Notes under the pieces: model-generated | Database searches by the model: none | Seen by the model: the letters and a program-made list of their open reading frames with translations, nothing else | Told to the model about the DNA's origin: nothing | Part shown: positions 1 through 64,000 of the stretch, piece after piece | Layout: every line of letters begins with the position of its first letter | Position numbering within the stretch: position 1 is the stretch's first letter | DNA from: Streptomyces halstedii | GTDB lineage: Bacteria; Actinomycetota; Actinomycetes; Streptomycetales; Streptomycetaceae | Length of the DNA: 64,000 nucleotides | Assembly: GCA_000720535.1 (NCBI GenBank) | Contig: JOAZ01000031.1 | Location: 1-64,000, forward strand | Direction: 5' to 3' | Translations under genes and position numbers: made by a program

Positions 1-6
1 CACGCA

Positions 7-40
7 AGACGCTCGGCTGGGCTACCCCAGCCGAGCGTCT
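7..40. terminator. Perfect 15-bp hairpin
   Basis: Arms at 7-21 and 26-40 are perfect reverse complements around a 4-nt loop. There is no T tract, but it has the form of a strong bidirectional actinobacterial terminator, probably ending a gene to the left of the window. I see nothing else between it and position 136. Confidence 0.7.
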
Positions 41-136
41 ACGTGATCTACTCACCGCCTAAAACCAAGTGGTGTTGCGACGACCCCTGGAACCCAAGCT
101 CCTGGTGAGGAGTACGGGGCCTTCGCCGTGCGGTGT

Positions 137-161
137 CCCGGGGCCCTGAGAGGGCCCTGGG
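137..161 (-). terminator. Terminator of accB-accE
   Basis: An 11-bp stem (137-147 with 151-161, one G-T type pair) and a 3-nt loop lie immediately downstream of the accE stop codon at 169-171. Confidence 0.6.
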
Positions 162-168
162 GGCGTTC

Positions 169-372
169 TCAGCCCTGCCAGCTGTGCGGGGCGCGGAAGC
201 CGGGGGTGCGCTCCAGCCGACGCCATCCGGCGGTGCTGCGGCCGCGGTGGGCGGGCGCCTCGGGCACCGCGGCGGCGCGGGCGAGCAGGACGGCGGTGAT
301 GGCGGCGAGTTCCTCGGGGCCGGCCTGGCCCTTCTCGACGCGCAGCACGGACTCGGCGGGGGTGACGCTCAT
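169..372 (-). CDS. accE: Acyl-CoA carboxylase epsilon subunit
   Basis: This 67-residue protein has the pattern of the small actinobacterial epsilon subunit. The N-terminal half reads VEKGQAGPEELAAITAVL, which is the conserved 'roG.ps.eElAAl.avl' segment, followed by a variable linker and a W-rich C-terminus. In the family this subunit binds the carboxyltransferase (beta) hexamer and raises the activity of the acetyl/propionyl-CoA carboxylase that supplies malonyl- and methylmalonyl-CoA. It lies 63 bases after accB on the same strand. The ATG at 372 is preceded by GGAGA. The assignment is firm; the symbol rests on neighbourhood. Confidence 0.85.
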   Translation of the reverse strand: MSVTPAESVLRVEKGQAGPEELAAITAVLLARAAAVPEAPAHRGRSTAGWRRLERTPGFRAPHSWQG

Positions 373-435
373 GGGTGTCTCCGTCTTCTGGGCAGGAGGT
401 GCGGACGCGGGCGGGGTGGTCGCGGGCGGCCGGGC

Positions 436-2019
436 CTACTGCGGGGGGTTGCCGTGCTTGCGGGACGGCAGGTCGGCGTGCTTGGTGCGGAGCATCGCGA
501 GCGAGGCGATCAGGACCTCACGGGTCTCGGCCGGGTCGATGACGTCGTCGACCAGTCCGCGCTCGGCGGCGTAGTAGGGGTGCATCAGCTCGGCCTTGTA
601 CTCCTTGACCATGCGGGCCCGCATGGCGTCCGGGTCCTCGGCGTCGGCGATCTGGCGGCGGAAGATGACGTTGGCGGCGCCTTCGGCGCCCATGACGGCG
701 ATCTCGTTGGTCGGCCAGGCGTAGGTGAGGTCGGCGCCGATGGACTGGCTGTCCATGACGATGTAAGCGCCCCCGTACGCCTTGCGCAGGATGAGCGAGA
801 TCCTCGGCACGGTGGCGTTGCAGTAGGCGTACAGGAGTTTGGCGCCGTGCCGGATGATTCCACCGTGCTCCTGGTCGACGCCGGGCAGGAAGCCGGGTAC
901 GTCCAGGAGAGTGACGATCGGGATGTTGAAGGCGTCACACATCTGGACGAATCGCGCGGCCTTCTCGGACGCCTCGATGTCCAGGACACCGGCCAGGGAC
1001 TGGGGCTGGTTGGCCACGATGCCGACGACCTGGCCGTCGAGCCGGGCCAGGGCGCACACGATGTTGCGGGCCCAGCGCTCGTGGACCTCCAGGAAGTCGC
1101 CGTCGTCGACGAGCTCCTCGATGACCTTGTGCATGTCGTACGGCCGGTTTCCGTCGGCCGGGACCAGGTCCAGCAGGACGTCGCCGCGCCGGTCGGCCGG
1201 GTCGTCGCTGGGGACGACGGGCGGGTTCTCGCGGTTGTTGGAGGGCAGCATCCCGATGAGGTAGCGGACCTCGGCGATGCAGGTCTCCTCGTCGTCGTAC
1301 GCGAAGTGCGCCACGCCCGAGGTCTCGGCGTGCACGTCGGCGCCGCCGAGGCCGTTCTGGGTGATCTCCTCGCCGGTGACCGCCTTGACGACGTCCGGGC
1401 CGGTGATGAACATCTGCGAGGTCTCGCGGACCATGAACACGAAGTCCGTGAGCGCCGGGCTGTAGGCCGCCCCGCCCGCGCACGGGCCGAGCATCACGCT
1501 GATCTGCGGGATGACACCGGAGGCGCGGGTGTTGCGCTGGAAGATGCCGCCGTATCCGGCGAGCGCGCTCACACCCTCCTGGATGCGGGCGCCGGCGCCG
1601 TCGTTGAGCGAGACCAGCGGGGCACCGGCCGAGATGGCCATGTCCATGATCTTGTGGATCTTGGTGGCGTGGGCCTCGCCCAGCGCTCCCCCGAAGATCC
1701 GGAAGTCGTGCGCGTAGACGAAGACGGTACGGCCGTCGACCGTGCCCCAGCCGGTGATGACACCGTCGGTGTACGGCTTCTTGGCCTCCAGGCCGAAGCC
1801 GGTCGCCCGGTGCCGGCGCAGCTGCTCGACCTCCTTGAACGAACCGGCGTCCAGCAGCAGCTCGATGCGCTCCCGGGCCGTCAGCTTGCCTTTGGCGTGC
1901 TGCGCCTCGGTCGCCCGGTCACTCGGTCCGCGCCGCGCCTGCTCGCGCAGCGCCAGCAGCTCGGCCACCCGGCCACGGGTGTCGCTCGGCTCGCCCGGGA
2001 TTTCGTCCACAACGGTCAT
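436..2019 (-). CDS. accB: Acyl-CoA carboxylase beta (carboxyltransferase) subunit
   Basis: This 527-residue protein spans the two crotonase-like carboxyltransferase halves of the PccB/AccB family at the usual length. Diagnostic stretches include GGALGEAHATKIHKIMD and GAGARIQEGVSALAGYG in the N half, and TLLDVPGFLPGVDQEHGGIIRHGAKLLYAY and GGAYIVMDSQSIGADLTYAWP in the C half (biotin/acyl-CoA site region). It transfers the carboxyl group from carboxybiotin on the alpha subunit to acetyl- or propionyl-CoA in the cytoplasm. The alpha subunit is not in the window. The ATG at 2019 lacks a good ribosome site and has a TAGGGT -10 hexamer six bases upstream, so the message is probably leaderless. Acetyl versus propionyl preference cannot be read safely here. 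Confidence 0.93.
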   Translation of the reverse strand: MTVVDEIPGEPSDTRGRVAELLALREQARRGPSDRATEAQHAKGKLTARERIELLLDAGSFKEVEQLRRHRATGFGLEAKKPYTDGVITGWGTVDGRTVFVYAHDFRIFGGALGEAHATKIHKIMDMAISAGAPLVSLNDGAGARIQEGVSALAGYGGIFQRNTRASGVIPQISVMLGPCAGGAAYSPALTDFVFMVRETSQMFITGPDVVKAVTGEEITQNGLGGADVHAETSGVAHFAYDDEETCIAEVRYLIGMLPSNNRENPPVVPSDDPADRRGDVLLDLVPADGNRPYDMHKVIEELVDDGDFLEVHERWARNIVCALARLDGQVVGIVANQPQSLAGVLDIEASEKAARFVQMCDAFNIPIVTLLDVPGFLPGVDQEHGGIIRHGAKLLYAYCNATVPRISLILRKAYGGAYIVMDSQSIGADLTYAWPTNEIAVMGAEGAANVIFRRQIADAEDPDAMRARMVKEYKAELMHPYYAAERGLVDDVIDPAETREVLIASLAMLRTKHADLPSRKHGNPPQ

Positions 2020-2025
2020 GCACCG

Positions 2026-2031
2026 ACCCTA
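2026..2031 (-). promoter_or_regulatory. -10 element for a leaderless accB mRNA
   Basis: TAGGGT on the minus strand ends 6 nt before the accB ATG (2019). With no Shine-Dalgarno sequence, transcription would start at or next to the start codon. No convincing -35 is seen. Confidence 0.45.
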
Positions 2032-2259
2032 CGAACCTGACCATGGAATGCGCGCCGTCCACTCCGAACAGTCTCCTGCCCCGTTTCCTGGTGGCACCTG
2101 ACAGAAGGCGGGTGCCGTGCAGCCCATCCGCCAGGTCACGCCGCTCTTTCGTTGTGGGGCTCCGACAAAGCCGCCGATGTGGTGTGCGGCACATCGGGCC
2201 CCGCGCGCCACGCCGTGGATCCACCGGGGCGGGGTATCGCCCGGCCCCGGGACGGCAGA

Positions 2260-2287
2260 GGGGCGGCGCCGCGAACGGCACCGCCCC
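2260..2287 (-). terminator. Terminator of the GH101 gene
   Basis: A 12-bp GC stem (2260-2271 with 2276-2287, one mismatch) and a 4-nt loop lie 24 nt past the GH101 stop. A second, weaker 8-bp hairpin lies at 2174-2197 in the 291-bp gap before accB; nothing else is seen in that gap. Confidence 0.6.
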
Positions 2288-2310
2288 GTGGGCCTGGGAC
2301 CCTCAGCCGG

Positions 2311-5300
2311 TCACGCTCCGCAGTGGAAGCGCGCGTCGCCCCAGTCCGCGTGGTCGTTGCCGTTGCCGTCCCCGCCGTCGCCGACGACCAGGTCGACGTA
2401 CCTGGCGCCGGTGACGTCGGCCCGGAGCGCGTACGCGGGGTCGGACCCCGTCAGCACCGGTGACTGCGCCTTCGCCGTCCCGTCGGCCTCGACGGAGAAC
2501 CGCACCGTACCGCGTGCGGCCTGGATGTCGTCCACCCCGACCTCGGCGGTGAAGGAGGCGCAGTGCCCGCCCAGGTAGTAGCGGATCCTCGCCGGGGCGT
2601 GGGTGCCGAGCCCCTTCTCGTAGGTCACCCCGCCGATCGTCAGCGCGGTGCCGTCGCCGCTGCCGGCCTCGCCGTTGGACCGGTTCCGCTCGACCGGCCC
2701 CCAGCCGTTCTCGGCCGACGTCCAGTCCAGGTCTCCGGCCCAGCTGTCGGTGGTGGGCGGCGGGGGCAGGGTGCGTACGGTGCTCCGCGCCTCCAGGCCG
2801 CGCGCGGTGCCGTCCACCGTGTACGAGGCGGTGGCCGCGAGGTCGTACGAGCGGTACTCCGCGTCGGCGGGGGGTGTGACCCGCCAGGTGCCGGTGACCC
2901 CGGCGCCCGGGGCGACCGTGCCGAAGCCGACGGCGCCCGAGGGCTCGGCGGTCCAGCCCTCGGGGACGTCCAGGTCCAGTCCGACGCCCTTGACCGCGAC
3001 CGTCTCGTGGTTGGTGAAGGCGGCCTTCACCTCGTGGGCGGTGCCGGGCTCCAGCGCCTGGGACCCGGCGGCCAGCGAGAGCGTGGCGCAGGCGGCCCGC
3101 TCGGCGGCCGGGGCCGGTCCGAGGTCGGTCACGGTGAACGCGTCGAGGACGAAGTCGGCGCCCTCGGGCGCGCCCGCGAGCTTGCGCAGTCCGGTCCAGG
3201 TGTCACCGCATCCGGCGGTGACGGTCTCGGAGAAGTGCCCGGTGGTGCGCTGCTGCCCGATGGGGGTGGCCCGGGTCTGCGTGGTGGTCGGGGTGGAGCC
3301 GGTACCGGCCCGGTCGTAGCCGTCGACCCAGGCGTAGGCCCCGGCGTGGCTGGACTGGTAGTCGAACTCGACCCGGTAGCGGCGGCCTTCGCCCATCGGC
3401 ACGGTCCAGGGGGCGGTCCGGTAGACGAGGCCCTCGTTCTCCTCGTGGGACTTGAGGGACTCCTTGCCGCCGAGGACGTCGTCGACCAGCTTCCCGTTCC
3501 AGCCGGCCTGGGTGTAGGGGGCGTGCGACTGGGAGATGCTGGTGCGGGGGTCGGTGGAGCCGCCCGCGTCGCCCTTGAGGAAGGGGCCCCAGCCCTGGTC
3601 GACGTCCTCGAAGTCCTCGTGGACGACGGTGTTCGGCTTCGTCGCGGGGGCGTTGGCGACGATCCGCACGTCATCGGCCCGCACGGTGGCGCCGCTGCCC
3701 TTCGCGGCCTCGATGCGCAGGGTGGTGCGGCCGTTCGCGGGGGCGGTGAAGTTGACCTTGGCCCGCTGGAAGTACGTGCCGTGCCAGTCGGAGGCGGCGA
3801 CGTAGTCCTTGGCGGTGGAGCGGTCCACCGAGACGGACCGGCCCCCGGCCGACAGGGTGGTGTGCCGGGTCTCGCCCGGCTGGACCTCGATGAGCGCGGA
3901 GGCGGTGTAGCGGGCGCCGGGCTTCAGTCCGGTGATCTTCTGCGAGAGCGCCGCCTTCGTGGTGCCGGAGAGCTTGGCGCTGTTGCGTCCCTGGGCGTCG
4001 GTGTCCCGGGTGACGGTGCCGGTCTTCGACCAGCCGCCGAGCTTCTGGCTGTTGAAGCCGGGGTCGTCGACGGGGGTCGCCTCGCCCCACTTGGGGTCGG
4101 CGGCCTTCGGGGCCGCGTCCGGGTAGAGGACGTACGGCTGCCCGGCGGCGGCCTTGAGGGTGATCTTCCCCCGCACCGGCCGGACCGTGCCGGTCTTCTC
4201 CCGGCCGTTGTCGGTCAGCTCGTAGACGGTGTAGGCGCCCTTGCCGGGCACCTCCCAGGTGCTGGTGCCGCCGTCCTCGCTGTAGTGGTAGAGCTTCTTG
4301 CCGCCGTCCCAGGGCAGCAGGTAGTCGCCGCCGCTCAGGACCGTGCGGCCGTGGTCGTAGAAGGTCCGTACGCCGTCCTCGACCGTGCCGCGCAGTCCGC
4401 CGGTGAAGGTGACGTCGTCACCGTCCCAACGGGTGATCTGCTGCTGCTGGAGGTACTTGGCGGGGAGGTTGCGCTCCCAGATGTTGCGGGAGAAGGCGTT
4501 CCAGTCGGTCTCGCCGGTCCAGCCCTCGAAGTCCACGAGCGCGCTCTGGCCGAGGACCGGGTCGTTGTTCCAGACGTCCTTCTCGCCGTTGCGGATGAAC
4601 CGGATGATCTTGGAGTTGAGGCCCTTGTTGGTCGCCCCGCCGTAGTCGAGGTCGTTGGCCCAGTGCGACCAGAGCGAGCCGCGCTCGAACTTGTCGGCCC
4701 ACTCGGTGCCGACGTTCCAGCCCTGTTCCTGGATGCTCCGCAGGGTCTTGTCGGCGATCCAGCCGTGCGAGTAGTAGACGTCGATGTAGAGGAAGGAGAG
4801 GTTGTCGTCCGTCTCGTCGCGCAGTTGCCGGAAGCGCTTGGCGAGGTCCCCGCTGTTGATGTCGCGGCGCTGGTCGATGTAGTAGCTCTGGTTCAGCCAG
4901 TTCCAGCCCGGGGAGTCCTTGTCGACGAGCTTCTCGTCGAAGGCCCTGGCCTCGGGGTACGCCTCGGTGGCGTTGACGTGGACGCCGAAGGTGGCGCCCC
5001 ACTTCTCGCCCTTCTTCAGCAGGGCGTTGAGGTCCTTCAGCCCGCCGGCCCGCTTGTTGTAGTTGCCCCCGTAGTCGGGGTGGGCGGAGTCGTGGCCCTC
5101 GGAGCCGTAGCCCTTGAGCAGCGCCAGCTGGCCCAGGCCGTCCGTCGCGAGGGAGATCCGCTTGACGTCGTCGAGGGTGCGCAGGAAGGGATGGGTGGCC
5201 TGGCTGGCGAAGTTGAACGGGATGTGGGTGACGACCCGGTTCGCGGTGTCCTCGGAGCCCGGTGCCGTGACGCCGACGGACCGGAAGGCGACCGCGCCGT

Positions 5301-6183
5301 CCTGCCAGTCGACGGTCTTGTCGCCGTTGGCGTCGGGGGTGACGACGACCTTCGCCCAGGGCAGGTTCTCCCCGCTCTCCGGCTTCGGCGCACCCTCGCC
5401 GCGGTAGGTCCACTGGCCGGACCACACCCCGACCCGGACGCTGCCGTCGTCGGCCTTGCGGGCCTGGTGCCAGAAGCGGGCACCGTCGCCCGCGGTGGCG
5501 CCGGAGGGCTTGTCGTCGGTGGAGTTGGACTCGACGGCCGCCGCGAGGGAGCCGGTGTTGACCAGCGCGTACGAGGCGCCGGCCGGCGCGCTGTCGGCGG
5601 GCGTCGAACCGGTGACCTTCGCGAAGACGTCGGCGGTCCTCGTGGAGTCCGGGTCGAGCCGGGTGAAGGCGGTGGCGGCGCCGGTGTCGGTGGACGCCAC
5701 GGAGATCAGGTCGTGCCCGGGGATGTCGATGGTGCCGACCCGGAAGGCCTGGGTGTCCCGGACCGCCGTCACCCGGAAGGTGGTGACGCGTCCGGCGACG
5801 GAGAGCGAGGCGTCGATCTCGACGCCCGGCAGGTCGCGGAAGACCAGGGTGTAGCGGGCGGCGGAGGCGGTGAAGGAGGGCGCACGCTTGAGTTCCACGG
5901 GGTGCGCGGTGCCGTTGAGGGTGACGGAGGTGACCGGCCGGGTGGAGCCGGACAGCCGGGCGCCGCCGGCCCGGTCGGTGTAGGTGAGCACCCGTGGGAA
6001 GTCCCGGGCGACGGCGACCGAGAGCTGGGCGGAGGTGAGGACGGCTCCGGCCGCCGGGTCGGACGCGGCCGGCGCGGCGGCGGGCGGCGGTCCGGCGGCC
6101 GTGGCGGGGAGGGCGGTCCCCACGAGGGCCAGGACAGCGGTGGAGGCGGCGACCAGGGCCGCCGAAGAAAGTCTGAGGGACAT
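2311..6183 (-). CDS. Secreted endo-alpha-N-acetylgalactosaminidase (GH101) with NPCBM module
   Basis: This 1290-residue protein has a Sec signal peptide (residues 1-29, ending ALPATAAG). It continues with a galactose-mutarotase-like beta-sandwich (about 60-330), the GH101 catalytic barrel (about 330-680), beta-sandwich carbohydrate-binding modules, an NEW3-type domain (about 1030-1130), and a C-terminal NPCBM (about 1145-1290, WTSAENGWGPVERN...GLGTHAPARI). The barrel carries FLYIDVYYSHGW and GTEWADKFE; Asp468 and Glu494 are my candidates for nucleophile and acid/base. GH101 enzymes release the Gal-beta-1,3-GalNAc disaccharide from mucin-type O-glycans. The gene stands alone, divergent from a GH64 gene. 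Confidence 0.9.
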   Translation of the reverse strand: MSLRLSSAALVAASTAVLALVGTALPATAAGPPPAAAPAASDPAAGAVLTSAQLSVAVARDFPRVLTYTDRAGGARLSGSTRPVTSVTLNGTAHPVELKRAPSFTASAARYTLVFRDLPGVEIDASLSVAGRVTTFRVTAVRDTQAFRVGTIDIPGHDLISVASTDTGAATAFTRLDPDSTRTADVFAKVTGSTPADSAPAGASYALVNTGSLAAAVESNSTDDKPSGATAGDGARFWHQARKADDGSVRVGVWSGQWTYRGEGAPKPESGENLPWAKVVVTPDANGDKTVDWQDGAVAFRSVGVTAPGSEDTANRVVTHIPFNFASQATHPFLRTLDDVKRISLATDGLGQLALLKGYGSEGHDSAHPDYGGNYNKRAGGLKDLNALLKKGEKWGATFGVHVNATEAYPEARAFDEKLVDKDSPGWNWLNQSYYIDQRRDINSGDLAKRFRQLRDETDDNLSFLYIDVYYSHGWIADKTLRSIQEQGWNVGTEWADKFERGSLWSHWANDLDYGGATNKGLNSKIIRFIRNGEKDVWNNDPVLGQSALVDFEGWTGETDWNAFSRNIWERNLPAKYLQQQQITRWDGDDVTFTGGLRGTVEDGVRTFYDHGRTVLSGGDYLLPWDGGKKLYHYSEDGGTSTWEVPGKGAYTVYELTDNGREKTGTVRPVRGKITLKAAAGQPYVLYPDAAPKAADPKWGEATPVDDPGFNSQKLGGWSKTGTVTRDTDAQGRNSAKLSGTTKAALSQKITGLKPGARYTASALIEVQPGETRHTTLSAGGRSVSVDRSTAKDYVAASDWHGTYFQRAKVNFTAPANGRTTLRIEAAKGSGATVRADDVRIVANAPATKPNTVVHEDFEDVDQGWGPFLKGDAGGSTDPRTSISQSHAPYTQAGWNGKLVDDVLGGKESLKSHEENEGLVYRTAPWTVPMGEGRRYRVEFDYQSSHAGAYAWVDGYDRAGTGSTPTTTQTRATPIGQQRTTGHFSETVTAGCGDTWTGLRKLAGAPEGADFVLDAFTVTDLGPAPAAERAACATLSLAAGSQALEPGTAHEVKAAFTNHETVAVKGVGLDLDVPEGWTAEPSGAVGFGTVAPGAGVTGTWRVTPPADAEYRSYDLAATASYTVDGTARGLEARSTVRTLPPPPTTDSWAGDLDWTSAENGWGPVERNRSNGEAGSGDGTALTIGGVTYEKGLGTHAPARIRYYLGGHCASFTAEVGVDDIQAARGTVRFSVEADGTAKAQSPVLTGSDPAYALRADVTGARYVDLVVGDGGDGNGNDHADWGDARFHCGA

Positions 6184-6247
6184 GGGGAACGAGTAATCCC
6201 GCTTCTGGACCGCAGGTCAACGGTTCATGGCCGCCAGAGGTCCTACC

Positions 6248-6276
6248 AGTCCAACAACCGGTTTCCGTTAGTCCAA
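6248..6276. promoter_or_regulatory. Direct repeats in the GH101 upstream region
   Basis: AGTCCAA occurs at 6248-6254 and 6270-6276, exactly 22 bp apart (two helical turns), with a palindromic AACCGGTT (6256-6263) between them, 65-93 bp upstream of the GH101 start. This resembles binding sites of an activator on one DNA face. Function is inferred only. Confidence 0.35.
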
Positions 6277-6400
6277 GTCGCCCCCGGGCCCGCTCCTGGA
6301 CCCGCCGGGTTCGTTTCCTGTCCACCCGGAGCGGGCGGTGGCGGACCGAGGGCCGCCATGGACCGGATCGCGGCGTCGGGTTGTGAAGAAACCCTGCTCT

Positions 6401-6414
6401 TGAGAGCGCTCTCA
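6401..6414. promoter_or_regulatory. LacI-type operator upstream of GH64
   Basis: TGAGAGCGCTCTCA is a perfect 14-bp palindrome with the CG-centred core typical of LacI/CebR family operators. It is identical to the site at 30559-30572 in the oligosaccharide importer gene. It lies 120 bp upstream of the GH64 start, just before a TTGACG hexamer (6425-6430). The rest of the 350-bp gap 6184-6533 shows only the repeats at 6248-6276. Confidence 0.7.
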
Positions 6415-6533
6415 GTCATAACTCTTGACGCTTGAGGCGCACATGGCGAGAGTGGTGCGCACCGCAGACGGCCCCCACCGTGTGACCTCCCCTCCGACCC
6501 CGTCTGCCGCCCCCACACCCCGGGAGTACCTCC

Positions 6534-7760
6534 GTGATTTCGCGCAGAATGTTCCTGACCGGCGCCGCCGCCTCCGCGACCGCGCTCACCTATCCGCTCT
6601 GGGGCAGCGCCCTGGCTCCGCGCGCCTCGGCCGCGGCCGCCACCTGCGAACTGGCCCTGGAGAACCGTTCGTTGCCCGGGACGGTGTACGCGTACGTCAC
6701 CGGCCACGAACAGGGCACCGACCGCTGGGTGCTGCTGCGGGCCGACGGCAGCGTGTACCACCCGGAGTCGCCGGGCGCCCCGCAGACCCCGCTGCCGGTG
6801 GACTGCGCCATCCCGCTGAACGGCGCGGGCGCCGGTCCCGTCGTGCTGACGCTGCCTCAGATGTACGGCGCGCGGGTCTACTTCGTACGCGACGACAAGC
6901 TGGACTTCTATCTGAACCCGGGCCCGTCGCTGGTCGAGCCGGCCTTCGCCACGCCCACCGACCCGAACTACGGGCGCACCTGGTCGTTCGCCGAGTTCAC
7001 CTTCAACCCGCAGCAGTTGTACGCGAACATCAGCTATGTCGACCTGGTGACCGCCCTGCCCATCGGCCTCACCCTGGAGGGCGACTCCACCCACACCGTG
7101 GCACCGCTCCCGGACGGCGCCGTGCAGCGCATCGCCGACGACCTCACGGCGCAGGCCGCCGCCGACGGGCAGCCGTGGGACAAGCTGGTCAGCCGGGGAG
7201 CGGACGGCCAGGTGCTCCGGGTCGTCTCGCCGCAGAACCTGATGGCGCCGTACTTCGACCGGCCCGACGAGATGCCGTTCCGGGACCTGTTCACGGCGCA
7301 GATCGACGAGGTCTGGGAGAAGTACCGCTCCACCGACCTGCGGATCGACCTCCAGGGCGGCCGGGGCACGCTGGCGGGCCGGGTCAGCGGCGACACGCTG
7401 ACCTTCGAGGGCGGGCACACCTTCTCCAAGCCCACCTCGAAGGACATCTTCACCTGCAACCACGGCCCCTTCACCAACAACCCGAGCGACTCGGACGACA
7501 AGAAGGCCCTGCTGGCCAGGATCGCGGCGGGCTTCAACCGGTCGATCATGCTCAGCCACCCGCAGCAGCCGAACGGCACGTCGGTGGCGGACTACTACCA
7601 GGGCGCGGTGACCAACCACTGGTCGCGGGTCGTCCACGCCAACTCCCCCATCGGGTACGCGTTCCCGTACGACGACGTGCGGCCCGACGGTGAGCCGGAC
7701 GTGTCGGGCGCGGCGAACGACGGCAACCCCCGGCGCTTCACGGTGAGCGTGGGTTCCTGA
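6534..7760 (+). CDS. Tat-exported beta-1,3-glucanase, GH64
   Basis: This 408-residue protein begins SRRMFLTGAAASATALTY, a twin-arginine signal (RRxFL) with cleavage likely after the alanine-rich stretch near residue 36. The rest matches the GH64 (laminaripentaose-producing endo-beta-1,3-glucanase) fold: LALENRS near the N-terminus, RVYFVRDDKLDFYLNPG, WSFAEFTFNPQQLYANISYVDLV around the catalytic acids, and VVHANSPIGYAFPYDDV at the C-terminus. It cleaves beta-1,3-glucan (laminarin, fungal walls) outside the cell. The GTG at 6534 has GGGA eight bases upstream. A LacI-type operator precedes it. Its last 32 bases, including the stop, are repeated three times in tandem. Confidence 0.9.
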   Translation: MISRRMFLTGAAASATALTYPLWGSALAPRASAAAATCELALENRSLPGTVYAYVTGHEQGTDRWVLLRADGSVYHPESPGAPQTPLPVDCAIPLNGAGAGPVVLTLPQMYGARVYFVRDDKLDFYLNPGPSLVEPAFATPTDPNYGRTWSFAEFTFNPQQLYANISYVDLVTALPIGLTLEGDSTHTVAPLPDGAVQRIADDLTAQAAADGQPWDKLVSRGADGQVLRVVSPQNLMAPYFDRPDEMPFRDLFTAQIDEVWEKYRSTDLRIDLQGGRGTLAGRVSGDTLTFEGGHTFSKPTSKDIFTCNHGPFTNNPSDSDDKKALLARIAAGFNRSIMLSHPQQPNGTSVADYYQGAVTNHWSRVVHANSPIGYAFPYDDVRPDGEPDVSGAANDGNPRRFTVSVGS

Positions 7761-7824
7761 CCCGGCGCTTCACGGTGAGCGTCGGCCTCTGACCCGGCGC
7801 TTCACGGTGAGCGTCGGCCTCTGA
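7729..7824. repeat. Three tandem 32-bp copies of the GH64 gene 3' end
   Basis: Units at 7729-7760, 7761-7792 and 7793-7824 each run from CCCGGCGCTTCACG to a TGA. Copies 2 and 3 are identical; copy 1, which carries the real last codons and stop, differs at a few bases. A further CCCGG starts a fourth unit. The 32-bp unit length means the frame changes from copy to copy, so only the first is translated with the gene. Confidence 0.95.
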
Positions 7825-7934
7825 CCCGGTGCCCGGACCGTCCGCCACGCGCGGTGGGCGGTCCGGGCACCGGCCGGTGCCCGTCCGGCCCACTCAGGCC
7901 TGCGGGCACCGGGGGCGTGGCGGATCGTTGGTGG

Positions 7935-9257
7935 ATGCCCCCTCTCGACGAGACGCCCGCCCCGACGTCCGGCGCACGGACCCTCCTCCACCGCCTGCGG
8001 CTGATCGACGGCAGCGGGCGGCCCCCGGTGCCGGACGCCGCCCTCCTGATCGAGGACGCGGTGATCCGCTGGGCCGGTCCCGCGAGCGCCCTCCCCTCGG
8101 ACCTCGCGCCGACGGCCCGGGTGGACCTGGGCGGCCGGACCGTGTGCCCCGGCTTCATCGACGCCCATGTGCACTTCGCCCTGCCCGGCCCCGCCGGCAA
8201 CCCGCTCCAGGGCCTCTACGAACTGCCCAGCTACCGCACTCTGAAGGTCCTGGACCGGCTGCGCGTCACCCTGGAGAACGGGGTGACCACCGCCCGGGAC
8301 CTGATGGGCCTGGACGCGGGGTTCCGGCAGGCGGTGGCGGAGCGCAGGATCCCCGGGCCCCGGCTGCTGGTGTCGGTCACCATGCTCAGCCAGCGGGCCG
8401 GTCACGCGGACTTCACCCTCGCCGGGGGCATCGACGGGCTGGCGGTCGCCGTCACCTTCCCGGAGAGCCCGCGCAGCCTGGTCGGCTCCGTGGACGACAT
8501 GCGCTCCCGGGTACGCGACCTGGTCGCGGCGGGCGCCGACTGCGTCAAGCTCGCCACCAGCGGAGGCGTCACCTCCCCGCACGACCGGCCCGAGTGGCTG
8601 GGGCTGCGGCCGGAGATGATCCGGGCGGCCGTCGAGGAGGCGCGGGCGTACGGCGGGCTGCCGGTCGCGGCGCACGCCATCGGACGGCCCGGTATCGAGG
8701 CCGCCGTCCGCTCGGGTGTCACCAGCATCGAGCACGGCTACGCCCTGGACGAGGAGTTGCGGGCGGAGATGGTGGACCGGGGCCAGTACCTCGTGCCGAC
8801 GCTGCTGGAGACGACCCAGGACCTCGACCCGGCGCGCACCTCTCCCTCGGCGTACGAGAAGGGCGTGCGCTGGCACCGGATCGCCCAGGAGTCGGTGGCC
8901 CGGTCGGCGGCCGCCGGGGTCCGGATCGCGATGGGCACCGACAGCGGGCTGGCCGTCGGCCACGGCCGGAACCTGGAGGAGCTGGGCCTGATGGTGCGGA
9001 TCGCCGGGCTGACGCCCATGGACGCGATCGTGGCCGGGACCAGCGGTGCCGCCCGGCTGTGCGGGGTCGCGGACGTCACCGGCACGCTGGAGGCGGGCAA
9101 GGCCGCCGACCTGGTGGTCACGGACGTCGATCCGCTCGCCGCCATCGCCTCGCTGGGCGAGCCCGGCCACATCCTGGCCGTGGTGAAGGAGGGCCGGATC
9201 GCCGTCGACCGTGCGGGCCTCTTCGGCGGCGGTTCCCTGCCGGCCCTCTGCCCCTGA
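7935..9257 (+). CDS. Metal-dependent amidohydrolase
   Basis: This 440-residue protein belongs to the amidohydrolase superfamily. A beta-sandwich N-terminus with RLIDGSGRPPVPDAALLIEDAVI leads to the HxH metal site in GFIDAHVHFA, a lysine region in ADCVKLATSGG, histidines in PVAAHAIG and SIEHGY, and the final Asp in AMGTDSGLAVGHGRNLEEL. GKAADLVVTDVDPL closes the barrel. The nearest groups are the imidazolonepropionase-like and Xaa-Pro dipeptidase-like amidohydrolases. The substrate is not predictable, and no signal peptide is seen. I chose ATG 7935 because the 27 upstream in-frame residues are unlike the family; no strong ribosome site supports any start. Confidence 0.85.
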   Translation: MPPLDETPAPTSGARTLLHRLRLIDGSGRPPVPDAALLIEDAVIRWAGPASALPSDLAPTARVDLGGRTVCPGFIDAHVHFALPGPAGNPLQGLYELPSYRTLKVLDRLRVTLENGVTTARDLMGLDAGFRQAVAERRIPGPRLLVSVTMLSQRAGHADFTLAGGIDGLAVAVTFPESPRSLVGSVDDMRSRVRDLVAAGADCVKLATSGGVTSPHDRPEWLGLRPEMIRAAVEEARAYGGLPVAAHAIGRPGIEAAVRSGVTSIEHGYALDEELRAEMVDRGQYLVPTLLETTQDLDPARTSPSAYEKGVRWHRIAQESVARSAAAGVRIAMGTDSGLAVGHGRNLEELGLMVRIAGLTPMDAIVAGTSGAARLCGVADVTGTLEAGKAADLVVTDVDPLAAIASLGEPGHILAVVKEGRIAVDRAGLFGGGSLPALCP

Positions 9258-9343
9258 GCCCCGGGACCGGGTACCCGGCCGGGTATCCGGAGGCCGCCGG
9301 GGCGGCGTCCGTCCCCCCGCGCGCCCGGCCCGTGGTGACATGG

Positions 9344-9377
9344 GCGTGCCCCCCGTCCCGCCGGACGGGGGGCACGC
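9344..9377. terminator. Bidirectional terminator
   Basis: A perfect 15-bp stem (9344-9358 with 9363-9377) and a 4-nt loop lie between the convergent amidohydrolase and M15-like genes. Confidence 0.8.
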
Positions 9378-9389
9378 GTACGCACGGGG

Positions 9390-9947
9390 TCAGCAGCCGC
9401 CGCAGTTGTAGTACGTCACGTCCCAGTGGTTGCCCTCGTCGGCGTAGACGTTGCCGGAGGCGGACTGGTACTGGGCCGCGCCGTCGCCGCGCAGGCCGAT
9501 GTAGGTGAACGCGCTCTTCACGTAGTTCGTCAGGCAGGTGGTCTTGCCGAAGTCGAGCTTGTAGCCGTTCCAGTGCGAGTACGTGCCGCTCGCGTGCCCG
9601 GTCTCGGTGCCGCCGGTGATGTTGAGCGCGCAGCCCGTGGCGCTCTTGAGCGTCTGGGCGCCCTGGGCGGTCGGCAGGTTGAGCTGGTCGAAGGAGGTGC
9701 AGGTCGAGACGTTGCGGTTGGAGCAGCCGCCGGACGAGGACCAGGTGACCCCGGAGGAGGTGAAGCGGGAGGTGGCCTGGGCGTGGGTCAGCTTGGTGAC
9801 GGCGTGGGCCTCGGTCGTACCGCCGATACCGAGGACGCCGACGCCGGGTGCGAACAGGACACCGAGGACGAGGGCGAGGGCGGTCAGGGCCGAGCGGAGT
9901 CTCGGACGGGTCGGCGTGAGGGGATGCGGCGCGGGGGGATGCGACAT
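9390..9947 (-). CDS. Small secreted protein with an M15-type zinc-peptidase signature
   Basis: This 185-residue protein has a signal peptide (hydrophobic ALTALALVLGVLFAPGVGVLG, cleavage near AHA). The mature part has six cysteines and two motifs resembling the DD-peptidase/hedgehog fold: SHWNGYKLD fits SxHxxGxxxD, and EGNHWDVTYY fits the ExxHxD ligand box of family M15. I infer a small extracellular zinc peptidase, possibly acting on peptidoglycan; homologues are usually annotated as hypothetical. The start at 9947 follows AGGAGG with eight-base spacing; the 13 upstream in-frame residues are untranslated. Confidence 0.6.
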   Translation of the reverse strand: MSHPPAPHPLTPTRPRLRSALTALALVLGVLFAPGVGVLGIGGTTEAHAVTKLTHAQATSRFTSSGVTWSSSGGCSNRNVSTCTSFDQLNLPTAQGAQTLKSATGCALNITGGTETGHASGTYSHWNGYKLDFGKTTCLTNYVKSAFTYIGLRGDGAAQYQSASGNVYADEGNHWDVTYYNCGGC

Positions 9948-10106
9948 GGGGGGTTCCTCCTGCTCATGACAATTCGGAACGTGCACTGCCGTGCCGTACG
10001 GGCCGGGCAGGGAGATCCTGCCCGGTTCTACGCGCGTCCGCCAGAGGGCGGGACACCTCCGTCGCGGCGATCACCGCAGAGTTCCCACAATCACCTCGTC
10101 CAGGAT

Positions 10107-10160
10107 GTTGAATGTTGAACAAAGATGGGCTAGGGTCGGTGTCGTTGAAGGTTAAACAAC
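10107..10160 (+). promoter_or_regulatory. Promoter and paired operator of the yceI-like gene
   Basis: TTGAAT (10108-10113), a 17-bp spacer and TAGGGT (10131-10136) make a good vegetative promoter. Two near-identical 16-bp elements start at 10107 and 10144 (GTTGAATGTTGAACAA, GTTGAAGGTTAAACAA; 14/16 match). The second extends to a palindromic GTTG-N9-CAAC. One covers the -35, the other lies just after the -10, a layout expected for a repressor, perhaps MarR-like. Confidence 0.65.
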
Positions 10161-10218
10161 AACTTCGACGGCCACTCGCCCGTACACACCCTCTGTACAC
10201 GTCCCCCGAGGAGGAGCC

Positions 10219-10839
10219 ATGGCTCTGTTCAACCGCAAGAACGCCGACGCCCCGACCACCAGCACCGCCGCCCTCGCGGTGGACCCGGCGCTCGCGGCCC
10301 TGACCGGTGACTACGCGATCGACCCGGCGCACAGCAGCATCGGTTTCACGGTGCGCCACGCCATGGTGACCAATGTGCGCGGCTCCTTCGGTGAGCACGA
10401 GGGCACGCTGAAGCTGGACGGCTCCGACCCGTCCCGCTCCTCGGCCTCCATCGACGTCAAGATCGCCAGCGTCGACACCGGCATCGCGGACCGTGACGGG
10501 CACCTGGTGAGCGGCGACTTCTTCGACGCGGAGAAGTTCCCCCTGATGACGTTCCGTTCGACGGCGACGGAGGCGCTCGGTGACGACACGTACCGGATCA
10601 CCGGCGACCTGACGATCAAGGACGTCACGCGGCCCCTCTCCATCGACCTGGAGTTCAACGGTTCCGCCACCGACCCGTACGGCAACCAGCGCGTCGGCTT
10701 CGAGGGCACCGCCCAGATCCTGCGCTCCGACTGGGGCCTGACCTACAACGCGGCGCTGGAGACCGGCGGCGTGCTGGTCGGCGACAAGATCAAGCTGAAC
10801 TTCGACATCTCCGCGATCAAGGCCGCCCCGCAGGCCTGA
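10219..10839 (+). CDS. YceI-family protein
   Basis: This 206-residue protein has the YceI lipocalin-like fold: YAIDPAHSSIGFTVRHAMVTNVRGSFGEHEG, SIDVKIASVDTGIADRDGHLVSGDFFDAEKFP, and DVTRPLSIDLEFNG. Family members bind polyprenoid or amphiphilic molecules. No signal peptide is seen, so this is a cytoplasmic member with a 28-residue Ala/Thr-rich N-terminal extension. GAGGAGG lies just upstream of the ATG. The gene is single, with its own promoter and paired operator-like repeats. The ligand is unknown. Confidence 0.88.
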   Translation: MALFNRKNADAPTTSTAALAVDPALAALTGDYAIDPAHSSIGFTVRHAMVTNVRGSFGEHEGTLKLDGSDPSRSSASIDVKIASVDTGIADRDGHLVSGDFFDAEKFPLMTFRSTATEALGDDTYRITGDLTIKDVTRPLSIDLEFNGSATDPYGNQRVGFEGTAQILRSDWGLTYNAALETGGVLVGDKIKLNFDISAIKAAPQA

Positions 10840-10854
10840 TCCCCCGCACGACGC

Positions 10855-10900
10855 CCGAGCGCCCGCACCGCCCCCCGGGGGGCGGGACGCGGGCGCTCGG
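10855..10900. terminator. Terminator after the yceI-like gene
   Basis: Outer 12-bp arms (10855-10866 and 10889-10900) enclose a palindromic C6/G6 core, forming a long stable hairpin 15 nt past the stop. Confidence 0.75.
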
Positions 10901-10946
10901 CGTACGGTCCGAGGGTCATTCGCCCTGGTACAGCCGCTCCCGACGC

Positions 10947-11012
10947 CTACGCGTAGTTACGGAAGCGCACGTCCCGGAAGGACAGTTCCGTGACTGGGCG
11001 CAGGCGGGCCGG
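10947..11012 (-). pseudogene. 3' remnant of a lost coding sequence
   Basis: Directly after the methyltransferase stop (11013-11015), in the same frame, 21 codons read PARLRPVTELSFRDVRFRNYA followed by TAG at 10947-10949. The segment LSFRDVRFRNYA looks like the last beta-strand of a secreted jelly-roll glycan-binding or DUF1080-like domain. No start codon or body remains. Recognition is by eye and tentative. Confidence 0.35.
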
Positions 11013-11660
11013 TCACGCCGTGCGGCGGACCTTCAGCGCGTTGTCGGTGCGGGTGGTGGGGTTGCCGTCCGGGTCGTTCTGGACGCGCTCGTGTTCGTCG
11101 CTGAGCAGCACCTCCCAGGCCCCGTCCGGCAGTTCGAGGGAGGCCAGCACCTCGTCGGGGGTGGGGAAGCGGACGCTGGGGTCCGGGTTCTGCTCCCAGT
11201 GCGGGAAGCCCGCGTGCCCGACGATCAGGAGGACACCGCCCGGGGCGACGGCCCGCGCGGCCCGGCGCAGGATCTCTTCGCGCGGCAGGTCGCCCATGGA
11301 GTGCAGGAACTGCGCCGAGACCAGGTCGTACTCCCCCTCGGGGAAGGTCGCCCCCAGGTCGTGCCACTGCCAGTCGACACGGTCGGTGACCCCGGCCTCG
11401 GCCGCGTGGACGGCCGCCCGTTCCAGCGCGACCCGGGAGATGTCCGTGGCGGTGACCCTCCAGCCCCACCGCGCGAGCCAGACGGCGTCCGCGCCCTCGC
11501 CGCAGCCGAGGTCCAGGGCGCGGCCGGGCTTCAGGCCCTCCACCTCCCGTACCAGCACGGTGTTGGGGTTGCCGCTCCAGATCCGGTCGCTCTCGCGGTA
11601 CCGGTCGTCCCACAGCTCGGCGTCGGTGGGGGCCGGGGTGGTGGCGTCGTCGTCGGTCAT
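11013..11660 (-). CDS. Class I SAM-dependent methyltransferase
   Basis: This 215-residue protein has motif I LDLGCGEGADAVWLA, a second strand VTATDIS, and ARAVAPGGVLLIVGHAGFP after the core. The N-terminal WDDRYRESDRIWSGNPN segment is typical of Methyltransf_25/TehB-like enzymes. The methyl acceptor is unknown. The ATG (11660-11658) shares its A with the TGA of the upstream flavoprotein gene, and AGGAG lies inside that gene, so translation is coupled. I rejected the 75-residue longer frame because it lies within the upstream gene. Confidence 0.87.
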   Translation of the reverse strand: MTDDDATTPAPTDAELWDDRYRESDRIWSGNPNTVLVREVEGLKPGRALDLGCGEGADAVWLARWGWRVTATDISRVALERAAVHAAEAGVTDRVDWQWHDLGATFPEGEYDLVSAQFLHSMGDLPREEILRRAARAVAPGGVLLIVGHAGFPHWEQNPDPSVRFPTPDEVLASLELPDGAWEVLLSDEHERVQNDPDGNPTTRTDNALKVRRTA

Positions 11661-12718
11661 CACATCTCCTGAAGTCCGTGTCGGCGGTCCCCGAGCACGC
11701 GCTCGGTGACCTGGCGTTCCATTGCGGCCGAGAAGGCCGGGACGGCGGGGGCGCGGCGGGCCTCGACCGCGCGCCGGGTGTCCTCGGTGACGAGGTCCAT
11801 GTTGATCGCGGACGCCGCCTTCAGACCTGCGGCCGCCGAGCCGATCACCTGTTCCATGGGGTTGGTGACGTTGCCCGCCACCCACACCCCGGGGACCTCG
11901 GTGGCCCCGGCGGGGTCGGCGGGGTCGGCGGCGATGTACGAGCCGATGGGCTGCCCGGCCACCTCCAGGGTGGTGGGGGCGAGGCCGAGGGTCTCCAGGA
12001 CCCCGGACCGCGCCGTGAAGCGGGGCTGCACCACGACCGCCTCGCGCGGGATCACCGTGCCACCGGCCAGCCGGACCCCGGTCAGCCGGTCGCCGGTCAC
12101 CTCCAGCGCGGCCACCTCGCCGTCCACCACCGCGACGGACCGGGCGGCGAGCTGCTCGTACTCCTCGTCACCGAAGTCGGCGGCGGTGTGCCGGAACAAC
12201 ACCACGTCGTCGGTCCACTGCCGCCACAGCAGCGCCTGGTGCACGGCCATCGGGCCGCCCGCCAGGATGCCGACGGGACGGGCCCTGACCTCCCAGCCGT
12301 GGCAGTACGGGCAGTGCAGCACGTCACGGCCCCAGCGCTCGGCCACACCGGGCACGGGCGGCAGCTCGTCCACGAGTCCGGTGGTGACCAGCAGCCGGCG
12401 CGCCTCCACGGCCGAGCCGTCCTCCCGCACGACGCGGAATCCGCCGTCCGGCAGCTTCTCGGCCGCCACCGCGTCGCCCTTCACCATCTCCGCCCCGTAA
12501 CCGGCGGCCTCGGCCCTGCCTGCGGCCAGCAGCTCCAGCGGCGGTACACCCTCGCGGCCCAGGTAGTTGTGCGCGTGGGACGCGGGCGCGTTGCGGGGGC
12601 TTCCCGCGTCGATGACGAGCACCGAACGCCGGGCCCGGGAGAGCGTGAGCGCCCCGCTCAGCCCGGCCGCCCCGCCGCCGATGACCACGACGTCGTACCG
12701 CTGTCTGTTCTCACTCAT
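11660..12718 (-). CDS. Thioredoxin-reductase-like FAD/NAD(P) oxidoreductase
   Basis: This 352-residue protein has the FAD dinucleotide motif VVVIGGGAAGLSGALTLSRARRSVLVID at its N-terminus, a redox-type CPYC centre (HCPYCHGWEVR) near residue 145, a second nucleotide region with GILAGGP, and VWVAGNVTNPMEQVIGSAAAGL at the end. It resembles low-molecular-weight thioredoxin reductases, but no thioredoxin gene adjoins it. The ATG at 12718 has GGAGG upstream; the GTG at 12727 lies too close to that site. It follows the ATPase gene by 15 bases and overlaps the methyltransferase gene, so the three form one operon. Confidence 0.87.
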   Translation of the reverse strand: MSENRQRYDVVVIGGGAAGLSGALTLSRARRSVLVIDAGSPRNAPASHAHNYLGREGVPPLELLAAGRAEAAGYGAEMVKGDAVAAEKLPDGGFRVVREDGSAVEARRLLVTTGLVDELPPVPGVAERWGRDVLHCPYCHGWEVRARPVGILAGGPMAVHQALLWRQWTDDVVLFRHTAADFGDEEYEQLAARSVAVVDGEVAALEVTGDRLTGVRLAGGTVIPREAVVVQPRFTARSGVLETLGLAPTTLEVAGQPIGSYIAADPADPAGATEVPGVWVAGNVTNPMEQVIGSAAAGLKAASAINMDLVTEDTRRAVEARRAPAVPAFSAAMERQVTERVLGDRRHGLQEM

Positions 12719-12733
12719 GCGAAACACCTCCGT

Positions 12734-13180
12734 CTAGGGCAGAGAGTGCGCCCGTGGCCCCGATCCGACAAACTGGCTTGCCGAAACGGCAAACTCGCAC
12801 CACACGGTCTTGCCGGGGTCCCGCTCCCCCACACCCCACGCGTCGGCCAGCGCCGCGACCAGCAGCAGCCCGCGCCCGCCCTCGGCCCCGGGGACGGGCT
12901 CCGCGTCCCGGCGGACCTGGCCGCCCCCGCTGTCGTGGACCTCGATGCGCAGGGTCTCCCCGCAGGTCAGCTCGATCTTGAAGCCCCGGCCGGGCGGCAC
13001 GCCGTGTACCAGCGCGTTGGTGGCGAGTTCGGTCACGCAGAGCAGTACGTCATCGACGGGGACCCCGCACGCCCAGTCGAGCAGCGCCGCCCGGACGAAC
13101 TGCCGTACGAGGGGGATCGACCTGCGCTCACGACGGTAGAAGGCCTCACGGAAGGGGGTGGATCGTGTTGTCTCGTTCAC
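12734..13180 (-). CDS. Anti-sigma-factor-type HATPase (RsbW-like)
   Basis: This 148-residue protein has a GHKL ATP-binding fold: N box VTELATNALVHG, D box VHDSGGG, and G box GGRGLLLVAALADAWG. Streptomyces carry dozens of such stand-alone proteins; many act as serine kinases or anti-sigma factors, usually without known targets. It is often found beside XRE/DUF397 pairs, as here, where it is divergent from one. The GTG at 13180 gives a protein of usual length; the longer frame up to 13348 crosses the divergent promoter region. First gene of a three-gene operon. Confidence 0.8.
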   Translation of the reverse strand: MNETTRSTPFREAFYRRERRSIPLVRQFVRAALLDWACGVPVDDVLLCVTELATNALVHGVPPGRGFKIELTCGETLRIEVHDSGGGQVRRDAEPVPGAEGGRGLLLVAALADAWGVGERDPGKTVWCEFAVSASQFVGSGPRAHSLP

Positions 13181-13189
13181 GGGACGACT

Positions 13190-13204
13190 GTCACAGACCG
13201 TGAC
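13190..13204. promoter_or_regulatory. Palindrome in the ATPase/XRE divergent gap
   Basis: GTCAC-AGACC-GTGAC (5-bp arms, 5-bp spacer) is followed by TAGAGT (13205-13210), a possible -10 for the XRE gene. It is a candidate autoregulatory operator. Confidence 0.4.
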
Positions 13205-13291
13205 TAGAGTGACCCAGTGCGTCAGGTCGTACGCCGCTTCTGTACGACCGCCGACGGGTCGGCCGGAGTCGCGTACGGGGAGAGGCACTTC

Positions 13292-14080
13292 ATGCACACG
13301 GCGAAGCGAAACAAGCGGGTCACCTCCTGGCATGTGATCGGCGCCCAACTGGCCACGTTCCGCAAGGCGGCCGGGCTGACACAGGCGTCACTGGCCGACC
13401 GGTTCTGTGTGGGTGAGGACACGATCGCCTCGATCGAACAGGGCCGCCGCACGCTCCAGGCGGATTTCGCGGCGGCGCTGGACGAACTGCTCGGCACCAA
13501 GGGGGTGTTGCGGTTCCCGGCGTTCGTGCAGGACTTCGTGGAGTACGAGCAGGAGGCGGTGACGCTGCTCTGGTACGAGAATCAGGTGGTGCCTGGGCTG
13601 CTTCAGACCGAGGAGTACGCCCGGTTCCTCTTTTCCTGCCTCTACCCGCCGCTGGAAGAGGAGCAGCGTGAGGAGTGGGTGGCCGCCCGCCTTGACCGGC
13701 AGAAGCTTCTCGGCCGCCGCCCGCGCCCGATACTGCACTTCCTGCTGGAGGAGAGCATCCTGCGGAGTGAAATCGGAGACGCCACCATGCGGCGGAATCA
13801 GATCCTGCACCTGCGGCGGAGTATGGAACTCCCCTTTCTGGGGCTCCAGATCATGCCGATGCGCTTGGCCAAGCACGCGGGTCTGGCGGGCCCGATGGTC
13901 CTCTTGGAGACACCTGACCACGACCATCTCGCCTATGTCGAGGGTCAGCTGACCAGCGTGCTGCACGATGACCCGGATGAGGTCTGCGTGCTCCAGCAGA
14001 AATATGGGATGCTGCGTTCGCAGGCGCTCTCTGTCGAGAGGAGCGCCCGCCTACTGGACGACCTGCTGGGAGAATCATGA
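13292..14080 (+). CDS. XRE-family regulator with DUF5753 domain
   Basis: This 262-residue protein has a helix-turn-helix at residues 15-70 (IGAQLATFRKAAGLTQASLADRFCVGEDTIASIEQGRR) and a DUF5753 C-terminal domain (VTLLWYENQVVPGLLQTEEYARFLF onward). Such proteins pair with a DUF397 protein in nearly all Streptomyces; characterised pairs influence development and antibiotic production. The ATG at 13292 is preceded by GGGGAGAGG. Its stop overlaps the next ATG (ATGA, 14077-14080), the usual coupling to DUF397. Here the DUF397 partners are abnormal. Confidence 0.9.
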   Translation: MHTAKRNKRVTSWHVIGAQLATFRKAAGLTQASLADRFCVGEDTIASIEQGRRTLQADFAAALDELLGTKGVLRFPAFVQDFVEYEQEAVTLLWYENQVVPGLLQTEEYARFLFSCLYPPLEEEQREEWVAARLDRQKLLGRRPRPILHFLLEESILRSEIGDATMRRNQILHLRRSMELPFLGLQIMPMRLAKHAGLAGPMVLLETPDHDHLAYVEGQLTSVLHDDPDEVCVLQQKYGMLRSQALSVERSARLLDDLLGES

Positions 14081-14355
14081 CGCGCACAGCACGCGGAACA
14101 TCGCTCATGTGGTTCAAGTCGAGCTACAGCAGCGACCAGGGCGGTGCCTGCCTCGAAGTCGCCTACCACTGGCACAAGTCCACCCACAGCAGCGACCAGG
14201 GCGGCAACTGCGTCGAGGTCGCCGCACACCCCACTGCCGTACACATGCCGCAGCCACCGCCCGCCGACGACCATAGGGGAAGGCATGACACGCGCAGGTC
14301 CAGGCACCGCCCTCACATGGTTCAAGTCCAGCTACAGCGGCAGCGAAGGCGGTGA
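14077..14355 (+). pseudogene. DUF397-like gene A, lacking the normal C-terminal half
   Basis: The ATG overlaps the XRE stop. The product holds two 20-residue DUF397 N-half units (WFKSSYSSDQGGACLEVAYH, then WHKSTHSSDQGGNCVEVAAH) and PTAVHM. It then departs from the family: the expected RDSK...W..F segment is absent. The frame continues without a stop through the ribosome site and start of copy B, ending out of frame at 14355 (92 residues). I read it as truncated by recombination between the repeats. A short functional protein cannot be excluded. Confidence 0.6.
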
Positions 14356-15565
14356 CTGCGTGGAGGTCGCCTACAACTGGCGCAAGTCCAGCTACAGCGG
14401 TAGCGAAGGCGGCAACTGCCTCGAAGTCGCCTACCACTGGCACAAGTCCACCCACAGCAGCGACCAGGGCGGCAACTGCGTCGAGGTCGCCGCACACCCC
14501 ACTGCCGTACACATTGGCCGTACGGGCGGCGGGGGTGACCGGGGTGCCGTCCAGGTGTGCCGAGGCGAGTCCGGCCTCGACCACCGCGACGGCCGCGTAC
14601 ATGTCCGCCGCCGTCACCAGCGGCGTACGTCCGTAGCGGATGTCGTCGCAGAACTCGGTGAACAGCCGTCGCAGCGCCGTCAGTCCGGCGGGTCCGCCGA
14701 CCTGGCGGGAGACCCTCTCGCCGTCCGCCCCTCGCACGGCGACGGAGGGCGCGTCCTCGTCGGCGAGCACATGGCCGTGGGAGCCGAGCACGCGCAGGCT
14801 GGACGAGACGGGGGCCGGGCCGACGCCGGCGGGTGTGCGGGCGACGGTGACGGTCGCCACCACCCCGTTGCGCAGGCGGAGCGAGAGGACGGCCGCGTCC
14901 TCGACGCCGTGGGCGCCGTGCGGGCCGTCGAAGAGCGGGCCGTGGGGTGCGCCGCTGCCGAAGGCGACGACCTCTTCCACCTCCAGGCCGGTCAGATGGC
15001 GGATCGCCAGCGCCGGGTACCAGCCGAAGTTCATCAGTTCGCCGCCTCCGGACAGGGCGGGGTCGCAGACGAGTTCGGGGCGCTCGACGGTGCTTCCGTC
15101 CAGTCCTCCGGCTGCGAGCCACTCCGCGTCCACGGCCAGGGGCAGACCGATCGCGCCGGAGTCCACGACGCGCCGGGCGCGGGCGATCTGCGGGGAGTAC
15201 AGCCGGTGTACGGCGGTGAGCAGGCCCGGGGAGCGGTCGGCGGCGTCCCACAGGCGTTCCGCGGCGCGGGTGTCGGTCGCGGCGGGCTTGTCGACGACCA
15301 CATGGCGGCCCGCCTCCAGCGCCCGTACCGCCAGGTCCGCGTGGCGGGTGGGTTCGCTGCACACGAGGGCGATGTCGCAGGAGGCGAGGCCCTCGTCCAG
15401 GTCGAGCAGCGGGATGCCCGTCGTGGCGGCGAGGGCGGCGCTGTCCTCGGCGAAGGGGCTGTCGGCGGTGTCGGCGCAGCCGATGACCTCGACGCCCGGC
15501 AGGGTGCGCAGCAGCGGTACGTAGTCGCGGGCGTGCCGGACCCCGGACACGATGAGGATCCTCAT
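14114..15565 (-). CDS. Gfo/Idh/MocA oxidoreductase with a foreign antisense tail
   Basis: This 483-codon frame encodes a Gfo/Idh/MocA-type NAD(P)-dependent sugar or polyol dehydrogenase in residues 1-350. A Rossmann N-terminus (MRILIVSGVRHARDYVPLL) leads to the signature VVVDKPAATDTR and a family-like C-domain with GGGELMNFGWYPALAI. It overlaps no part of its upstream partner, starting 1 nt past that gene's stop. From codon 351 (14515) the frame is antisense to the DUF397-like repeats and reads repeated GGLVPVVGDFEAV-like residues, giving a 133-residue tail with no family counterpart. The native stop has been lost. The core may still be active. Confidence 0.8.
   Translation of the reverse strand: MRILIVSGVRHARDYVPLLRTLPGVEVIGCADTADSPFAEDSAALAATTGIPLLDLDEGLASCDIALVCSEPTRHADLAVRALEAGRHVVVDKPAATDTRAAERLWDAADRSPGLLTAVHRLYSPQIARARRVVDSGAIGLPLAVDAEWLAAGGLDGSTVERPELVCDPALSGGGELMNFGWYPALAIRHLTGLEVEEVVAFGSGAPHGPLFDGPHGAHGVEDAAVLSLRLRNGVVATVTVARTPAGVGPAPVSSSLRVLGSHGHVLADEDAPSVAVRGADGERVSRQVGGPAGLTALRRLFTEFCDDIRYGRTPLVTAADMYAAVAVVEAGLASAHLDGTPVTPAARTANVYGSGVCGDLDAVAALVAAVGGLVPVVGDFEAVAAFATAVAGLAPVVGDLHAVTAFAAAVAGLEPCEGGAWTCACHAFPYGRRRAVAAACVRQWGVRRPRRSCRPGRCCGWTCASGRRLRGRHRPGRCCSST
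14148..14514. repeat. 99-bp perfect direct repeat and 60-bp DUF397 units
   Basis: 14148-14246 and 14416-14514 are identical over 99 bp, 268 bp apart. Each contains the end of one and the whole of another 60-bp (20-codon) W[FHR]KS unit, five such units in all. The right end of the second copy (14514) is exactly the junction with the oxidoreductase sequence. Confidence 0.95.
14285..14514 (+). pseudogene. DUF397-like gene B, fused tail-to-tail to the oxidoreductase
   Basis: The ATG at 14285 follows AGGGGAAGG. Three 20-residue units (WFKSSYSGSEGGDCVEVAYN, WRKSSYSGSEGGNCLEVAYH, WHKSTHSSDQGGNCVEVAAH) are followed by PTAVHI, where the DUF397 similarity stops. The frame stays open to 15583 because it enters the antisense of the oxidoreductase gene, giving a nominal 432-residue protein. 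The C-terminal RDSK half of the domain is missing, as in copy A. I interpret this as a deletion that removed the 3' ends of both convergent genes. Confidence 0.65.
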
Positions 15566-15566
15566 C

Positions 15567-16613
15567 TCAGCAGACCTCCTTGACGTCCACGGGACGGCCT
15601 TCGTCCGCGCTGAGCTGGGCCGCCAGGGCGGCGGCGAGGGCCGCGCGCACCTGGTGGGGCGCGGTCAGCGGCTCCGCGACGCCGTCGAGCACGTCGCGCA
15701 GGTGCCTGGTCTGCTCGGCCATCGCCCCCTCGATCGAGGCGGGGGCGACGGGCTGCGCGGTGTGCGCGCGGGGCTCGTCCTCGCTGCTGTGGTGCAGGGT
15801 CCCGGTGGTGCCGGAGAGCATGAGGCGGCGGACGAACGTGCCGCGTGCGGCGAGGGCGTAGCAGAGTTCGACGGTGGCGAGCGCGCCGCCCGCGAAGCGT
15901 ACGAGGATCTGGAAGCTGTCGGGGGTCGGCATCCCGGGCGCCCAGGTCCGGCAGGGGCGGGCGAAGACCCGGACCGGTTCGTCGTCCATGAGCCAGGTCA
16001 GCAGGTCCAGGGCGTGCACGCCGTTGTGGGCGACATGGCCGCCGGAGCGGGCCGCGTCCAGCTGCCAGCCCCGCCAGCCGCCGGGCCAGACGTGCCCGGT
16101 GTACCAGGTGAGGTGGGCCAGGCGGGGTGTGCCGATCACGCCGTCGGCGACCGCCTGGGCGATGTCGAGGTGGACGGGCTGGAAGCGGGCCGTCTGCGCG
16201 ACGAGGAGGGGCCGGGCGGCCTTCTTCGCGGCCGCCAGGACGCGGTCGGCGTCGGCCACCCTCAGGGCGGCGGGCTTCTCCAGCAGGACCGCCTTGCCCG
16301 CGACGAACGCGGCCACCGAGAGGTCGGCGTGCGACTCGGGAGAGGTGCAGACGGCGGTGACGTCGACGGCGTCGGACCAGGCGGTCGCCGGGTCGGTGGA
16401 CCAGGTGGCGCCCTCCGCGAGGGCGGCCAGCGCGGCGGCGCGTTCGGGGTGCCGGTCCACGACGTGGGCCAGCCGCACACCGGGGACTCCGGCGAGCGCG
16501 GTGACATGGTCGCGGGCGATGGCGCCGGCGCCGATGACGGCCACACGGTGGTCGGTTCCTCGTCGTCCGGGATGGGACAACCTCTTCTGTCCAGGCTCAG
16601 GGCCGGAGTTCAC
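15567..16613 (-). CDS. Gfo/Idh/MocA family oxidoreductase
   Basis: This 348-residue protein has the nucleotide-binding strand VAVIGAGAIARDHVTAL (from residue 24), ESHADLSVAAFVAGKAVLLEKPAAL with the EKP catalytic lysine motif, and GGHVAHNGVHALDLLTWLM with the conserved His. It probably oxidises or reduces a sugar, inositol or sugar-acid derivative with NAD(P). The GTG at 16613 has AGGAG seven bases upstream. It is the first gene of an operon with the second oxidoreductase, behind a promoter covered by an AGACAT/ATGTCT palindrome. The substrate is unknown. Confidence 0.88.
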   Translation of the reverse strand: MNSGPEPGQKRLSHPGRRGTDHRVAVIGAGAIARDHVTALAGVPGVRLAHVVDRHPERAAALAALAEGATWSTDPATAWSDAVDVTAVCTSPESHADLSVAAFVAGKAVLLEKPAALRVADADRVLAAAKKAARPLLVAQTARFQPVHLDIAQAVADGVIGTPRLAHLTWYTGHVWPGGWRGWQLDAARSGGHVAHNGVHALDLLTWLMDDEPVRVFARPCRTWAPGMPTPDSFQILVRFAGGALATVELCYALAARGTFVRRLMLSGTTGTLHHSSEDEPRAHTAQPVAPASIEGAMAEQTRHLRDVLDGVAEPLTAPHQVRAALAAALAAQLSADEGRPVDVKEVC

Positions 16614-16641
16614 CCGCTGCTCCTCACGCTCGGCTCACTTG

Positions 16642-16670
16642 AACCTAGGACATCAGACATCTTATGTCTA
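16642..16670 (-). promoter_or_regulatory. Promoter with overlapping operator for the oxidoreductase pair
   Basis: On the minus strand TAGACA (16665-16670), a 17-bp spacer and TAGGTT (16642-16647) form a promoter. The palindrome AGACAT-CTT-ATGTCT (16655-16669) overlaps the -35 and spacer, a repressor position. GntR-family proteins are a plausible binder; none is adjacent. Confidence 0.6.
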
Positions 16671-16738
16671 CCCTCGCCAGGTTCACCCAGAACGCCCCTT
16701 CCCCACCGCTCCGCCCACTCGCGGGCCGCAGGACAAGA

Positions 16739-16785
16739 CCACGGGGCGGCCGGAACCGTCGTGACCGGTTCCGGCCGCCCCGTGG
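16739..16785 (-). terminator. Terminator of the siderophore-binding protein gene
   Basis: A perfect 20-bp stem (16739-16758 with 16766-16785) and a 7-nt loop lie 80 nt past the stop of the binding-protein gene. Confidence 0.85.
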
Positions 16786-16863
16786 CCGCCGTTCGTCCCC
16801 CGCACGGCACCCGCTCCCGGGCGCCGTGTCAGGTCGCCCGCTTTCCGGGCACCGCGTGGGGTC

Positions 16864-17898
16864 CTACTTCATCTTCTCCGCGAACAGCGGGGCCACCTTG
16901 TCCAGCGCGTACACCGTGGAGAGCACCGAGTCGGTGGCGAACGCCTGGCTGAGGATCTCGTCGTCGAAGACGAGGGAGTGGCCGGCCTTCACGGACGGGA
17001 CCGCCTTGTACAGCGGGTCGCCGCTGATGTCGGAGGCGGGGATGCCGATGGGGGACATCACCGTCAGGTCGGCGTCGAGGAGGTCCAGGTTCTCCTTGGA
17101 GACGGAGACGGAGAAGCCCTCTCCGGCCTTGGCCTCGACGGCCGGGTTGTTCGTGAAGCCGAGGCGCTCGACGAAGTCGACACGTCCGGTGCCGGAGACG
17201 TAGGCGCCGTACCCCTCGGACGTGCGCGAGCCCAGCGTGATGGTGCTGCCCTTGAACTCGGGGTGCGCCTTCACGGCCTCCGCGAACTTCGCCTCGGTGT
17301 CGGCGATGAGCTTCTCACCCTTCTCCGGCACACCGAGCGCGGCGGAGACCATCTCGGTCTGCTTCTCCCACGTCTGCTTGTACTGGTCGCCGCCCTCGGG
17401 CACGCCCACGGTCGGGGCTATCTTGCTCAGGGTCTCGTAACGCGTCTTGTCACCACTGGACTTGGTGTCCAGGATCAGGTCCGGCTGGAGGGCCGCGATC
17501 TTCTCGTACTCGGGCTCCAGCGTGCCGATGATCTCGGGCTTCTTGTCGTACATGCCCTTGGCCCAGGGGCCGACGCCCTCGCCGCCGAACGCCAGCCAGT
17601 CGCTCGCCCCGACCGGCTGCCCGCCGAGCGCGAGGACCGTCTCGGCGTCGCCCCAGCCGAGCGCGACGATGCGCCGGGGGGCCTTGTCGATGGTGATCTC
17701 GCCGAACTTGGTGTCCACCTTCGCGGGGAAGGCGCCGTCGGACGAACCGCCCGACGCCGAGGGGGCGGCGCTGTCGGAGTCGTCCGAGGAGCCGCAGGCG
17801 GCCAGCCCCACCAGCAGGGCGGCGACGGCACCCGCCATGAGGACGGGGGTGCGGCGGGGACGCCGGGCGCGGGGGGTGCGGGAGACGGAATCGTTCAT
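16864..17898 (-). CDS. Iron-siderophore ABC transporter substrate-binding lipoprotein
   Basis: This 344-residue protein begins with a lipoprotein signal (VAALLVGLAAC, lipobox LAAC, Cys near residue 35) and a Ser/Asp-rich linker. The Peripla_BP_2 domain follows: PRRIVALGWGDAETVLALGGQPVGASD, then EKIAALQPDLILDTKSSGDKTRYETLSKIAPTV. It captures a ferric siderophore outside the membrane for the permease-ATPase encoded downstream of it on the map. It has its own iron box 6-24 bp upstream of the ATG at 17898, so it is expressed separately from the permease operon under iron limitation. Confidence 0.9.
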   Translation of the reverse strand: MNDSVSRTPRARRPRRTPVLMAGAVAALLVGLAACGSSDDSDSAAPSASGGSSDGAFPAKVDTKFGEITIDKAPRRIVALGWGDAETVLALGGQPVGASDWLAFGGEGVGPWAKGMYDKKPEIIGTLEPEYEKIAALQPDLILDTKSSGDKTRYETLSKIAPTVGVPEGGDQYKQTWEKQTEMVSAALGVPEKGEKLIADTEAKFAEAVKAHPEFKGSTITLGSRTSEGYGAYVSGTGRVDFVERLGFTNNPAVEAKAGEGFSVSVSKENLDLLDADLTVMSPIGIPASDISGDPLYKAVPSVKAGHSLVFDDEILSQAFATDSVLSTVYALDKVAPLFAEKMK

Positions 17899-17903
17899 AC
17901 CTC

Positions 17904-17922
17904 TTAGGTTAGCCTCACCTAA
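17904..17922. promoter_or_regulatory. Iron box (DmdR/IdeR operator)
   Basis: TTAGGTTAGCCTCACCTAA matches the 19-bp actinobacterial iron-box consensus at nearly every position. It lies immediately upstream of the siderophore-binding protein gene. DmdR1/IdeR with ferrous iron would repress it. Confidence 0.92.
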
Positions 17923-17954
17923 AGACAACGATGCCGCCGGGGCCCGGCCGCCCC

Positions 17955-18824
17955 TCAGGCGACCGTCTCCCCCACGTGGTGGCGGCCCAGCGGCACCACC
18001 ATCGGCGTGGCCGACGCGGGGTCGTCCAGAACGGTGCAGCGCATCCCGAAGACCTCCCCGACCAGTTCCTCGGTCACGATGTCGCGCGGACGGCCCTCCG
18101 CGAGGATCCGTCCGCCCTTCATGGCGATCATGTGGTCGGCGTACCGGCAGGCGAGGTTCAGGTCGTGCAGCACGGCGACCATGGTGACGCCGCGCTCCCG
18201 GTTCAGGTCGGTGAGCAGGTCGAGGACGTCCAGCTGGTGGCTGACGTCCAGGAAGGTCGTCGGCTCGTCCAGCAGGAGTATGTCCGTACGCTGCGACAGG
18301 GCCATGGCGATCCACACGCGCTGGCGCTGGCCGCCCGACAGTTCGTCCACCGGGCGGTCGGCGAGTTCCAGGACGTCGGTGGACAGGAGTGCCCGCGCGA
18401 CCGCCTCGTCGTCCTCGGCGGTCCACCGCCTGAACCATCCCTGGTGCGGGTAGCGGCCGCGCCCCACGAGGTCGGACACCGTGATGCCCTCGGGGGCGGA
18501 GGGGCTCTGCGGGAGGATGCCGAGCACCGCGGCGACCTCCTTGGTCGGCATCTCCTGGATGCTGCGGCCGTCCAGCAGCACCGCGCCCCCGGTGGGCGGG
18601 AGCAGCCGGGCCATCGCCCGCAGCAGGGTGGACTTCCCGCAGGCGTTGGGGCCCACGATGACCGTCATCCGTCCCGGCGGGACGCTCACGTCCAGGCCGG
18701 AGACGATCTCCCGGTCGCCGTATCCCAGGCGGACGTCCCGCGCTTGCAGAGTGTGATCAGCCACGACGGGGCCGTGCCTTTCCTTGTCGTACGTCTCAGG
18801 GTCGTGCGTCCCGGGTGCCGGCAC
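17955..18824 (-). CDS. Iron-siderophore ABC transporter ATP-binding protein
   Basis: This 289-residue protein has Walker A GPNACGKST, Q-loop ILPQSPSAPEG, signature [15 protein letters not shown], Walker B DILLLDEPTTFLD and the H-loop AVLHDLN, the pattern of FepC/FecE ATPases. It energises ferric-siderophore import. The GTG at 18824 has GGGAGG five bases upstream, inside the end of the preceding permease gene. It is the last gene of the permease-permease-ATPase operon. Confidence 0.93.
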   Translation of the reverse strand: MPAPGTHDPETYDKERHGPVVADHTLQARDVRLGYGDREIVSGLDVSVPPGRMTVIVGPNACGKSTLLRAMARLLPPTGGAVLLDGRSIQEMPTKEVAAVLGILPQSPSAPEGITVSDLVGRGRYPHQGWFRRWTAEDDEAVARALLSTDVLELADRPVDELSGGQRQRVWIAMALSQRTDILLLDEPTTFLDVSHQLDVLDLLTDLNRERGVTMVAVLHDLNLACRYADHMIAMKGGRILAEGRPRDIVTEELVGEVFGMRCTVLDDPASATPMVVPLGRHHVGETVA

Positions 18825-18825
18825 G

Positions 18826-19899
18826 TCAGCCTCCCGAGCCCACGCGGTTGGCGCGGGCCAGGAGCAGCAGCAGGTACGGGGCGCCGATGATGCTGGTGAC
18901 CACGCCCACCGGCAGCTGGACCGACGGCAGCAGGTGCTGGGCGGCGAAGTCGGCGACCAGGACGAGCAGCGCTCCGGTCAGCGCGGAGTGCGCCAGGGCC
19001 GCGCCCCGGTGCGGGACCAGGCGGCGGGCGATCGGCGCGGACACGAACGCCACGAATCCGACGGGTCCGGCCGCCGCGGTGGCGACGCCCGCGAGGGCGA
19101 CCGCGCAGCCGAGGAGGGCCAGGCGGCCGGGCTCGACGCGGGCCCCGAGCCCGGCCGCGGTGTCGTCGCCGAGCTGGAGGGGACCCAGGGCGCGGGCGGC
19201 GAGGGCGGTGAGGGGCAGGAGGACGGAGAGGGCGATCAGCAGGGGCCACATCTGGTTCCAGGAGCGGCCGTTGAGGCTGCCCGTGAGCCAGAGGTAGGCC
19301 TCCTGCGCGTCGGTGGTGTCGGAGCGGGCCATCACGTACCAGACGACGCTGGTCAGTCCGGTGCCGACGCCGATGCCGATCAGGACGAGGCGCTGGCCGG
19401 CGACGCCCTGCCGCCAGGCGAGGAGATAGATCGCGGCGCCGGAGACCAGCGAGCCGACGAGGGCGCTCGCGGACAGGGTGAGGCCGCTGACCTGGAAGAG
19501 CAGGGCCGCGGTGACGGCGACCGCGCTCGCCCCCGCGCTGATGCCGATGATGTCGGGGCTGGCCAGCGGGTTGCGCAGCACGGACTGGAAGACGGCCCCG
19601 GAGAGCCCGAAGCCGGTGCCGACGAGGACGGCGAGCAGGGCGCGGGGCAGCCGCAGTTCCAGCACGACGAACCGCGAGCCGCCGTCGCCGCCCCCGAACA
19701 GGGTGTCGACGACCTTGCCGAGCGGCATCACCATGTCACCGACGCTGAGCGAGACGGCGAAGACCGCCACCAGGGCCGCCAGCAGGGCGGCGCCGACCAG
19801 GACGGAGCGCCGGCGGCCGCGTCCGCGCGCCCCGGCGACCGTGCGGACGGCGTCGGCGAGGCGGGCGTCGGCCGTCTCCTGGAGACGGGTTCCGGTCAC
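18826..19899 (-). CDS. FecCD-family siderophore permease
   Basis: This 357-residue protein has about nine to ten hydrophobic segments and the FecCD motifs: VVLELRLPRALLAVLVGTGFGLSGAVFQSVLRNPLASPDIIGISAGAS, TLTGSL-like region WLTGSLNGR, and GPVGFVAFVSAPIARRLVPH (the ATPase-coupling helix). It pairs with the upstream permease to form the channel. The GTG at 19899 overlaps the previous stop by four bases (GTGA). Confidence 0.92.
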   Translation of the reverse strand: MTGTRLQETADARLADAVRTVAGARGRGRRRSVLVGAALLAALVAVFAVSLSVGDMVMPLGKVVDTLFGGGDGGSRFVVLELRLPRALLAVLVGTGFGLSGAVFQSVLRNPLASPDIIGISAGASAVAVTAALLFQVSGLTLSASALVGSLVSGAAIYLLAWRQGVAGQRLVLIGIGVGTGLTSVVWYVMARSDTTDAQEAYLWLTGSLNGRSWNQMWPLLIALSVLLPLTALAARALGPLQLGDDTAAGLGARVEPGRLALLGCAVALAGVATAAAGPVGFVAFVSAPIARRLVPHRGAALAHSALTGALLVLVADFAAQHLLPSVQLPVGVVTSIIGAPYLLLLLARANRVGSGG

Positions 19900-21014
19900 A
19901 GTTCCACCAGCTTCCTGCGCCGGACGAGCCAGATGAAGGGGACACAGCCGATCGCGGCGGTGACCACGCCCACCTGCACCTCGCCGGGCGGGGCGACGAC
20001 CCGGCCGACGATGTCCGCGACGAGGAGCATCACCGGGGCGAGCACCATGCTGTACGGGAGCACCCAGCGGTAGTCGGGGCCGGTGATGAGCCGGGCGGCG
20101 TGCGGGACGGCGAGGCCGACGAAGCCGATCGGACCGGCGACGACCGTGGCCGCCCCGCACAGCAGCACCACGGCGAGCGCCGACGTCAGCCGGGCGAGCC
20201 CGACGCGCTGGCCGAGGCCGCGCGCCAGGTCGTCGCCGAGGGACAGGGCGTTGAGCTGCGGCCCCAGTGCCAGCGCGAGCACGGCGCCGGCCACGACGAA
20301 GGGCGACGCCTGCCAGAGCACGTCGGCGTCCCGGGCGGTCAGCGCGCCGAGCTGCCAGAAGCGGAACCGGTCGTAGCCCTCGCGGTCCTGGAGCAGGACG
20401 GCGCTGGTCACGGAGGTCAGTACGGCGCTGGTCGCGGCGCCCGCGAGCGCCAGCTTCACCGGGGTCGCGCCCTCCCGGCCGAGCGAGCCCACCCCGTACA
20501 CCAGGAGGGCGGCGAGCAGGGCCCCGAGGAAGCCGAACCAGATGTACTGGGTGGCGGCCGTGAATCCGAGGAAGCTGATCGAGCAGACGACCGCGACGGA
20601 GGCTCCGGCGTTGATGCCGAGGAGCTGCGGGTCGGCGAGCGGGTTGCGGGCCACGCCCTGCATCACCGCGCCCGCCAGGCCCAGCGCGGCCCCGGCCAGC
20701 AGTCCGGCCACGGTGCGGGGGATGCGCACCTCCCGCACGATGAGCTGGCCCTTGACCTGGAGGTCCGGGTCGAAGACGCCACGCAGCACGTCGTGGAAGG
20801 GGACGTCGCCGGAGCCCACGGCGAGGCTCGCCAGCACGGTCAGCAGGAGTACGGCCGAGGCGGCCACGAGTCCCAGGGCGAGGACGGGCCGGCTGCGGGT
20901 ACGGCGTGGGGGCGGGGTCCCCGTCGTCCGCTGTGGCGTCGCGCTTCGGAGAGCCGGGCCGCTCACGGGCCGCTCACCGCGGCGCGCGGCATACGGTGGT
21001 GCACTGTTCCTCAT
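19896..21014 (-). CDS. FecCD-family siderophore permease
   Basis: This 372-residue membrane protein is the second half of the permease pair. The family motif region reads REVRIPRTVAGLLAGAALGLAGAVMQGVARNPLADPQLLGINAGAS, and the coupling region GPIGFVGLAVPHAARLITGPDYR. It is first in the operon, downstream of a diverged iron box at 21095-21113. The N-terminal 40 residues are polar and rich in Arg/Pro. Confidence 0.92.
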   Translation of the reverse strand: MRNSAPPYAARRGERPVSGPALRSATPQRTTGTPPPRRTRSRPVLALGLVAASAVLLLTVLASLAVGSGDVPFHDVLRGVFDPDLQVKGQLIVREVRIPRTVAGLLAGAALGLAGAVMQGVARNPLADPQLLGINAGASVAVVCSISFLGFTAATQYIWFGFLGALLAALLVYGVGSLGREGATPVKLALAGAATSAVLTSVTSAVLLQDREGYDRFRFWQLGALTARDADVLWQASPFVVAGAVLALALGPQLNALSLGDDLARGLGQRVGLARLTSALAVVLLCGAATVVAGPIGFVGLAVPHAARLITGPDYRWVLPYSMVLAPVMLLVADIVGRVVAPPGEVQVGVVTAAIGCVPFIWLVRRRKLVEL

Positions 21015-21094
21015 CCTGTTCGTCGCTTCCCCCGCTCCCCCGGGTCCCGGCCGCGGAACGGCACCCCGGGACGGGGAGCATACGGGAGCCTAAG

Positions 21095-21113
21095 TAAGGT
21101 GAGCCTAACAGCG
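21095..21113. promoter_or_regulatory. Diverged iron box
   Basis: TAAGGTGAGCCTAAC within 21095-21113 matches the core of the 19-bp iron box on the reverse strand, with a degenerate right end. It lies between the permease operon (start 21014) and the divergent PPOX gene (start 21155) and could serve both. Confidence 0.75.
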
Positions 21114-21154
21114 CCAGGTCAGCGTGGTGCTGCCGAGCCCCCACACGGTACGGA

Positions 21155-21757
21155 GTGTCCCCCTTGTCGAACGCCGCGCCCGCGGGCGCCGCCGTCACCG
21201 CCCCCGCCGGGGACCCGCTGGCCGGAGCCGTCCCCCTGGAGTCGGCCGAGGAACTCCGCGAGATCATGGGCACCCCGTGGCCCCTGGTCATCGACAAGGT
21301 CCATGACCGGCTCACCGAGGCCGACCTCGATCTGCTGGCCCGCGCGCCGTTCTGTGCCGTGTCCACCTCCGACGCCGACGGCAACTGCGACACCTCGCCG
21401 CGCGGCGGTGAGCCGGGCTTCACCCAGGTCCTGGACGCGCGGACGCTGGCCATGCCCGACCTGCCGGGCAACCGGCGGGCCGACAGCTTCCAGAACATCC
21501 TGTCCAACCCGCACGTGGGGCTGCTCTTCCTCATACCGGGCGTGATGACCGTGCTGCGGATCAACGGCCGCGCCCGGATCCTCACGGACGCGCCCTTCTT
21601 CGACGCGATGGCGGTGAAGGGGCGGCGCCCCCACCTGGCGCTCGTCGTGGAGATCGACGAGATCTATCTGCACTGCCCGGCGTCCCTCAAGCGCTCGGGC
21701 CTGTGGGCCCCGGACACCTGGGAAGGCGCGCCCCGCTCGGGCGCGGGGCCGGCCTAG
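21155..21757 (+). CDS. PPOX-type FMN-binding flavoprotein
   Basis: This 200-residue protein belongs to the pyridoxamine-phosphate-oxidase-like split-barrel family: LLARAPFCAVSTSDADGNCDTSPRGGEPGFTQVLD, then DLPGNRRADSFQNILSNPHVGLLFLIPG and VLRINGRARI. It matches the MSMEG_1061-type subgroup of FMN-dependent oxidoreductases. Sitting divergent to siderophore uptake across an iron box, it may act in iron or siderophore metabolism; this is inference. The GTG at 21155 is directly behind CGGA; TTG at 21164, nine bases on, has better spacing to GGAG. Its TAG overlaps the stop of the convergent gene. Confidence 0.85.
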   Translation: MSPLSNAAPAGAAVTAPAGDPLAGAVPLESAEELREIMGTPWPLVIDKVHDRLTEADLDLLARAPFCAVSTSDADGNCDTSPRGGEPGFTQVLDARTLAMPDLPGNRRADSFQNILSNPHVGLLFLIPGVMTVLRINGRARILTDAPFFDAMAVKGRRPHLALVVEIDEIYLHCPASLKRSGLWAPDTWEGAPRSGAGPA

Positions 21758-23136
21758 AAGCCGCCGCCGTCGAACCCTCCGCCGCCCCCGAAGCCGCCGC
21801 CGTCGCCGAACCCGCCGCCGTCGCCGCCGAAGCCGGAGGAGTCGAAGTCGGAGCCGGAGAAGTCGCCGCCGCTCCAGTCGCCGCCCGCGCCGAAGTCTCC
21901 GCCGCCGTACTCGGCCGCGTACGCCGGGGTCGAGAGCATCGAGCCGAGCATCGTGCCGACGAGCAGACCGGGCAGCAGTCCGCCGCCGAAGTAACCGCCC
22001 GCCCACGGACCGTAGGCGGGCCCGGCCTCCCAGTACGGGCGGCGGGAGCCGTCGCCGGCGTCGACCGTGCGGCTCATCGGGTCCTGGCCCTCGCGCAGCC
22101 GCACCTCGTCGGCGGCGCACACCGGGACCTCGCGGGCCGTGCCGCCGGAGGGCTGCCACCGCACGTCCGCGACGGACGGGCCGTGCCGGGGGTCGAAGAA
22201 GCAGGGCGGGCGCCGGGCGGGCAGCTCACGGTGGGCGCGGCGGGCGTCCAGGACGGCGAGGGAGTAGCGGCCGTCCTCCAGGGCCTCGGTCACCCCGCGT
22301 ACGTCGGACGGGCGCCGGGCGGCGGCCATGCGTGACTTGGCGTCCTCGTAGGAGTCGAGCGCCCGCTCGTAGTCCGCGCGCATCGCGTCGTCGGCGCCCG
22401 CCTCCGCGGGGTGGAAGTCGAGGCGGTCCAGGGTCTCGCCGTAGGCGGTGATGTCCTCGTCCACGACGACCCGGAGCTTGTCCAGCGAGGCCCGTTCCTC
22501 CTCGGCCTGGCGCCTGCGGTTGCGGCGGACCACCGCGTACGCGGCGCCGCCGCCGAGGACGGCGACCGCGCCGAGGACGACCAGGCCGGCCAGGGGTGCG
22601 GCACCGTTCGCACCGCCGTCGGACCCGCCGGACCAGGAGGCGGGGGCGCTGCCCCGGGCCTGTTCGACGGCGCGGTCGACGAAGGCGTTGAGCTGGGTGG
22701 CGGCGTCGGTGCCGGTGCCGGGTGCCTTGACGGCCGTGGTGAGGTTGGCGACCGCCCGGACCGGCATGACCTGCGGGTCGGCCCCGGCGTCGAACCCGTT
22801 CCCGAGGCGGACGGCGTAGACCCCGGTGATGCCGGTGTCGCTCCGGAGGTCCTGGAGGAGGTGGTCCGGTGGGAACGCGGACGTCGCGGGCAGCACGGCC
22901 ACGAAGACCGGCTTGTCGGCGTCCTTGATCTTCTTTTCGAGCGCCGCCTTCTGGGAGGAGGTGAGCTGGTCCGCCGCCGCCGGGTCCACGTACACCGGGC
23001 CCTGGCGCAGGGCGCGGGCCGCGTCGTCGAGGGTGGCGGGTGCGGCCGCCGTGGCGGCGGGCGCACCGGCCGGCACCACCGCCGAGAGAATCAGCAGCAG
23101 ACCGGCCCACAGGGGCATGAACAGCCTCTTCCGCAT
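21754..23136 (-). CDS. Membrane protein with Gly/Asp-rich C-terminus, function unknown
   Basis: This 460-residue protein starts with a signal peptide or first membrane segment (MRKRLFMPLWAGLLLILSAVVPAG). An extracytoplasmic domain (about 40-165, PVYVDPAAADQLTSSQKAALEKKI...) precedes one membrane helix (about 185-207, LAGLVVLGAVAVLGGGAAYAVV), an Arg/Glu-rich coiled segment, and a low-complexity tail of GGxFGxGG repeats from about residue 410. The N-terminal domain resembles TPM-like domains, though I cannot confirm this. ATG 23136 was chosen because it starts the signal peptide. Its TAG lies in the same CTAG (21754-21757) as the stop of the convergent PPOX gene. Confidence 0.75.
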   Translation of the reverse strand: MRKRLFMPLWAGLLLILSAVVPAGAPAATAAAPATLDDAARALRQGPVYVDPAAADQLTSSQKAALEKKIKDADKPVFVAVLPATSAFPPDHLLQDLRSDTGITGVYAVRLGNGFDAGADPQVMPVRAVANLTTAVKAPGTGTDAATQLNAFVDRAVEQARGSAPASWSGGSDGGANGAAPLAGLVVLGAVAVLGGGAAYAVVRRNRRRQAEEERASLDKLRVVVDEDITAYGETLDRLDFHPAEAGADDAMRADYERALDSYEDAKSRMAAARRPSDVRGVTEALEDGRYSLAVLDARRAHRELPARRPPCFFDPRHGPSVADVRWQPSGGTAREVPVCAADEVRLREGQDPMSRTVDAGDGSRRPYWEAGPAYGPWAGGYFGGGLLPGLLVGTMLGSMLSTPAYAAEYGGGDFGAGGDWSGGDFSGSDFDSSGFGGDGGGFGDGGGFGGGGGFDGGGF

Positions 23137-23213
23137 GGAACAAACGTAACCCGAGTGGGTGACGAACGCGCCACCCACTCGGGGCCGGCCCGCGGGGGTG
23201 CCCCTGGTGGGGC

Positions 23214-24626
<1,413 letters not shown>

Positions 24627-24690
24627 GTCACTCCGTAGTTCGGTGGGTCGGGTGGGGATGTGCTCCGGCGGACCGGGCCGGATCGGGCGT

Positions 24691-24714
24691 CCGGACCGGG
24701 CGGGGCCGGTCCGG
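24691..24714 (-). terminator. Hairpin between importer operon and GH1 gene
   Basis: A perfect 9-bp stem (24691-24699 with 24706-24714) and a 6-nt loop lie between the ATPase stop (24738) and the GH1 start. It may be a partial terminator or mRNA processing point that sets GH1 dosage. Confidence 0.45.
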
Positions 24715-24737
24715 GCGCGGGGGTCGGGTCCGCCGGG

Positions 24738-25733
24738 TCAGGCGGGCGGGGCGGGCAGCCAGCAGGCCACCTCGCGCTCCTGTGCCGCGTCCGGGCGGGT
24801 GAGCACGGGGATCCGGCCCGCGCACGGCTCGAAGGCCTTGCCGCAGCGGGGGTGGAAGGCGCATCCGGTGGGCATCGCGGACAGGTGCGGCGGTGAGCCG
24901 GGGATGCCGGTGAGCTCGCGGCGGGGGCCGTGCAGCGCCGGGAAGGAGTGCAGCAGGCCCTCGCTGTAGGGGTGGCGGGGATCGCGGTAGATGTCGGCGG
25001 CACCCGCCTGCTCCACGATCCGGCCGCCGTACATGATCGCGATGCGGTCGGAGAACTCGATCAGCAGCGAGATGTCATGGGTGATGAACACGACGGAGAA
25101 GGAGAGCTGTTCCCGTAGCTCCACGAGCTTGCGCAGAATCTGACGTTGCATCACGACGTCGAGCGCGGTGGTGGGTTCGTCCATGATGACGATCTCGGGT
25201 TCCAGGGCGAGCGCCATCGCGATCATCACCCGCTGACGCATGCCGCCGGACAGCTGGTGCGGGTAGGCGGCGAGCCGGTCGGCGGAGATCCCGACGAGGT
25301 TCAGCAACTCCTTGGCCCGCTCGGTCCGTTCGGCCGCCCGCATCCCGGGGCGGTGCGCGACGAGCACATCGGTGAGCTGGCTGTGGACGGTGTGCACCGG
25401 ATTGAGCGAGTTCATCGCCCCCTGGAACACGATCGACAGCTCCTGCCAGCGGAACGCGCGCAGCTCGTCGGCGCTCAGGGCGAGGATGTCCAGGGTCTCC
25501 CCGCCCGGCCGGTGGTAGTGGACGTCGCCACCGGTGATCACTCCGGGTGGGGAGAGCAGCCGGGTGACCGCGTAGGCGAGCGTGGACTTGCCGGAGCCCG
25601 ACTCGCCCGCGAGACCGAGGACTTCGCCCCGGTGCAGGGTGAGGTCGATGTCCCTGAGGGCGCGGACGCCGCTGGTGCCGGTGCCGTAGTCGACGTTCAG
25701 GCCGCGGATGGTGAGGATCGGCTCGGCGCTCAT
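24738..25733 (-). CDS. Opp/Dpp-type ABC importer ATPase (D subunit)
   Basis: This 331-residue protein has Walker [11 protein letters not shown]-loop [16 protein letters not shown], signature LSGGMRQRVMIAMAL, Walker B IVIMDEPTTALD, and the C-terminal oligopeptide/dipeptide transporter extension with the Cys cluster FHPRCGKAFEPC, a possible iron-sulphur site. Its ATG overlaps the stop of the permease gene (ATGA). Together with the F subunit it drives import of the ligand bound by the family-5 lipoprotein at 28918-30597. Confidence 0.92.
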   Translation of the reverse strand: MSAEPILTIRGLNVDYGTGTSGVRALRDIDLTLHRGEVLGLAGESGSGKSTLAYAVTRLLSPPGVITGGDVHYHRPGGETLDILALSADELRAFRWQELSIVFQGAMNSLNPVHTVHSQLTDVLVAHRPGMRAAERTERAKELLNLVGISADRLAAYPHQLSGGMRQRVMIAMALALEPEIVIMDEPTTALDVVMQRQILRKLVELREQLSFSVVFITHDISLLIEFSDRIAIMYGGRIVEQAGAADIYRDPRHPYSEGLLHSFPALHGPRRELTGIPGSPPHLSAMPTGCAFHPRCGKAFEPCAGRIPVLTRPDAAQEREVACWLPAPPA

Positions 25734-26803
25734 ACGCTCGGCTCCTTGCTGGTCTCGCTGTTCTCGCCGGTCGTGCCGGTGTCGCGGGTCTCGCCGGGCG
25801 GCTCGGGCGTCGGCGGCGTGGAGGGGTCCGGGGTCGTGGTGGGTGCGGCGGTACGGGCCACCGGGGTGAAACCGACCCGCATCGTGACCTTCTTGGAGGA
25901 CCCCGTCGCCGTGCGCAGCCGGGGGTTCACGAACTCGTCGATGCCGAAGTTGATCAGGGACAGGGCGGTGCCCAGCAGGGCGATGCACAGGCCCGCCGGG
26001 ACGAACCACCACCAGGCGCCCTGGGCGAGGGCCTGGTTGGACTGGGCCCAGAAGAGCACGGTGCCCCAGTTCCAGTGGGAGATGTCGGCGACGCCGATGA
26101 AGGCGAGCGTGATCTCCGAGAGGATCGCGAAGATGACCGTGCCGACGAAGCCGGAGGCGATGACGGCGGTGAGGTTCGGCATGACCTCGAAGAGGATGAT
26201 CCGCCAGGTGGACTCCCCGGTGGCGCGGGCCGCCTCCACGTAGTCGCGGCGCCGGAGCGAGAGGGTCTGGGCGCGCAGCACCCGCGATCCCCAGGCCCAG
26301 GAGGTGAGCGCGATGACGGCGGCGATCAGCAGGTCCGTGGTGTCCTCGACGAAGCTCGCGATGATGATGATCAGCGGAAGTCCGGGGATGACCAGGAAGA
26401 CGTTGGAGAACAACGAGAGGACTTCGTCGGCGGCCCCGCCGAGGAATCCGGCGGTGACCCCGATGAGCACGGACAGCACGGTGGCCAGGAACCCGGCGAT
26501 GAAGCCGACCAGGAGCACGCCCCGGGTGCCGACCAGGATCTGGGAGAGCACGTCCTGACCCGTGTGGGTGGTGCCGAACCAGTGGTCGGCGGACGGCGCC
26601 TGGAGCAGTTGGTCGCTCATCGCGTCCGGGTCGTACGGGGCGATCCACGGCCCGATGACGGCGATGAGGGCGAAGAAGGCGAGGATCAGCAGACCGGTGC
26701 GGGTCTTCCCGCCGCGCAGGAAGCGGAACCTGTCCCCCCGGCCGGTCGCGGCGGGCGCGGGGACGTCGTCCAGGACGGCGGTGTCGGTGGCGGCGACGGA
26801 CAT
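25730..26803 (-). CDS. Opp/Dpp-type ABC importer permease (C subunit)
   Basis: This 357-residue protein has the OppC N-domain (FFALIAVIGPWIAPYDPDAM...HWFGTTHTGQDVLSQILVGTR), six membrane helices, and the EAA loop RRDYVEAARATGESTWRIILFEVMPN. The C-terminal 50 residues are a Pro/Thr/Glu-rich cytoplasmic tail, an unusual extension. I chose ATG 26803, ten bases after AAGGAGG; ATG 26812 overlaps the preceding stop (ATGA) but is one base from that site. Confidence 0.9.
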   Translation of the reverse strand: MSVAATDTAVLDDVPAPAATGRGDRFRFLRGGKTRTGLLILAFFALIAVIGPWIAPYDPDAMSDQLLQAPSADHWFGTTHTGQDVLSQILVGTRGVLLVGFIAGFLATVLSVLIGVTAGFLGGAADEVLSLFSNVFLVIPGLPLIIIIASFVEDTTDLLIAAVIALTSWAWGSRVLRAQTLSLRRRDYVEAARATGESTWRIILFEVMPNLTAVIASGFVGTVIFAILSEITLAFIGVADISHWNWGTVLFWAQSNQALAQGAWWWFVPAGLCIALLGTALSLINFGIDEFVNPRLRTATGSSKKVTMRVGFTPVARTAAPTTTPDPSTPPTPEPPGETRDTGTTGENSETSKEPSV

Positions 26804-26808
26804 ACCTG

Positions 26809-27789
26809 TCATGCCTCCTTGCGGGTGCGGGGGTCGAGGAAGGCGTAGGCCATGTCGGCCAGCAGGTTCGCGGCGAGCACGGAGAGCGTGATGACCAGGA
26901 AGACGCCCTGCATCAGGGGGTAGTCCTTCGCCCCGACGGCCTGGAGCAACTGGAAGCCGATACCCGGGTAGTTGAAGACCATCTCGACCAGCAGGGTGCC
27001 GCTGACGATGAATCCCAGGGAGAGGGCGAAGGCGGAGATGCTGGGCAGGACCGCGTTGCGCGCGGCGTAGGCGAACATCACCCTGCGCTCGGAGAGCCCC
27101 TTGGCCTGCGCCACCATGACGTAGTCCTCGGAGGACACGGTCACCATCATGTTGCGCATCCCGAGGATCCAGCCGGCGATGGCGCTCAGCACGATCGTCA
27201 CCCCGGGCAGCACCCCGTGGTAGAGGGCGCTGGAGATGAACGGCCAGTCGAAGGCCGGGACCAGGGAGTTGTCGTAGCCGCCCTCGAAGGGGAACAGCGG
27301 CCACTTCACCGCGAACACCGAGATGGCGATGAGGCCCAGCCAGAAGTAGGGCACCGAGGAGATGAAGGTGGTGACGGGCAGCAGCCCGTCCAGCCAGGAG
27401 CCGCGCCGCCAGCCGCTGTAGACGCCGATGCCGGTGCCGAGCAGGAAGCTGATCAGGGTGGTGATGCCGACGAGGGCCAGCGTCCACGGCAGTGCCTGGG
27501 AGATCACCTCGCCGACCGGCGTCGGGAAGAAGGTGAAGGACAGCCCGAGGTCGCCGTCGAGCAGGTGCGACCAGTAGTCGGTGTACTGCGCCCAGAGGGA
27601 CTTGTTCTCGTCGAGGCCGAACAGCGCCTTCAGGGAGGCGATGGCGCTGGTGTCGAGCTGCCCCTGGTAGCGGCTCATCAGGGCCTCGACGGGGTCGCCC
27701 GGCATCAGACGGGGGATCAGGAAGTTGATGGTGATCGCGGCCCACGCGGTGACGGCGTAGAAGGCGAGGCGCTGGAGGACGTACTTCAC
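26809..27789 (-). CDS. Opp/Dpp-type ABC importer permease (B subunit)
   Basis: This 326-residue protein begins with the first helix ([37 protein letters not shown]), typical of OppB/DppB. Further helices follow, with the EAA loop [29 protein letters not shown]. It forms the channel with the C subunit. The GTG at 27789 overlaps the previous gene's stop (GTGA), showing tight operon coupling. Confidence 0.92.
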
Positions 27790-28898
27790 TTCGCCGCCCC
27801 CTTCGCGGTCGCGCTCCCGGAGGCGGCGCCCTCGTCCGCGGTGCGCTCGTCCGTGGCGCCCTCGGCCGTGCCGTCGTACAGCCAGCAGGCCGCCCACTGG
27901 CCGTCCGCCAGGGCGAAGCGCGGCGGCAGTTCGGTGCGGCAGCGCTCCATGGCCTTCGGGCAGCGCGGGTGGAAGCGGCACCCGGCCGGCGGGTCGATCA
28001 GGGAGGGCGGTTCGCCGCTCCCGGTCTCCTCCTGGGCCGCCGCGTCCGCCACCCGGTCCGGGTCCGGCGCGGAGGCGATCAGGAGCTGGGTGTAGGGGTG
28101 CGCGGGGCGCTGGGTGACCGTCTCGCTGTCCCCGCCCTCGACGATCCGCCCGGCGTACATCACCAGGGTGGTGTCGGCGAAGTAGCGGGCGGAGGCGATG
28201 TCGTGGGTGATGTAGAGGATCGCGAGCCGCAGGCGCTCCTTCAGGTCGCGCAGCAGGTTCAGGACGCCGAGCCGGATCGACACGTCGAGCATCGAGACCG
28301 GTTCGTCGGCGAGCAGGACCTGCGGGTCGGCGCCGAGCGCGCGCGCGATCGCGACGCGCTGGCGCTGCCCGCCGGACAGCTCGTGCGGGAACTTGTCCAG
28401 GTACTGATGAGGAGGGGTCAGCTGGACGCGTTCCAGCAGGGCCGCCAGGTTCTTCTCCAGTTCCGCGTCCCCGCGCCCCGCCCGGCCGTGGATCTTCAGG
28501 GCGCGGGTCAGGTGGTAGCGCACGGTGTGCACCGGGTTGAGCGAGGCGAACGGGTCCTGGAAGATCAGCTGGACCTGCTTGACGTACGTACGGAAGGACC
28601 GGCCACGCCCGGCCTTCACCGCCGTGCCGCCCAGGTGGATCTCGCCCGCGGTGAGCGGGTAGAGCTGGGCGAGCAGCCGCGCGACGGTGGATTTGCCCGA
28701 GCCGGACTCCCCCACCAGGGCCGTGACGGTGCCGCGCCGCAGTTCCAGCGAGACGTCGTCGACGGCGTGGACGGTGCGGTGGCGCCGGGCGATCAGGTCC
28801 CGCCCGGTGCGCCGCACGGGGAAGTGCTTGGTGACGGCGCGCGCTTCCAGCACCACATCGGTCTCGGTGCGCGCGCGGGGCGTCTGTTCGGTGGTCAT
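27786..28898 (-). CDS. Opp/Dpp-type ABC importer ATPase (F subunit)
   Basis: This 370-residue protein has Walker [30 protein letters not shown], signature [15 protein letters not shown], Walker [13 protein letters not shown], and the [13 protein letters not shown]-terminal box. The last 35 residues are Ala/Glu/Gly-rich and variable. It follows the binding-protein gene by 19 bases, so it is second in the importer operon. Confidence 0.92.
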
Positions 28899-28917
28899 GG
28901 CCGGTTCTTCCCCGTAC

Positions 28918-30597
28918 TTACTTGGCGGGCTTGAGGTTCAGCACGATCTTCAGCGCGTCCGGCTGGGTGTGCTGCGGTGCGGAGTAGGGGTCTTCCTCGG
29001 TCGGCCAGCCCACCCAGTTCTTCGTGGAGTACTCGGCGCCGATGGGCGCGGCGGCGGTCGGGATGACCGGCGCCTGCTCGACCATGATCTTCTGGAGGGC
29101 GTTCATGGCCTTGGTGCGGGTGGCGTCGTCCGAGGCGTTGGCGTACTCCTTCAGCGCGGCGGTCGCCTCGGGGCTCTTGAAGCGGCCGAAGTTGCCGAGC
29201 TGGGCGCTCTTGCCGATGGGCTGGAGGATCGCGCCGTCCATGATGTTCTGGTACATGTCGTACGGCGTGGCGCCGCTGTTGGTCCAGTGCAGGGTGGCGT
29301 CGAAGTTGCCGGCGGCCACGTCGTTGCCCCAGGCCTCGGCGGTCTGGGTCTTGACCTTGGCCTCGATGCCGATCTGCTTGATGTTGTCCTTGATGATGGC
29401 GAGCCCGGTGATGTAGTCGTTCCAGCCGGCCGGGTCGGTGAAGGTCAGCGTCACCGGCTTGCCGCCCGGGTCCTTCAGGACGCCGCCGCTGAGGGTGAAC
29501 CCGGCCTCCGTGAGGATCTTCTTGGCGCCGGCCACGTCGGGCTTGGTGGTGGCGTCCTTGTACTCCGGGGCGATGAAGGCGTCACCGGCGGGCAGCGGGA
29601 TGCCGGTCGGGTTGGTGATCTCCGGGTAGAGGGTCGCCTCCGCCTGGACGTGGATGGCGTTGCGGTCGACGACCATGGCCATCGCCTTGCGCAGGGCGGG
29701 GTTGTCGAACGGCTTGCGGGCGGTGTTGAACCACAGGCCGTGGATGCCGAGTCCGGAGGGGAACCAGAGCTTGTGGTTCTTGGGGTCCTTGGCGATGTAC
29801 AGCTGCTTGTAGTCCGGCATGAAGACGAACGACCACTCGACCTTGCCGTTCGCCAGGGCCGTGGTCGCCGCGCTGTTGTCGTTGTAGGCGGTGTAGCGCA
29901 GCTCCTTGACCTTCGTCTCGCCCTTCCAGTAGGAGGGCGTGGCGGTCAGGGTGGTGGTCTGCGGGGTGAAGGTCTTCAGCTTGTACGGGCCGGAGCCGAC
30001 CGGGTTCCGGTTGGGCCAGGTCTCCGGGTTCTCGACCTTCTCCCAGATGTGCTTGGGCACGACATAGGTCGTGATGATCTTGTTCTGGTTGACGAACTGG
30101 GACTCCTTGAAGGTCAGGACGACCTTCTTGTCCTCGACCGTGATGCCGTCGTACGGGATGCCGTTGCCGTTGAGCGCCGGGTGCTTCTTGAGCAGCTCGA
30201 AGGTGAAGGCGACGTCGTCGGCGGTCAGCGGCTTGCCGTCCGCCCACGTGGCCCGGTCGTCCAGGGTGAAGGTGACCTTGCGGAAGTTGTCCTCCCACGC
30301 CCAGTCGGTGGCCAGCCACGGGTCGCCCTTGTCGGTGGGGCGGATCTGGTTGGTCATCACCAGCGGCTCGTAGATCATGAAGCGGTAGCCGAGGGTGGCG
30401 CTCGCCGAGGTCGCGAGGAACGGGTTGCTGTTGTTGGTCTGCGGCCCGTCCGGCTTCCCGAGGGTCAGTACGCCGGAGGCACCGGCGCCGCCCGACTTGT
30501 TGGCGCCGGAGTTGGCGGACGAGCAACCGGCGGCGAGGGCGACCACGACGGTGGCGGCTGAGAGCGCTCTCAGCGTGTGACGACGGCGTACGGACAT
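28918..30597 (-). CDS. ABC importer substrate-binding lipoprotein, family 5
   Basis: This 559-residue protein has a lipoprotein signal ([17 protein letters not shown], Cys near residue 25). An SBP_bac_5 fold follows: [31 protein letters not shown], then [29 protein letters not shown] and [26 protein letters not shown]. Family-5 proteins bind peptides, but also beta-gluco-oligosaccharides in several bacteria. The GH1 partner and LacI regulator favour the sugar role. ATG 30597 has GGAG upstream. A LacI-type operator (30557-30574) lies within codons 8-14. Confidence 0.9.
30557..30574. promoter_or_regulatory. LacI-type operator inside the binding-protein gene
   Basis: GCTGAGAGCGCTCTCAGC is an 18-bp perfect palindrome 24-41 bases into the coding sequence. 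Its 14-bp core is identical to the operator before the GH64 gene. Repressor bound here would block elongation or loop with a second site. The 173-bp gap before it (30598-30770) shows no second copy and no clear promoter hexamers. Confidence 0.75.
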
Positions 30598-30770
30598 GGC
30601 GACTCCAGAAGGACTGCGGGGCTGGACGGACTGCGGGCGGGGGGTCCCGCGGAGCTGGGGAAGGCCGCGGGACGCGGGGGCCGGTGGCCGGGGGATGTGC
30701 GGCACCCGGCGCTCCGGGTGCGGGTCGGGGGCTGGGGGCGGGCGCGGACCGTCGGGAACGGCCGCACCCT

Positions 30771-31745
<975 letters not shown>

Positions 31746-31800
31746 CGAGCCTCCGGGGACACGGCGGGGCAGGGCAGGGCGGGCGGACGGCCAGGACCTC

Positions 31801-31840
31801 CCGGTACCGGTTCCGCAACCGGTACCGGAACCGGTACCGG
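31801..31840. promoter_or_regulatory. Three CCGGTACCGG palindromes
   Basis: Perfect 10-bp palindromes lie at 31801-31810, 31819-31828 and 31831-31840, separated by 8 and 2 bp, 56-95 bp upstream of the lacI start and about 210 bp upstream of the GH30 gene. Flanking AACC/GGAA bases extend the symmetry into one larger inverted repeat. Possible cooperative operator array or RNA hairpin. Confidence 0.55.
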
Positions 31841-31895
31841 CGTTGCGGCTGGAGTTAACCGCCCTGGAACAGACGCGTCAATACTTCACACCGAG

Positions 31896-31911
31896 ATTGG
31901 TCCGGACCGAT
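31896..31911. promoter_or_regulatory. dre-like site (DasR-type) upstream of GH30
   Basis: ATTGGTCCGGACCGAT shares the TGGTC/GACC arms of the 16-bp DasR consensus (11 of 16 positions by eye), which would link the gene to N-acetylglucosamine sensing. Further on, ACTCTTGACGC (31970-31980) repeats an 11-mer found before the GH64 gene (6421-6431). Confidence 0.4.
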
Positions 31912-32049
31912 ACCGAAAGCGGCGCGGGCGGCCCGTCCGTTCACCTCTTGAACGTACGGCACTCTTGACGCGGACACGTAATACCAGTTCACTCACGGCT
32001 CGTTCGACGGCACTTCCCCCACGCCCCTGCCAGGAAAGGCAGCAGCCAC

Positions 32050-33921
32050 ATGATTCGGACAGGAAGAGCGGCGAGCGTCCTCGTCGCGACGGCCCTCGCC
32101 ACGGCGGGTCTGGCGGGCCTCGCCCCCGGCACCGCCCAGGCGGCCGGCGAGAGCGTGAACATCGTGCTGACCACGACCGACGACTCCGGCGGCCGCCATG
32201 TCACCCGGGGCCTCCAGGCGCAGACGCCGACCGCCTTCGGCGCGGGCAACGGCGGTTCGGGGACGAACATCACGGTCGACGAGAACACCCGCTACCAGAC
32301 CTTCACCGGCGGCGGCGCCTCGTTCACGGACACCGCCGCCTGGCTGATGAAGGGCAGCGGGGCGCTCGGCCAGGAGACCCGCGACGCGACGATGAGGAAG
32401 CTCTTCTCGCCCACCGAGGGCATCGGGCTCTCGTTCGTACGCAATCCGATGGGCGGCTCGGACCTGGCGCGCTTCGGCTACACCTACGACGACCTGCCCG
32501 CCGGACAGACCGACCCGGGCCTCACGAAATTCTCGATCGCACACGATCTCCAGGACGTGCTGCCGCTGACCAGGCAGGCCAAGCAGCTCAACCCGGCACT
32601 GACGACGGTCGCCTCACCGTGGACGGCCCCGGCCTGGATGAAGGACAGCGGGCGGCTCGACGGCGGCTGGCTGAAGGCCGAGCACTACGGCGCGTACGCG
32701 GACTACTTCGTGAAGTACCTCCAGGCCTGGCGCGACCAGGGCGTCCCCGTCGACTACGTCACCGCGCAGAACGAGCCCACCTGTTGCTCCGGCTACCCCT
32801 CGATGAGCTGGAACGGCTCGGGCCTCGCCTACTTCACCAAGAGCGAACTGCTGCCCAAGCTCCGGTCCGCGGGCCTGCCCACCAAGGTCCTGGCGCACGA
32901 CTGGAACTGGGACACCTACGACGCGTACGCCGCCCCGACCGTGGACGACCCGGCGGTGCGCGACCACCCGAACTTCGGCGGGATCGCCTGGCACGGCTAC
33001 GGCGGCGACATCGCCAAGCAGACGTCCGTGCACGACCGTTACCCCCAGCTGGACGCCTTCCAGACGGAGCACTCGGGCGGCACCTGGATCGCCGACCAGC
33101 AGCGCGAGGACATGCTGAACATCATCGACTACACCCGCAACTGGGCGAAGTCGGTGACCAAGTGGTCCCTCGCCGTGGACCAGAACCGCGGCCCGCACAA
33201 CGGGGGCTGCGGCACCTGCGACGGGCTGATCACCGTGCACAACGGCGACGGGCGGCACGGCCAGGTCGACTACACGGTCGAGTACTACACGATGGGCCAC
33301 CTGACCAAGTACGTCCGGCCGGGCGCCTCCCGCATCGCCTCCACCGCCAGCTCCACGGTGCCGAACGTCGCCTGGCGCAACCCGGACGGCTCCAAGGCGC
33401 TGATCGCCTACAACGGTTCCTCGTCCGCGCGGCAGGTCACGGTGAACTGGGGCGGCCAGAAGTTCACGTACTCCCTGCCGGGCCGCACCTCGGCCACCTT
33501 CACCTGGGCGGGCACCCAGTCCGGCGGAACCCCGGGCACCGGCGGCGCGTTCACCGGCATCGGGGGCAAGTGCCTGGACGCCACGGACCACAGCGCGGCG
33601 GACGGCACCCCGGTCCAGATCTGGGACTGCACCGGCGCGGCGAACCAGCGCTGGACGGTCGGCGGCGACGGTTCGGTCACCGTCCTGGGCGCCTGCCTGG
33701 ACGTCACCTCGGGCTCCACGGCCGACGGCGCGAAGGTCCAGCTGTACACCTGCAACGGTTCGGGGGCGCAGCGCTGGAGGTACGACGCGGCCACCGGGGA
33801 CGTGGTCAACACGGCCGCGGACAAGTGCCTGGACGTGGTGGACCGGTCCTCGGCGAACGGCGCCCGGCTCCAGATCTGGACGTGCACCGGAGCCGCCAAC
33901 CAGAAGTGGCGGCTGGGCTGA
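32050..33921 (+). CDS. Secreted GH30 glucanase with ricin-type lectin domain
   Basis: This 623-residue protein has a signal peptide (residues 1-33, ending AQAA). The GH30 barrel spans about 60-400, with acid/base Glu242 in TAQNEPTCC and nucleophile Glu340 in FQTEHSGG, followed by a short beta-sandwich to about 490. A C-terminal ricin B/CBM13 domain (about 500-623) has QxW repeats QRW, QRW and QKW. The sequence resembles the GH30 branch with beta-1,6-glucanases and glucosylceramidase-like enzymes; beta-1,6-glucan of fungal walls is the likely substrate. It is divergent from lacI. Confidence 0.88.
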   Translation: MIRTGRAASVLVATALATAGLAGLAPGTAQAAGESVNIVLTTTDDSGGRHVTRGLQAQTPTAFGAGNGGSGTNITVDENTRYQTFTGGGASFTDTAAWLMKGSGALGQETRDATMRKLFSPTEGIGLSFVRNPMGGSDLARFGYTYDDLPAGQTDPGLTKFSIAHDLQDVLPLTRQAKQLNPALTTVASPWTAPAWMKDSGRLDGGWLKAEHYGAYADYFVKYLQAWRDQGVPVDYVTAQNEPTCCSGYPSMSWNGSGLAYFTKSELLPKLRSAGLPTKVLAHDWNWDTYDAYAAPTVDDPAVRDHPNFGGIAWHGYGGDIAKQTSVHDRYPQLDAFQTEHSGGTWIADQQREDMLNIIDYTRNWAKSVTKWSLAVDQNRGPHNGGCGTCDGLITVHNGDGRHGQVDYTVEYYTMGHLTKYVRPGASRIASTASSTVPNVAWRNPDGSKALIAYNGSSSARQVTVNWGGQKFTYSLPGRTSATFTWAGTQSGGTPGTGGAFTGIGGKCLDATDHSAADGTPVQIWDCTGAANQRWTVGGDGSVTVLGACLDVTSGSTADGAKVQLYTCNGSGAQRWRYDAATGDVVNTAADKCLDVVDRSSANGARLQIWTCTGAANQKWRLG

Positions 33922-33951
33922 CGCCCCCTCCGCGGGCCCGCCCCCGGGCCC

Positions 33952-33990
33952 GTGCCCGGCCCGCCCGCGCACCGCGGGTGGGCCGGGCAC
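33952..33990. terminator. Bidirectional terminator
   Basis: An 18-bp stem (33952-33969 with 33973-33990, one mismatch) and a 3-nt loop lie between the convergent GH30 gene and cimA. Confidence 0.8.
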
Positions 33991-33999
33991 CGGGGGCGC

Positions 34000-35607
34000 T
34001 CAGTCGGTGGGCTCGATGCCCGCCCGGAGCAGGCCGTAGGTGTAGGCGTCCTCCAGGGCCTGCCAGGACGCGGCGATGACGTTCTCGGCCACGCCGACCG
34101 TCGCCCAGTCGCCGGATCCGTCGCCCGTGGTGATCAGCACCCGGGTGGTGGACTCCGTGCCGGTGCGGCCTTCCAGGATGCGGACCTTGTAGTCGACCAG
34201 CTCCAGCTTGGCCAGCTGCGGGTAGATCCGCTCCAGGCCGACGCGGAGCGCCCGGTCCAGGGCGTTGACCGGGCCGTTGCCCTCGGCGGTGGCGACGATC
34301 CGCTCGCCCTTGGCCCAGAGCTTCACCGTCGCCTCGTTGGCGTGGGTGCCGTCGGGGCGGTCCTCGACGATGGCCCGCCACGACTCGACCCGGAAGTACC
34401 GGCGGGGGCGGCCGTCCACCTCGGCCCGCAGCAGCAGTTCGAAGGAGGCGTCGGCCGCCTCGTAGGTGTAGCCCTTGAGTTCGCGCTCCTTGACCCGCTC
34501 CACGACGCGCTGGACCAGCGCGCGGTCACCGCCCAGGTCGATCCCCAGCTCCTTGCCCTTGAGCTCGATCGAGGCGCGGCCGGCCATGTCGGAGACCAGC
34601 ATCCGCATCGTGTTGCCCACGCGCTCGGGGTCGATGTGCTGGTAGAGGTCCGGATCGACCTTGATCGCGGAGGCGTGCAGCCCCGCCTTGTGGGCGAAGG
34701 CGGAGACCCCGACGTAGGGCTGGTGGGTGGACGGGGTGAGGTTCACGACCTCCGCGATGGCGTGCGAGATCCGCGTCATGTCGGCGAGCGCGCCCTCGGG
34801 CAGGACGGTCTTGCCGTACTTCAGCTCCAGCGCGGCGACGACGGGGAAGAGGTTGGCGTTGCCGACGCGCTCGCCGTAGCCGTTGGCGGTGCACTGGACG
34901 TGGGTGGCACCCGCGTCCACGGCGGCCAGGGTGTTGGCGACGGCGCAGCCGGTGTCGTCCTGGGCGTGGATGCCGAGCCGGGCGCCGGTGTCGGCCAGCA
35001 CCGTGGAGACGACGGCCTGGACCTGGGCGGGGAGCATCCCGCCGTTGGTGTCGCAGAGGATGACGACCTCGGCACCGGCCTCGGACGCGGTCCGTACGAC
35101 GGCCTTGGCGTACTCCGGATTGCCCCGGTAGCCGTCGAAGAAGTGCTCGCAGTCCACGAAGACGCGGCGGCCCTGGGCCCGCAGGTGGGAGACGGTGTCG
35201 CGGACCATGTCGAGGTTCTCGTCGAGGGTGGTGCGCAGGGCCAGCTCGACGTGGCGGTCGTGGGACTTGGCGACCAGGGTGATCACCGGGGCACCCGAGT
35301 CGAGGAGGGCCCGCACCTGCGGGTCCTCGGCCGCCTTGCCGCCCGCGCGGCGGGTGGCGCCGAAGGCGACGAGCTGGGCGTGCTCGAAAGCGATCTCCTG
35401 CTGGGCGCGGGCGAAGAACTCCGTGTCGCGGGGGTTGGCACCGGGCCAGCCGCCCTCGATGAACCCGACCCCGAAGGCGTCCAGATGCCGGGCGATGGCC
35501 AGCTTGTCCGCGACCGTCAGGTTGATGCCTTCACGCTGCGCCCCGTCGCGCAGGGTGGTGTCGAAGACATGGAAGCTGTCGTCGGGGGCCGTGGCCTTGG
35601 TGGTCAT
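34000..35607 (-). CDS. cimA: Citramalate synthase
   Basis: This 535-residue DRE-TIM metallolyase has VFDTTLRDGAQREGINLTVADK (metal site), the lid region CDTNGGM, the HAQDDTGCAVANTLAAVDAGATHVQCT zinc-ligand box, and a C-terminal LeuA-type allosteric domain (about 390-520). It condenses pyruvate and acetyl-CoA to citramalate, the threonine-independent route to 2-oxobutyrate and isoleucine; annotations of 2-isopropylmalate synthase for this family are usually wrong at this length and motif. It lies near ilvE and leuB. A candidate Ile-rich leader peptide and hairpin precede it. Confidence 0.9.
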   Translation of the reverse strand: MTTKATAPDDSFHVFDTTLRDGAQREGINLTVADKLAIARHLDAFGVGFIEGGWPGANPRDTEFFARAQQEIAFEHAQLVAFGATRRAGGKAAEDPQVRALLDSGAPVITLVAKSHDRHVELALRTTLDENLDMVRDTVSHLRAQGRRVFVDCEHFFDGYRGNPEYAKAVVRTASEAGAEVVILCDTNGGMLPAQVQAVVSTVLADTGARLGIHAQDDTGCAVANTLAAVDAGATHVQCTANGYGERVGNANLFPVVAALELKYGKTVLPEGALADMTRISHAIAEVVNLTPSTHQPYVGVSAFAHKAGLHASAIKVDPDLYQHIDPERVGNTMRMLVSDMAGRASIELKGKELGIDLGGDRALVQRVVERVKERELKGYTYEAADASFELLLRAEVDGRPRRYFRVESWRAIVEDRPDGTHANEATVKLWAKGERIVATAEGNGPVNALDRALRVGLERIYPQLAKLELVDYKVRILEGRTGTESTTRVLITTGDGSGDWATVGVAENVIAASWQALEDAYTYGLLRAGIEPTD

Positions 35608-35708
35608 GCTGTCTGACTCCTGTCGTGAGCGGATCCGGACGAATCGACTCCACTTGCCCCCATCATCCCGCGTGCCTCGCCCCGGCCCGTGATGGGGGCC
35701 GGAAAACG

Positions 35709-35734
35709 AAAAAACCCCTCGCGGGTGCGAGAGG
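35709..35734 (-). terminator. Attenuator of cimA
   Basis: Minus-strand stem CCTCTCGC/GCGAGGGG (8 bp, one G-T) with loop ACCC, followed by six T, lies 101 nt before the cimA ATG and 53 nt after the candidate leader stop. It is a textbook intrinsic terminator in a leader position. Confidence 0.85.
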
Positions 35735-35787
35735 TCTGCGCGCGGGTCTGGGGCACGATGCCCGTCCGTACGTGGTCGTAGGGACGG

Positions 35788-35823
35788 TCACTGCGGACCG
35801 GCGCGCCTGCTGCCGATAATCAT
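35788..35823 (-). CDS. Candidate cimA leader peptide (11 aa)
   Basis: The frame encodes MIIGSRRAGPQ. Two consecutive Ile codons (ATT ATC) follow the start; ATT is rare in such high-GC DNA. Size and distance to the following attenuator hairpin resemble the ilvB leader at 52552-52593. cimA feeds isoleucine synthesis, so stalling at Ile codons would fit. No clear ribosome site is seen, which lowers confidence. The remaining 256 bp up to ilvE hold only the ilvE terminator and GC-rich short repeats. Confidence 0.55.
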   Translation of the reverse strand: MIIGSRRAGPQ

Positions 35824-36012
35824 GGCGAACGAGGACACGCCCGAAGTGTCGCACAGCGACGCGCCGGGTCCACGCCCCGTCTCAGGATGCGGGCGCCCCT
35901 GTCCGCCGCGCACGCCCGCGCACGCCGGTACGCGCGCCCCGCGAAGCCGTACCGGAGCGTTACCGGGCCGCACCGGGGCCGTACGGAGCCGCACCGGGGC
36001 GGGGCGCACGGG

Positions 36013-36057
36013 CGTGGAGGCCGCACCCTCCCGTCGCCGGGGGGTGCGGCCTCCACG
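36013..36057 (-). terminator. Terminator of ilvE
   Basis: A perfect 16-bp stem (36013-36028 with 36042-36057) and a 13-nt loop lie 23 nt past the ilvE stop. Confidence 0.8.
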
Positions 36058-36080
36058 CGGACCGGTGCCGGGGCCGTGTG

Positions 36081-37184
36081 CTAGCCGAGGGGGTGCATCC
36101 AGCCGTGGGTGTCCTCGACGGTGCCGCGCTGGATGTCCAGCAGGCGCTCGCGCAGCTTGAGGGTGACCTCGCCGGGGGTGCCGTCGCCCTGGACCCACTC
36201 GCCGTCCACGGACTTGACGGTGCCGACCGGGGTGATCACGGCGGCGGTACCGCAGGCGAAGACCTCGGTGAGGGTGCCGTTCGCGGTGTCGTCCCGCCAC
36301 TGGCCGATGGAGACGCGGTCCTCCTCGGAGGTGTAGCCGAGGTCCCGGGCGACGGTGAGCAGGGAGTCACGGGTGACACCGGCGAGCAGCGAGCCGGTGA
36401 GGGAGGGGGTGACGATGCGCGCGCCGCCGTCCTCCCGCCCGTACACGAAGTAGAGGTTCATCCCGCCGAGCTCCTCGACCCACCTGTGCTCGACGGCGTC
36501 GAGGTAGGCGACCTGGTCGCAGCCCTTCGCGGCGGCCTCGGCCTGGGCGAGGAGGGAGGCGGCGTAGTTGCCCCCGGTCTTGGCGTCGCCCATGCCACCG
36601 GGGACGGCGCGCACCCGGTCCTGGGAGAGCCAGATCGAGACGGGCTTCACACCGCCGGGGAAGTAGGCGCCGGCCGGGGAGGCGATGACGAGGAAGAGGT
36701 ACTCGTTGGCGGGCTTCACACCGAGGCCCACCTCGGAGGCGATCATGAACGGGCGCAGGTAGAGCGACTCCTCGCCGCCGTGCGCCGGGACCCACGCCTC
36801 GTCCTGCCGGACGAGCGTGTCGCAGGCCTCGATGAACGTCTCGACGGGCAGTTCGGGCATCGCGAGCCGGGCGGCGGAGCGCTGGAAGCGGGCGGCGTTG
36901 GCCTCGGGGCGGAAGGTGGCCACGGTGCCGTCGGGCTGCCGGTAGGCCTTGAGGCCCTCGAAGATCTCCTGCCCGTAGTGCAGGGTCATGTTGGCCGGGT
37001 CGATCGACAGCGGGCCGTAGGGGACGAGCTGGGCGTCGTGCCAGCCGCGGCCCTCGGTCCAGCGGATGGTCACCATGTGGTCGGTGAAGTGCCGGCCGAA
37101 TCCCGGGTTGGCCAGGATCGCTTCGCGCTCCGCGTCGGACAGCGGGTGGGAGGAGGGCTTGAGCTCGATGGTGGGCGTCGTCAT
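36081..37184 (-). CDS. ilvE: Branched-chain amino acid aminotransferase
   Basis: This 367-residue fold-type IV PLP enzyme has [30 protein letters not shown], the PLP-lysine region [14 protein letters not shown], and [12 protein letters not shown] near the C-terminus. It performs the final transamination for Ile, Leu and Val. Length and motifs match actinobacterial IlvE. I chose ATG 37184, nine bases after AAGGA; the upstream in-frame 49 codons are intergenic. It lies between leuB and cimA with its own terminator. Confidence 0.95.
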
Positions 37185-37402
37185 GAGTGCGTGTCCTTCA
37201 CCGGTCTTGTGTGTGATGGACCGCGCTCGCGTCCGCTCCCGTCCGGCACAGCGCGGCAGGTTGTAGGACGTCCGAGCTCTACCGCGAACCACGGCCCCGC
37301 GTTCGATTATCGCTCGCGAGGTGCCGTGCACGAAATGGTGGGTTTGCGGAGACGTGAAAACGCGGCCCTGGGGTCGATGGTGGCACCCGGGGACCGCGAG
37401 GT

Positions 37403-37437
37403 GAAGCCGCCGGGTGCGTATGCGACCCGGCGGCTTC
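37403..37437 (-). terminator. Terminator of leuB
   Basis: A perfect 13-bp stem (37403-37415 with 37425-37437) with a 9-nt self-pairing loop lies 16 nt past the leuB stop. Confidence 0.85.
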
Positions 37438-37452
37438 GAAAGAGGCGTCGGG

Positions 37453-38496
37453 TCAGCTCGCTACGCGTACCGCGAGCGCGTCGCCGATTTCGTCGGTGCT
37501 GCGCGCGGCCTTGCCCTCGCGCTCCGCGAGGTCGGCGGAGACGGCCTCCTCGATGCGCACGGCCTCGGCCTCGTAGCCGAGGTGGCGCAGCAGGAGGGCG
37601 ACGGAGAGGATCGTGGCGGTCGGGTCGGCCTTGCCCTGGCCCGCGATGTCGGGGGCAGTGCCGTGGACCGGCTCGAACATCGACGGGAACGCGCCCGTCG
37701 GGTTGATGTTGCCGGAGGCGGCCAGGCCGATACCGCCGGTGACGGCGGCGGCGAGGTCGGTGAGGATGTCACCGAAGAGGTTGTCGGTGACGATGACGTC
37801 GAAGCGCTCCGGCTGGGTGACGAAGAAGATCGTCGCCGCGTCGACGTGCAGGTAGTCGGTGGTGACCTCGGGGTACTCGGTCGCGACCGCGTCGAAGACG
37901 TTCTTCCACAGGTGGCCGGCGTGCACGAGGACGTTGTTCTTGTGGACCAGCGTCAGCTTCTTGCGCGGGCGGGCGGCGGCACGCGCGAAGGCGTCCCGGA
38001 CGACCCGCTCGACACCGTAGGCCGTGTTGACGCTGACCTCGGTGGCGACCTCGTGCTCGGTGCCCGTACGCAGGGATCCGCCGTTGCCCGTGTAGGGGCC
38101 CTCGGTGCCCTCGCGGACGACGACGAAGTCGATCTCGGGACGGCCGGCCAGCGGCGTCGCGGTGTTCGGGAAGAGCTTCGACGGCCGCAGGTTCACGAAG
38201 TGGTCGAAGGCGAAGCGCAGCTTCAGCAGCAGACCGCGCTCCAGCACGCCCGAGGGCACGGACGGGTCGCCGATGGCGCCGAGGAGGATCGCGTCGTGGT
38301 TCCTGAGCGCCTCCAGCTCCGCGTCCGGGAGGGTCTCACCGGTGCGGTGCCAGCGCCGGGCGCCGAGGTCGTACTCCTTGGTCTCCAGCTTCACATCCTG
38401 CGGGAGAACAGCGTTGAGGACCTTGAGGCCCTGGGTGACGACCTCCTGGCCGATACCGTCGCCGGGGATCACTGCGAGATCGATGCTGCGAGACAT
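37453..38496 (-). CDS. leuB: 3-isopropylmalate dehydrogenase
   Basis: This 347-residue protein has [38 protein letters not shown] (substrate arginines), [17 protein letters not shown], and the cofactor region [29 protein letters not shown] followed by [18 protein letters not shown]. It oxidatively decarboxylates 3-isopropylmalate in leucine synthesis, with NAD. ATG 38496 follows a 20-nt spacer after a long inverted repeat. Confidence 0.95.
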
Positions 38497-38515
38497 GCCC
38501 GCACCCTAACGCCCC

Positions 38516-38566
38516 GTCCCACCCCATGACATCGAACGTCCAGCATACGGACGTACGGGGTGGGAC
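38516..38566. terminator. Long nested hairpin before leuB
   Basis: Outer arms GTCCCACCCC (38516-38525) and GGGGTGGGAC (38557-38566) enclose an inner ACGTCC/GGACGT hairpin. It sits between the small gene at 38585 and leuB. It may end transcription of the small gene or structure the leuB 5' UTR. Confidence 0.5.
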
Positions 38567-38584
38567 CCGGACCGGTCCGGACCG

Positions 38585-38716
38585 TCAGTGACCGGTCGAT
38601 CCGCCGTTGTCACGGCGGTCGAGGGCGCGCTGGAGGGCGGCGGCCGCGTTCTTGCGCTCCGACTCGGTGGGGCGGGAGTTGTGGCGGACGCGACGGGCGG
38701 CGGTGGTCTGGGTCAT
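38585..38716 (-). CDS. Small conserved basic protein
   Basis: The 43-residue product reads MTQTTAARRVRHNSRPTESE then continues KNAAAALQRALDRRDNGGSTGH. It is highly basic with one amphipathic helix (residues 20-35). AAGGAG lies ten bases before the ATG at 38716, supporting translation; the longer frame to 38785 has no ribosome site. Function unknown. Confidence 0.55.
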   Translation of the reverse strand: MTQTTAARRVRHNSRPTESERKNAAAALQRALDRRDNGGSTGH

Positions 38717-39175
38717 GACGGGTCGACTCCTTCGGATCGCGTGGATCGCGGGATCGGGACCGCGCCCACCGTGGTGTCGGGACACGGTGCGACGGTCGGA
38801 CTGCGGTGGCCGGAACCGGGCTCTGCGAGGTGCCGGAAGGGTGCCGGAAGGGGCGGGGAGCGGGTGCCGCAGGGGTGGCCTGCGTCGGGCACGTGCTCGC
38901 GTCCGCCGGTCGCTGGATCACGCGAATCGTTCGGCTCCTACAAAGTTAGGACAGCGGAAGCGATCTGTCTCCACAGTTAGTCGGACTTCCTACTATCTGA
39001 GACGGCGACACGGCCGGACCCCCCGCCCTGGGGTCCGGTGAGGCCCGGTGACACCCCGGTCGCGGGCTCGGCGCGGCCTCGGGGACACCTCGGCCGCACG
39101 CGCGAGGGTCCCGGGCGTGTCGGCCAGGGGGTGCGCACATCCGGTGGTCGCGCGGCCGGGGCCCGTACGGCGCGC
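38717..39175. other. Intergenic region with AT-rich patch
   Basis: This 459-bp stretch has no supported gene. 38935-39003 is clearly less GC-rich than its surroundings, with GTTAG occurring twice, and probably holds a promoter for the small gene on its left. The rest is GC-rich without recognisable sites. Confidence 0.5.
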
Positions 39176-39781
39176 TCAGAGCCGCACGGTGAGCTGGGCC
39201 TGGAGGTGGGCGCGCAGGACGCCCGCCATGTCCGTCGCGCCGTCGCTCAGCAGCCACTGCACCTGGAGGCCGTCCATCAGGGCGATCAGCTGCGCGCCCG
39301 CGAGGGCCGGGTCCACGCCGTCCCTGAGCGCCCCCTCCTCGCGCGCCTGGACGTAGGCGAGTTCGGCGCCGGAGACGGAGTGGGCGTAGCGGCGTACGAA
39401 GTAGGCGTGGGCCGGGTGGTCCGCCGAGGTCGCCTCGGCCGAGACCACGGAGAACAGTTCGACGATGCCGCGGCGCGTGGCGTTCAGCTCGGCCAGCGCG
39501 GCGAATCCGCGCAGCCGCTGGACGCCGGTGGTGCCGCCCAGGTCGAGCCACTCGCCGTCCACCTCGTCGCGGTGTTCGAGCACCGCGAGGAGCAGGGACT
39601 CCTTGGTCGGGAAGTGGTGCAGCAGACCGGGGTGCGAGATGCCGCAGCGGGTCGCGATCACCCGCAGCGAGGCGCCCCGGTATCCGGCCTCGCCGAACAG
39701 GGCCATCGCCTGGTCGAGGATCTCGCCCCGCTTCGCGCGGCCCTTCGCGTAACCACGCCTCGCCTCGGCGGCCACGGTCAC
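39176..39781 (-). CDS. TetR-family regulator
   Basis: This 201-residue protein has a TetR N-terminal HTH (ILDQAMALFGEAGYRGASLRVIATRCGISHPGLLHHFPTKESLL) and a variable ligand domain with a C-terminal TetR_C-like helix bundle (ALAGAQLIALMDGLQVQWLL). It is divergent from the GH3 gene, with an operator-like palindrome between them, so it probably controls that gene and itself. The inducer is presumably a sugar or aglycone; not readable. Confidence 0.88.
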   Translation of the reverse strand: MTVAAEARRGYAKGRAKRGEILDQAMALFGEAGYRGASLRVIATRCGISHPGLLHHFPTKESLLLAVLEHRDEVDGEWLDLGGTTGVQRLRGFAALAELNATRRGIVELFSVVSAEATSADHPAHAYFVRRYAHSVSGAELAYVQAREEGALRDGVDPALAGAQLIALMDGLQVQWLLSDGATDMAGVLRAHLQAQLTVRL

Positions 39782-39840
39782 CTCCCGGCCCGGTCGTACC
39801 GGCTGCTGTCACCGGCCACGTTCGCACATTCCGGGATACT

Positions 39841-39856
39841 TACCAAGCGGTCGGTA
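39841..39856. promoter_or_regulatory. TetR-type operator between tetR and GH3
   Basis: TACCAAGCGGTCGGTA is an imperfect 16-bp palindrome (6 of 8 pairs) of the TACCnnnCGGTnGGTA type often bound by TetR proteins. It lies 59 bp upstream of the tetR ATG and 46 bp upstream of the GH3 start. TATGGT (39864-39869) may be the GH3 -10. Confidence 0.6.
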
Positions 39857-39902
39857 TTGACTCTATGGTGAAAGCCGAACCGCGCCGCGAAAGGACCGCT
39901 CC

Positions 39903-42200
39903 GTGCCCCCCTCCACCCCCCTGCCCTACCTGGACCCCGCACGGCCCGTCGCCGAGCGGGTCGATGACCTCCTCGGCCGTATGACGCTGGCCGAGAAGAC
40001 CGGCCAGATGCTCCAGCTGAACGCGAAGGACGGGGTGAGCCACCTCGTCGAGGACCTGCACGTGGGGTCGATCCTGCACGCCTCCCCCGAGCACGTCCGG
40101 GAGGCGGTGGCGGCCACCGGGCGGACCCGGCTGGGCATCCCGCTGCTCGTCGCGGAGGACTGCATCCACGGCCACTCCTTCTGGGAGGGGGCCACGATCT
40201 ACCCGACGCAGCTGGGCATGGCGGCGACCTGGGACCCGGAGCTGGTGGAGCGCATCGCCAGGGCGACGGCCGTGGAGGTCGCGGCGACCGGCGTCCACTG
40301 GACGTTCTCGCCGGTGCTGTGCATCACCCGCGACCTGCGCTGGGGCCGGGTCAGCGAGACGTTCGGCGAGGACCCCTTCCTCATCGGTGAGCTGGCCTCG
40401 GCGATGGTGCGGGGCTACCAGGGCGAGGGCCTGTCGGACCCCACGGCGATCCTGGCCTGCGCCAAGCACTTCGCGGGCTACTCCGAGACCCAGGGCGGCC
40501 GGGACGCCAGCGAGGCGGACATCTCCCGGCGCAAGCTGCGCTCCTGGTTCCTGCCCCCGTTCGAGCGGGTCGCCCGGGAGGGCTGCCGGACCTTCATGCT
40601 CGGCTACCAGTCGATGGACGGGGTGCCGGTCACGGTCAACGACTGGCTGCTGAACGAGGTGCTGCGCGGCGAGTGGGGCTACACCGGCACGCTCGTGACG
40701 GACTGGGACAACGTCGGCCGCATGGTGTGGGAGCAGAAGATCTACGCCGACCACACCCAGGCCGCCGCCGCGGCGGTCCGCGCGGGCAACGACATGGTGA
40801 TGACCACCCCGCAGTTCTTCGAGGGCGCGCAGAACGCGGTCGCCCAGGGCCTTCTGGACGAGGCCGGGATCGACGCGGCGGTACGGCGGGTGCTGACCCT
40901 CAAGTTCGAGCTGGGCCTCTTCGAGGACCCGCGCCACCCGGACCCCGCCCGGCAGGCCGCGGTCATCGGCAGCGCGGCGCACACCGCGCTCAACCTGGAG
41001 GCCGCCCGCCGCTCGCTCGTCCTGCTCACCAACGACGGCACCCTGCCGCTGGACGGCGGCTTCGAGGCCGGTGCGGACGGGCGCGCCCTGGCGGTCCCGG
41101 ACGCCGCGCCCCGTACCGTCGCCGTCATCGGGCCCAACGCCGACGACGCCCACACCCAGCTCGGCGACTGGGCCGGGGCCTCGGGCCAGGCGGACTGGCT
41201 GCCGGACGGCCAGCCCCGTTCCATGGTCCGCACGGTGCTGGACGGTCTGCGGGCCCATGTCCCCGAGGACTGGACCGTCTCCCACGCGCGAGGCGCCGAG
41301 ATCCTGTCGGTCGGGCCGGACCCGGAGGGGGCGTACTTCCCGGACGGGCAGCCCCGGCCCCATGTGGTGGTGCCCGCCGGGCCGTCGAAGACCCTGATCG
41401 ACGAGGCGGTCGCGGCCGCCCAGGGCGCCGACCACGTGGTCGCCGTGGTGGGCGACCGGATCGAGCTGGTCGGTGAGGGGCGTTCCACGGCCACCCTGGA
41501 GCTCGTGGGCGACCAGGTCGCGCTGCTGGACGCGCTGGCCGCGACGGGCACCCCGATGGTGGTGGTGGTCATCAGCTCCAAGCCGCTGGTCCTGCCGCCG
41601 TCCGCGCTGGGGGCGGCCGCGATCGTGCACGCGTTCAACCCGGGCATGCAGGGCGGCCGGGCCGTGGCCGAACTGCTGCTCGGCCTCGTCGAGCCCTCGG
41701 GCAGGCTGCCGGTCTCCTTCGCCCGGCACGCCGGCCAGCAGCCGACGTACTACAACCAGATCCGGGGGCAGCACGGCAGCCGGTACGCCGACCTCACCCA
41801 GCGCCCGGCGTTCGCCTTCGGTGAGGGGCTGAGCTACACGACCGTGACGTACACGGACCTGGCGGTGCTGACGGAGAACGTCCAGGCCGACGACGTCCTG
41901 CGGGCGCGTGTCACCGTCACCAACACGGGTTCGCGGCCCGCCCGGGAGACCGTCCAGGTGTACGTGAGCGACCTGGTGACCTCCGTGACGTGGGCGGAGA
42001 AGGAGCTGAAGACCTACCGGCAGGTGGAGCTGGCGCCGGGCGAGGCGCGCGAGGTCCTGGTGGAGCTGCCGGTCGCGGACTGCACCCTGGTGGACGCCGG
42101 AGGCCACCGGGTCGTGGAGCCGGGCGACTTCGCGCTGCTGGTCGGCCCGTCCTCCCGCGACGAGGTACTGCTGCGGGCGCCGTTCACCGTGAAGGGCTGA
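39903..42200 (+). CDS. GH3 beta-glucosidase
   Basis: This 765-residue cytoplasmic GH3 enzyme has an N-terminal barrel with RLGIPLLVAEDCIHGHSFWEGATIYPTQLGMAATWDPELV, KHFAGY, and nucleophile Asp267 in TLVTDWDNVG. The alpha/beta sandwich (about 380-640) has VAVIGPNADD, and a fibronectin-III-like C-domain follows (NTGSRPARETVQVYVSD). Substrate may be beta-glucosides or related xylo/gluco-oligosaccharides. GTG 39903 has GAAAGGA seven bases upstream. The sequence at its stop is duplicated in tandem (42175-42246). Confidence 0.92.
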   Translation: MPPSTPLPYLDPARPVAERVDDLLGRMTLAEKTGQMLQLNAKDGVSHLVEDLHVGSILHASPEHVREAVAATGRTRLGIPLLVAEDCIHGHSFWEGATIYPTQLGMAATWDPELVERIARATAVEVAATGVHWTFSPVLCITRDLRWGRVSETFGEDPFLIGELASAMVRGYQGEGLSDPTAILACAKHFAGYSETQGGRDASEADISRRKLRSWFLPPFERVAREGCRTFMLGYQSMDGVPVTVNDWLLNEVLRGEWGYTGTLVTDWDNVGRMVWEQKIYADHTQAAAAAVRAGNDMVMTTPQFFEGAQNAVAQGLLDEAGIDAAVRRVLTLKFELGLFEDPRHPDPARQAAVIGSAAHTALNLEAARRSLVLLTNDGTLPLDGGFEAGADGRALAVPDAAPRTVAVIGPNADDAHTQLGDWAGASGQADWLPDGQPRSMVRTVLDGLRAHVPEDWTVSHARGAEILSVGPDPEGAYFPDGQPRPHVVVPAGPSKTLIDEAVAAAQGADHVVAVVGDRIELVGEGRSTATLELVGDQVALLDALAATGTPMVVVVISSKPLVLPPSALGAAAIVHAFNPGMQGGRAVAELLLGLVEPSGRLPVSFARHAGQQPTYYNQIRGQHGSRYADLTQRPAFAFGEGLSYTTVTYTDLAVLTENVQADDVLRARVTVTNTGSRPARETVQVYVSDLVTSVTWAEKELKTYRQVELAPGEAREVLVELPVADCTLVDAGGHRVVEPGDFALLVGPSSRDEVLLRAPFTVKG

Positions 42201-42246
42201 CCCGCGGGCCGGGCGCCGTTCACCATGCAGGGCTGCCCCGCGGTCC
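42175..42246. repeat. Tandem 36-bp duplication across the GH3 stop codon
   Basis: 42175-42210 and 42211-42246 match at 32 of 36 bases. The first copy holds the last eight codons and TGA; in the second the stop has become TGC. The arrangement parallels the repeats at the GH64 3' end (7729-7824). Confidence 0.9.
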
Positions 42247-42284
42247 GGGCCACGGACCAGGCGGCGGTCGGGCCCCGGGGGTGG

Positions 42285-42845
42285 TCAGAGCACGTCGCCG
42301 TCGCGCCAGTCGAACTGGAGCGTGCCCGTCTCCGCGGAGCCGGCCGGGAAGGGCAGCGGCCCCCCGCCCGTTCCGCGGAGGTAGGCGCTGCCCTCCTCGT
42401 GGGGCAGGGGAACGGGCCCGTCCGGCCCCTGGGCGGCGATCCGGCCCGGCCAGGCCCGCCAGCCGCGCGCCCGGTAGAGCGGGGCGCCGGCCGCGGACGC
42501 GGACAGCGCGCCCAGGTCGTACGCCCGGTCGAGGACCCCTTCCAGCGCGGCCGTCACCTGCCCGCCGAGCCCTTCGCGGCGCCGCCCGGAGCGGACGGCG
42601 ACCCCTTCCACGTAACCGGTCCGGTAGGAGCGGCCGGCGTACCGGACGCGGCGCTGGACCACGCTGCCGTGGGCCAGGATCCCCGCGTCGTCGGTCACGT
42701 ACGCGTGGACGCCTCCCAGGGTGTGGTCCCAGTCCTCGTCGCTGAAGTCCCCCTCGAACGCGGTGTCCAGGAAGGCGCGGATCTCCGCGAGGACCGCGGG
42801 TCCCATCTGGTGGGTGTGGGCGAGGACGGGCGGCGATGCGGTCAT
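42285..42845 (-). CDS. GNAT acetyltransferase of the aminoglycoside 2'-N-acetyltransferase type
   Basis: This 186-residue protein has FEGDFSDEDWDHTLGGVHAYV, the acetyl-CoA strand TGYVEGVAVRSGRRREGLGGQV, YDLGALSASAAGAPLYRARGW, and the end DWRDGDVL. These blocks align in order with mycobacterial AAC(2'), whose members are about 180 residues. The family transfers acetyl from acetyl-CoA to the 2'-amine of aminoglycosides; chromosomal homologues may have another physiological substrate. ATG 42845 was chosen by family length. A terminator separates it from pruA. Confidence 0.85.
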   Translation of the reverse strand: MTASPPVLAHTHQMGPAVLAEIRAFLDTAFEGDFSDEDWDHTLGGVHAYVTDDAGILAHGSVVQRRVRYAGRSYRTGYVEGVAVRSGRRREGLGGQVTAALEGVLDRAYDLGALSASAAGAPLYRARGWRAWPGRIAAQGPDGPVPLPHEEGSAYLRGTGGGPLPFPAGSAETGTLQFDWRDGDVL

Positions 42846-42897
42846 GCGGGACAGCCTGCCGCACGCCCCCGTCCCCGCGCACGCGCTTATATGGAAA

Positions 42898-42935
42898 CCG
42901 CCTCCCGGTCGGCAGGGGGGCCGGCCGGGAGGCGG
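42898..42935 (-). terminator. Terminator of the proline catabolic operon
   Basis: A perfect 11-bp stem (42898-42908 with 42925-42935), followed on the minus strand by GGTTTCCATAT, lies 45 nt past the pruA stop. Confidence 0.75.
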
Positions 42936-42979
42936 AGTGCGGGGCCGGGACACCGCGCGAGCGGTGCCCCGGGAGGGCG

Positions 42980-44611
42980 TCAGCCCTGGTGGGGGTAGGT
43001 GTACTCGGTCGGCGCGACCAGCGTCTCCTTGATGGCGCGGGTCAGCGTCCAGCGCATCAGGTTCTGCGGGGCGCCCGCCTTGTCGTTGGTGCCCGAGCCC
43101 CGGCCGCCGCCGAAGGGCTGCTGGCCGACGACGGCGCCGGTCGACTTGTCGTTGATGTAGAAGTTGCCCGCCGCGTAGCGGAGCTTGTCCATCGTGTACG
43201 CGGCCGCGGCGCGGTCGTTCGCGATGACCGAACCCGTGAGCGCGTAGTCCGTGACGGACTCCATCTGCTCCAGCATCTCGTCGTACTTCTCGTCCTCGTA
43301 GACGTGCACGGCGAGGATCGGGCCGAAGTACTCGGTGGTGAAGACCTCGTTGGCCGGGTCGTCGCACACGACGACGGTCGGGCGCACGAAGTAGCCCACC
43401 GAGTCGTCGTACGTGCCGCCCGCGACGACCGTGCAGGACGGGTCGCTCTTCGCGCGGTCGATCGCGGCCTTGTTCTTCGCGAAGGACCGGGCGTCGATGA
43501 CGGCGCCCATGAAGTGCGACAGGTCGGTGACGTCGCCCATCGTGATGGAGTCGACCTCGGCCGCGAACTCCTCCTTGAAACCGGAGTTCCACAGGGAGGC
43601 CGGGATGTACGCGCGGGAGGAGGCCGAGCACTTCTGGCCCTGGTACTCGAAGGAGCCGCGGGTCAGCGCGGTCTTCAGCACGGCGCGGTCGGCGCTCGGG
43701 TGCGCGACGACGAAGTCCTTGCCGCCGGTCTCCCCGACCAGACGCGGGTAGGTGCGGTACTTCTCGATGTTGTTCCCGACCGTCTTCCACAGGTGCCGGA
43801 AGGTGGGCGTGGAGCCGGTGAAGTGGATACCGGCCAGGTCGCGGTGGTTCAGCGCCACCTCGGAGACGGCGAGGCCGTCACCGGTGACCAGGTTGATGAC
43901 GCCCTTGGGCAGACCGGCCTCCTCCAGGAGGCTCATCAGCAGCACGGCGGCGTGCGTCTGCGTCGGGGACGGCTTCCACACCACGACGTTGCCCATGAGG
44001 GCGGGCGCGGTCGGCAGGTTCGCGGCGATCGCCGAGAAGTTGAAGGGCGTGATCGCGTAGACGAAGCCCTCCAGCGGGCGGTGGTCCATGCGGTTCCACA
44101 CACCCGGGGAGTTGGCCGGGGGCTGCTCGGCGAGGATCTGGCGCGCGTAGTGCACGTTGAAGCGCCAGAAGTCGACCAGCTCGCAGGGGCAGTCGATCTC
44201 GGCCTGCTGGGCGGTCTTGGACTGGCCGAGCATGGTGGAGGCGGCCAGCGTCTCGCGCCAGGGGCCGGAGAGCAGCTCGGCGGCGCGCAGGATGATCGCG
44301 GCGCGGTCGTCGAAGGACATGGCGCGCCAGGCCGGGGCGGCGGCCAGGGCGGCGTCCACCGCGTCCTGGGCGTCGGCCTCGGTGGCGTTGGCGTAGGTGC
44401 CCAGCACGGCCTTGTGGTTGTGCGGCTGTACGACGTCGAAGCGCTCGCCGCCGCCCATCCGCTTCTCGCCGCCGATGGTCATCGGCAGGTCGACGGGGTT
44501 CTCGGCGAGCTCCTTGAGCTTCGCCTCCAGGCGGGCTCGCTCCGGGGTGCCGGGGGCGTAGGTGTGAACCGGCTCGTTGACCGGTGCGGGGACCTGGGTC
44601 ACAGCGTCCAT
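42980..44611 (-). CDS. pruA: L-glutamate gamma-semialdehyde dehydrogenase
   Basis: This 543-residue aldehyde dehydrogenase has WKPSPTQTHAAVLLM, FTGSTPTF, the catalytic Glu region RLVGETGGKDFVVAH, and catalytic Cys328 in GQKCSASSR, followed by TEYFGPILAVHVYED. It oxidises pyrroline-5-carboxylate/glutamate semialdehyde to glutamate with NAD. It follows the proline dehydrogenase gene by 44 bases, forming the two-step proline degradation operon. Confidence 0.95.
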   Translation of the reverse strand: MDAVTQVPAPVNEPVHTYAPGTPERARLEAKLKELAENPVDLPMTIGGEKRMGGGERFDVVQPHNHKAVLGTYANATEADAQDAVDAALAAAPAWRAMSFDDRAAIILRAAELLSGPWRETLAASTMLGQSKTAQQAEIDCPCELVDFWRFNVHYARQILAEQPPANSPGVWNRMDHRPLEGFVYAITPFNFSAIAANLPTAPALMGNVVVWKPSPTQTHAAVLLMSLLEEAGLPKGVINLVTGDGLAVSEVALNHRDLAGIHFTGSTPTFRHLWKTVGNNIEKYRTYPRLVGETGGKDFVVAHPSADRAVLKTALTRGSFEYQGQKCSASSRAYIPASLWNSGFKEEFAAEVDSITMGDVTDLSHFMGAVIDARSFAKNKAAIDRAKSDPSCTVVAGGTYDDSVGYFVRPTVVVCDDPANEVFTTEYFGPILAVHVYEDEKYDEMLEQMESVTDYALTGSVIANDRAAAAYTMDKLRYAAGNFYINDKSTGAVVGQQPFGGGRGSGTNDKAGAPQNLMRWTLTRAIKETLVAPTEYTYPHQG

Positions 44612-44655
44612 GACATGCCTCCTTGTTGGGGTGGGGCGTCGGGCCGAGGGGGCCG

Positions 44656-45582
44656 TCAGCCCTTGGTGACGACGGAGCGGGCGAAGAACAGCAGGTTGGC
44701 CGGCTTCTCCGCGAGGCGGCGCATGAAGTATCCGTACCAGTCGGTGCCGTACGCCGTGTAGACGCGCATCCGGTGGCCCTCGGCCGCGAGCCGGACGTGC
44801 TCGTCGCTGCGGATCCCGTACAGCATCTGGAACTCGTACTCTTCCAGTTTGCGCCCGGCCTGGCGGGCGAGCTCCTGGCCGATGGCGATGAGCCGCGGGT
44901 CGTGGGAGCCGATCATCGGGTAGCCCTCGCCGTGCATCAGCGTCTTCAGGACGCGGACGTACGCCTTGTCGATCTCCGCCTTGTCCTGGTGGGCGACGGA
45001 GGCCGGCTCCTTGTAGGCGCCCTTGACCAGGCGGACCCGGCTGCCCGCGGCGGCGAGGCGGCGGGCGTCCTCCTCGGTGCGGAACAGGTAGGACTGGATG
45101 ACGCAGCCGGTCTCCGGGAAGTCCTTCCGCAGCTCCTCGTGGATGGCGAACATCGAGTCGAGGGTGGTGTGGTCCTCGGCGTCCAGCGTGACCGTGGTGC
45201 CGATCGCGGCGGCGGCCTCGACGACCGGGCGGACGTTGGCGAGCGCCAGCTCGTGGCCGCCTTCCAGCGACTGGCCGAACATCGACAGCTTGACCGACAT
45301 CTCCGCGCGGGTACCGAGCCCGAGGCCTTCGAGGCGGCCGATCAGCTCCAGGTACGCGTCACGCGCGGCGGCGGCCTGCTCGGGGGTGGTGATGTCCTCA
45401 CCCACGACGTCGAGGGTGACCTCCAGGCCCTTGTCGGCGGAGTCCTGGACGATCCGGATGACCTGGTCGACCGTCTCACCGGCGATGAACCGGTCGACGA
45501 CCTGCTTGGTGCCCGGGGCGGCCGAGACGAAACGACGCATCGTGTCGCTGCGGGACGCGGCGAGAATCACGGGACCCAGCAC
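44656..45582 (-). CDS. Proline dehydrogenase
   Basis: This 308-residue monofunctional FAD-dependent PRODH barrel has EVTLDVVGEDITTPEQA, VKLSMFG, TVTLDAEDHTTLD, RLVKGAYKEP and YEFQMLYGIR, ending with the RRLAEKPAN helix whose arginines bind the proline carboxylate. It oxidises proline to pyrroline-5-carboxylate. The GTG at 45582 has GGAGG six bases upstream. It is divergent from a PucR-type regulator, with a 16-bp palindrome between. Confidence 0.93.
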   Translation of the reverse strand: MLGPVILAASRSDTMRRFVSAAPGTKQVVDRFIAGETVDQVIRIVQDSADKGLEVTLDVVGEDITTPEQAAAARDAYLELIGRLEGLGLGTRAEMSVKLSMFGQSLEGGHELALANVRPVVEAAAAIGTTVTLDAEDHTTLDSMFAIHEELRKDFPETGCVIQSYLFRTEEDARRLAAAGSRVRLVKGAYKEPASVAHQDKAEIDKAYVRVLKTLMHGEGYPMIGSHDPRLIAIGQELARQAGRKLEEYEFQMLYGIRSDEHVRLAAEGHRMRVYTAYGTDWYGYFMRRLAEKPANLLFFARSVVTKG

Positions 45583-45725
45583 GGGGCACCTCCACGGAAG
45601 ATCGGACGGGGACCGAACCGCCGCAAAGACGAACGGAACGGGACGGTACGGAGAACCACCGTGAAATCTAGGGAACCTTCCCACCCCGTGCCATCGACAC
45701 CTGTCACGCTTCTGTGGCCGCCGAC

Positions 45726-45741
45726 TCAGACATATGTCTGA
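45726..45741. promoter_or_regulatory. Perfect 16-bp palindrome in the put divergent region
   Basis: TCAGACATATGTCTGA is fully symmetrical and overlaps the first possible ATG of the regulator. It lies 143 bp upstream of the proline dehydrogenase start. A site here would autoregulate the regulator and could control the put operon. Confidence 0.65.
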
Positions 45742-45760
45742 AGGGTGCGAGAATGGCGGG

Positions 45761-46888
45761 GTGAAAGGCGATTACCAGGAGCTGGTCGACGAGATCTCCG
45801 CGCTGCTCGGCGCCCCGGCGACCCTGGAGAACCGCGATTTCGGCCTGGTCGCCTTCGGGGCCCACGACAGCGACGACGACACGGCCATGGACCCGGTCCG
45901 TACGCGCTCGATCCTCACCCGGCGCTCCACCCCGGCCGTCCGGGCCTGGTTCGAGGGCTTCGGCATCACCCGCGCCACCGGCCCGGTCCGCATCCCGGCC
46001 GCCCCGGAGGCCGGTGTCTACCGCGACCGCCTGTGCCTGCCGGTACGCCATCGGGGTGTCGTCCTGGGCTACGTATGGCTGCTCGACACCGAGCCCGGAC
46101 CGCCCGAGGAGCGGCTGGCGGCGGCCATGGAGGTGGCCGCCCGGATCGGGGTGCTGCTCTTCGACGAGGCACGGGCCGGCGCGGACCTCAGCCGCGAGTT
46201 CGCCGCCGCGCTCACCGCGGGGCCGGGCCGGCCCCGCGAGGCGGCGGTGTCCGCCCTGGGTGAGGCCCTCGGCCCGGACGCGGCCGGGCTGCACACCGTG
46301 GTGTGCGTGACCCCGTGGCCGGACGGGCCCCCCTCGGTGCGTACGGTGCCGTCGGCGGCGGCCCTCGCCTCGGTCGAGGGGACCCGGACACCGTCCCTGG
46401 CCGCGCTGGTGCGGCTGCGCTCCCCCGACGCCCAGGACCCGGCGACGGCGGCGGCCGACCGGCTGCGCGCCCTGGCCGGCCCCGGGGCCACGGCGGGGAT
46501 CGCCACCGCCCGGCGCGGTCTGGCGGAGCTGGCCGTCTCCTGGCACGAGGCCGTGTCCGCCGCGCGCGCGGCGGGGGCGGAGTCCCGCTACGGGCCGGTC
46601 GCCGACTGGGCGTCCATCGGGCCGTACCGGCTGCTCACCGCGCTCCCCCGGACACCGGACCCGGTCGCCCGCCCCCTGCTGGCGGGCCCGAACACGGAGC
46701 TGGCCCGCACCGCCGAGGTGTTCCTCGACTGTGCGGGCCAGGCGGGCCGGACGGCGGCCCTGCTGGGCATCCACCGGCAGACGCTCTACTACCGCATCGG
46801 CCGGGTGCAGCAGCTCACCGGCCTCGACCTGGGCGACGGCGAGGACCGGCTGCTGCTGCACATGGCGCTGAAGGCGGCCCGGCTGTAG
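45761..46888 (+). CDS. PucR-family regulator, probable activator of proline catabolism
   Basis: The product of 375 residues (from GTG 45761; 384 if the ATG at 45734 is used) has an N-terminal sensory region, a GGDEF-like middle domain typical of CdaR/PucR, and a C-terminal PucR HTH_30: [36 protein letters not shown]. Divergence from proline dehydrogenase suggests a PutR-like role. I prefer GTG 45761 because the ATG lies inside the palindrome. The stop is followed after eight bases by a 17-bp tandem array. Confidence 0.82.
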
Positions 46889-48594
46889 ACCGGGCCGGTC
46901 CCTGGACAGAGGGTCCCTGGACGGAGTCGGTCCGTGGACCGGGCCGGTCCGTGGGCCGGGCCGGTCCGTGGGCCGGGCCGGTCCGTGGGCCGGGCCGGTC
47001 CGTGGGCCGGGCCGGTCCGTGGGCCGGGCGAGGTCGCGCCGATCTCCTCGGAGATCTCGTTCAGCACCGACTGCGGGATGGTGTCGTCGACGGTGAGGAC
47101 GACCAGCGCCTCGCCGCCCGCGTCCCGGCGCGAGACCTGCATGCCGGCGATGTTCAGCCCGGCCTCACCGAGGATCTTGCCGACCGCGCCGACGACGCCG
47201 GGACGGTCCTCGTACCGCAGGACGACCATGTGGTCGGCGAGCGCCAGGTCCACGTCGTGCTCACCGATGGCGACGATCTTCTGGAGGTGCTTGGGGCCGG
47301 CCAGGGTGCCGGAGACCGCGACCTCCTCGCCGCTGGACAGGGTGCCGCGGACGGTCACCACGTTGCGGTGCTCGGGCGACTCGGAGCTGGTGGTGAGACG
47401 GACCTCGACACCGCGCTCCTGGGCGAAGAGCGGGGCGTTGACGTACGACACGGTCTCGTCCACGACGTCCTCGAACACGCCCTTGAGCGCGGAGAGTTCG
47501 AGCACCTTCACGTCGTGCTGGGTGATCTCCCCGTAGACCTCGACGTCGAGGCGGGCCGCGACCTCGCCGGCCAGCGCGGTGAAGATCCGGCCGAGCTTCT
47601 CGGCGAGCGGCAGTCCGGGACGCACGTCCTCGGCGATGACCCCGCCCTGGACGTTGACCGCGTCCGGGACCAGCTCACCGGCGAGGGCCAGACGGACGGA
47701 CCTGGCGACCGCGATACCGGCCTTCTCCTGCGCCTCGTCGGTGGAGGCGCCCAGGTGCGGGGTGCAGACGACCTGGTCGAACTGGAACAGCGGGGAGTCC
47801 GTGCAGGGCTCCTTGGCGTACACGTCGAGGCCGGCGCCGGCGACGCGGCCCTCCTTGAGGGCGGCGGCCAGCGCCTCCTCGTCGACGATGCCGCCGCGCG
47901 CGGCGTTGACGATCCGCACGGAGGGCTTCACCTTGTGCAGCGCCTCGTCACCGATCAGGCCGAGCGTCTCCGGGGTCTTGGGCAGGTGCACCGTGATGAA
48001 GTCGGCGACCTCCAGCAGCTCGTCCAGGGTGAGGAGCTTGACGCCCATCTGCGCGGCGCGCGCGGGCTGGACGTAGGGGTCGTACGCGACGATCTTCATG
48101 CCGAAGGCCGACATGCGCTGCGCCACCAGGACGCCGATGCGGCCGAGGCCGACGACGCCCAGGACCTTCTCGCTCAGCTCGACACCGGTGTACTTGGACC
48201 GCTTCCACTCGCCGTTCTTCAGCGCGGTGTTGGCCTGCGGGATGTGCCGCGCGGTGGCCACCAGCAGACCGCAGGCCAGCTCGGCGGCGGTGACGATGTT
48301 GGACGTCGGCGCGTTGACGACCATCACACCGGCCTTGGTGGCCGCGGAGACGTCCACGTTGTCCAGGCCGACACCGGCGCGGGCGACGACCTTCAGCTGC
48401 TTCGCCGCGGCGATGGCCTCGGCGTCGACCTTGGTCGCGGAGCGCACCAGGATCGCGTCGACGTCGACGATCGCGGGGAGGAGTTCGGCGCGGTCCGCGC
48501 CGTTGCAGTGCCGGATCTCGAAGTCCGGACCCAGAGCGTCGACCGTGGCGGGCGACAGCTCTTCGGCGATGAGTACGACAGGTTTCGAGCTCAC
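46789..48594 (-). CDS. serA: Phosphoglycerate dehydrogenase with aberrant C-terminus
   Basis: Residues 1-522 are a long-type SerA: Rossmann domain ([18 protein letters not shown]), catalytic Arg/Glu/His regions ([21 protein letters not shown]), the intervening ASB domain (about 320-450), and an ACT domain ([31 protein letters not shown]...). It oxidises 3-phosphoglycerate in serine synthesis. The native end, normally only a few residues past EEIGATSA, is replaced from residue 523 by a 79-residue Pro/Gly/Arg tail. That tail is encoded by the 17-bp repeat array and then by the antisense of the pucR-type gene's 3' end. GTG 48594 follows GAGGA. Confidence 0.9.
46897..47029. repeat. 17-bp tandem repeat array between pucR-type gene and serA
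   Basis: Two degenerate units (46897-46911, 46912-46928) are followed by six units of GGTCCGTGGRCCGGGCC starting at 46929, 46946, 46963, 46980, 46997 and 47014 (the last lacks one base). The array begins eight bases after the pucR-type stop and ends inside the serA reading frame. Neighbouring units are identical, a sign of recent expansion. Confidence 0.95.
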
Positions 48595-48770
48595 GTGTGT
48601 CCTCACAAGTCCAGTGCGGACGGCCGTCCCGACGGCCGCAGGCGGTGGAGGGGCTAGCCGCGTGGAAGACGCACGACACTGTGGGCCCTGACGCGTATGT
48701 GTGTGGAGCAGTCTAGTCATGCGGCCGGGCCAGATCTGCGCCCCGGTGGAAGGATCACCCGCACGGGGCG

Positions 48771-48800
48771 GACGGTGCCGTACAGAAGTACGGCACCGTC
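48771..48800 (-). terminator. Terminator of ilvC
   Basis: A perfect 13-bp stem (48771-48783 with 48788-48800) and a 4-nt loop lie between the ilvC stop (48882) and serA. The rest of the 287-bp gap shows further GC hairpins only. Confidence 0.85.
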
Positions 48801-48881
48801 TCCTGCCGCCGTCCCGGCCCCGCAGTGACACGGGGCGGGCGGCCCGGAGGCGGGCCCGTGAGGACCCGCCCCCGGTGGGGC

Positions 48882-49988
<1,107 letters not shown>

Positions 49989-50516
49989 CTACGCCGAGCG
50001 GTCGAGCGCGCGCAGGGAACGGTCGGTGATCGAGCGCGCGCCGCGCCCTATGGCGATGGTGCCGGACTGGACCAGCTCCTTGATGCCGAAGGGTTCGAGC
50101 ATCCTGAGCATGGCCTCCAGCTTGTCGGCGCCCCCGGTCGCCTCGATCGTGACCGCCTCCGGGGAGACGTCCACGGTCTTGGCGCGGAACAGCTGGACGA
50201 TCTCGACGATCTGGGAACGCGTCTCGTTGTCGGCGCGGACCTTCACCAGGACGAGCTCCCGCTGGATCGCGGCGGAGGGCTCGAGTTCGACGATCTTGAG
50301 GACGTTGACCAGCTTGTTGAGCTGCTTGGTCACCTGCTCCAGGGGCAGGCCCTCGACATTGACCACAATGGTGATGCGGGAGATGTCGGGATGTTCGGTG
50401 GTACCGACGGCGAGCGAGTCGATGTTGAACCCGCGCCGGGAGAACAGGGCCGTGATCCTGGCGAGGACACCGGGCTTGTTCTCGACCAGGACGGAGAGCG
50501 TGTGCTTGGTGGACAT
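49989..50516 (-). CDS. ilvN: Acetolactate synthase regulatory subunit
   Basis: This 175-residue protein has an N-terminal ACT domain (HTLSVLVENKPGVLARITALFSRRGFNIDSLAVG) that binds the inhibitor valine, and a C-terminal domain from about residue 80 (RELVLVKVRADNETRSQIVEIVQLFRAK). It stimulates IlvB and confers feedback inhibition. It follows ilvB by 22 bases. Confidence 0.96.
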   Translation of the reverse strand: MSTKHTLSVLVENKPGVLARITALFSRRGFNIDSLAVGTTEHPDISRITIVVNVEGLPLEQVTKQLNKLVNVLKIVELEPSAAIQRELVLVKVRADNETRSQIVEIVQLFRAKTVDVSPEAVTIEATGGADKLEAMLRMLEPFGIKELVQSGTIAIGRGARSITDRSLRALDRSA

Positions 50517-50538
50517 GGAGTCGGTCTCTCTCTGTCTC

Positions 50539-52404
50539 TCAGTCGTCTTCGTTGTCGCCGAAGTCGGGGCGGACGCCGCGGGCGGCCATGACCTCGTCGT
50601 TGGAGGTGCCGGCGGCGACCATCGGCCACACCATGGCGTCCTCGTGGACGATGAAGTCGATGACGACCGGGCGGTCGTTGATCGCGTTGGCCTCCGCGAT
50701 GACCTTGTCCAGGTCCGCGGGGTCCTCGCAGCGGATCGCGTGGCACCCCATGGCCTCGGACAGCTTGACGAAGTCCGGGACGCGGGTGCCCTTGGCCGGG
50801 ACGCCGTCCGTGTCCGCGCCGGAGTGCAGCACGGTGTTGGAGTAGCGCTGGTTGTAGAAGAGGGTCTGCCACTGGCGGACCATTCCGAGGGCGCCGTTGT
50901 TGATGATGGCGACCTTGATCGGGATGTTGTTGAGCGCGCAGGTGGTGAGTTCCTGGTTGGTCATCTGGAAGCAGCCGTCGCCGTCGATCGCCCAGACCGT
51001 GCGGTCCGGCATGCCGGCCTTGGCGCCCATCGCGGCGGGGACCGCGTAGCCCATCGTCCCGGCGCCGCCGGAGTTCAGCCAGGTGGCGGGCTGCTCGTAC
51101 TCGATGAAGTGCGAGGCCCACATCTGGTGCTGGCCGACGCCCGCCGCGAAGACGGTTCCCTCGGGGGCGAGTTGGCCGATGCGCTGGATGACCTGCTGCG
51201 GGGAGAGGCTGCCGTCCTCGGGCAGGTCGTAGCCGACCGGGTAGGTCGCGCGCCAGCGGTCGAGGTCCTTCCACCAGTCCGCGTACCGCGTCCGGGCGGC
51301 CTCGCCCTGGCGCCCCTCGGTGTGCTCGGCCTGGACGGCCTGGACGAGGTCGGCGATGACCTCGCGGGCGTCGCCGACGATCGGCACGTCGGCGGCGCGG
51401 TTCTTGCCGATCTCGGCCGGGTCGATGTCGGCGTGGACGATCTTGGCGTACGGGGCGAAGCTGTCCAGCTTGCCGGTGACCCGGTCGTCGAAGCGGGCCC
51501 CGAGCGCGACGATCAGGTCGGCCTTCTGGAGCGCGGTGACGGCGGTGACCGAACCGTGCATGCCGGGCATCCCCACGTGCAGCCGGTGGCTGTCGGGGAA
51601 GGCGCCGAGCGCCATCAGGGTGGTGGTGACGGGCGCTCCGGTGAGCTCGGCCAGGACCTTGAGCTCGGCGGTGGCGCCGGCCTTGAGGACACCGCCGCCG
51701 ACGTACAGCACGGGGCGCTGGGCCTGGGTGATGAGCTTGGCCGCCTCGCGGATCTGCTTGGCGTGCGGCTTGGTGACCGGGCGGTAGCCGGGCAGGTCCA
51801 TGGCCGGGGGCCAGCTGAAGGAGGTCTTCGCCTGGAGGGCGTCCTTGGCGATGTCCACCAGGACCGGTCCCGGGCGGCCGGTGGAGGCGATGTGGAAGGC
51901 CTCCGCGATGGTGTGGGCGATGTCCTCGGCGCGGGTGACCAGGAAGTTGTGCTTGGTGATCGGCATGGTGATGCCGCAGATGTCGGCTTCCTGGAAGGCG
52001 TCCGTGCCGATGGCGGCGGAGGCCACCTGACCGGTGATCGCGACCAGGGGCACGGAGTCCATGGCCGCGTCCGCGATCGGGGTGACCAGGTTGGTGGCGC
52101 CGGGACCCGAGGTGACCATGCAGACACCGACCTTGCCGGTGGCCTGGGCGTAGCCGGTGGCGGCGTGGCCGGCGCCCTGCTCGTGGCGGACCAGGATGTG
52201 GCGGACCCGGGTGGAGTCCATCAGCGGGTCGTAGGCCGGCAGGATGCAGCCACCGGGGAGGCCGAATACGGTGTCGGCCCCGACTTCCTCAAGAGAACGG
52301 ATGAGGGACTGCGCGCCCGTGAGGTGCTCGACGGAGGCGGAGGACGGTCCGCCGTTACGGGCCCGCGGCTGCGGGTGCTGGGCCCCGGTTGCCTGCTCGG
52401 TCAT
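50539..52404 (-). CDS. ilvB: Acetolactate synthase catalytic subunit
   Basis: This 621-residue ThDP enzyme has [14 protein letters not shown] and [35 protein letters not shown] (catalytic Glu), the FAD/middle domain, and the ThDP motif [31 protein letters not shown]. It makes acetolactate or acetohydroxybutyrate. ATG 52404 directly follows a GTG; ribosome binding is weak. Transcription should start upstream of the leader peptide at 52552-52593, with TTGACA at 52625-52630 a likely -35, inside the end of the neighbouring gene. Confidence 0.96.
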
Positions 52405-52473
52405 CACATTCTCTTCTCGAAGCTGGTGTTCATGCGGGGTGTTTTATGGTGTTTTGAGAAGTACCGGTGCAAC

Positions 52474-52507
52474 AAAAAACCCCTCGTGCCGTGAGGCAAG
52501 CGAGGGG
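52474..52507 (-). terminator. Attenuator of ilvB
   Basis: Minus-strand stem CCCCTCG/CGAGGGG with an inner TGCC/GGCA helix, followed by six T, lies 44 nt after the leader stop and 69 nt before ilvB. Confidence 0.9.
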
Positions 52508-52551
52508 AGCGCGCCGGTAAGGTCTGCGGGGTGTCCATGAGTGACCCTGCT

Positions 52552-52593
52552 TCAGCCGACGCGCTTTCCAAGTACGAGAATTCGGGTGCGCAT
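52552..52593 (-). CDS. ilvB leader peptide (13 aa)
   Basis: The frame encodes MRTRILVLGKRVG, with Ile, Leu, Val, Leu and a further Val codon, the three end products of the pathway. GGAGAGAGG lies upstream. The peptide precedes the terminator by 44 nt, the classical arrangement for ribosome-mediated attenuation described for streptomycete ilv operons. Confidence 0.88.
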   Translation of the reverse strand: MRTRILVLGKRVG

Positions 52594-52626
52594 GGCATTG
52601 ACCCTCTCTCCGGGGCGCCCGCGGTG

Positions 52627-55452
52627 TCAAGTGGGTGGGACGGGCGTCTCATCATGTGAACGCCCCTGGAGCGGGATCCAGCCGCCCGCCAGCACGGGCC
52701 GCGCCGTCGGCCCGCCGCCCGCGACGGGGAACCGGCCCCGGGCCAGGGCCCGCCGCAGCCGGTACTCGTCCACGGGCCCGGAGAACGCCGCCCCCTGGCC
52801 GTGGGTGCACCCCATGGCGCGGAGCGCGCGTGCCTGTTCGGGGCCGTCCACCCCGTCGGCGACGGACTGCATCCCGAGGTCGCAGGCGATCCGCAGGAGG
52901 CCGCTGGTGATCTTGTGCAGCCGCGCCGACTCCACGACCCCGTCCACGAGGTTCCGGTCCAGCTTGAGCACGTCCACGGGGAGCCTGCGCAGGGCGTTGA
53001 CCGCGGCGTAGCCGTTGCCGAAGCCGTCGAGCGCGATCCGTACGCCGAGTCTGCGCAGGGCGACCAGCCGTTGTTCCAGGTCGTCGAAGGAGACCCGGGG
53101 GTCGTGGTCGGCCACCTCGATCATCAGGGCGCCGGAGGGCAGTCCGTGCCGGGTGAGGAGGGCTTCGACCGAACCGCGGGGCAGCGCCCGGTCCAGCAGC
53201 CGGCCGGCCGAGACCCGCACGGAGACGGAGACCGGGTGCCCGGCCCTGGCCCGGTCGGCGGCCTGCTCCACGGCCTCCTCCAGCAGCCAGCTCCCCAGCT
53301 CGGCGGCACGGTCGCTGTCCCCGGCCACCCGGAGGAACTCGGCCGGGGTGAACAGGATGCCCTGGGAGGAGCGCCAGCGCGCCTGTGCGGCGACGGCCGC
53401 GACCGTGCCGCTGGCGAGGTGGACGACCGGCTGGTGCAGCAGGGCGAACTCGCCGTCGCGCACGGCCGTGCGCAGCCTCGCCGCCAGCTCGGAGCGCCGG
53501 ACGACCTCGGCCTGCATCTGGGGCGCGTACAGCTCGACCCGGTCCTTGCCGGCGGCCTTGGCGCGGTACATGGCCAGGTCGGCGTTGCGCATGAGGTCCT
53601 TGGGGGTGATGGCCCCCTCGGCGAAGGCGACGCCGATGGAGGCGGCCACCCGGACCTCTCCGCCGCTGATCCGGTACGGCTGGGAGAGCGTGAGGCGCAG
53701 CCGCTCGGCGATCTCGTGGACCTGGTACTCGCGGGCGGCCTGGTCGCGGGTGCCGTCACCGACGATGAGCGCCGCGAACTCGTCGCCGCCCAGGCGCGCG
53801 GCGGTGTCCCAGGCGCGCACCGACTCCTGGAGCCTGCGGGCGGCCTGGACGAGCAGCTCGTCGCCCGCCTGGTGCCCGACGGTGTCGTTGACCGCCTTGA
53901 ATCCGTCGAGGTCGATGAAGAGCACCGCGGTGCCCTGGTCGCCGGAGCGCCGTCCGCCGAGGGCCTGGGTGACCCGGGCGGTGAACAGGGCGCGGTTGGG
54001 CAGGTCGGTGAGCGGGTCGTGCTCGGCGTTGTGCCGCAACTGCTCCTGGAGCCGCACCCGCTCGCTGACGTCCCGGCTGTTGAGCAGCAGCCCGCCCTGG
54101 TGGCGGTTGACGGTGGACTCGACGTGCAGCCACGCGCCGGTGCCCGACCTGAAGCGGCACTCGATGCGGGTGCTGGGCACCTCACGGGGCGGGGCGGCCA
54201 GGAATCTGCGTACCTCGTGGAAGACCGGGCCGAGGTCGTCCGGGTGGATGATCGAGGGGAGTTCGGTGCCGACGAGGTCTTCCGCGGGGCGCCCGTAGAC
54301 CCCGGCGGCGGCCGGGCTGACGTAGCGCAGCACCCCGGTGGATTCCGCGATCATGATGACGTCGCTGGAGCCCTGCACCAGGGAACGGAAGTGGTTCTCC
54401 TTCTGGGCCAGCTCCTGGGTGAGCGCGATGTTGTCCAGGAGCATGATGGCCTGGCGGACGACCAGGGCGAGCACGACCGCGCAGCCGGTGACGATCACGA
54501 CCCGGTCGGGCCGGCGCCCGTCCACCACGCTGTACAGGATGCCGAGGGTGCAGACGGCCGCCGCCAGATACGGGGTGAGGGCGGCCAGGGACCCGGTGAT
54601 GGGGCGGCTCGCGCTCCGGGCGGCGCGGCCGGTGCGGACAGCGTTGTCCAGCCCGCGCCGGACGCCCCAGGGGGCGTACGCGAGGAGCAGCGACCCGGCG
54701 AACCAGCCCGCGTCGAGCAACTGGCCGGAGCGGTAGGCCGAGCGCAGCAGCGGCGAGGTGAACAGGGCGTCGCACAGCACCGTCAGGGCGAGCCCGGCGA
54801 TGGCGGTGTTCACCGCCGAGCGGTTCACGCTGATCCGGCGGAAGTGCAGGGCCAGCACCATGGAGACGAGCACGATGTCGAGCAGCGGGTAGGCGAGCGA
54901 GAGCGCGGCTCTGGCGACGCTCTCTCCCTCGGCGTTGGCCATGTGGGCGGTGTGCGCGAGCGCGAGGCTCCAGGAGAGCGTCAGCAGCGATCCGCCGATC
55001 AGCCAGGCGTCCAGCGCCAGGCAGACCCAGCCGGCCCGGTTCACCGGCCGTTTGGCGAGGACGAGCAGGCCGACGATGGCCGGGGGCGCGAAGCAGAGGA
55101 AGAAGAGGTCGGCGAGGGACGGGGAGGGCACGGGACGGCTCAGCACCACCTCGTACCACCCCCAGACCGCGTTTCCGCCGGCCGCCATCGCGGAGGAGAG
55201 CGAGAACAGCAGCCAGGCGGGCCTGAGCCGGCTGTCGCTGCGGCGCGCGTAGACGAAGCAGGAGACGGCGGCGATCAGCGCGGCGAGGCTGAGGCCGAAG
55301 TCGCCCATGAAGAGCGCCACTCCGGTGGACCCCCAGCCGATGCCCGCGCCGACCGCGTAGGCGGCGCAGACCAGGGCGAGGAGGAGTTGGGAGCGCAGGC
55401 CCGAGCTCCGGCCGGGGACCGGCTTGGAGAGCAGGGCCGCGAGGGCGCTCAC
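52627..55452 (-). CDS. Membrane GGDEF/EAL cyclic-di-GMP protein with degenerate EAL
   Basis: This 941-residue protein has about ten membrane helices (residues 20-340), a PAS domain (about 355-470), a GGDEF domain (about 480-645) with an intact ARLGGDEFAALIV, and an EAL-like domain (about 660-905). In the EAL domain key motifs are altered: AAQARW replaces E-A-L-xRW, DGFGNGYAA replaces DDFGTGYSS, and ADGVD replaces AEGVE. I infer active c-di-GMP synthesis and a lost hydrolase. Its place beside ilvB fits an S. coelicolor GGDEF-EAL orthologue. GTG 55452 has GGGGAG upstream. Its 3' end contains the ilvB promoter region. Confidence 0.88.
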   Translation of the reverse strand: MSALAALLSKPVPGRSSGLRSQLLLALVCAAYAVGAGIGWGSTGVALFMGDFGLSLAALIAAVSCFVYARRSDSRLRPAWLLFSLSSAMAAGGNAVWGWYEVVLSRPVPSPSLADLFFLCFAPPAIVGLLVLAKRPVNRAGWVCLALDAWLIGGSLLTLSWSLALAHTAHMANAEGESVARAALSLAYPLLDIVLVSMVLALHFRRISVNRSAVNTAIAGLALTVLCDALFTSPLLRSAYRSGQLLDAGWFAGSLLLAYAPWGVRRGLDNAVRTGRAARSASRPITGSLAALTPYLAAAVCTLGILYSVVDGRRPDRVVIVTGCAVVLALVVRQAIMLLDNIALTQELAQKENHFRSLVQGSSDVIMIAESTGVLRYVSPAAAGVYGRPAEDLVGTELPSIIHPDDLGPVFHEVRRFLAAPPREVPSTRIECRFRSGTGAWLHVESTVNRHQGGLLLNSRDVSERVRLQEQLRHNAEHDPLTDLPNRALFTARVTQALGGRRSGDQGTAVLFIDLDGFKAVNDTVGHQAGDELLVQAARRLQESVRAWDTAARLGGDEFAALIVGDGTRDQAAREYQVHEIAERLRLTLSQPYRISGGEVRVAASIGVAFAEGAITPKDLMRNADLAMYRAKAAGKDRVELYAPQMQAEVVRRSELAARLRTAVRDGEFALLHQPVVHLASGTVAAVAAQARWRSSQGILFTPAEFLRVAGDSDRAAELGSWLLEEAVEQAADRARAGHPVSVSVRVSAGRLLDRALPRGSVEALLTRHGLPSGALMIEVADHDPRVSFDDLEQRLVALRRLGVRIALDGFGNGYAAVNALRRLPVDVLKLDRNLVDGVVESARLHKITSGLLRIACDLGMQSVADGVDGPEQARALRAMGCTHGQGAAFSGPVDEYRLRRALARGRFPVAGGGPTARPVLAGGWIPLQGRSHDETPVPPT

Positions 55453-55715
55453 CGGAGGACTCCCCCGGACCGGACCGGCGCCCTCGGCACGTCCGCCCGC
55501 ACCACCGCGCGTGGGCGCGCACGCCCGCGGCGCGGCGCCGGATCACCTCTCCACTGGCCGTGCATCGCCCGTCGCCCCCTCGTGTTCCACTCCCGCCCGG
55601 CGCCGCCCCTTCCACGACGCCGCCCCCTCCTGGACGATACACCAGAACGGTCACTCAGGGCCATAAGATCTCTACGCTCCGTTACCACCTGCGGTGTTGG
55701 CCGCGCGACGGGTGC

Positions 55716-55740
55716 GACCGGGCCGGTCCACGGCCCGGTC
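55716..55740 (-). terminator. Terminator of the hydroxyacid dehydrogenase gene
   Basis: A perfect 9-bp stem (55716-55724 with 55732-55740) and a 7-nt loop overlap the stop codon of the dehydrogenase gene. The remaining gap back to 55453 should hold the GGDEF/EAL promoter, but no clear hexamers are seen. Confidence 0.6.
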
Positions 55741-56719
55741 AGCCGGTGGTGAGCACCAGGTTGTCGAGCGGCTCCCCCGCCGCGAACCGGGACAGCTGTC
55801 CGGCCAGCAGTCGCTTCGCCCGGGGCAGGAACGCCGAGGTGGAGCCGCCCACATGGGGGGTGATCAGGACGTGGGGAGCATGCCAGAGCGGATGACCCGC
55901 GGGCAGGGGTTCCGGATCGGTGACGTCCAGGGCGGCGCGCAGCCGGCCGGACGTGAGTTCGGCCAGCAGGGCTTCGGTGTCCACGACCGGGCCGCGCGCC
56001 ACGTTCACGAGCAGCGCCCCGTCCCGCATCGCGGCGAGGAACTCTGCCCCGACCAGCCCTTGTGTGGAGGCGTTCAGCGGGGTGGTCAGCACGACGACGT
56101 CCGCGTCGGGCAGGAGCGCGGGCAGCGCGTCGAGCGCGTGTACGGGGCCGCGCGCGGTTGTCCGGGCGGAGCGCGCGACGCGCGCCACCCGCGCGCACTC
56201 GAAGGGTTCGAGCCGGTCCTCGACGGCCGCGCCGATCGATCCGTAGCCGACGATCAGTACGGACTTGTCGGCGAGCGCGGGGTAGAAGCCCGACCGCCAC
56301 TCCTCGTCGTCCTGACCGCGCGTGAAGCCGGGGAACCCGCGCAGCGAGGCGAGGATCAGGGCGACGGCGAGTTCCGCGGTCGACGCCTCGTGCACGCCCT
56401 TGGCGTTGCACAGCCGCACCCCGGTGTGCAGCCCGACGAGGCCCGGCTGCACGTGGTCGACGCCGGCGGAGAGGGTCTGCACGACCTGTACGGCACCCAT
56501 GTGTTCCAGCGGCCGGACCGCGACCTCGGCTCCCGCCAGGTACGGAACGACGTAGAACGCGCATTCGGCGGGGTCCGCGGGGTAGTCCTCGCCACCGTTC
56601 CAGAAGCGGTAGTTGAGACCCTCGGGAAGTCCGTCGATCTCCTCGGCGGGGATCGGCAGCCATACGTCGGGGGCGGTCGCGGGGGTCGGGGCCGGGCTCG
56701 GAGCCGCTGTCGAAGTCAT
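55739..56719 (-). CDS. D-2-hydroxyacid dehydrogenase family protein
   Basis: This 326-residue protein has the NAD motif VLIVGYGSIGAAVEDRLEPFE, VVVLTTPLNASTQGLVGAEFLAAMRDGALLVNVARGPVVDTEAL (catalytic Arg in the NVARG region, Glu in TDPEPLP) and TPHVGG with the catalytic His. It resembles glyoxylate/hydroxypyruvate reductase-like enzymes. The substrate is unknown. ATG 56719 was chosen because further in-frame sequence overlaps the divergent aldo/keto reductase gene. Confidence 0.88.
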   Translation of the reverse strand: MTSTAAPSPAPTPATAPDVWLPIPAEEIDGLPEGLNYRFWNGGEDYPADPAECAFYVVPYLAGAEVAVRPLEHMGAVQVVQTLSAGVDHVQPGLVGLHTGVRLCNAKGVHEASTAELAVALILASLRGFPGFTRGQDDEEWRSGFYPALADKSVLIVGYGSIGAAVEDRLEPFECARVARVARSARTTARGPVHALDALPALLPDADVVVLTTPLNASTQGLVGAEFLAAMRDGALLVNVARGPVVDTEALLAELTSGRLRAALDVTDPEPLPAGHPLWHAPHVLITPHVGGSTSAFLPRAKRLLAGQLSRFAAGEPLDNLVLTTG

Positions 56720-56815
56720 GGTCAGGAGGCTATGCGAAGGGCGCGGAACGGCAGAGGTTACTTTTGAGGATGCGGTGGTGGTCCTGCGAGACGGGGCCGA
56801 GGGAGGGTTCGGGGA

Positions 56816-57805
56816 GTGCGCAGGACAATCGGTGCGGCGCGGCTGGCCGTGGGCGCTGTCGGGCTGGGGTGCATGCCCATGAGCTGGGCCTACAGCACGT
56901 CGCAACAGCGTGGTGACCGTTCGCTGCGTACGGTGCACGCGGCCCTGGACGCCGGGGTCCGGCTGTTCGACACGGCCGACATGTACGGGCCGTTCACCAA
57001 CGAACTGCTGGTGGGGCGGGCGTTGAAGGGGCGTCGCGCGGACGCCTTCCTCTCCACCAAGTGCGGTCTGCTGGTCGGGGACCAGCACGTCGTCGCCAAC
57101 GGCCGTCCCGGGTACGTGCGCCGGGCCTGCGACGCCTCGCTGCGGCGGCTCCAGACCGATGTGATCGACCTCTACCAGCTCCACCGGGCCGACCCCGAGG
57201 TGCCGGTGGAGGAGACCTGGGGCGCGATGGCGGAGCTGGTGACCGCGGGCAAGGTGCGGGCGCTCGGCCTGAGCGCGGTGGGGGCGCGCGCGGGGCGCCG
57301 CGCTGTGCCCCGGACGTACGCCGCGACGATCCGGCAACTGGAGCGGGTGCAGCAGGTGTTCCCCGTCAGCGCGGTCCAGGCGGAGCTGTCGGTGTGGTCG
57401 CCGGAGGCGCTGGACGACCTGGTGCCCTGGTGTGCGGCGCGGGGCGTGGGCGTGCTGGCGGCGATGCCGCTGGGCAGCGGCTACCTGACGGGGACGCTGA
57501 AGCCGGGCATGGGCTTCGAGCCGGACGACCCACGGGCCCGGCACCCCCGTTTCACCGCGGAGATGATGGCGGCGAACCAGCCGGTGGTCGTGGGTCTGCG
57601 ACGGGTCGCCGAGCGGCACGGCGCCACTCCGGCGCAGGTGGCGCTGGCCTGGGTGCTGCGGCAGGGCCGCCATGTGGTGCCCGTGCCCGGTGCCAAGCGG
57701 GAGCGGTGGGCCGTGGAGAACGCGCGAGCGGGCGAACTGGTGCTCACCGACCGGGACCTGGCCGAGATCGCGCGGCTCCCCCCGGCGCGCGGGTCGTGGG
57801 ACTGA
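56816..57805 (+). CDS. Aldo/keto reductase
   Basis: This 329-residue TIM barrel has the AKR signature VRLFDTADMYGPFTNELLVGRAL (Asp and Tyr of the tetrad), FLSTKCGL (Lys), IDLYQLHRADPEVPVEE (His), and the NADPH site VPVPGAKRERWAVENARA. It reduces carbonyls with NADPH. The Leu-Gly-Cys-Met-Pro-Met opening is typical of the AKR family related to pyridoxal reductases and YajO. It is divergent from the hydroxyacid dehydrogenase. GTG 56816 has GAGGGAGGG upstream. Confidence 0.9.
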   Translation: MRRTIGAARLAVGAVGLGCMPMSWAYSTSQQRGDRSLRTVHAALDAGVRLFDTADMYGPFTNELLVGRALKGRRADAFLSTKCGLLVGDQHVVANGRPGYVRRACDASLRRLQTDVIDLYQLHRADPEVPVEETWGAMAELVTAGKVRALGLSAVGARAGRRAVPRTYAATIRQLERVQQVFPVSAVQAELSVWSPEALDDLVPWCAARGVGVLAAMPLGSGYLTGTLKPGMGFEPDDPRARHPRFTAEMMAANQPVVVGLRRVAERHGATPAQVALAWVLRQGRHVVPVPGAKRERWAVENARAGELVLTDRDLAEIARLPPARGSWD

Positions 57806-57897
57806 CGCGGCGGCGGGGAATGGGCGGAGACCGGGGAGCGGCGGCGCGCGGCAGTGTAAGAACAGGGGTGATGCCCGCTGTCGAAAGGACCGGTCCT

Positions 57898-59121
57898 GTG
57901 CACACTCCCGCGGCGCGCGAGGAACACACGGTGCACCACGGGTGCACGAGGCTCAGGGGGGTGGCGGCGGTGCTCGCCTCGGCCTCCCTGCTGCTGTCGG
58001 CCGCCTGCGCGACCGACGACGGGGGGTCCGCGGGCACCGCCGGCTCCCCCACTCCCCCGGCGAGCTCCGCGTCCGCCCCGGCGGCCTCACCGAGCCCGTC
58101 CGCCGACCTGCCCCCGGCCAAGGGGTCGGTGGAGGTGGTGTCCACGCTGACGGAGGACCTCGACTCCCCCTGGGGTCTGGCCCCGCTGCCGGGAGGCGAT
58201 CTGCTGGTGGCCTCACGCGACGAGGCGACGATCACCCGGATCGACGGCACGAGCGGCGAGAAGACGGAGCTGGGCACCGTGCCGGGCGTCTCGCCGGCCG
58301 GTGAGGGGGGTCTGCTCGGTCTCGCGGTCGCACCGACGTACGGCGCGGACCATCTGGTGTACGCGTACTTCACCACCGAGTCCGACAACCGCGTCGCCCG
58401 CCTCCAGTACGACGAGTCGAAGCCCGCCGGGCAGCAGCTGGGCGCCCCGGACACGATTCTGCGGGGCATCCCGAAGGGCTCCGTGCACAACGGCGGCCGG
58501 ATCGCCTTCGGCCCCGACCGCATGCTGTACGCGGGCACGGGCGAGACGGGTGACACGGGGCTGGCCCAGGACGAGAAGTCCCTCGCGGGCAAGATCCTGC
58601 GGATGACGCCCGACGGCGAGCCGGTGCACGGCAACCCGTCCGCCGACTCGGTGGTCTACTCCTGGGGCCACCGCAATGTGCAGGGGCTCGCCTGGGACGC
58701 GCGGAAGCGCCTCTGGGCCTCGGAGTTCGGCCAGGACACCTGGGACGAGCTGAACCTGATCGAGCCCGGCAAGAACTACGGCTGGCCCGAGGTCGAGGGC
58801 GAGAAGGGCGAGCCGGGGTATGAGGACCCGGTGGCCGTGTGGAAGACGTCCGAGGCCTCCCCGAGCGGCATCGCCTACGCGAAGGGCTCCATCTGGATGG
58901 CGGGCCTGCGCGGCGAGCGGCTGTGGCGGATCCCGCTGTCGGGTTCGGCGGGCAAGGAACCTCTGGCGGCCCCCCAGGCGTTCCTGGAGGGGACGTACGG
59001 AAGGCTGCGCACCGTGGCGGCGGCGGGCGGCGACCGGCTGTGGCTGGTCACGAGCAACACGGACGGACGCGGGGCCCCGAAGTCCGGGGACGACCGGATC
59101 CTGCTGCTGAAGGTGCGGTGA
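57898..59121 (+). CDS. PQQ-type sugar dehydrogenase lipoprotein
   Basis: This 407-residue protein has a lipoprotein signal (VAAVLASASLLLSAAC) and a Ser/Pro/Ala linker. The six-bladed propeller of the glucose/sorbosone dehydrogenase family (GSDH) starts with LDSPWGLAPLPGGDLLVASRDEATITRID, and contains EGGLLGLAVAP, HNGGRIAFGPDRMLYAGTGE, SWGHRNVQGLAWD and EFGQDTWDELNLIEPGKNYGWP. Soluble homologues oxidise aldoses with PQQ; many actinobacterial ones are uncharacterised. GTG 57898 has GAAAGGA eight bases upstream; ATG 57871 is a weaker alternative. Confidence 0.88.
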   Translation: MHTPAAREEHTVHHGCTRLRGVAAVLASASLLLSAACATDDGGSAGTAGSPTPPASSASAPAASPSPSADLPPAKGSVEVVSTLTEDLDSPWGLAPLPGGDLLVASRDEATITRIDGTSGEKTELGTVPGVSPAGEGGLLGLAVAPTYGADHLVYAYFTTESDNRVARLQYDESKPAGQQLGAPDTILRGIPKGSVHNGGRIAFGPDRMLYAGTGETGDTGLAQDEKSLAGKILRMTPDGEPVHGNPSADSVVYSWGHRNVQGLAWDARKRLWASEFGQDTWDELNLIEPGKNYGWPEVEGEKGEPGYEDPVAVWKTSEASPSGIAYAKGSIWMAGLRGERLWRIPLSGSAGKEPLAAPQAFLEGTYGRLRTVAAAGGDRLWLVTSNTDGRGAPKSGDDRILLLKVR

Positions 59122-59158
59122 CGACCGGCCGGGCGGCACGTCGGAGGGAGTACGGCTG

Positions 59159-59512
59159 GTGTTCGACCTCTTCTCGGAACTGTTCTCGCCGGGCCGCAAG
59201 CACACCACGGAGGAGCGGAAGCGCCTGGAGCTGAGCCGCGAGGACCTGGGCGACTCCGACCCGTCGCGCGGCCCGATAGACCTCTCCTCCGGCAAGGTGA
59301 CGCTCCGGCTCACGGGCCCGGCGGGAACGGCCGCCCCGGACCCCACGGCCGAGGCGGAGCGGCCGGGCGGGGCGGACGGGCCGGATGACGCGGACGGGCC
59401 GCAGCGGCCGGGACGGCCGGACGAGCCGGACCCGCCCGACGAGGCGCACGGGCGGGGACGGCCGGACGAGCCGGGACGAGCAGCCGTGGCCCGGCCGGAC
59501 ACACCGGCTTGA
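59159..59512 (+). CDS. Small acidic protein, DUF6191-like
   Basis: This 117-residue protein has a conserved opening (MFDLFSELFSPGRKHTTEERKRLELSREDLGDSDPSRGPIDLSSGKV) and a low-complexity Pro/Asp/Gly/Arg tail from about residue 55. The opening resembles a small actinobacterial family I believe is DUF6191. Function unknown. GTG 59159 follows GGAGGGAG by some ten bases. It lies 37 bp after the sugar dehydrogenase gene and may be cotranscribed. Confidence 0.65.
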   Translation: MFDLFSELFSPGRKHTTEERKRLELSREDLGDSDPSRGPIDLSSGKVTLRLTGPAGTAAPDPTAEAERPGGADGPDDADGPQRPGRPDEPDPPDEAHGRGRPDEPGRAAVARPDTPA

Positions 59513-59535
59513 GCGGGCCCACCGCCGGGGCCGGG

Positions 59536-59569
59536 CCGGACACGACGGCCTGGCGCCGTCGGGGTCCGG
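59536..59569. terminator. Bidirectional terminator
   Basis: CCGGAC+GACGGC (from 59536) pair with GCCGTC+GTCCGG (to 59569) around a small internal loop, between the convergent DUF6191-like and LAL regulator genes. Confidence 0.6.
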
Positions 59570-59597
59570 TCGGGCCCGGGGGTGCACCCGGGTGGGC

Positions 59598-62500
59598 TCA
59601 CTGCGTCCCGTAGAGCCGGAGGCGGTGGGCCAGGGCCGCGGCCTCGCCCCGGCCGGCCACGCCCAGCTTGGCCAGGATGTTGGAGACGTGCACGCTCGCG
59701 GTCTTCGGCGAGATGTACAGCTCCTCCGCGATCCTGCGGTTGGTGTAACCGGCCGCGACCAGCCGGTGCACCTCCTGTTCGCGGGAGGTCAGGCCGAACG
59801 ACTCGATCGCGTCCGCCGCGGGCTCGAAGGCCGCCCCCGCGTCCTCCCCGGCGGTGTCCGGGCCCGCGCCGGCCGGTGCGGACAGGGCGATACGGGCCCG
59901 CCGGGCCAGCAGTCCGACGCTCTCCGCCAAGGGTGCGGCTCCCAGCCGCTCGGCCACCGCGTGGGCCTCGCGCAGGAGTTCGGTGGCCGTGGCGCGGTCC
60001 CCGGAGGCGGCGACGACGGACTCCGCCCACCGGTACCGGATCTGGGCGAGTTCGTACGGCCGGCGCAGCGGTCCGAAGGCCGCGGCGGCGCGGGCCCAGT
60101 CCTCCGGGGTGTCCGCGCCCTCCGCCCGGGCCAGCTCGGCTTCGATCAGCGTCCCGTAGGCGGCCCAGACGGGCACCAGCGTGGGCAGCCGCTTGAGGTG
60201 GCCCCTGATCCGCTCCAGCACGGCGGGCCGGCCCGGCTCGGTGGCGGGCAGGCCGCGGGCGTCGGCCTCGACCACGGCGGCGACGTGCAGCAGCGGCAGC
60301 GCGTAGCGCTGGGTGCCCGGCGGGAACCCTTCCTCGGACCGCGCCTCGAAGGCGGCCCGCGCCTCGGGGACGCGCCCCTGCCGGGCGGCGAGGAGCATGG
60401 TCTGCCGGGCCAGGGGGATCAGGTACTGGGGCTGGAACTCATGCGCCCCGACCAGGCGCCCGTTCAGCGCGATCTGTTCCTCCGCCTCGGCGAAATCGCC
60501 TCGGGCAAGGGCGAGTTCGATGCGGCGTGAGGCCACCAGCCCGTGGGACTTGCGGGACCGGGAGAGCAGGGCCGCCGCGTCGGTCGCGGCCCGGCTCTCG
60601 TCCCAGTGGCCCAGGGAGAAGTAGGACTCCGCCTGATTGGCGCGGGCCCAGGCCTCGGAGTCGGGCATCCCGTGGTCGTGGCAGATCGTGATGCCGTGGT
60701 CGGCCGCGGCCACCGCCTCCAGCGACCGCCCGGCCGACTCCAGCGAGGAGGGCAGATTGACGCCGGCCCGGCTCATCACCCCCACCAGGCAGAGCGCGTC
60801 GGCGCGGTCGCGGACGGCGTACATCTCCGCGAGCCCCTCGTCGACGCCGCCCGCGTCGATGGTGAGCCAGCCCCGGGTGAGACGGGCGTGCAGCTCGATG
60901 TACTCCTCGCCGACGAGCCTCGCGTACTCCACGGCCCGGTCCGCGGCGGCGAGCGCGTCCGGACCGGGACGGTGCAGGGCACCCCAGCTCGCCACGTTGA
61001 CCAGGACGTCGGCGTGCACCGCCGAGGGGTGCAGTCCGCGCACCAGCTCCTGGGCGGTGGCGAGTTCCTCCCATCCGTCCCCCCGGGAGAGGGTCTGCAC
61101 GAGTGAGGAGCGCTGCACCCAGAACCACGCGGCGCGCAGCGGGTCGTCGTCCCCGTCCAGGAGCCGCAGGGCCTTCTTCGCGAGGGTCAGGGCCCGTTCG
61201 CGGTCGCCCCCGAAGCGCGCGGCGACGGTGGCCTCGGCCATCAGGTCGAGGTGGCGCAGCGGTCCGGCCCCCGATTCGCAGCCGCAGCCCGGATAGACCT
61301 CGGCGTAGTCCAGGGGGCGCAGGGTGGCGCGTACGGCGTCGGGCGCCTCGTCCCAGAGCTCCATGGCCCGCTCCAGCAGGCGCAGTTGCTCGGAGTGGGC
61401 GTAGCGGCGGCGGGCCTCGACGGATGCCCGTAGGACGGCGGGCAGCGCCTTGGCGGGGTCGTGGGCCGCGTACCAGTAGCTGGCGAGCCGGGCGGCGCGT
61501 TCGTCGGCGCGGACCAGGTTGGGGTCGGCTTCGAGGGCTTCGGCATAGCGGCGGTTGAGGCGGGAGCGCTCCCCGGGCAGCAGGTCGTCGCTGACGGCCT
61601 CGCGGACCAGGGAGTGCCGGAAGCGGTAGCCGTCCAGGTCGGGGGCGGGCAGCAGGATGCCGGCGCCGACGGCCGCCCGCAGTGCCTCGTCCAGGTCGTC
61701 GTCGGCGAGCCGGGCCACGGCGGCCAGGAGCCGGTGTTCGACGGTGGAGCCGCCTTCGGCGACGATCCGCACGATCCGCTGGGCGTCGTCGGGCAGTGTC
61801 TCGACGCGTACGAGGAGGAGGTCGCGCAGGGAGGCGGAGAGCTGCGAGCCGTCTCCGCAGCACTCGATGGTGCGGGCCAGTTCCTCGACGAAGAAGGCGT
61901 TGCCGTCGGAGCGGTCGAATATCTCGTCGACGAGCGCGGCGTCCGGGGCGACGGCGAGGATCCCGGTCAGCTGCCGGCCGACCTCGGCACGGCTGAACCG
62001 GTCGAGTTCGACGCGTCCCACGGTGCGGAGCCGGTCCAGCTCGGCCAGGAGCGGACGCAGCGGGTGGCGGCGGTGGACGTCGTCGGAGCGGTAGGTGCCG
62101 ACCAGGACGAGGCGTCCGGCGCGCAGGGTCCGCAGGAGGTAGGAGAGGAGGTGCCGGGTGGAGGCGTCGGACCAGTGGAGGTCCTCCAGGACGAGGACCA
62201 GGGTGCGGGTGGCGCAGACGCGCTCCAGCAGCCGGGCGGTCAGCTCGAAGAGGCGTGCCGTGCCGTGCTCGTCGTGCGCGGCGTGCCCGGCCTCGCCCAG
62301 TTCGGGCAGCAGCCGGGCCAGTTCGCCTTCCTGACCGGCGAGCGCCTGTGCCAACTCCTCGGGCAGGGCGCGGCGCAGGGCGCGCAGAGCGGTCGCGAAG
62401 GGGGCGTAGGGGAGGCCGTCGGCCCCTATCTCCACGCATCCCCCCACGGCCACGACGGCCTCGCGCCGGCTCGCCACCGCCAGGAACTCCTCGACCAGCC

Positions 62501-62789
62501 GGGTCTTGCCGACGCCCGCCTCGCCGCCGACGAGCAGCGCCTGCGGCTCGCCCGCCGAGGCGCGGGCGAGCGTCTCGGTGAGCGTGGCGAGCTCTCGGGT
62601 CCGGCCGACGAAGAGGGGGCTGACGGTGTTGGTCTCCACAGCGCCGAGCATCGCATACGCGTACGACAACGCCGGGGCCTCGACCGCCGCGTGGGCGGTG
62701 TGCGGGGCACCGGCGGCTCCGGCCCCGTACGGCGCGGTGGGGTCGGCCGTGACGCATGACGCGGTGGGGTCGGCCGGGGCACCGCTCAT
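59598..62789 (-). CDS. LAL-type giant LuxR regulator with AAA ATPase domain
   Basis: This 1063-residue protein has an N-terminal AAA_16 domain: FVGRTRELATLTETLARA, Walker A GGEAGVGKTRLVEEFL, Walker B LVLVLEDLHWSDAS. A long TPR-like helical region (about 480-970) and a C-terminal LuxR HTH follow (LTSREQEVHRLVAAGYTNRRIAEELYISPKTASVHVSNIL). LAL proteins (MalT-like) activate catabolic or antibiotic genes upon ligand binding. The target is unknown. ATG 62789 lies two bases after the stop of a 57-residue gene, suggesting coupling. Confidence 0.9.
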   Translation of the reverse strand: MSGAPADPTASCVTADPTAPYGAGAAGAPHTAHAAVEAPALSYAYAMLGAVETNTVSPLFVGRTRELATLTETLARASAGEPQALLVGGEAGVGKTRLVEEFLAVASRREAVVAVGGCVEIGADGLPYAPFATALRALRRALPEELAQALAGQEGELARLLPELGEAGHAAHDEHGTARLFELTARLLERVCATRTLVLVLEDLHWSDASTRHLLSYLLRTLRAGRLVLVGTYRSDDVHRRHPLRPLLAELDRLRTVGRVELDRFSRAEVGRQLTGILAVAPDAALVDEIFDRSDGNAFFVEELARTIECCGDGSQLSASLRDLLLVRVETLPDDAQRIVRIVAEGGSTVEHRLLAAVARLADDDLDEALRAAVGAGILLPAPDLDGYRFRHSLVREAVSDDLLPGERSRLNRRYAEALEADPNLVRADERAARLASYWYAAHDPAKALPAVLRASVEARRRYAHSEQLRLLERAMELWDEAPDAVRATLRPLDYAEVYPGCGCESGAGPLRHLDLMAEATVAARFGGDRERALTLAKKALRLLDGDDDPLRAAWFWVQRSSLVQTLSRGDGWEELATAQELVRGLHPSAVHADVLVNVASWGALHRPGPDALAAADRAVEYARLVGEEYIELHARLTRGWLTIDAGGVDEGLAEMYAVRDRADALCLVGVMSRAGVNLPSSLESAGRSLEAVAAADHGITICHDHGMPDSEAWARANQAESYFSLGHWDESRAATDAAALLSRSRKSHGLVASRRIELALARGDFAEAEEQIALNGRLVGAHEFQPQYLIPLARQTMLLAARQGRVPEARAAFEARSEEGFPPGTQRYALPLLHVAAVVEADARGLPATEPGRPAVLERIRGHLKRLPTLVPVWAAYGTLIEAELARAEGADTPEDWARAAAAFGPLRRPYELAQIRYRWAESVVAASGDRATATELLREAHAVAERLGAAPLAESVGLLARRARIALSAPAGAGPDTAGEDAGAAFEPAADAIESFGLTSREQEVHRLVAAGYTNRRIAEELYISPKTASVHVSNILAKLGVAGRGEAAALAHRLRLYGTQ

Positions 62790-62791
62790 GG

Positions 62792-62965
62792 TTACGCGGC
62801 GCGCGTGAACCGGCCCCGGTCCTCGCTCACCCGCCTGTCCGGGTCGTCGCGCCCGGCGGTGCGGGCGGCGGTGCGGGCGGCCACGGCCTCGCGGACGAGG
62901 CGCCGCCGGTCGGCCCGGCGGATGAGTTCGGCGGCCCTCAACTGGTGCATCTCGTAGCTGTACAT
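62792..62965 (-). CDS. Small basic protein preceding the LAL regulator
   Basis: The 57-residue product begins MYSYEMHQLRAAELIRRADR and is rich in Arg and Ala, with one long amphipathic helix. The stop lies 2 bp before the regulator start. No domain recognised. The MYxYExHxxRAAELxRxA opening is common in short Streptomyces proteins. Translation is supported by position more than by a clear ribosome site. Confidence 0.6.
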   Translation of the reverse strand: MYSYEMHQLRAAELIRRADRRRLVREAVAARTAARTAGRDDPDRRVSEDRGRFTRAA

Positions 62966-63130
62966 GGCACTCTCCCCGCTGACGAAGGCCCGGTGCGGAC
63001 CACGGCTCCCTGCCGTGGTCCCACTCTCGTCGGCGAGGGGGTGGGCCCGCATCGGGCGTGTGCCGCATCCTGCCGCCCCGGGGGCCTCAGGCCCGCCGGG
63101 CACGGGCCTTAGACCGGAACCGCGGCTGCC

Positions 63131-63856
63131 TCAGCCGGCGGTGGGCAGCGGGAGCGCGAGGTCGAAGTACATGACGACGGAGATCAGTACGCCCAGGATC
63201 CCGAGCGCGATCCCGGCACGGGCGACGGCACGGATCCAGCCGGGCCGCGGGTGGGCGGCGGGTGCGCCGAAGGCGGGGCGGACCAGCACGAAGACGCCCA
63301 CGAGGAGGGCGAGGAGGGCGAACAGGCCGTTGACGAGGGCGGTGGTGTGCCAGGCGTTGCCGTAGATCTCGGAGATCTGCTGGGTGGCGCTGCCGCTGCC
63401 GCCGGAGGAGGACTTGATCTGGCCGATGAGGGTCTCGCGCTCGGCTGCGACCCGGCCGGTCCAGGCACCGGAGAGGGAGACGACGCCGAGTCCGGCGGCG
63501 ACCACGGCCGCGGCACCGCTGCCGGCTTCGGCGGACGCGGCGGCCTCCGCCTCGTCGTAGGGGTCGGGCTCCAGGGCGTCGTCGCCGGGCGCGTCCGGGT
63601 CCGGGGCGTCCGAGGCGGGTGCGTCCTCCTGGCCGGGGGCGGCCGGGACGGCGTCCTCCGGGCCGGGCCCGGCCGGGACGGCGTTTTCCGGGCCCGGCGC
63701 GCCCGGGGACTCCGCCTCCTTCGAGGACTCCGCCCCCTTCGTGGAGACCGGCTCGGCGGTCTTCGTCAGGCCGGGCGCGGCCTTCTGGTCCGTCGCCGGC
63801 TCCCCGTCGGCGTCGTGGTCGTGGTCGGTGGCAGGGGTGGTGGGGGTGTTCTCCAT
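63131..63856 (-). CDS. Two-helix membrane protein with acidic N-terminus
   Basis: This 241-residue protein has an acidic, Pro/Ala/Glu-rich disordered region (1-110), a hydrophobic stretch (about 113-130, AAAVVAAGLGVVSLSGAW), and two membrane helices near the C-terminus (about 180-200, LVNGLFALLALLVGVFVLV; about 215-235, AGIALGILGVLISVVMYFDL). Function unknown. ATG 63856 was chosen as the first methionine near the conserved start. Confidence 0.65.
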   Translation of the reverse strand: MENTPTTPATDHDHDADGEPATDQKAAPGLTKTAEPVSTKGAESSKEAESPGAPGPENAVPAGPGPEDAVPAAPGQEDAPASDAPDPDAPGDDALEPDPYDEAEAAASAEAGSGAAAVVAAGLGVVSLSGAWTGRVAAERETLIGQIKSSSGGSGSATQQISEIYGNAWHTTALVNGLFALLALLVGVFVLVRPAFGAPAAHPRPGWIRAVARAGIALGILGVLISVVMYFDLALPLPTAG

Positions 63857-63891
63857 GCGGCGCACGCTAGGGGCCCCGGATGAGAGCGCGC

Positions 63892-64000
63892 TTAACGCGC
63901 CGCCCGCCACTCCTCGGCCAGGACGGCCCAGATCTCCTCGTCGTGCCGTACGCCGTGGTGCGGGAAGGCCTCGCGCAGGATGCCCTCACGGGTCATCCCG
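63892..64000 (-). CDS. GNAT acetyltransferase, C-terminal part (cut by window edge)
   Basis: The frame open at the window end reads GMTREGILREAFPHHGVRHD then EEIWAVLAEEWRAAR and a TAA at 63892-63894. The GMTREGILRE motif and the EIWAVLAEEW end are typical of RimJ/RimL-like N-acetyltransferases. Only about 35 residues are visible. Confidence 0.7.
   Translation of the reverse strand, partial: GMTREGILREAFPHHGVRHDEEIWAVLAEEWRAAR

What the first reader, a model, noticed from the sequence alone, without database searches (positions are those of the whole stretch)
6401..30574. Shared operator links a GH64 glucanase to an Opp-type importer 24 kb away
TGAGAGCGCTCTCA occurs, identical and perfectly symmetrical, at 6401-6414 (before the secreted beta-1,3-glucanase) and 30559-30572 (first codons of the importer lipoprotein). 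I found no other copy by reading. LacI/CebR-family repressors bind such CG-centred palindromes, and a LacI gene is next to the importer, which is followed by a GH1 beta-glucosidase. Together these define a predicted beta-1,3-glucan (laminarin, fungal wall) regulon that uses a peptide-type (family 5) importer rather than the usual CUT1 sugar importer.
Basis: partly seen in the sequence, partly recalled or inferred. Interest (0 to 1): 0.72.

Follow-up and report, generated by a model that had tools for sequence, protein, structure and literature searches.

The report
Fungal-glucan gene switch in Streptomyces
A short mirror-image DNA word marks a set of genes that soil Streptomyces probably use to digest beta-1,3-glucan such as that of fungal walls, and in this strain it also sits inside the first codons of an importer gene; the protein that reads the word is most likely a repressor encoded elsewhere in the genome, not the one next door.

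Summary
TGAGAGCGCTCTCA occurs twice in the window and four times in the 7.74-Mb genome: before GH64, GH16 and streptogrisin-like protease genes, and inside the importer lipoprotein gene. It behaves as a genus-wide operator: 128 of 150 genomes carry it (backward control 1 of 150), and 77 of 79 distinct sites read in 30 of them lie directly before GH64, GH16, GH81, protease, CUT1, GH3, LacI or an uncharacterised secreted-protein gene.

The proposed repressor is probably wrong. The LacI beside the importer shows no clear association with the 14-mer (p=0.10), and 76 of 78 orthologues carry a different palindrome upstream. An unlinked LacI (contig C19) tracks it: 125 of 129 genomes with that LacI, 3 of 21 without (p=1e-16, not corrected for relatedness).

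The importer's locus (GH30_3-like enzyme, GH1) suggests beta-1,6- or mixed-linkage gluco-oligosaccharides, though GH30 is beside this LacI in only 35 of 77 related loci. The site in the importer gene recurs in 17 of 80 loci. I read this as two LacI regulons joined at one importer. Nothing was tested by experiment; the same 14-mer was already in print for other actinobacteria.

The parts
6401..6414 (.). Operator-like palindrome TGAGAGCGCTCTCA, 119 bp before GH64
   Evidence: same position type before GH64 in 25 of 79 sites read in other genomes
6534..7760 (+). Secreted GH64 beta-1,3-glucanase
   Evidence: Pfam PF16483, E=7e-118
2311..6183 (-). Secreted GH101-type enzyme, divergent from GH64; membership in the regulon uncertain
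   Evidence: Pfam PF12905; GH101 lies opposite GH64 at 4 of 79 sites
23214..24626 (-). GH1 beta-glucosidase, last gene of the importer string considered here
   Evidence: Pfam PF00232; closest solved chain 1gnx
24738..25724 (-). Importer ATPase with oligo_HPY domain
   Evidence: Pfam
25730..26812 (-). Importer permease, second (start chosen by reading)
   Evidence: translation; no Pfam run on this stretch alone; tblastn synteny
26809..27789 (-). Importer permease, first (start chosen by reading)
   Evidence: Pfam PF00528 on 26809-27981
27786..28898 (-). Importer ATPase with oligo_HPY domain
   Evidence: Pfam
28918..30597 (-). Importer binding lipoprotein, family 5
   Evidence: Pfam PF00496; solved relatives include chitin-oligosaccharide, mannoside and laminaribiose binders
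30559..30572 (.). The same palindrome inside codons 9-13 of the lipoprotein gene
   Evidence: 11 exact and 6 one-mismatch copies at this place in 80 related loci
30771..31745 (-). Neighbouring LacI-family repressor; probably reads another operator
   Evidence: Pfam PF00356
31803..31838 (.). Tandem GGWWCC units, predicted operator of the neighbouring LacI, between LacI and GH30
   Evidence: five units in the window, tandem units in 76 of 78 orthologues
32050..33921 (+). Secreted GH30_3-like enzyme with ricin-type lectin domain, predicted endo-beta-1,6-glucanase
   Evidence: Pfam; best solved relative 5ngk/5ngl; NCBIfam BT3312 model 267 bits, cut-off 700

Best explanation
TGAGAGCGCTCTCA is the operator of a Streptomyces beta-1,3-glucan regulon. 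A LacI-family repressor of the C19 type (in this genome at contig C19:78421-79512, unlinked to the window) is predicted to sit on it until a beta-1,3-gluco-oligosaccharide releases it, so that secreted GH64, GH16, GH55, GH81 (in species that have it) and a streptogrisin-like protease are made together. In the window's clade the same operator also lies in the first codons of a family-5 importer gene. That importer belongs to a second, neighbouring system (LacI, GH1, here a GH30_3-like enzyme, in relatives often GH3) with its own LacI and its own tandem GGWWCC operator, aimed more likely at beta-1,6- or mixed-linkage glucan. The importer would answer to both repressors, so that products of the mixed beta-1,3/1,6-glucan of fungal walls share one uptake route. 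Shown from sequence: site positions, gene families, conservation and the association across genomes. Inferred: repression, the inducers, blocking of transcription at the intragenic site, and the ligand of the binding protein.
For: Word in 128 of 150 genomes, backward control in 1. 77 of 79 distinct sites read lie directly before the gene types named. C19-type LacI: word in 125 of 129 genomes with it and 3 of 21 without. 18 of 29 C19 orthologues read have a related palindrome upstream, and the gene stands divergent from GH16 with the site between in L186, L252 and L253. Neighbouring LacI has another conserved palindrome. GH30_3 and sugar-binder relatives. Intragenic site in 17 of 80 loci, with the rare last codon TCA kept in 12 of 18 sequences compared; the same operon carries an exact, near or two-mismatch site before GH3 in 12 of the 80 loci.
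Against: In the window's own clade the C19 gene has lost the upstream site (1 weak hit in 11 read) and stands beside a BCCT transporter, so in this genome its role rests on orthology. The association is not corrected for relatedness; a control gene gives p=3e-4. Three genomes have the word without a C19 orthologue and four the reverse. GH30 is beside the neighbouring LacI in only 35 of 77 loci with room and in 14 of the 53 loci with the importer gene (my count). A GH64 enzyme of SirexAA-E is raised on xylan and xylose. 63 of the 80 loci lack the intragenic site within one mismatch. Of three one-mismatch sites in the genome only one precedes a glucanase gene.
Confidence: 0.5

Rival explanations
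1. The LacI beside the importer (30771-31745) reads TGAGAGCGCTCTCA and controls both sites.
For: It is next to one of the sites, and 34 of 36 genomes with it have the word. One relative (L069) has a one-mismatch site 134 bp upstream of this LacI gene.
Against: 94 of 114 genomes without it also have the word, p=0.10. 76 of 78 orthologues carry tandem GGWWCC palindromes instead. Its recognition helix (SKTTVSRVVN) and hinge differ from those of CebR, C3 and C19.
Confidence: 0.1
2. Another CebR-like LacI, C3:62312 or its relative C23:67247, reads the 14-mer in this genome.
For: C3 has GGAGAGCGCTCTCC just upstream, and 29 of 29 orthologues read keep the core within one mismatch. The protease site lies about 9 kb from C3. 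C23 lies downstream of two core-bearing sites. Helices are nearly the same as in C19.
Against: C3 presence is unrelated to the word across 150 genomes (42 of 49 with, 86 of 101 without, p=1.0); its own sites have different outer bases (GGA..TCC or TAT).
Confidence: 0.15
3. CebR, the cellobiose repressor, reads the word as a variant of its box, so that these are outliers of the cellulose regulon.
For: The CebR box TGGGAGCGCTCCCA differs at one base per half-site; some C19 orthologues have the mixed form TGGGAGCGCTCTCA upstream; the GH64 of SirexAA-E is raised on xylan and xylose.
Against: The genome has separate exact CebR boxes, one of them upstream of its own CebR gene, and the 14-mer is kept exactly before beta-1,3-glucan genes. 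CebR itself was not tested for co-occurrence.
Confidence: 0.07
4. The regulon is real but the copy inside the importer gene is an accident of the codons for LRALS.
For: It is absent (within one mismatch) from 63 of 80 loci; the rare AGA codon is also present in importer genes without the site.
Against: The five codons together have a chance of about 3e-5 under the codon use of 26 window genes; TCA is kept in 12 of 18 although that base was free; the same operon is linked to the word at a second place, before GH3.
Confidence: 0.25

Closest known systems
CebR/CelR regulons of Streptomyces and Thermobifida (box TGGGAGCGCTCCCA; PMC4898821 and PMC3377646, passages read)
   Same: LacI-type repressor, 14-bp CG-centred palindrome, secreted glycoside hydrolases plus importer
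   Different: Other bases at position 3 of each half-site, other gene set (beta-1,3-glucan), other LacI by co-occurrence
TGAGAGCGCTCTCA palindromes of Catenulispora acidiphila and Thermobispora bispora (PMC3377646, passages read)
   Same: Identical 14-mer; in Catenulispora before a sugar ABC operon, a LacI/GH5 pair and two GH16 genes that may be endo-1,3-beta-glucanases
   Different: That paper treats it as a CelR-like site of a putative cellobiose importer operon; no family-5 importer, no GH64, protease or GH81 and no assigned beta-1,3-glucan repressor in the passages read
Bacteroides thetaiotaomicron PUL for fungal 1,6-beta-glucan (PMC5481569, passages read)
   Same: GH30_3 plus GH3 enzymes for beta-1,6-glucan; the window GH30 matches BT3312 and keeps nine of the ten active-site or loop residues that I compared
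   Different: SusCD importer and SusR-type regulator there, Opp-type importer and LacI here; GH3 is absent from the window locus
Thermotoga maritima tmCBP (4JSD, 4JSO; PMC3850815, passages read)
   Same: Oligopeptide-type binding protein that binds laminaribiose and laminaripentaose; among the window protein's solved matches
   Different: Distant in sequence; the ligand of the window protein is unknown

Membership tests
LacI-family sugar regulon (CebR-like kind) | Palindromic operator shared by several co-functional genes, far above chance | tested here: met
LacI-family sugar regulon (CebR-like kind) | A LacI gene that co-occurs with the operator | tested here: met
   C19 type, 125 of 129 against 3 of 21
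LacI-family sugar regulon (CebR-like kind) | Operator upstream of the regulator's own gene | tested here: inconclusive
   related palindrome in 18 of 29 C19 orthologues read, but not in this genome
LacI-family sugar regulon (CebR-like kind) | Binding and release by a sugar | not testable with these tools
   needs purified protein
CebR regulon | Box TGGGAGCGCTCCCA | tested here: not met
   14-mer differs by two bases; separate CebR boxes exist in the genome
GH30 subfamily 3 (endo-beta-1,6-glucanase) | Closest to characterised GH30_3 enzymes | tested here: met
   5ngk best solved match, E=2e-66
GH30 subfamily 3 (endo-beta-1,6-glucanase) | Catalytic and subsite residues of BT3312 | tested here: met
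   by reading the alignment: two Glu, Asn237, Asp131, three Trp, two Cys kept; Asn244 not
GH30 subfamily 3 (endo-beta-1,6-glucanase) | NCBIfam BT3312 equivalog cut-off | tested here: not met
   267 bits, cut-off 700
Opp-type (family 5) importer | SBP_bac_5 protein, permeases, two ATPases with oligo_HPY | tested here: met
   Pfam; second permease by reading and tblastn only
Opp-type (family 5) importer | Peptide as ligand | not testable with these tools
   gene context and solved relatives point to sugar

The most novel reading that the evidence does not exclude
Two LacI regulons, one for beta-1,3-glucan and one for beta-1,6-glucan, are joined at a single family-5 importer by an operator written into its signal-peptide codons, so that uptake answers to both repressors; in the window's clade this route may stand in for the CUT1 beta-1,3-glucan importer, which 7 of the 8 sampled genomes with the intragenic site lack (difference from the others not significant, p=0.40).
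Probability: 0.27. Interest if true: 0.65.

Novelty: new member of a known kind. Interest (0 to 1): 0.5.

Why it matters
If true, most of the 150 genus genomes sampled share one switch for attacking beta-1,3-glucan, a main glucan of fungal walls, and the switch includes a protease, like the glucanase-plus-protease mixtures known to lyse yeast (recalled). It names a testable repressor, gives a 14-bp tag for finding further wall-lytic genes (including a secreted protein type without a match in the libraries tried), and corrects the natural guess that the neighbouring LacI is in charge. It also offers a family-5 importer with a sugar ligand to test.

Tried and rejected
Neighbouring LacI as reader: rejected on co-occurrence and on its own conserved palindrome. 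C3-type LacI as genus-wide reader: attractive because of its upstream site but without association. CebR: has its own boxes; its co-occurrence was not tested.

CUT1 replaced by the family-5 importer: among 36 genomes with the neighbouring LacI, 1 of 8 with the intragenic site and 9 of 28 without it have the CUT1 importer, p=0.40; kept only inside the novel case.

Genome search for the GGTTCC-type palindrome: 215 forward matches at up to 2 mismatches against 179 for the control, so no regulon can be read from it. Promoter and terminator scan of 30560-32060: none found. Conservation of the core among the 18 intragenic sequences is circular, since loci were chosen by having it; only the last base was free. 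Two scripts to collect LacI helices failed or missed many and were replaced; one search missed most loci and was replaced. One search was cut by runs of N; I used its visible part only for a first look, and for the count. Regions L102, L103 and L128-L133 were fetched and gave nothing that I use; L254-L258 turned out to hold CebR-like LacI genes without the word.

No description of this Streptomyces regulon was found in the open-access library with the searches (listings, and passages of PMC3377646, PMC12772271 and PMC4898821). Most subscription journals are missing there, so this does not show that none exists.

Four fetched site loci (L200-L203) had been left out and one (L252) repeated the site of L176; the counts are now 77 of 79 sites in 30 genomes. 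The GH30 gene turned out to be beside the LacI in only 35 of 77 loci, so the beta-1,6 part is now stated more weakly and the probability of the novel case was lowered from 0.30 to 0.27.
Full report
OBSERVATION. TGAGAGCGCTCTCA is at 6401-6414 and 30559-30572 and nowhere else exactly in the window; 100 shuffles give none. The genome that holds the window (7.74 Mb, 105 contigs) has four exact copies and none of the backward control. The 80 best relatives of the neighbouring LacI protein come from records named Streptomyces, one of them '[Kitasatospora] papulosa', so I take the genome to be Streptomyces; no tool names it.

WHERE THE SITES LIE. One is 119 bp before GH64 (6534-7760). One is 38 bp before a gene whose product matches solved endo-1,3-beta-glucanases of the GH16 type. 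One is 78 bp before a gene with an alpha-lytic-protease prodomain, which I read as a streptogrisin-like protease; Pfam found only the prodomain. The fourth is inside codons 9-13 of the importer lipoprotein gene. Three sites have one mismatch: one precedes a gene that matches all 561 residues of the solved protein 4PEW (the name SacteLam55A and its GH55 family are recalled), the other two (C6, C20) do not precede a glucanase gene.

GENUS-WIDE TEST. In 150 genomes of the genus the exact word is found in 128, the backward control in 1. I read 79 distinct sites in 30 of these genomes, namely all places that one search listed for 26 genomes plus one site in each of four more; one repeated locus is left out. 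77 of the 79 have a known type of gene beginning between -8 and +391 bp: GH64 25, GH16 21, S1-type protease 15, GH81 8, an uncharacterised secreted protein 5, GH101 4, GH3 of the importer operon 3, a CUT1 binding protein 3, a LacI gene 3 (genes may share a site); 2 stay unassigned. These types were assigned by tblastn to reference proteins; GH81 and the second GH64 type rest on Pfam hits of reference members.

WHICH PROTEIN READS IT. The genome has 29 LacI-type helices; all 29 genes were examined, 28 and the window's own before. Of the 28, one has the core GAGAGCGCTCTC just upstream, C3:62312 with GGAGAGCGCTCTCC; CebR at C9 has TGGGAGCGCTCCCA. I compared presence of three LacI types with presence of the exact word in the same 150 genomes. 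Neighbouring LacI (E up to 1e-80): word in 34 of 36 with it, 94 of 114 without, p=0.10. C3 type (E up to about 2e-110): 42 of 49 with, 86 of 101 without, p=1.0. C19 type (best E up to 1e-110): 125 of 129 with, 3 of 21 without, p=1e-16. I set the C19 cut after seeing a gap in the best values per genome (7e-114 to 4e-89); at the search's own cut of 1e-80 the numbers are 128 of 140 with and 0 of 10 without, p=6e-10. Dropping three incomplete genomes gives p=2e-17. A control gene (any homologue of the CUT1 binding protein) gives p=3e-4, which shows how much shared descent alone can give. No tree-based correction was made.

Further support for the C19 type: 18 of 29 orthologues read (30 fetched, one helix not found) have a related palindrome such as TGGGAGCGCTCTCA or TGGAAGCGCTCTCA upstream, one of the 18 weak; and in G073, G036 and G048 the gene is divergent from GH16 with the site between. 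Against it: in the window's clade only 1 of 11 read has even a weak site, and the C19 gene of this genome stands beside a BCCT transporter. In this genome the assignment therefore rests on orthology.

THE NEIGHBOURING LacI HAS ANOTHER OPERATOR. Of 80 related loci 78 have enough upstream sequence; 76 carry tandem GGWWCC units in 6-bp register within 250 bp upstream of the LacI gene, against 0.06% of composition shuffles. The window has five such units between the LacI and GH30 genes.

WHAT THE IMPORTER LOCUS IS FOR. The divergent GH30 enzyme is closest to 5ngk/5ngl, the GH30_3 endo-1,6-beta-glucanase BT3312 (PMC5481569, passages read). By reading the alignment, both catalytic glutamates, Asn237, Asp131, three tryptophans and both loop cysteines named there are kept; Asn244 is not. 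NCBIfam's BT3312 model is its best hit but far below cut-off. Among the 80 loci, 53 have the importer gene (my count). The GH30 catalytic domain lies divergent from the LacI gene in 35 of 77 loci with room, and in 14 of the 53 with the importer (my count). Of 66 loci with room on both sides, 43 have the whole importer, 45 GH1 and 33 GH3. Some loci have GH30, LacI and GH3 without the importer; GH30_3 plus GH3 is the enzyme pair of the Bacteroides fungal 1,6-beta-glucan locus. So beta-1,6-glucan is a fair but not a firm guess for this LacI. The binding protein's solved relatives include a chitin-oligosaccharide binder, a mannoside binder and T. maritima tmCBP; tmCBP binds laminaribiose and laminaripentaose (PMC3850815, passages). 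Nickel and peptide binders are also among its weaker matches. A sugar ligand is likelier than a peptide; a beta-1,6 or mixed beta-1,3/1,6 oligosaccharide is my first guess.

THE INTRAGENIC SITE. Among the 80 loci, 11 have the exact word and 6 a one-mismatch version at the start of the importer gene. In 150 genomes a pattern for this position finds it at the importer in 8; a ninth hit, in G029, lies elsewhere. The site uses the rare codons AGA (1.2%) and TCA (3.4%), and the five codons together have a chance of about 3e-5 under the codon use of 26 window genes. In 18 sequences compared TCA is kept in 12 although that base was free in the selection (p=7e-13, no correction for relatedness). But AGA also occurs in importer genes without the site. 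Related loci carry the word before GH3 of the same operon: 2 exact, 1 with one and 9 with two mismatches among the 80, and 3 of the 79 sites. In four of the 80 loci GH64 with its site (three exact, one with a mismatch) lies 5 to 11 kb from the LacI gene. This repeated link, at different positions, is the best argument that it is functional.

A SISTER REGULON. GGAGAGCGCTCTCC or a close form precedes the C3 LacI, two DUF1996 genes (C3, C23) and a second GH55-like gene (C11; family judged by eye). All 29 C3 orthologues read (30 fetched) keep the core within one mismatch. Cross-talk is possible.

PRIOR WORK. Anderson et al. 2012 (PMC3377646, passages) print the same 14-mer twice upstream of a sugar ABC operon in Catenulispora, and upstream of a LacI/GH5 pair and two GH16 genes that may be endo-1,3-beta-glucanases, and also in Thermobispora. 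Book et al. 2016 (PMC4898821, passages) describe the CebR box. In SirexAA-E a GH64 enzyme, SACTE_4755, is secreted on xylan and xylose (PMC12772271, passages); I did not check that it is the orthologue of the window's GH64. This counts against a switch that answers to beta-1,3-glucan alone.

VERDICT. The operator and its gene set are real by conservation. New member of a known kind, with an unusual join.

Noticed in passing
L187:1525-2952 + (also L188, L190, L232, L246): Secreted protein of about 460-476 residues directly after the 14-mer at 5 of 79 sites; the one tested (L187) has no Pfam, NCBIfam or PDB sequence match. A possible new wall-lytic enzyme type.
   Followed up: partly
L099 (C3), L096 (C23), L098 (C11) of the window's genome: Variant palindrome GGAGAGCGCTCTC(C/T) or AGAGAGCGCTCTCT before the C3 LacI gene, two DUF1996 genes and a second GH55-like gene with a CBM32-type domain: a sister regulon.
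   Followed up: partly
window 7731-7833: Three near-identical copies in tandem of the last bases of GH64 with its stop codon.
   Followed up: no
L210, L224, L233: CUT1 binding-protein gene and GH81 gene divergent around the 14-mer, with a C19-type LacI gene about 3 kb away: the likely standard beta-1,3-glucan locus, absent from the window's genome, whose best homologue (46%) lies in the CebR region.
   Followed up: partly
window 2311-6183: GH101-type secreted enzyme divergent from GH64, kept so at 4 of 79 sites; GH101 acts on mucin-type O-glycans (recalled), odd company for a glucanase.
   Followed up: no
L069, 134 bp upstream of its LacI gene: One relative carries a one-mismatch form of the 14-mer upstream of the neighbouring-type LacI gene itself.
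   Followed up: no
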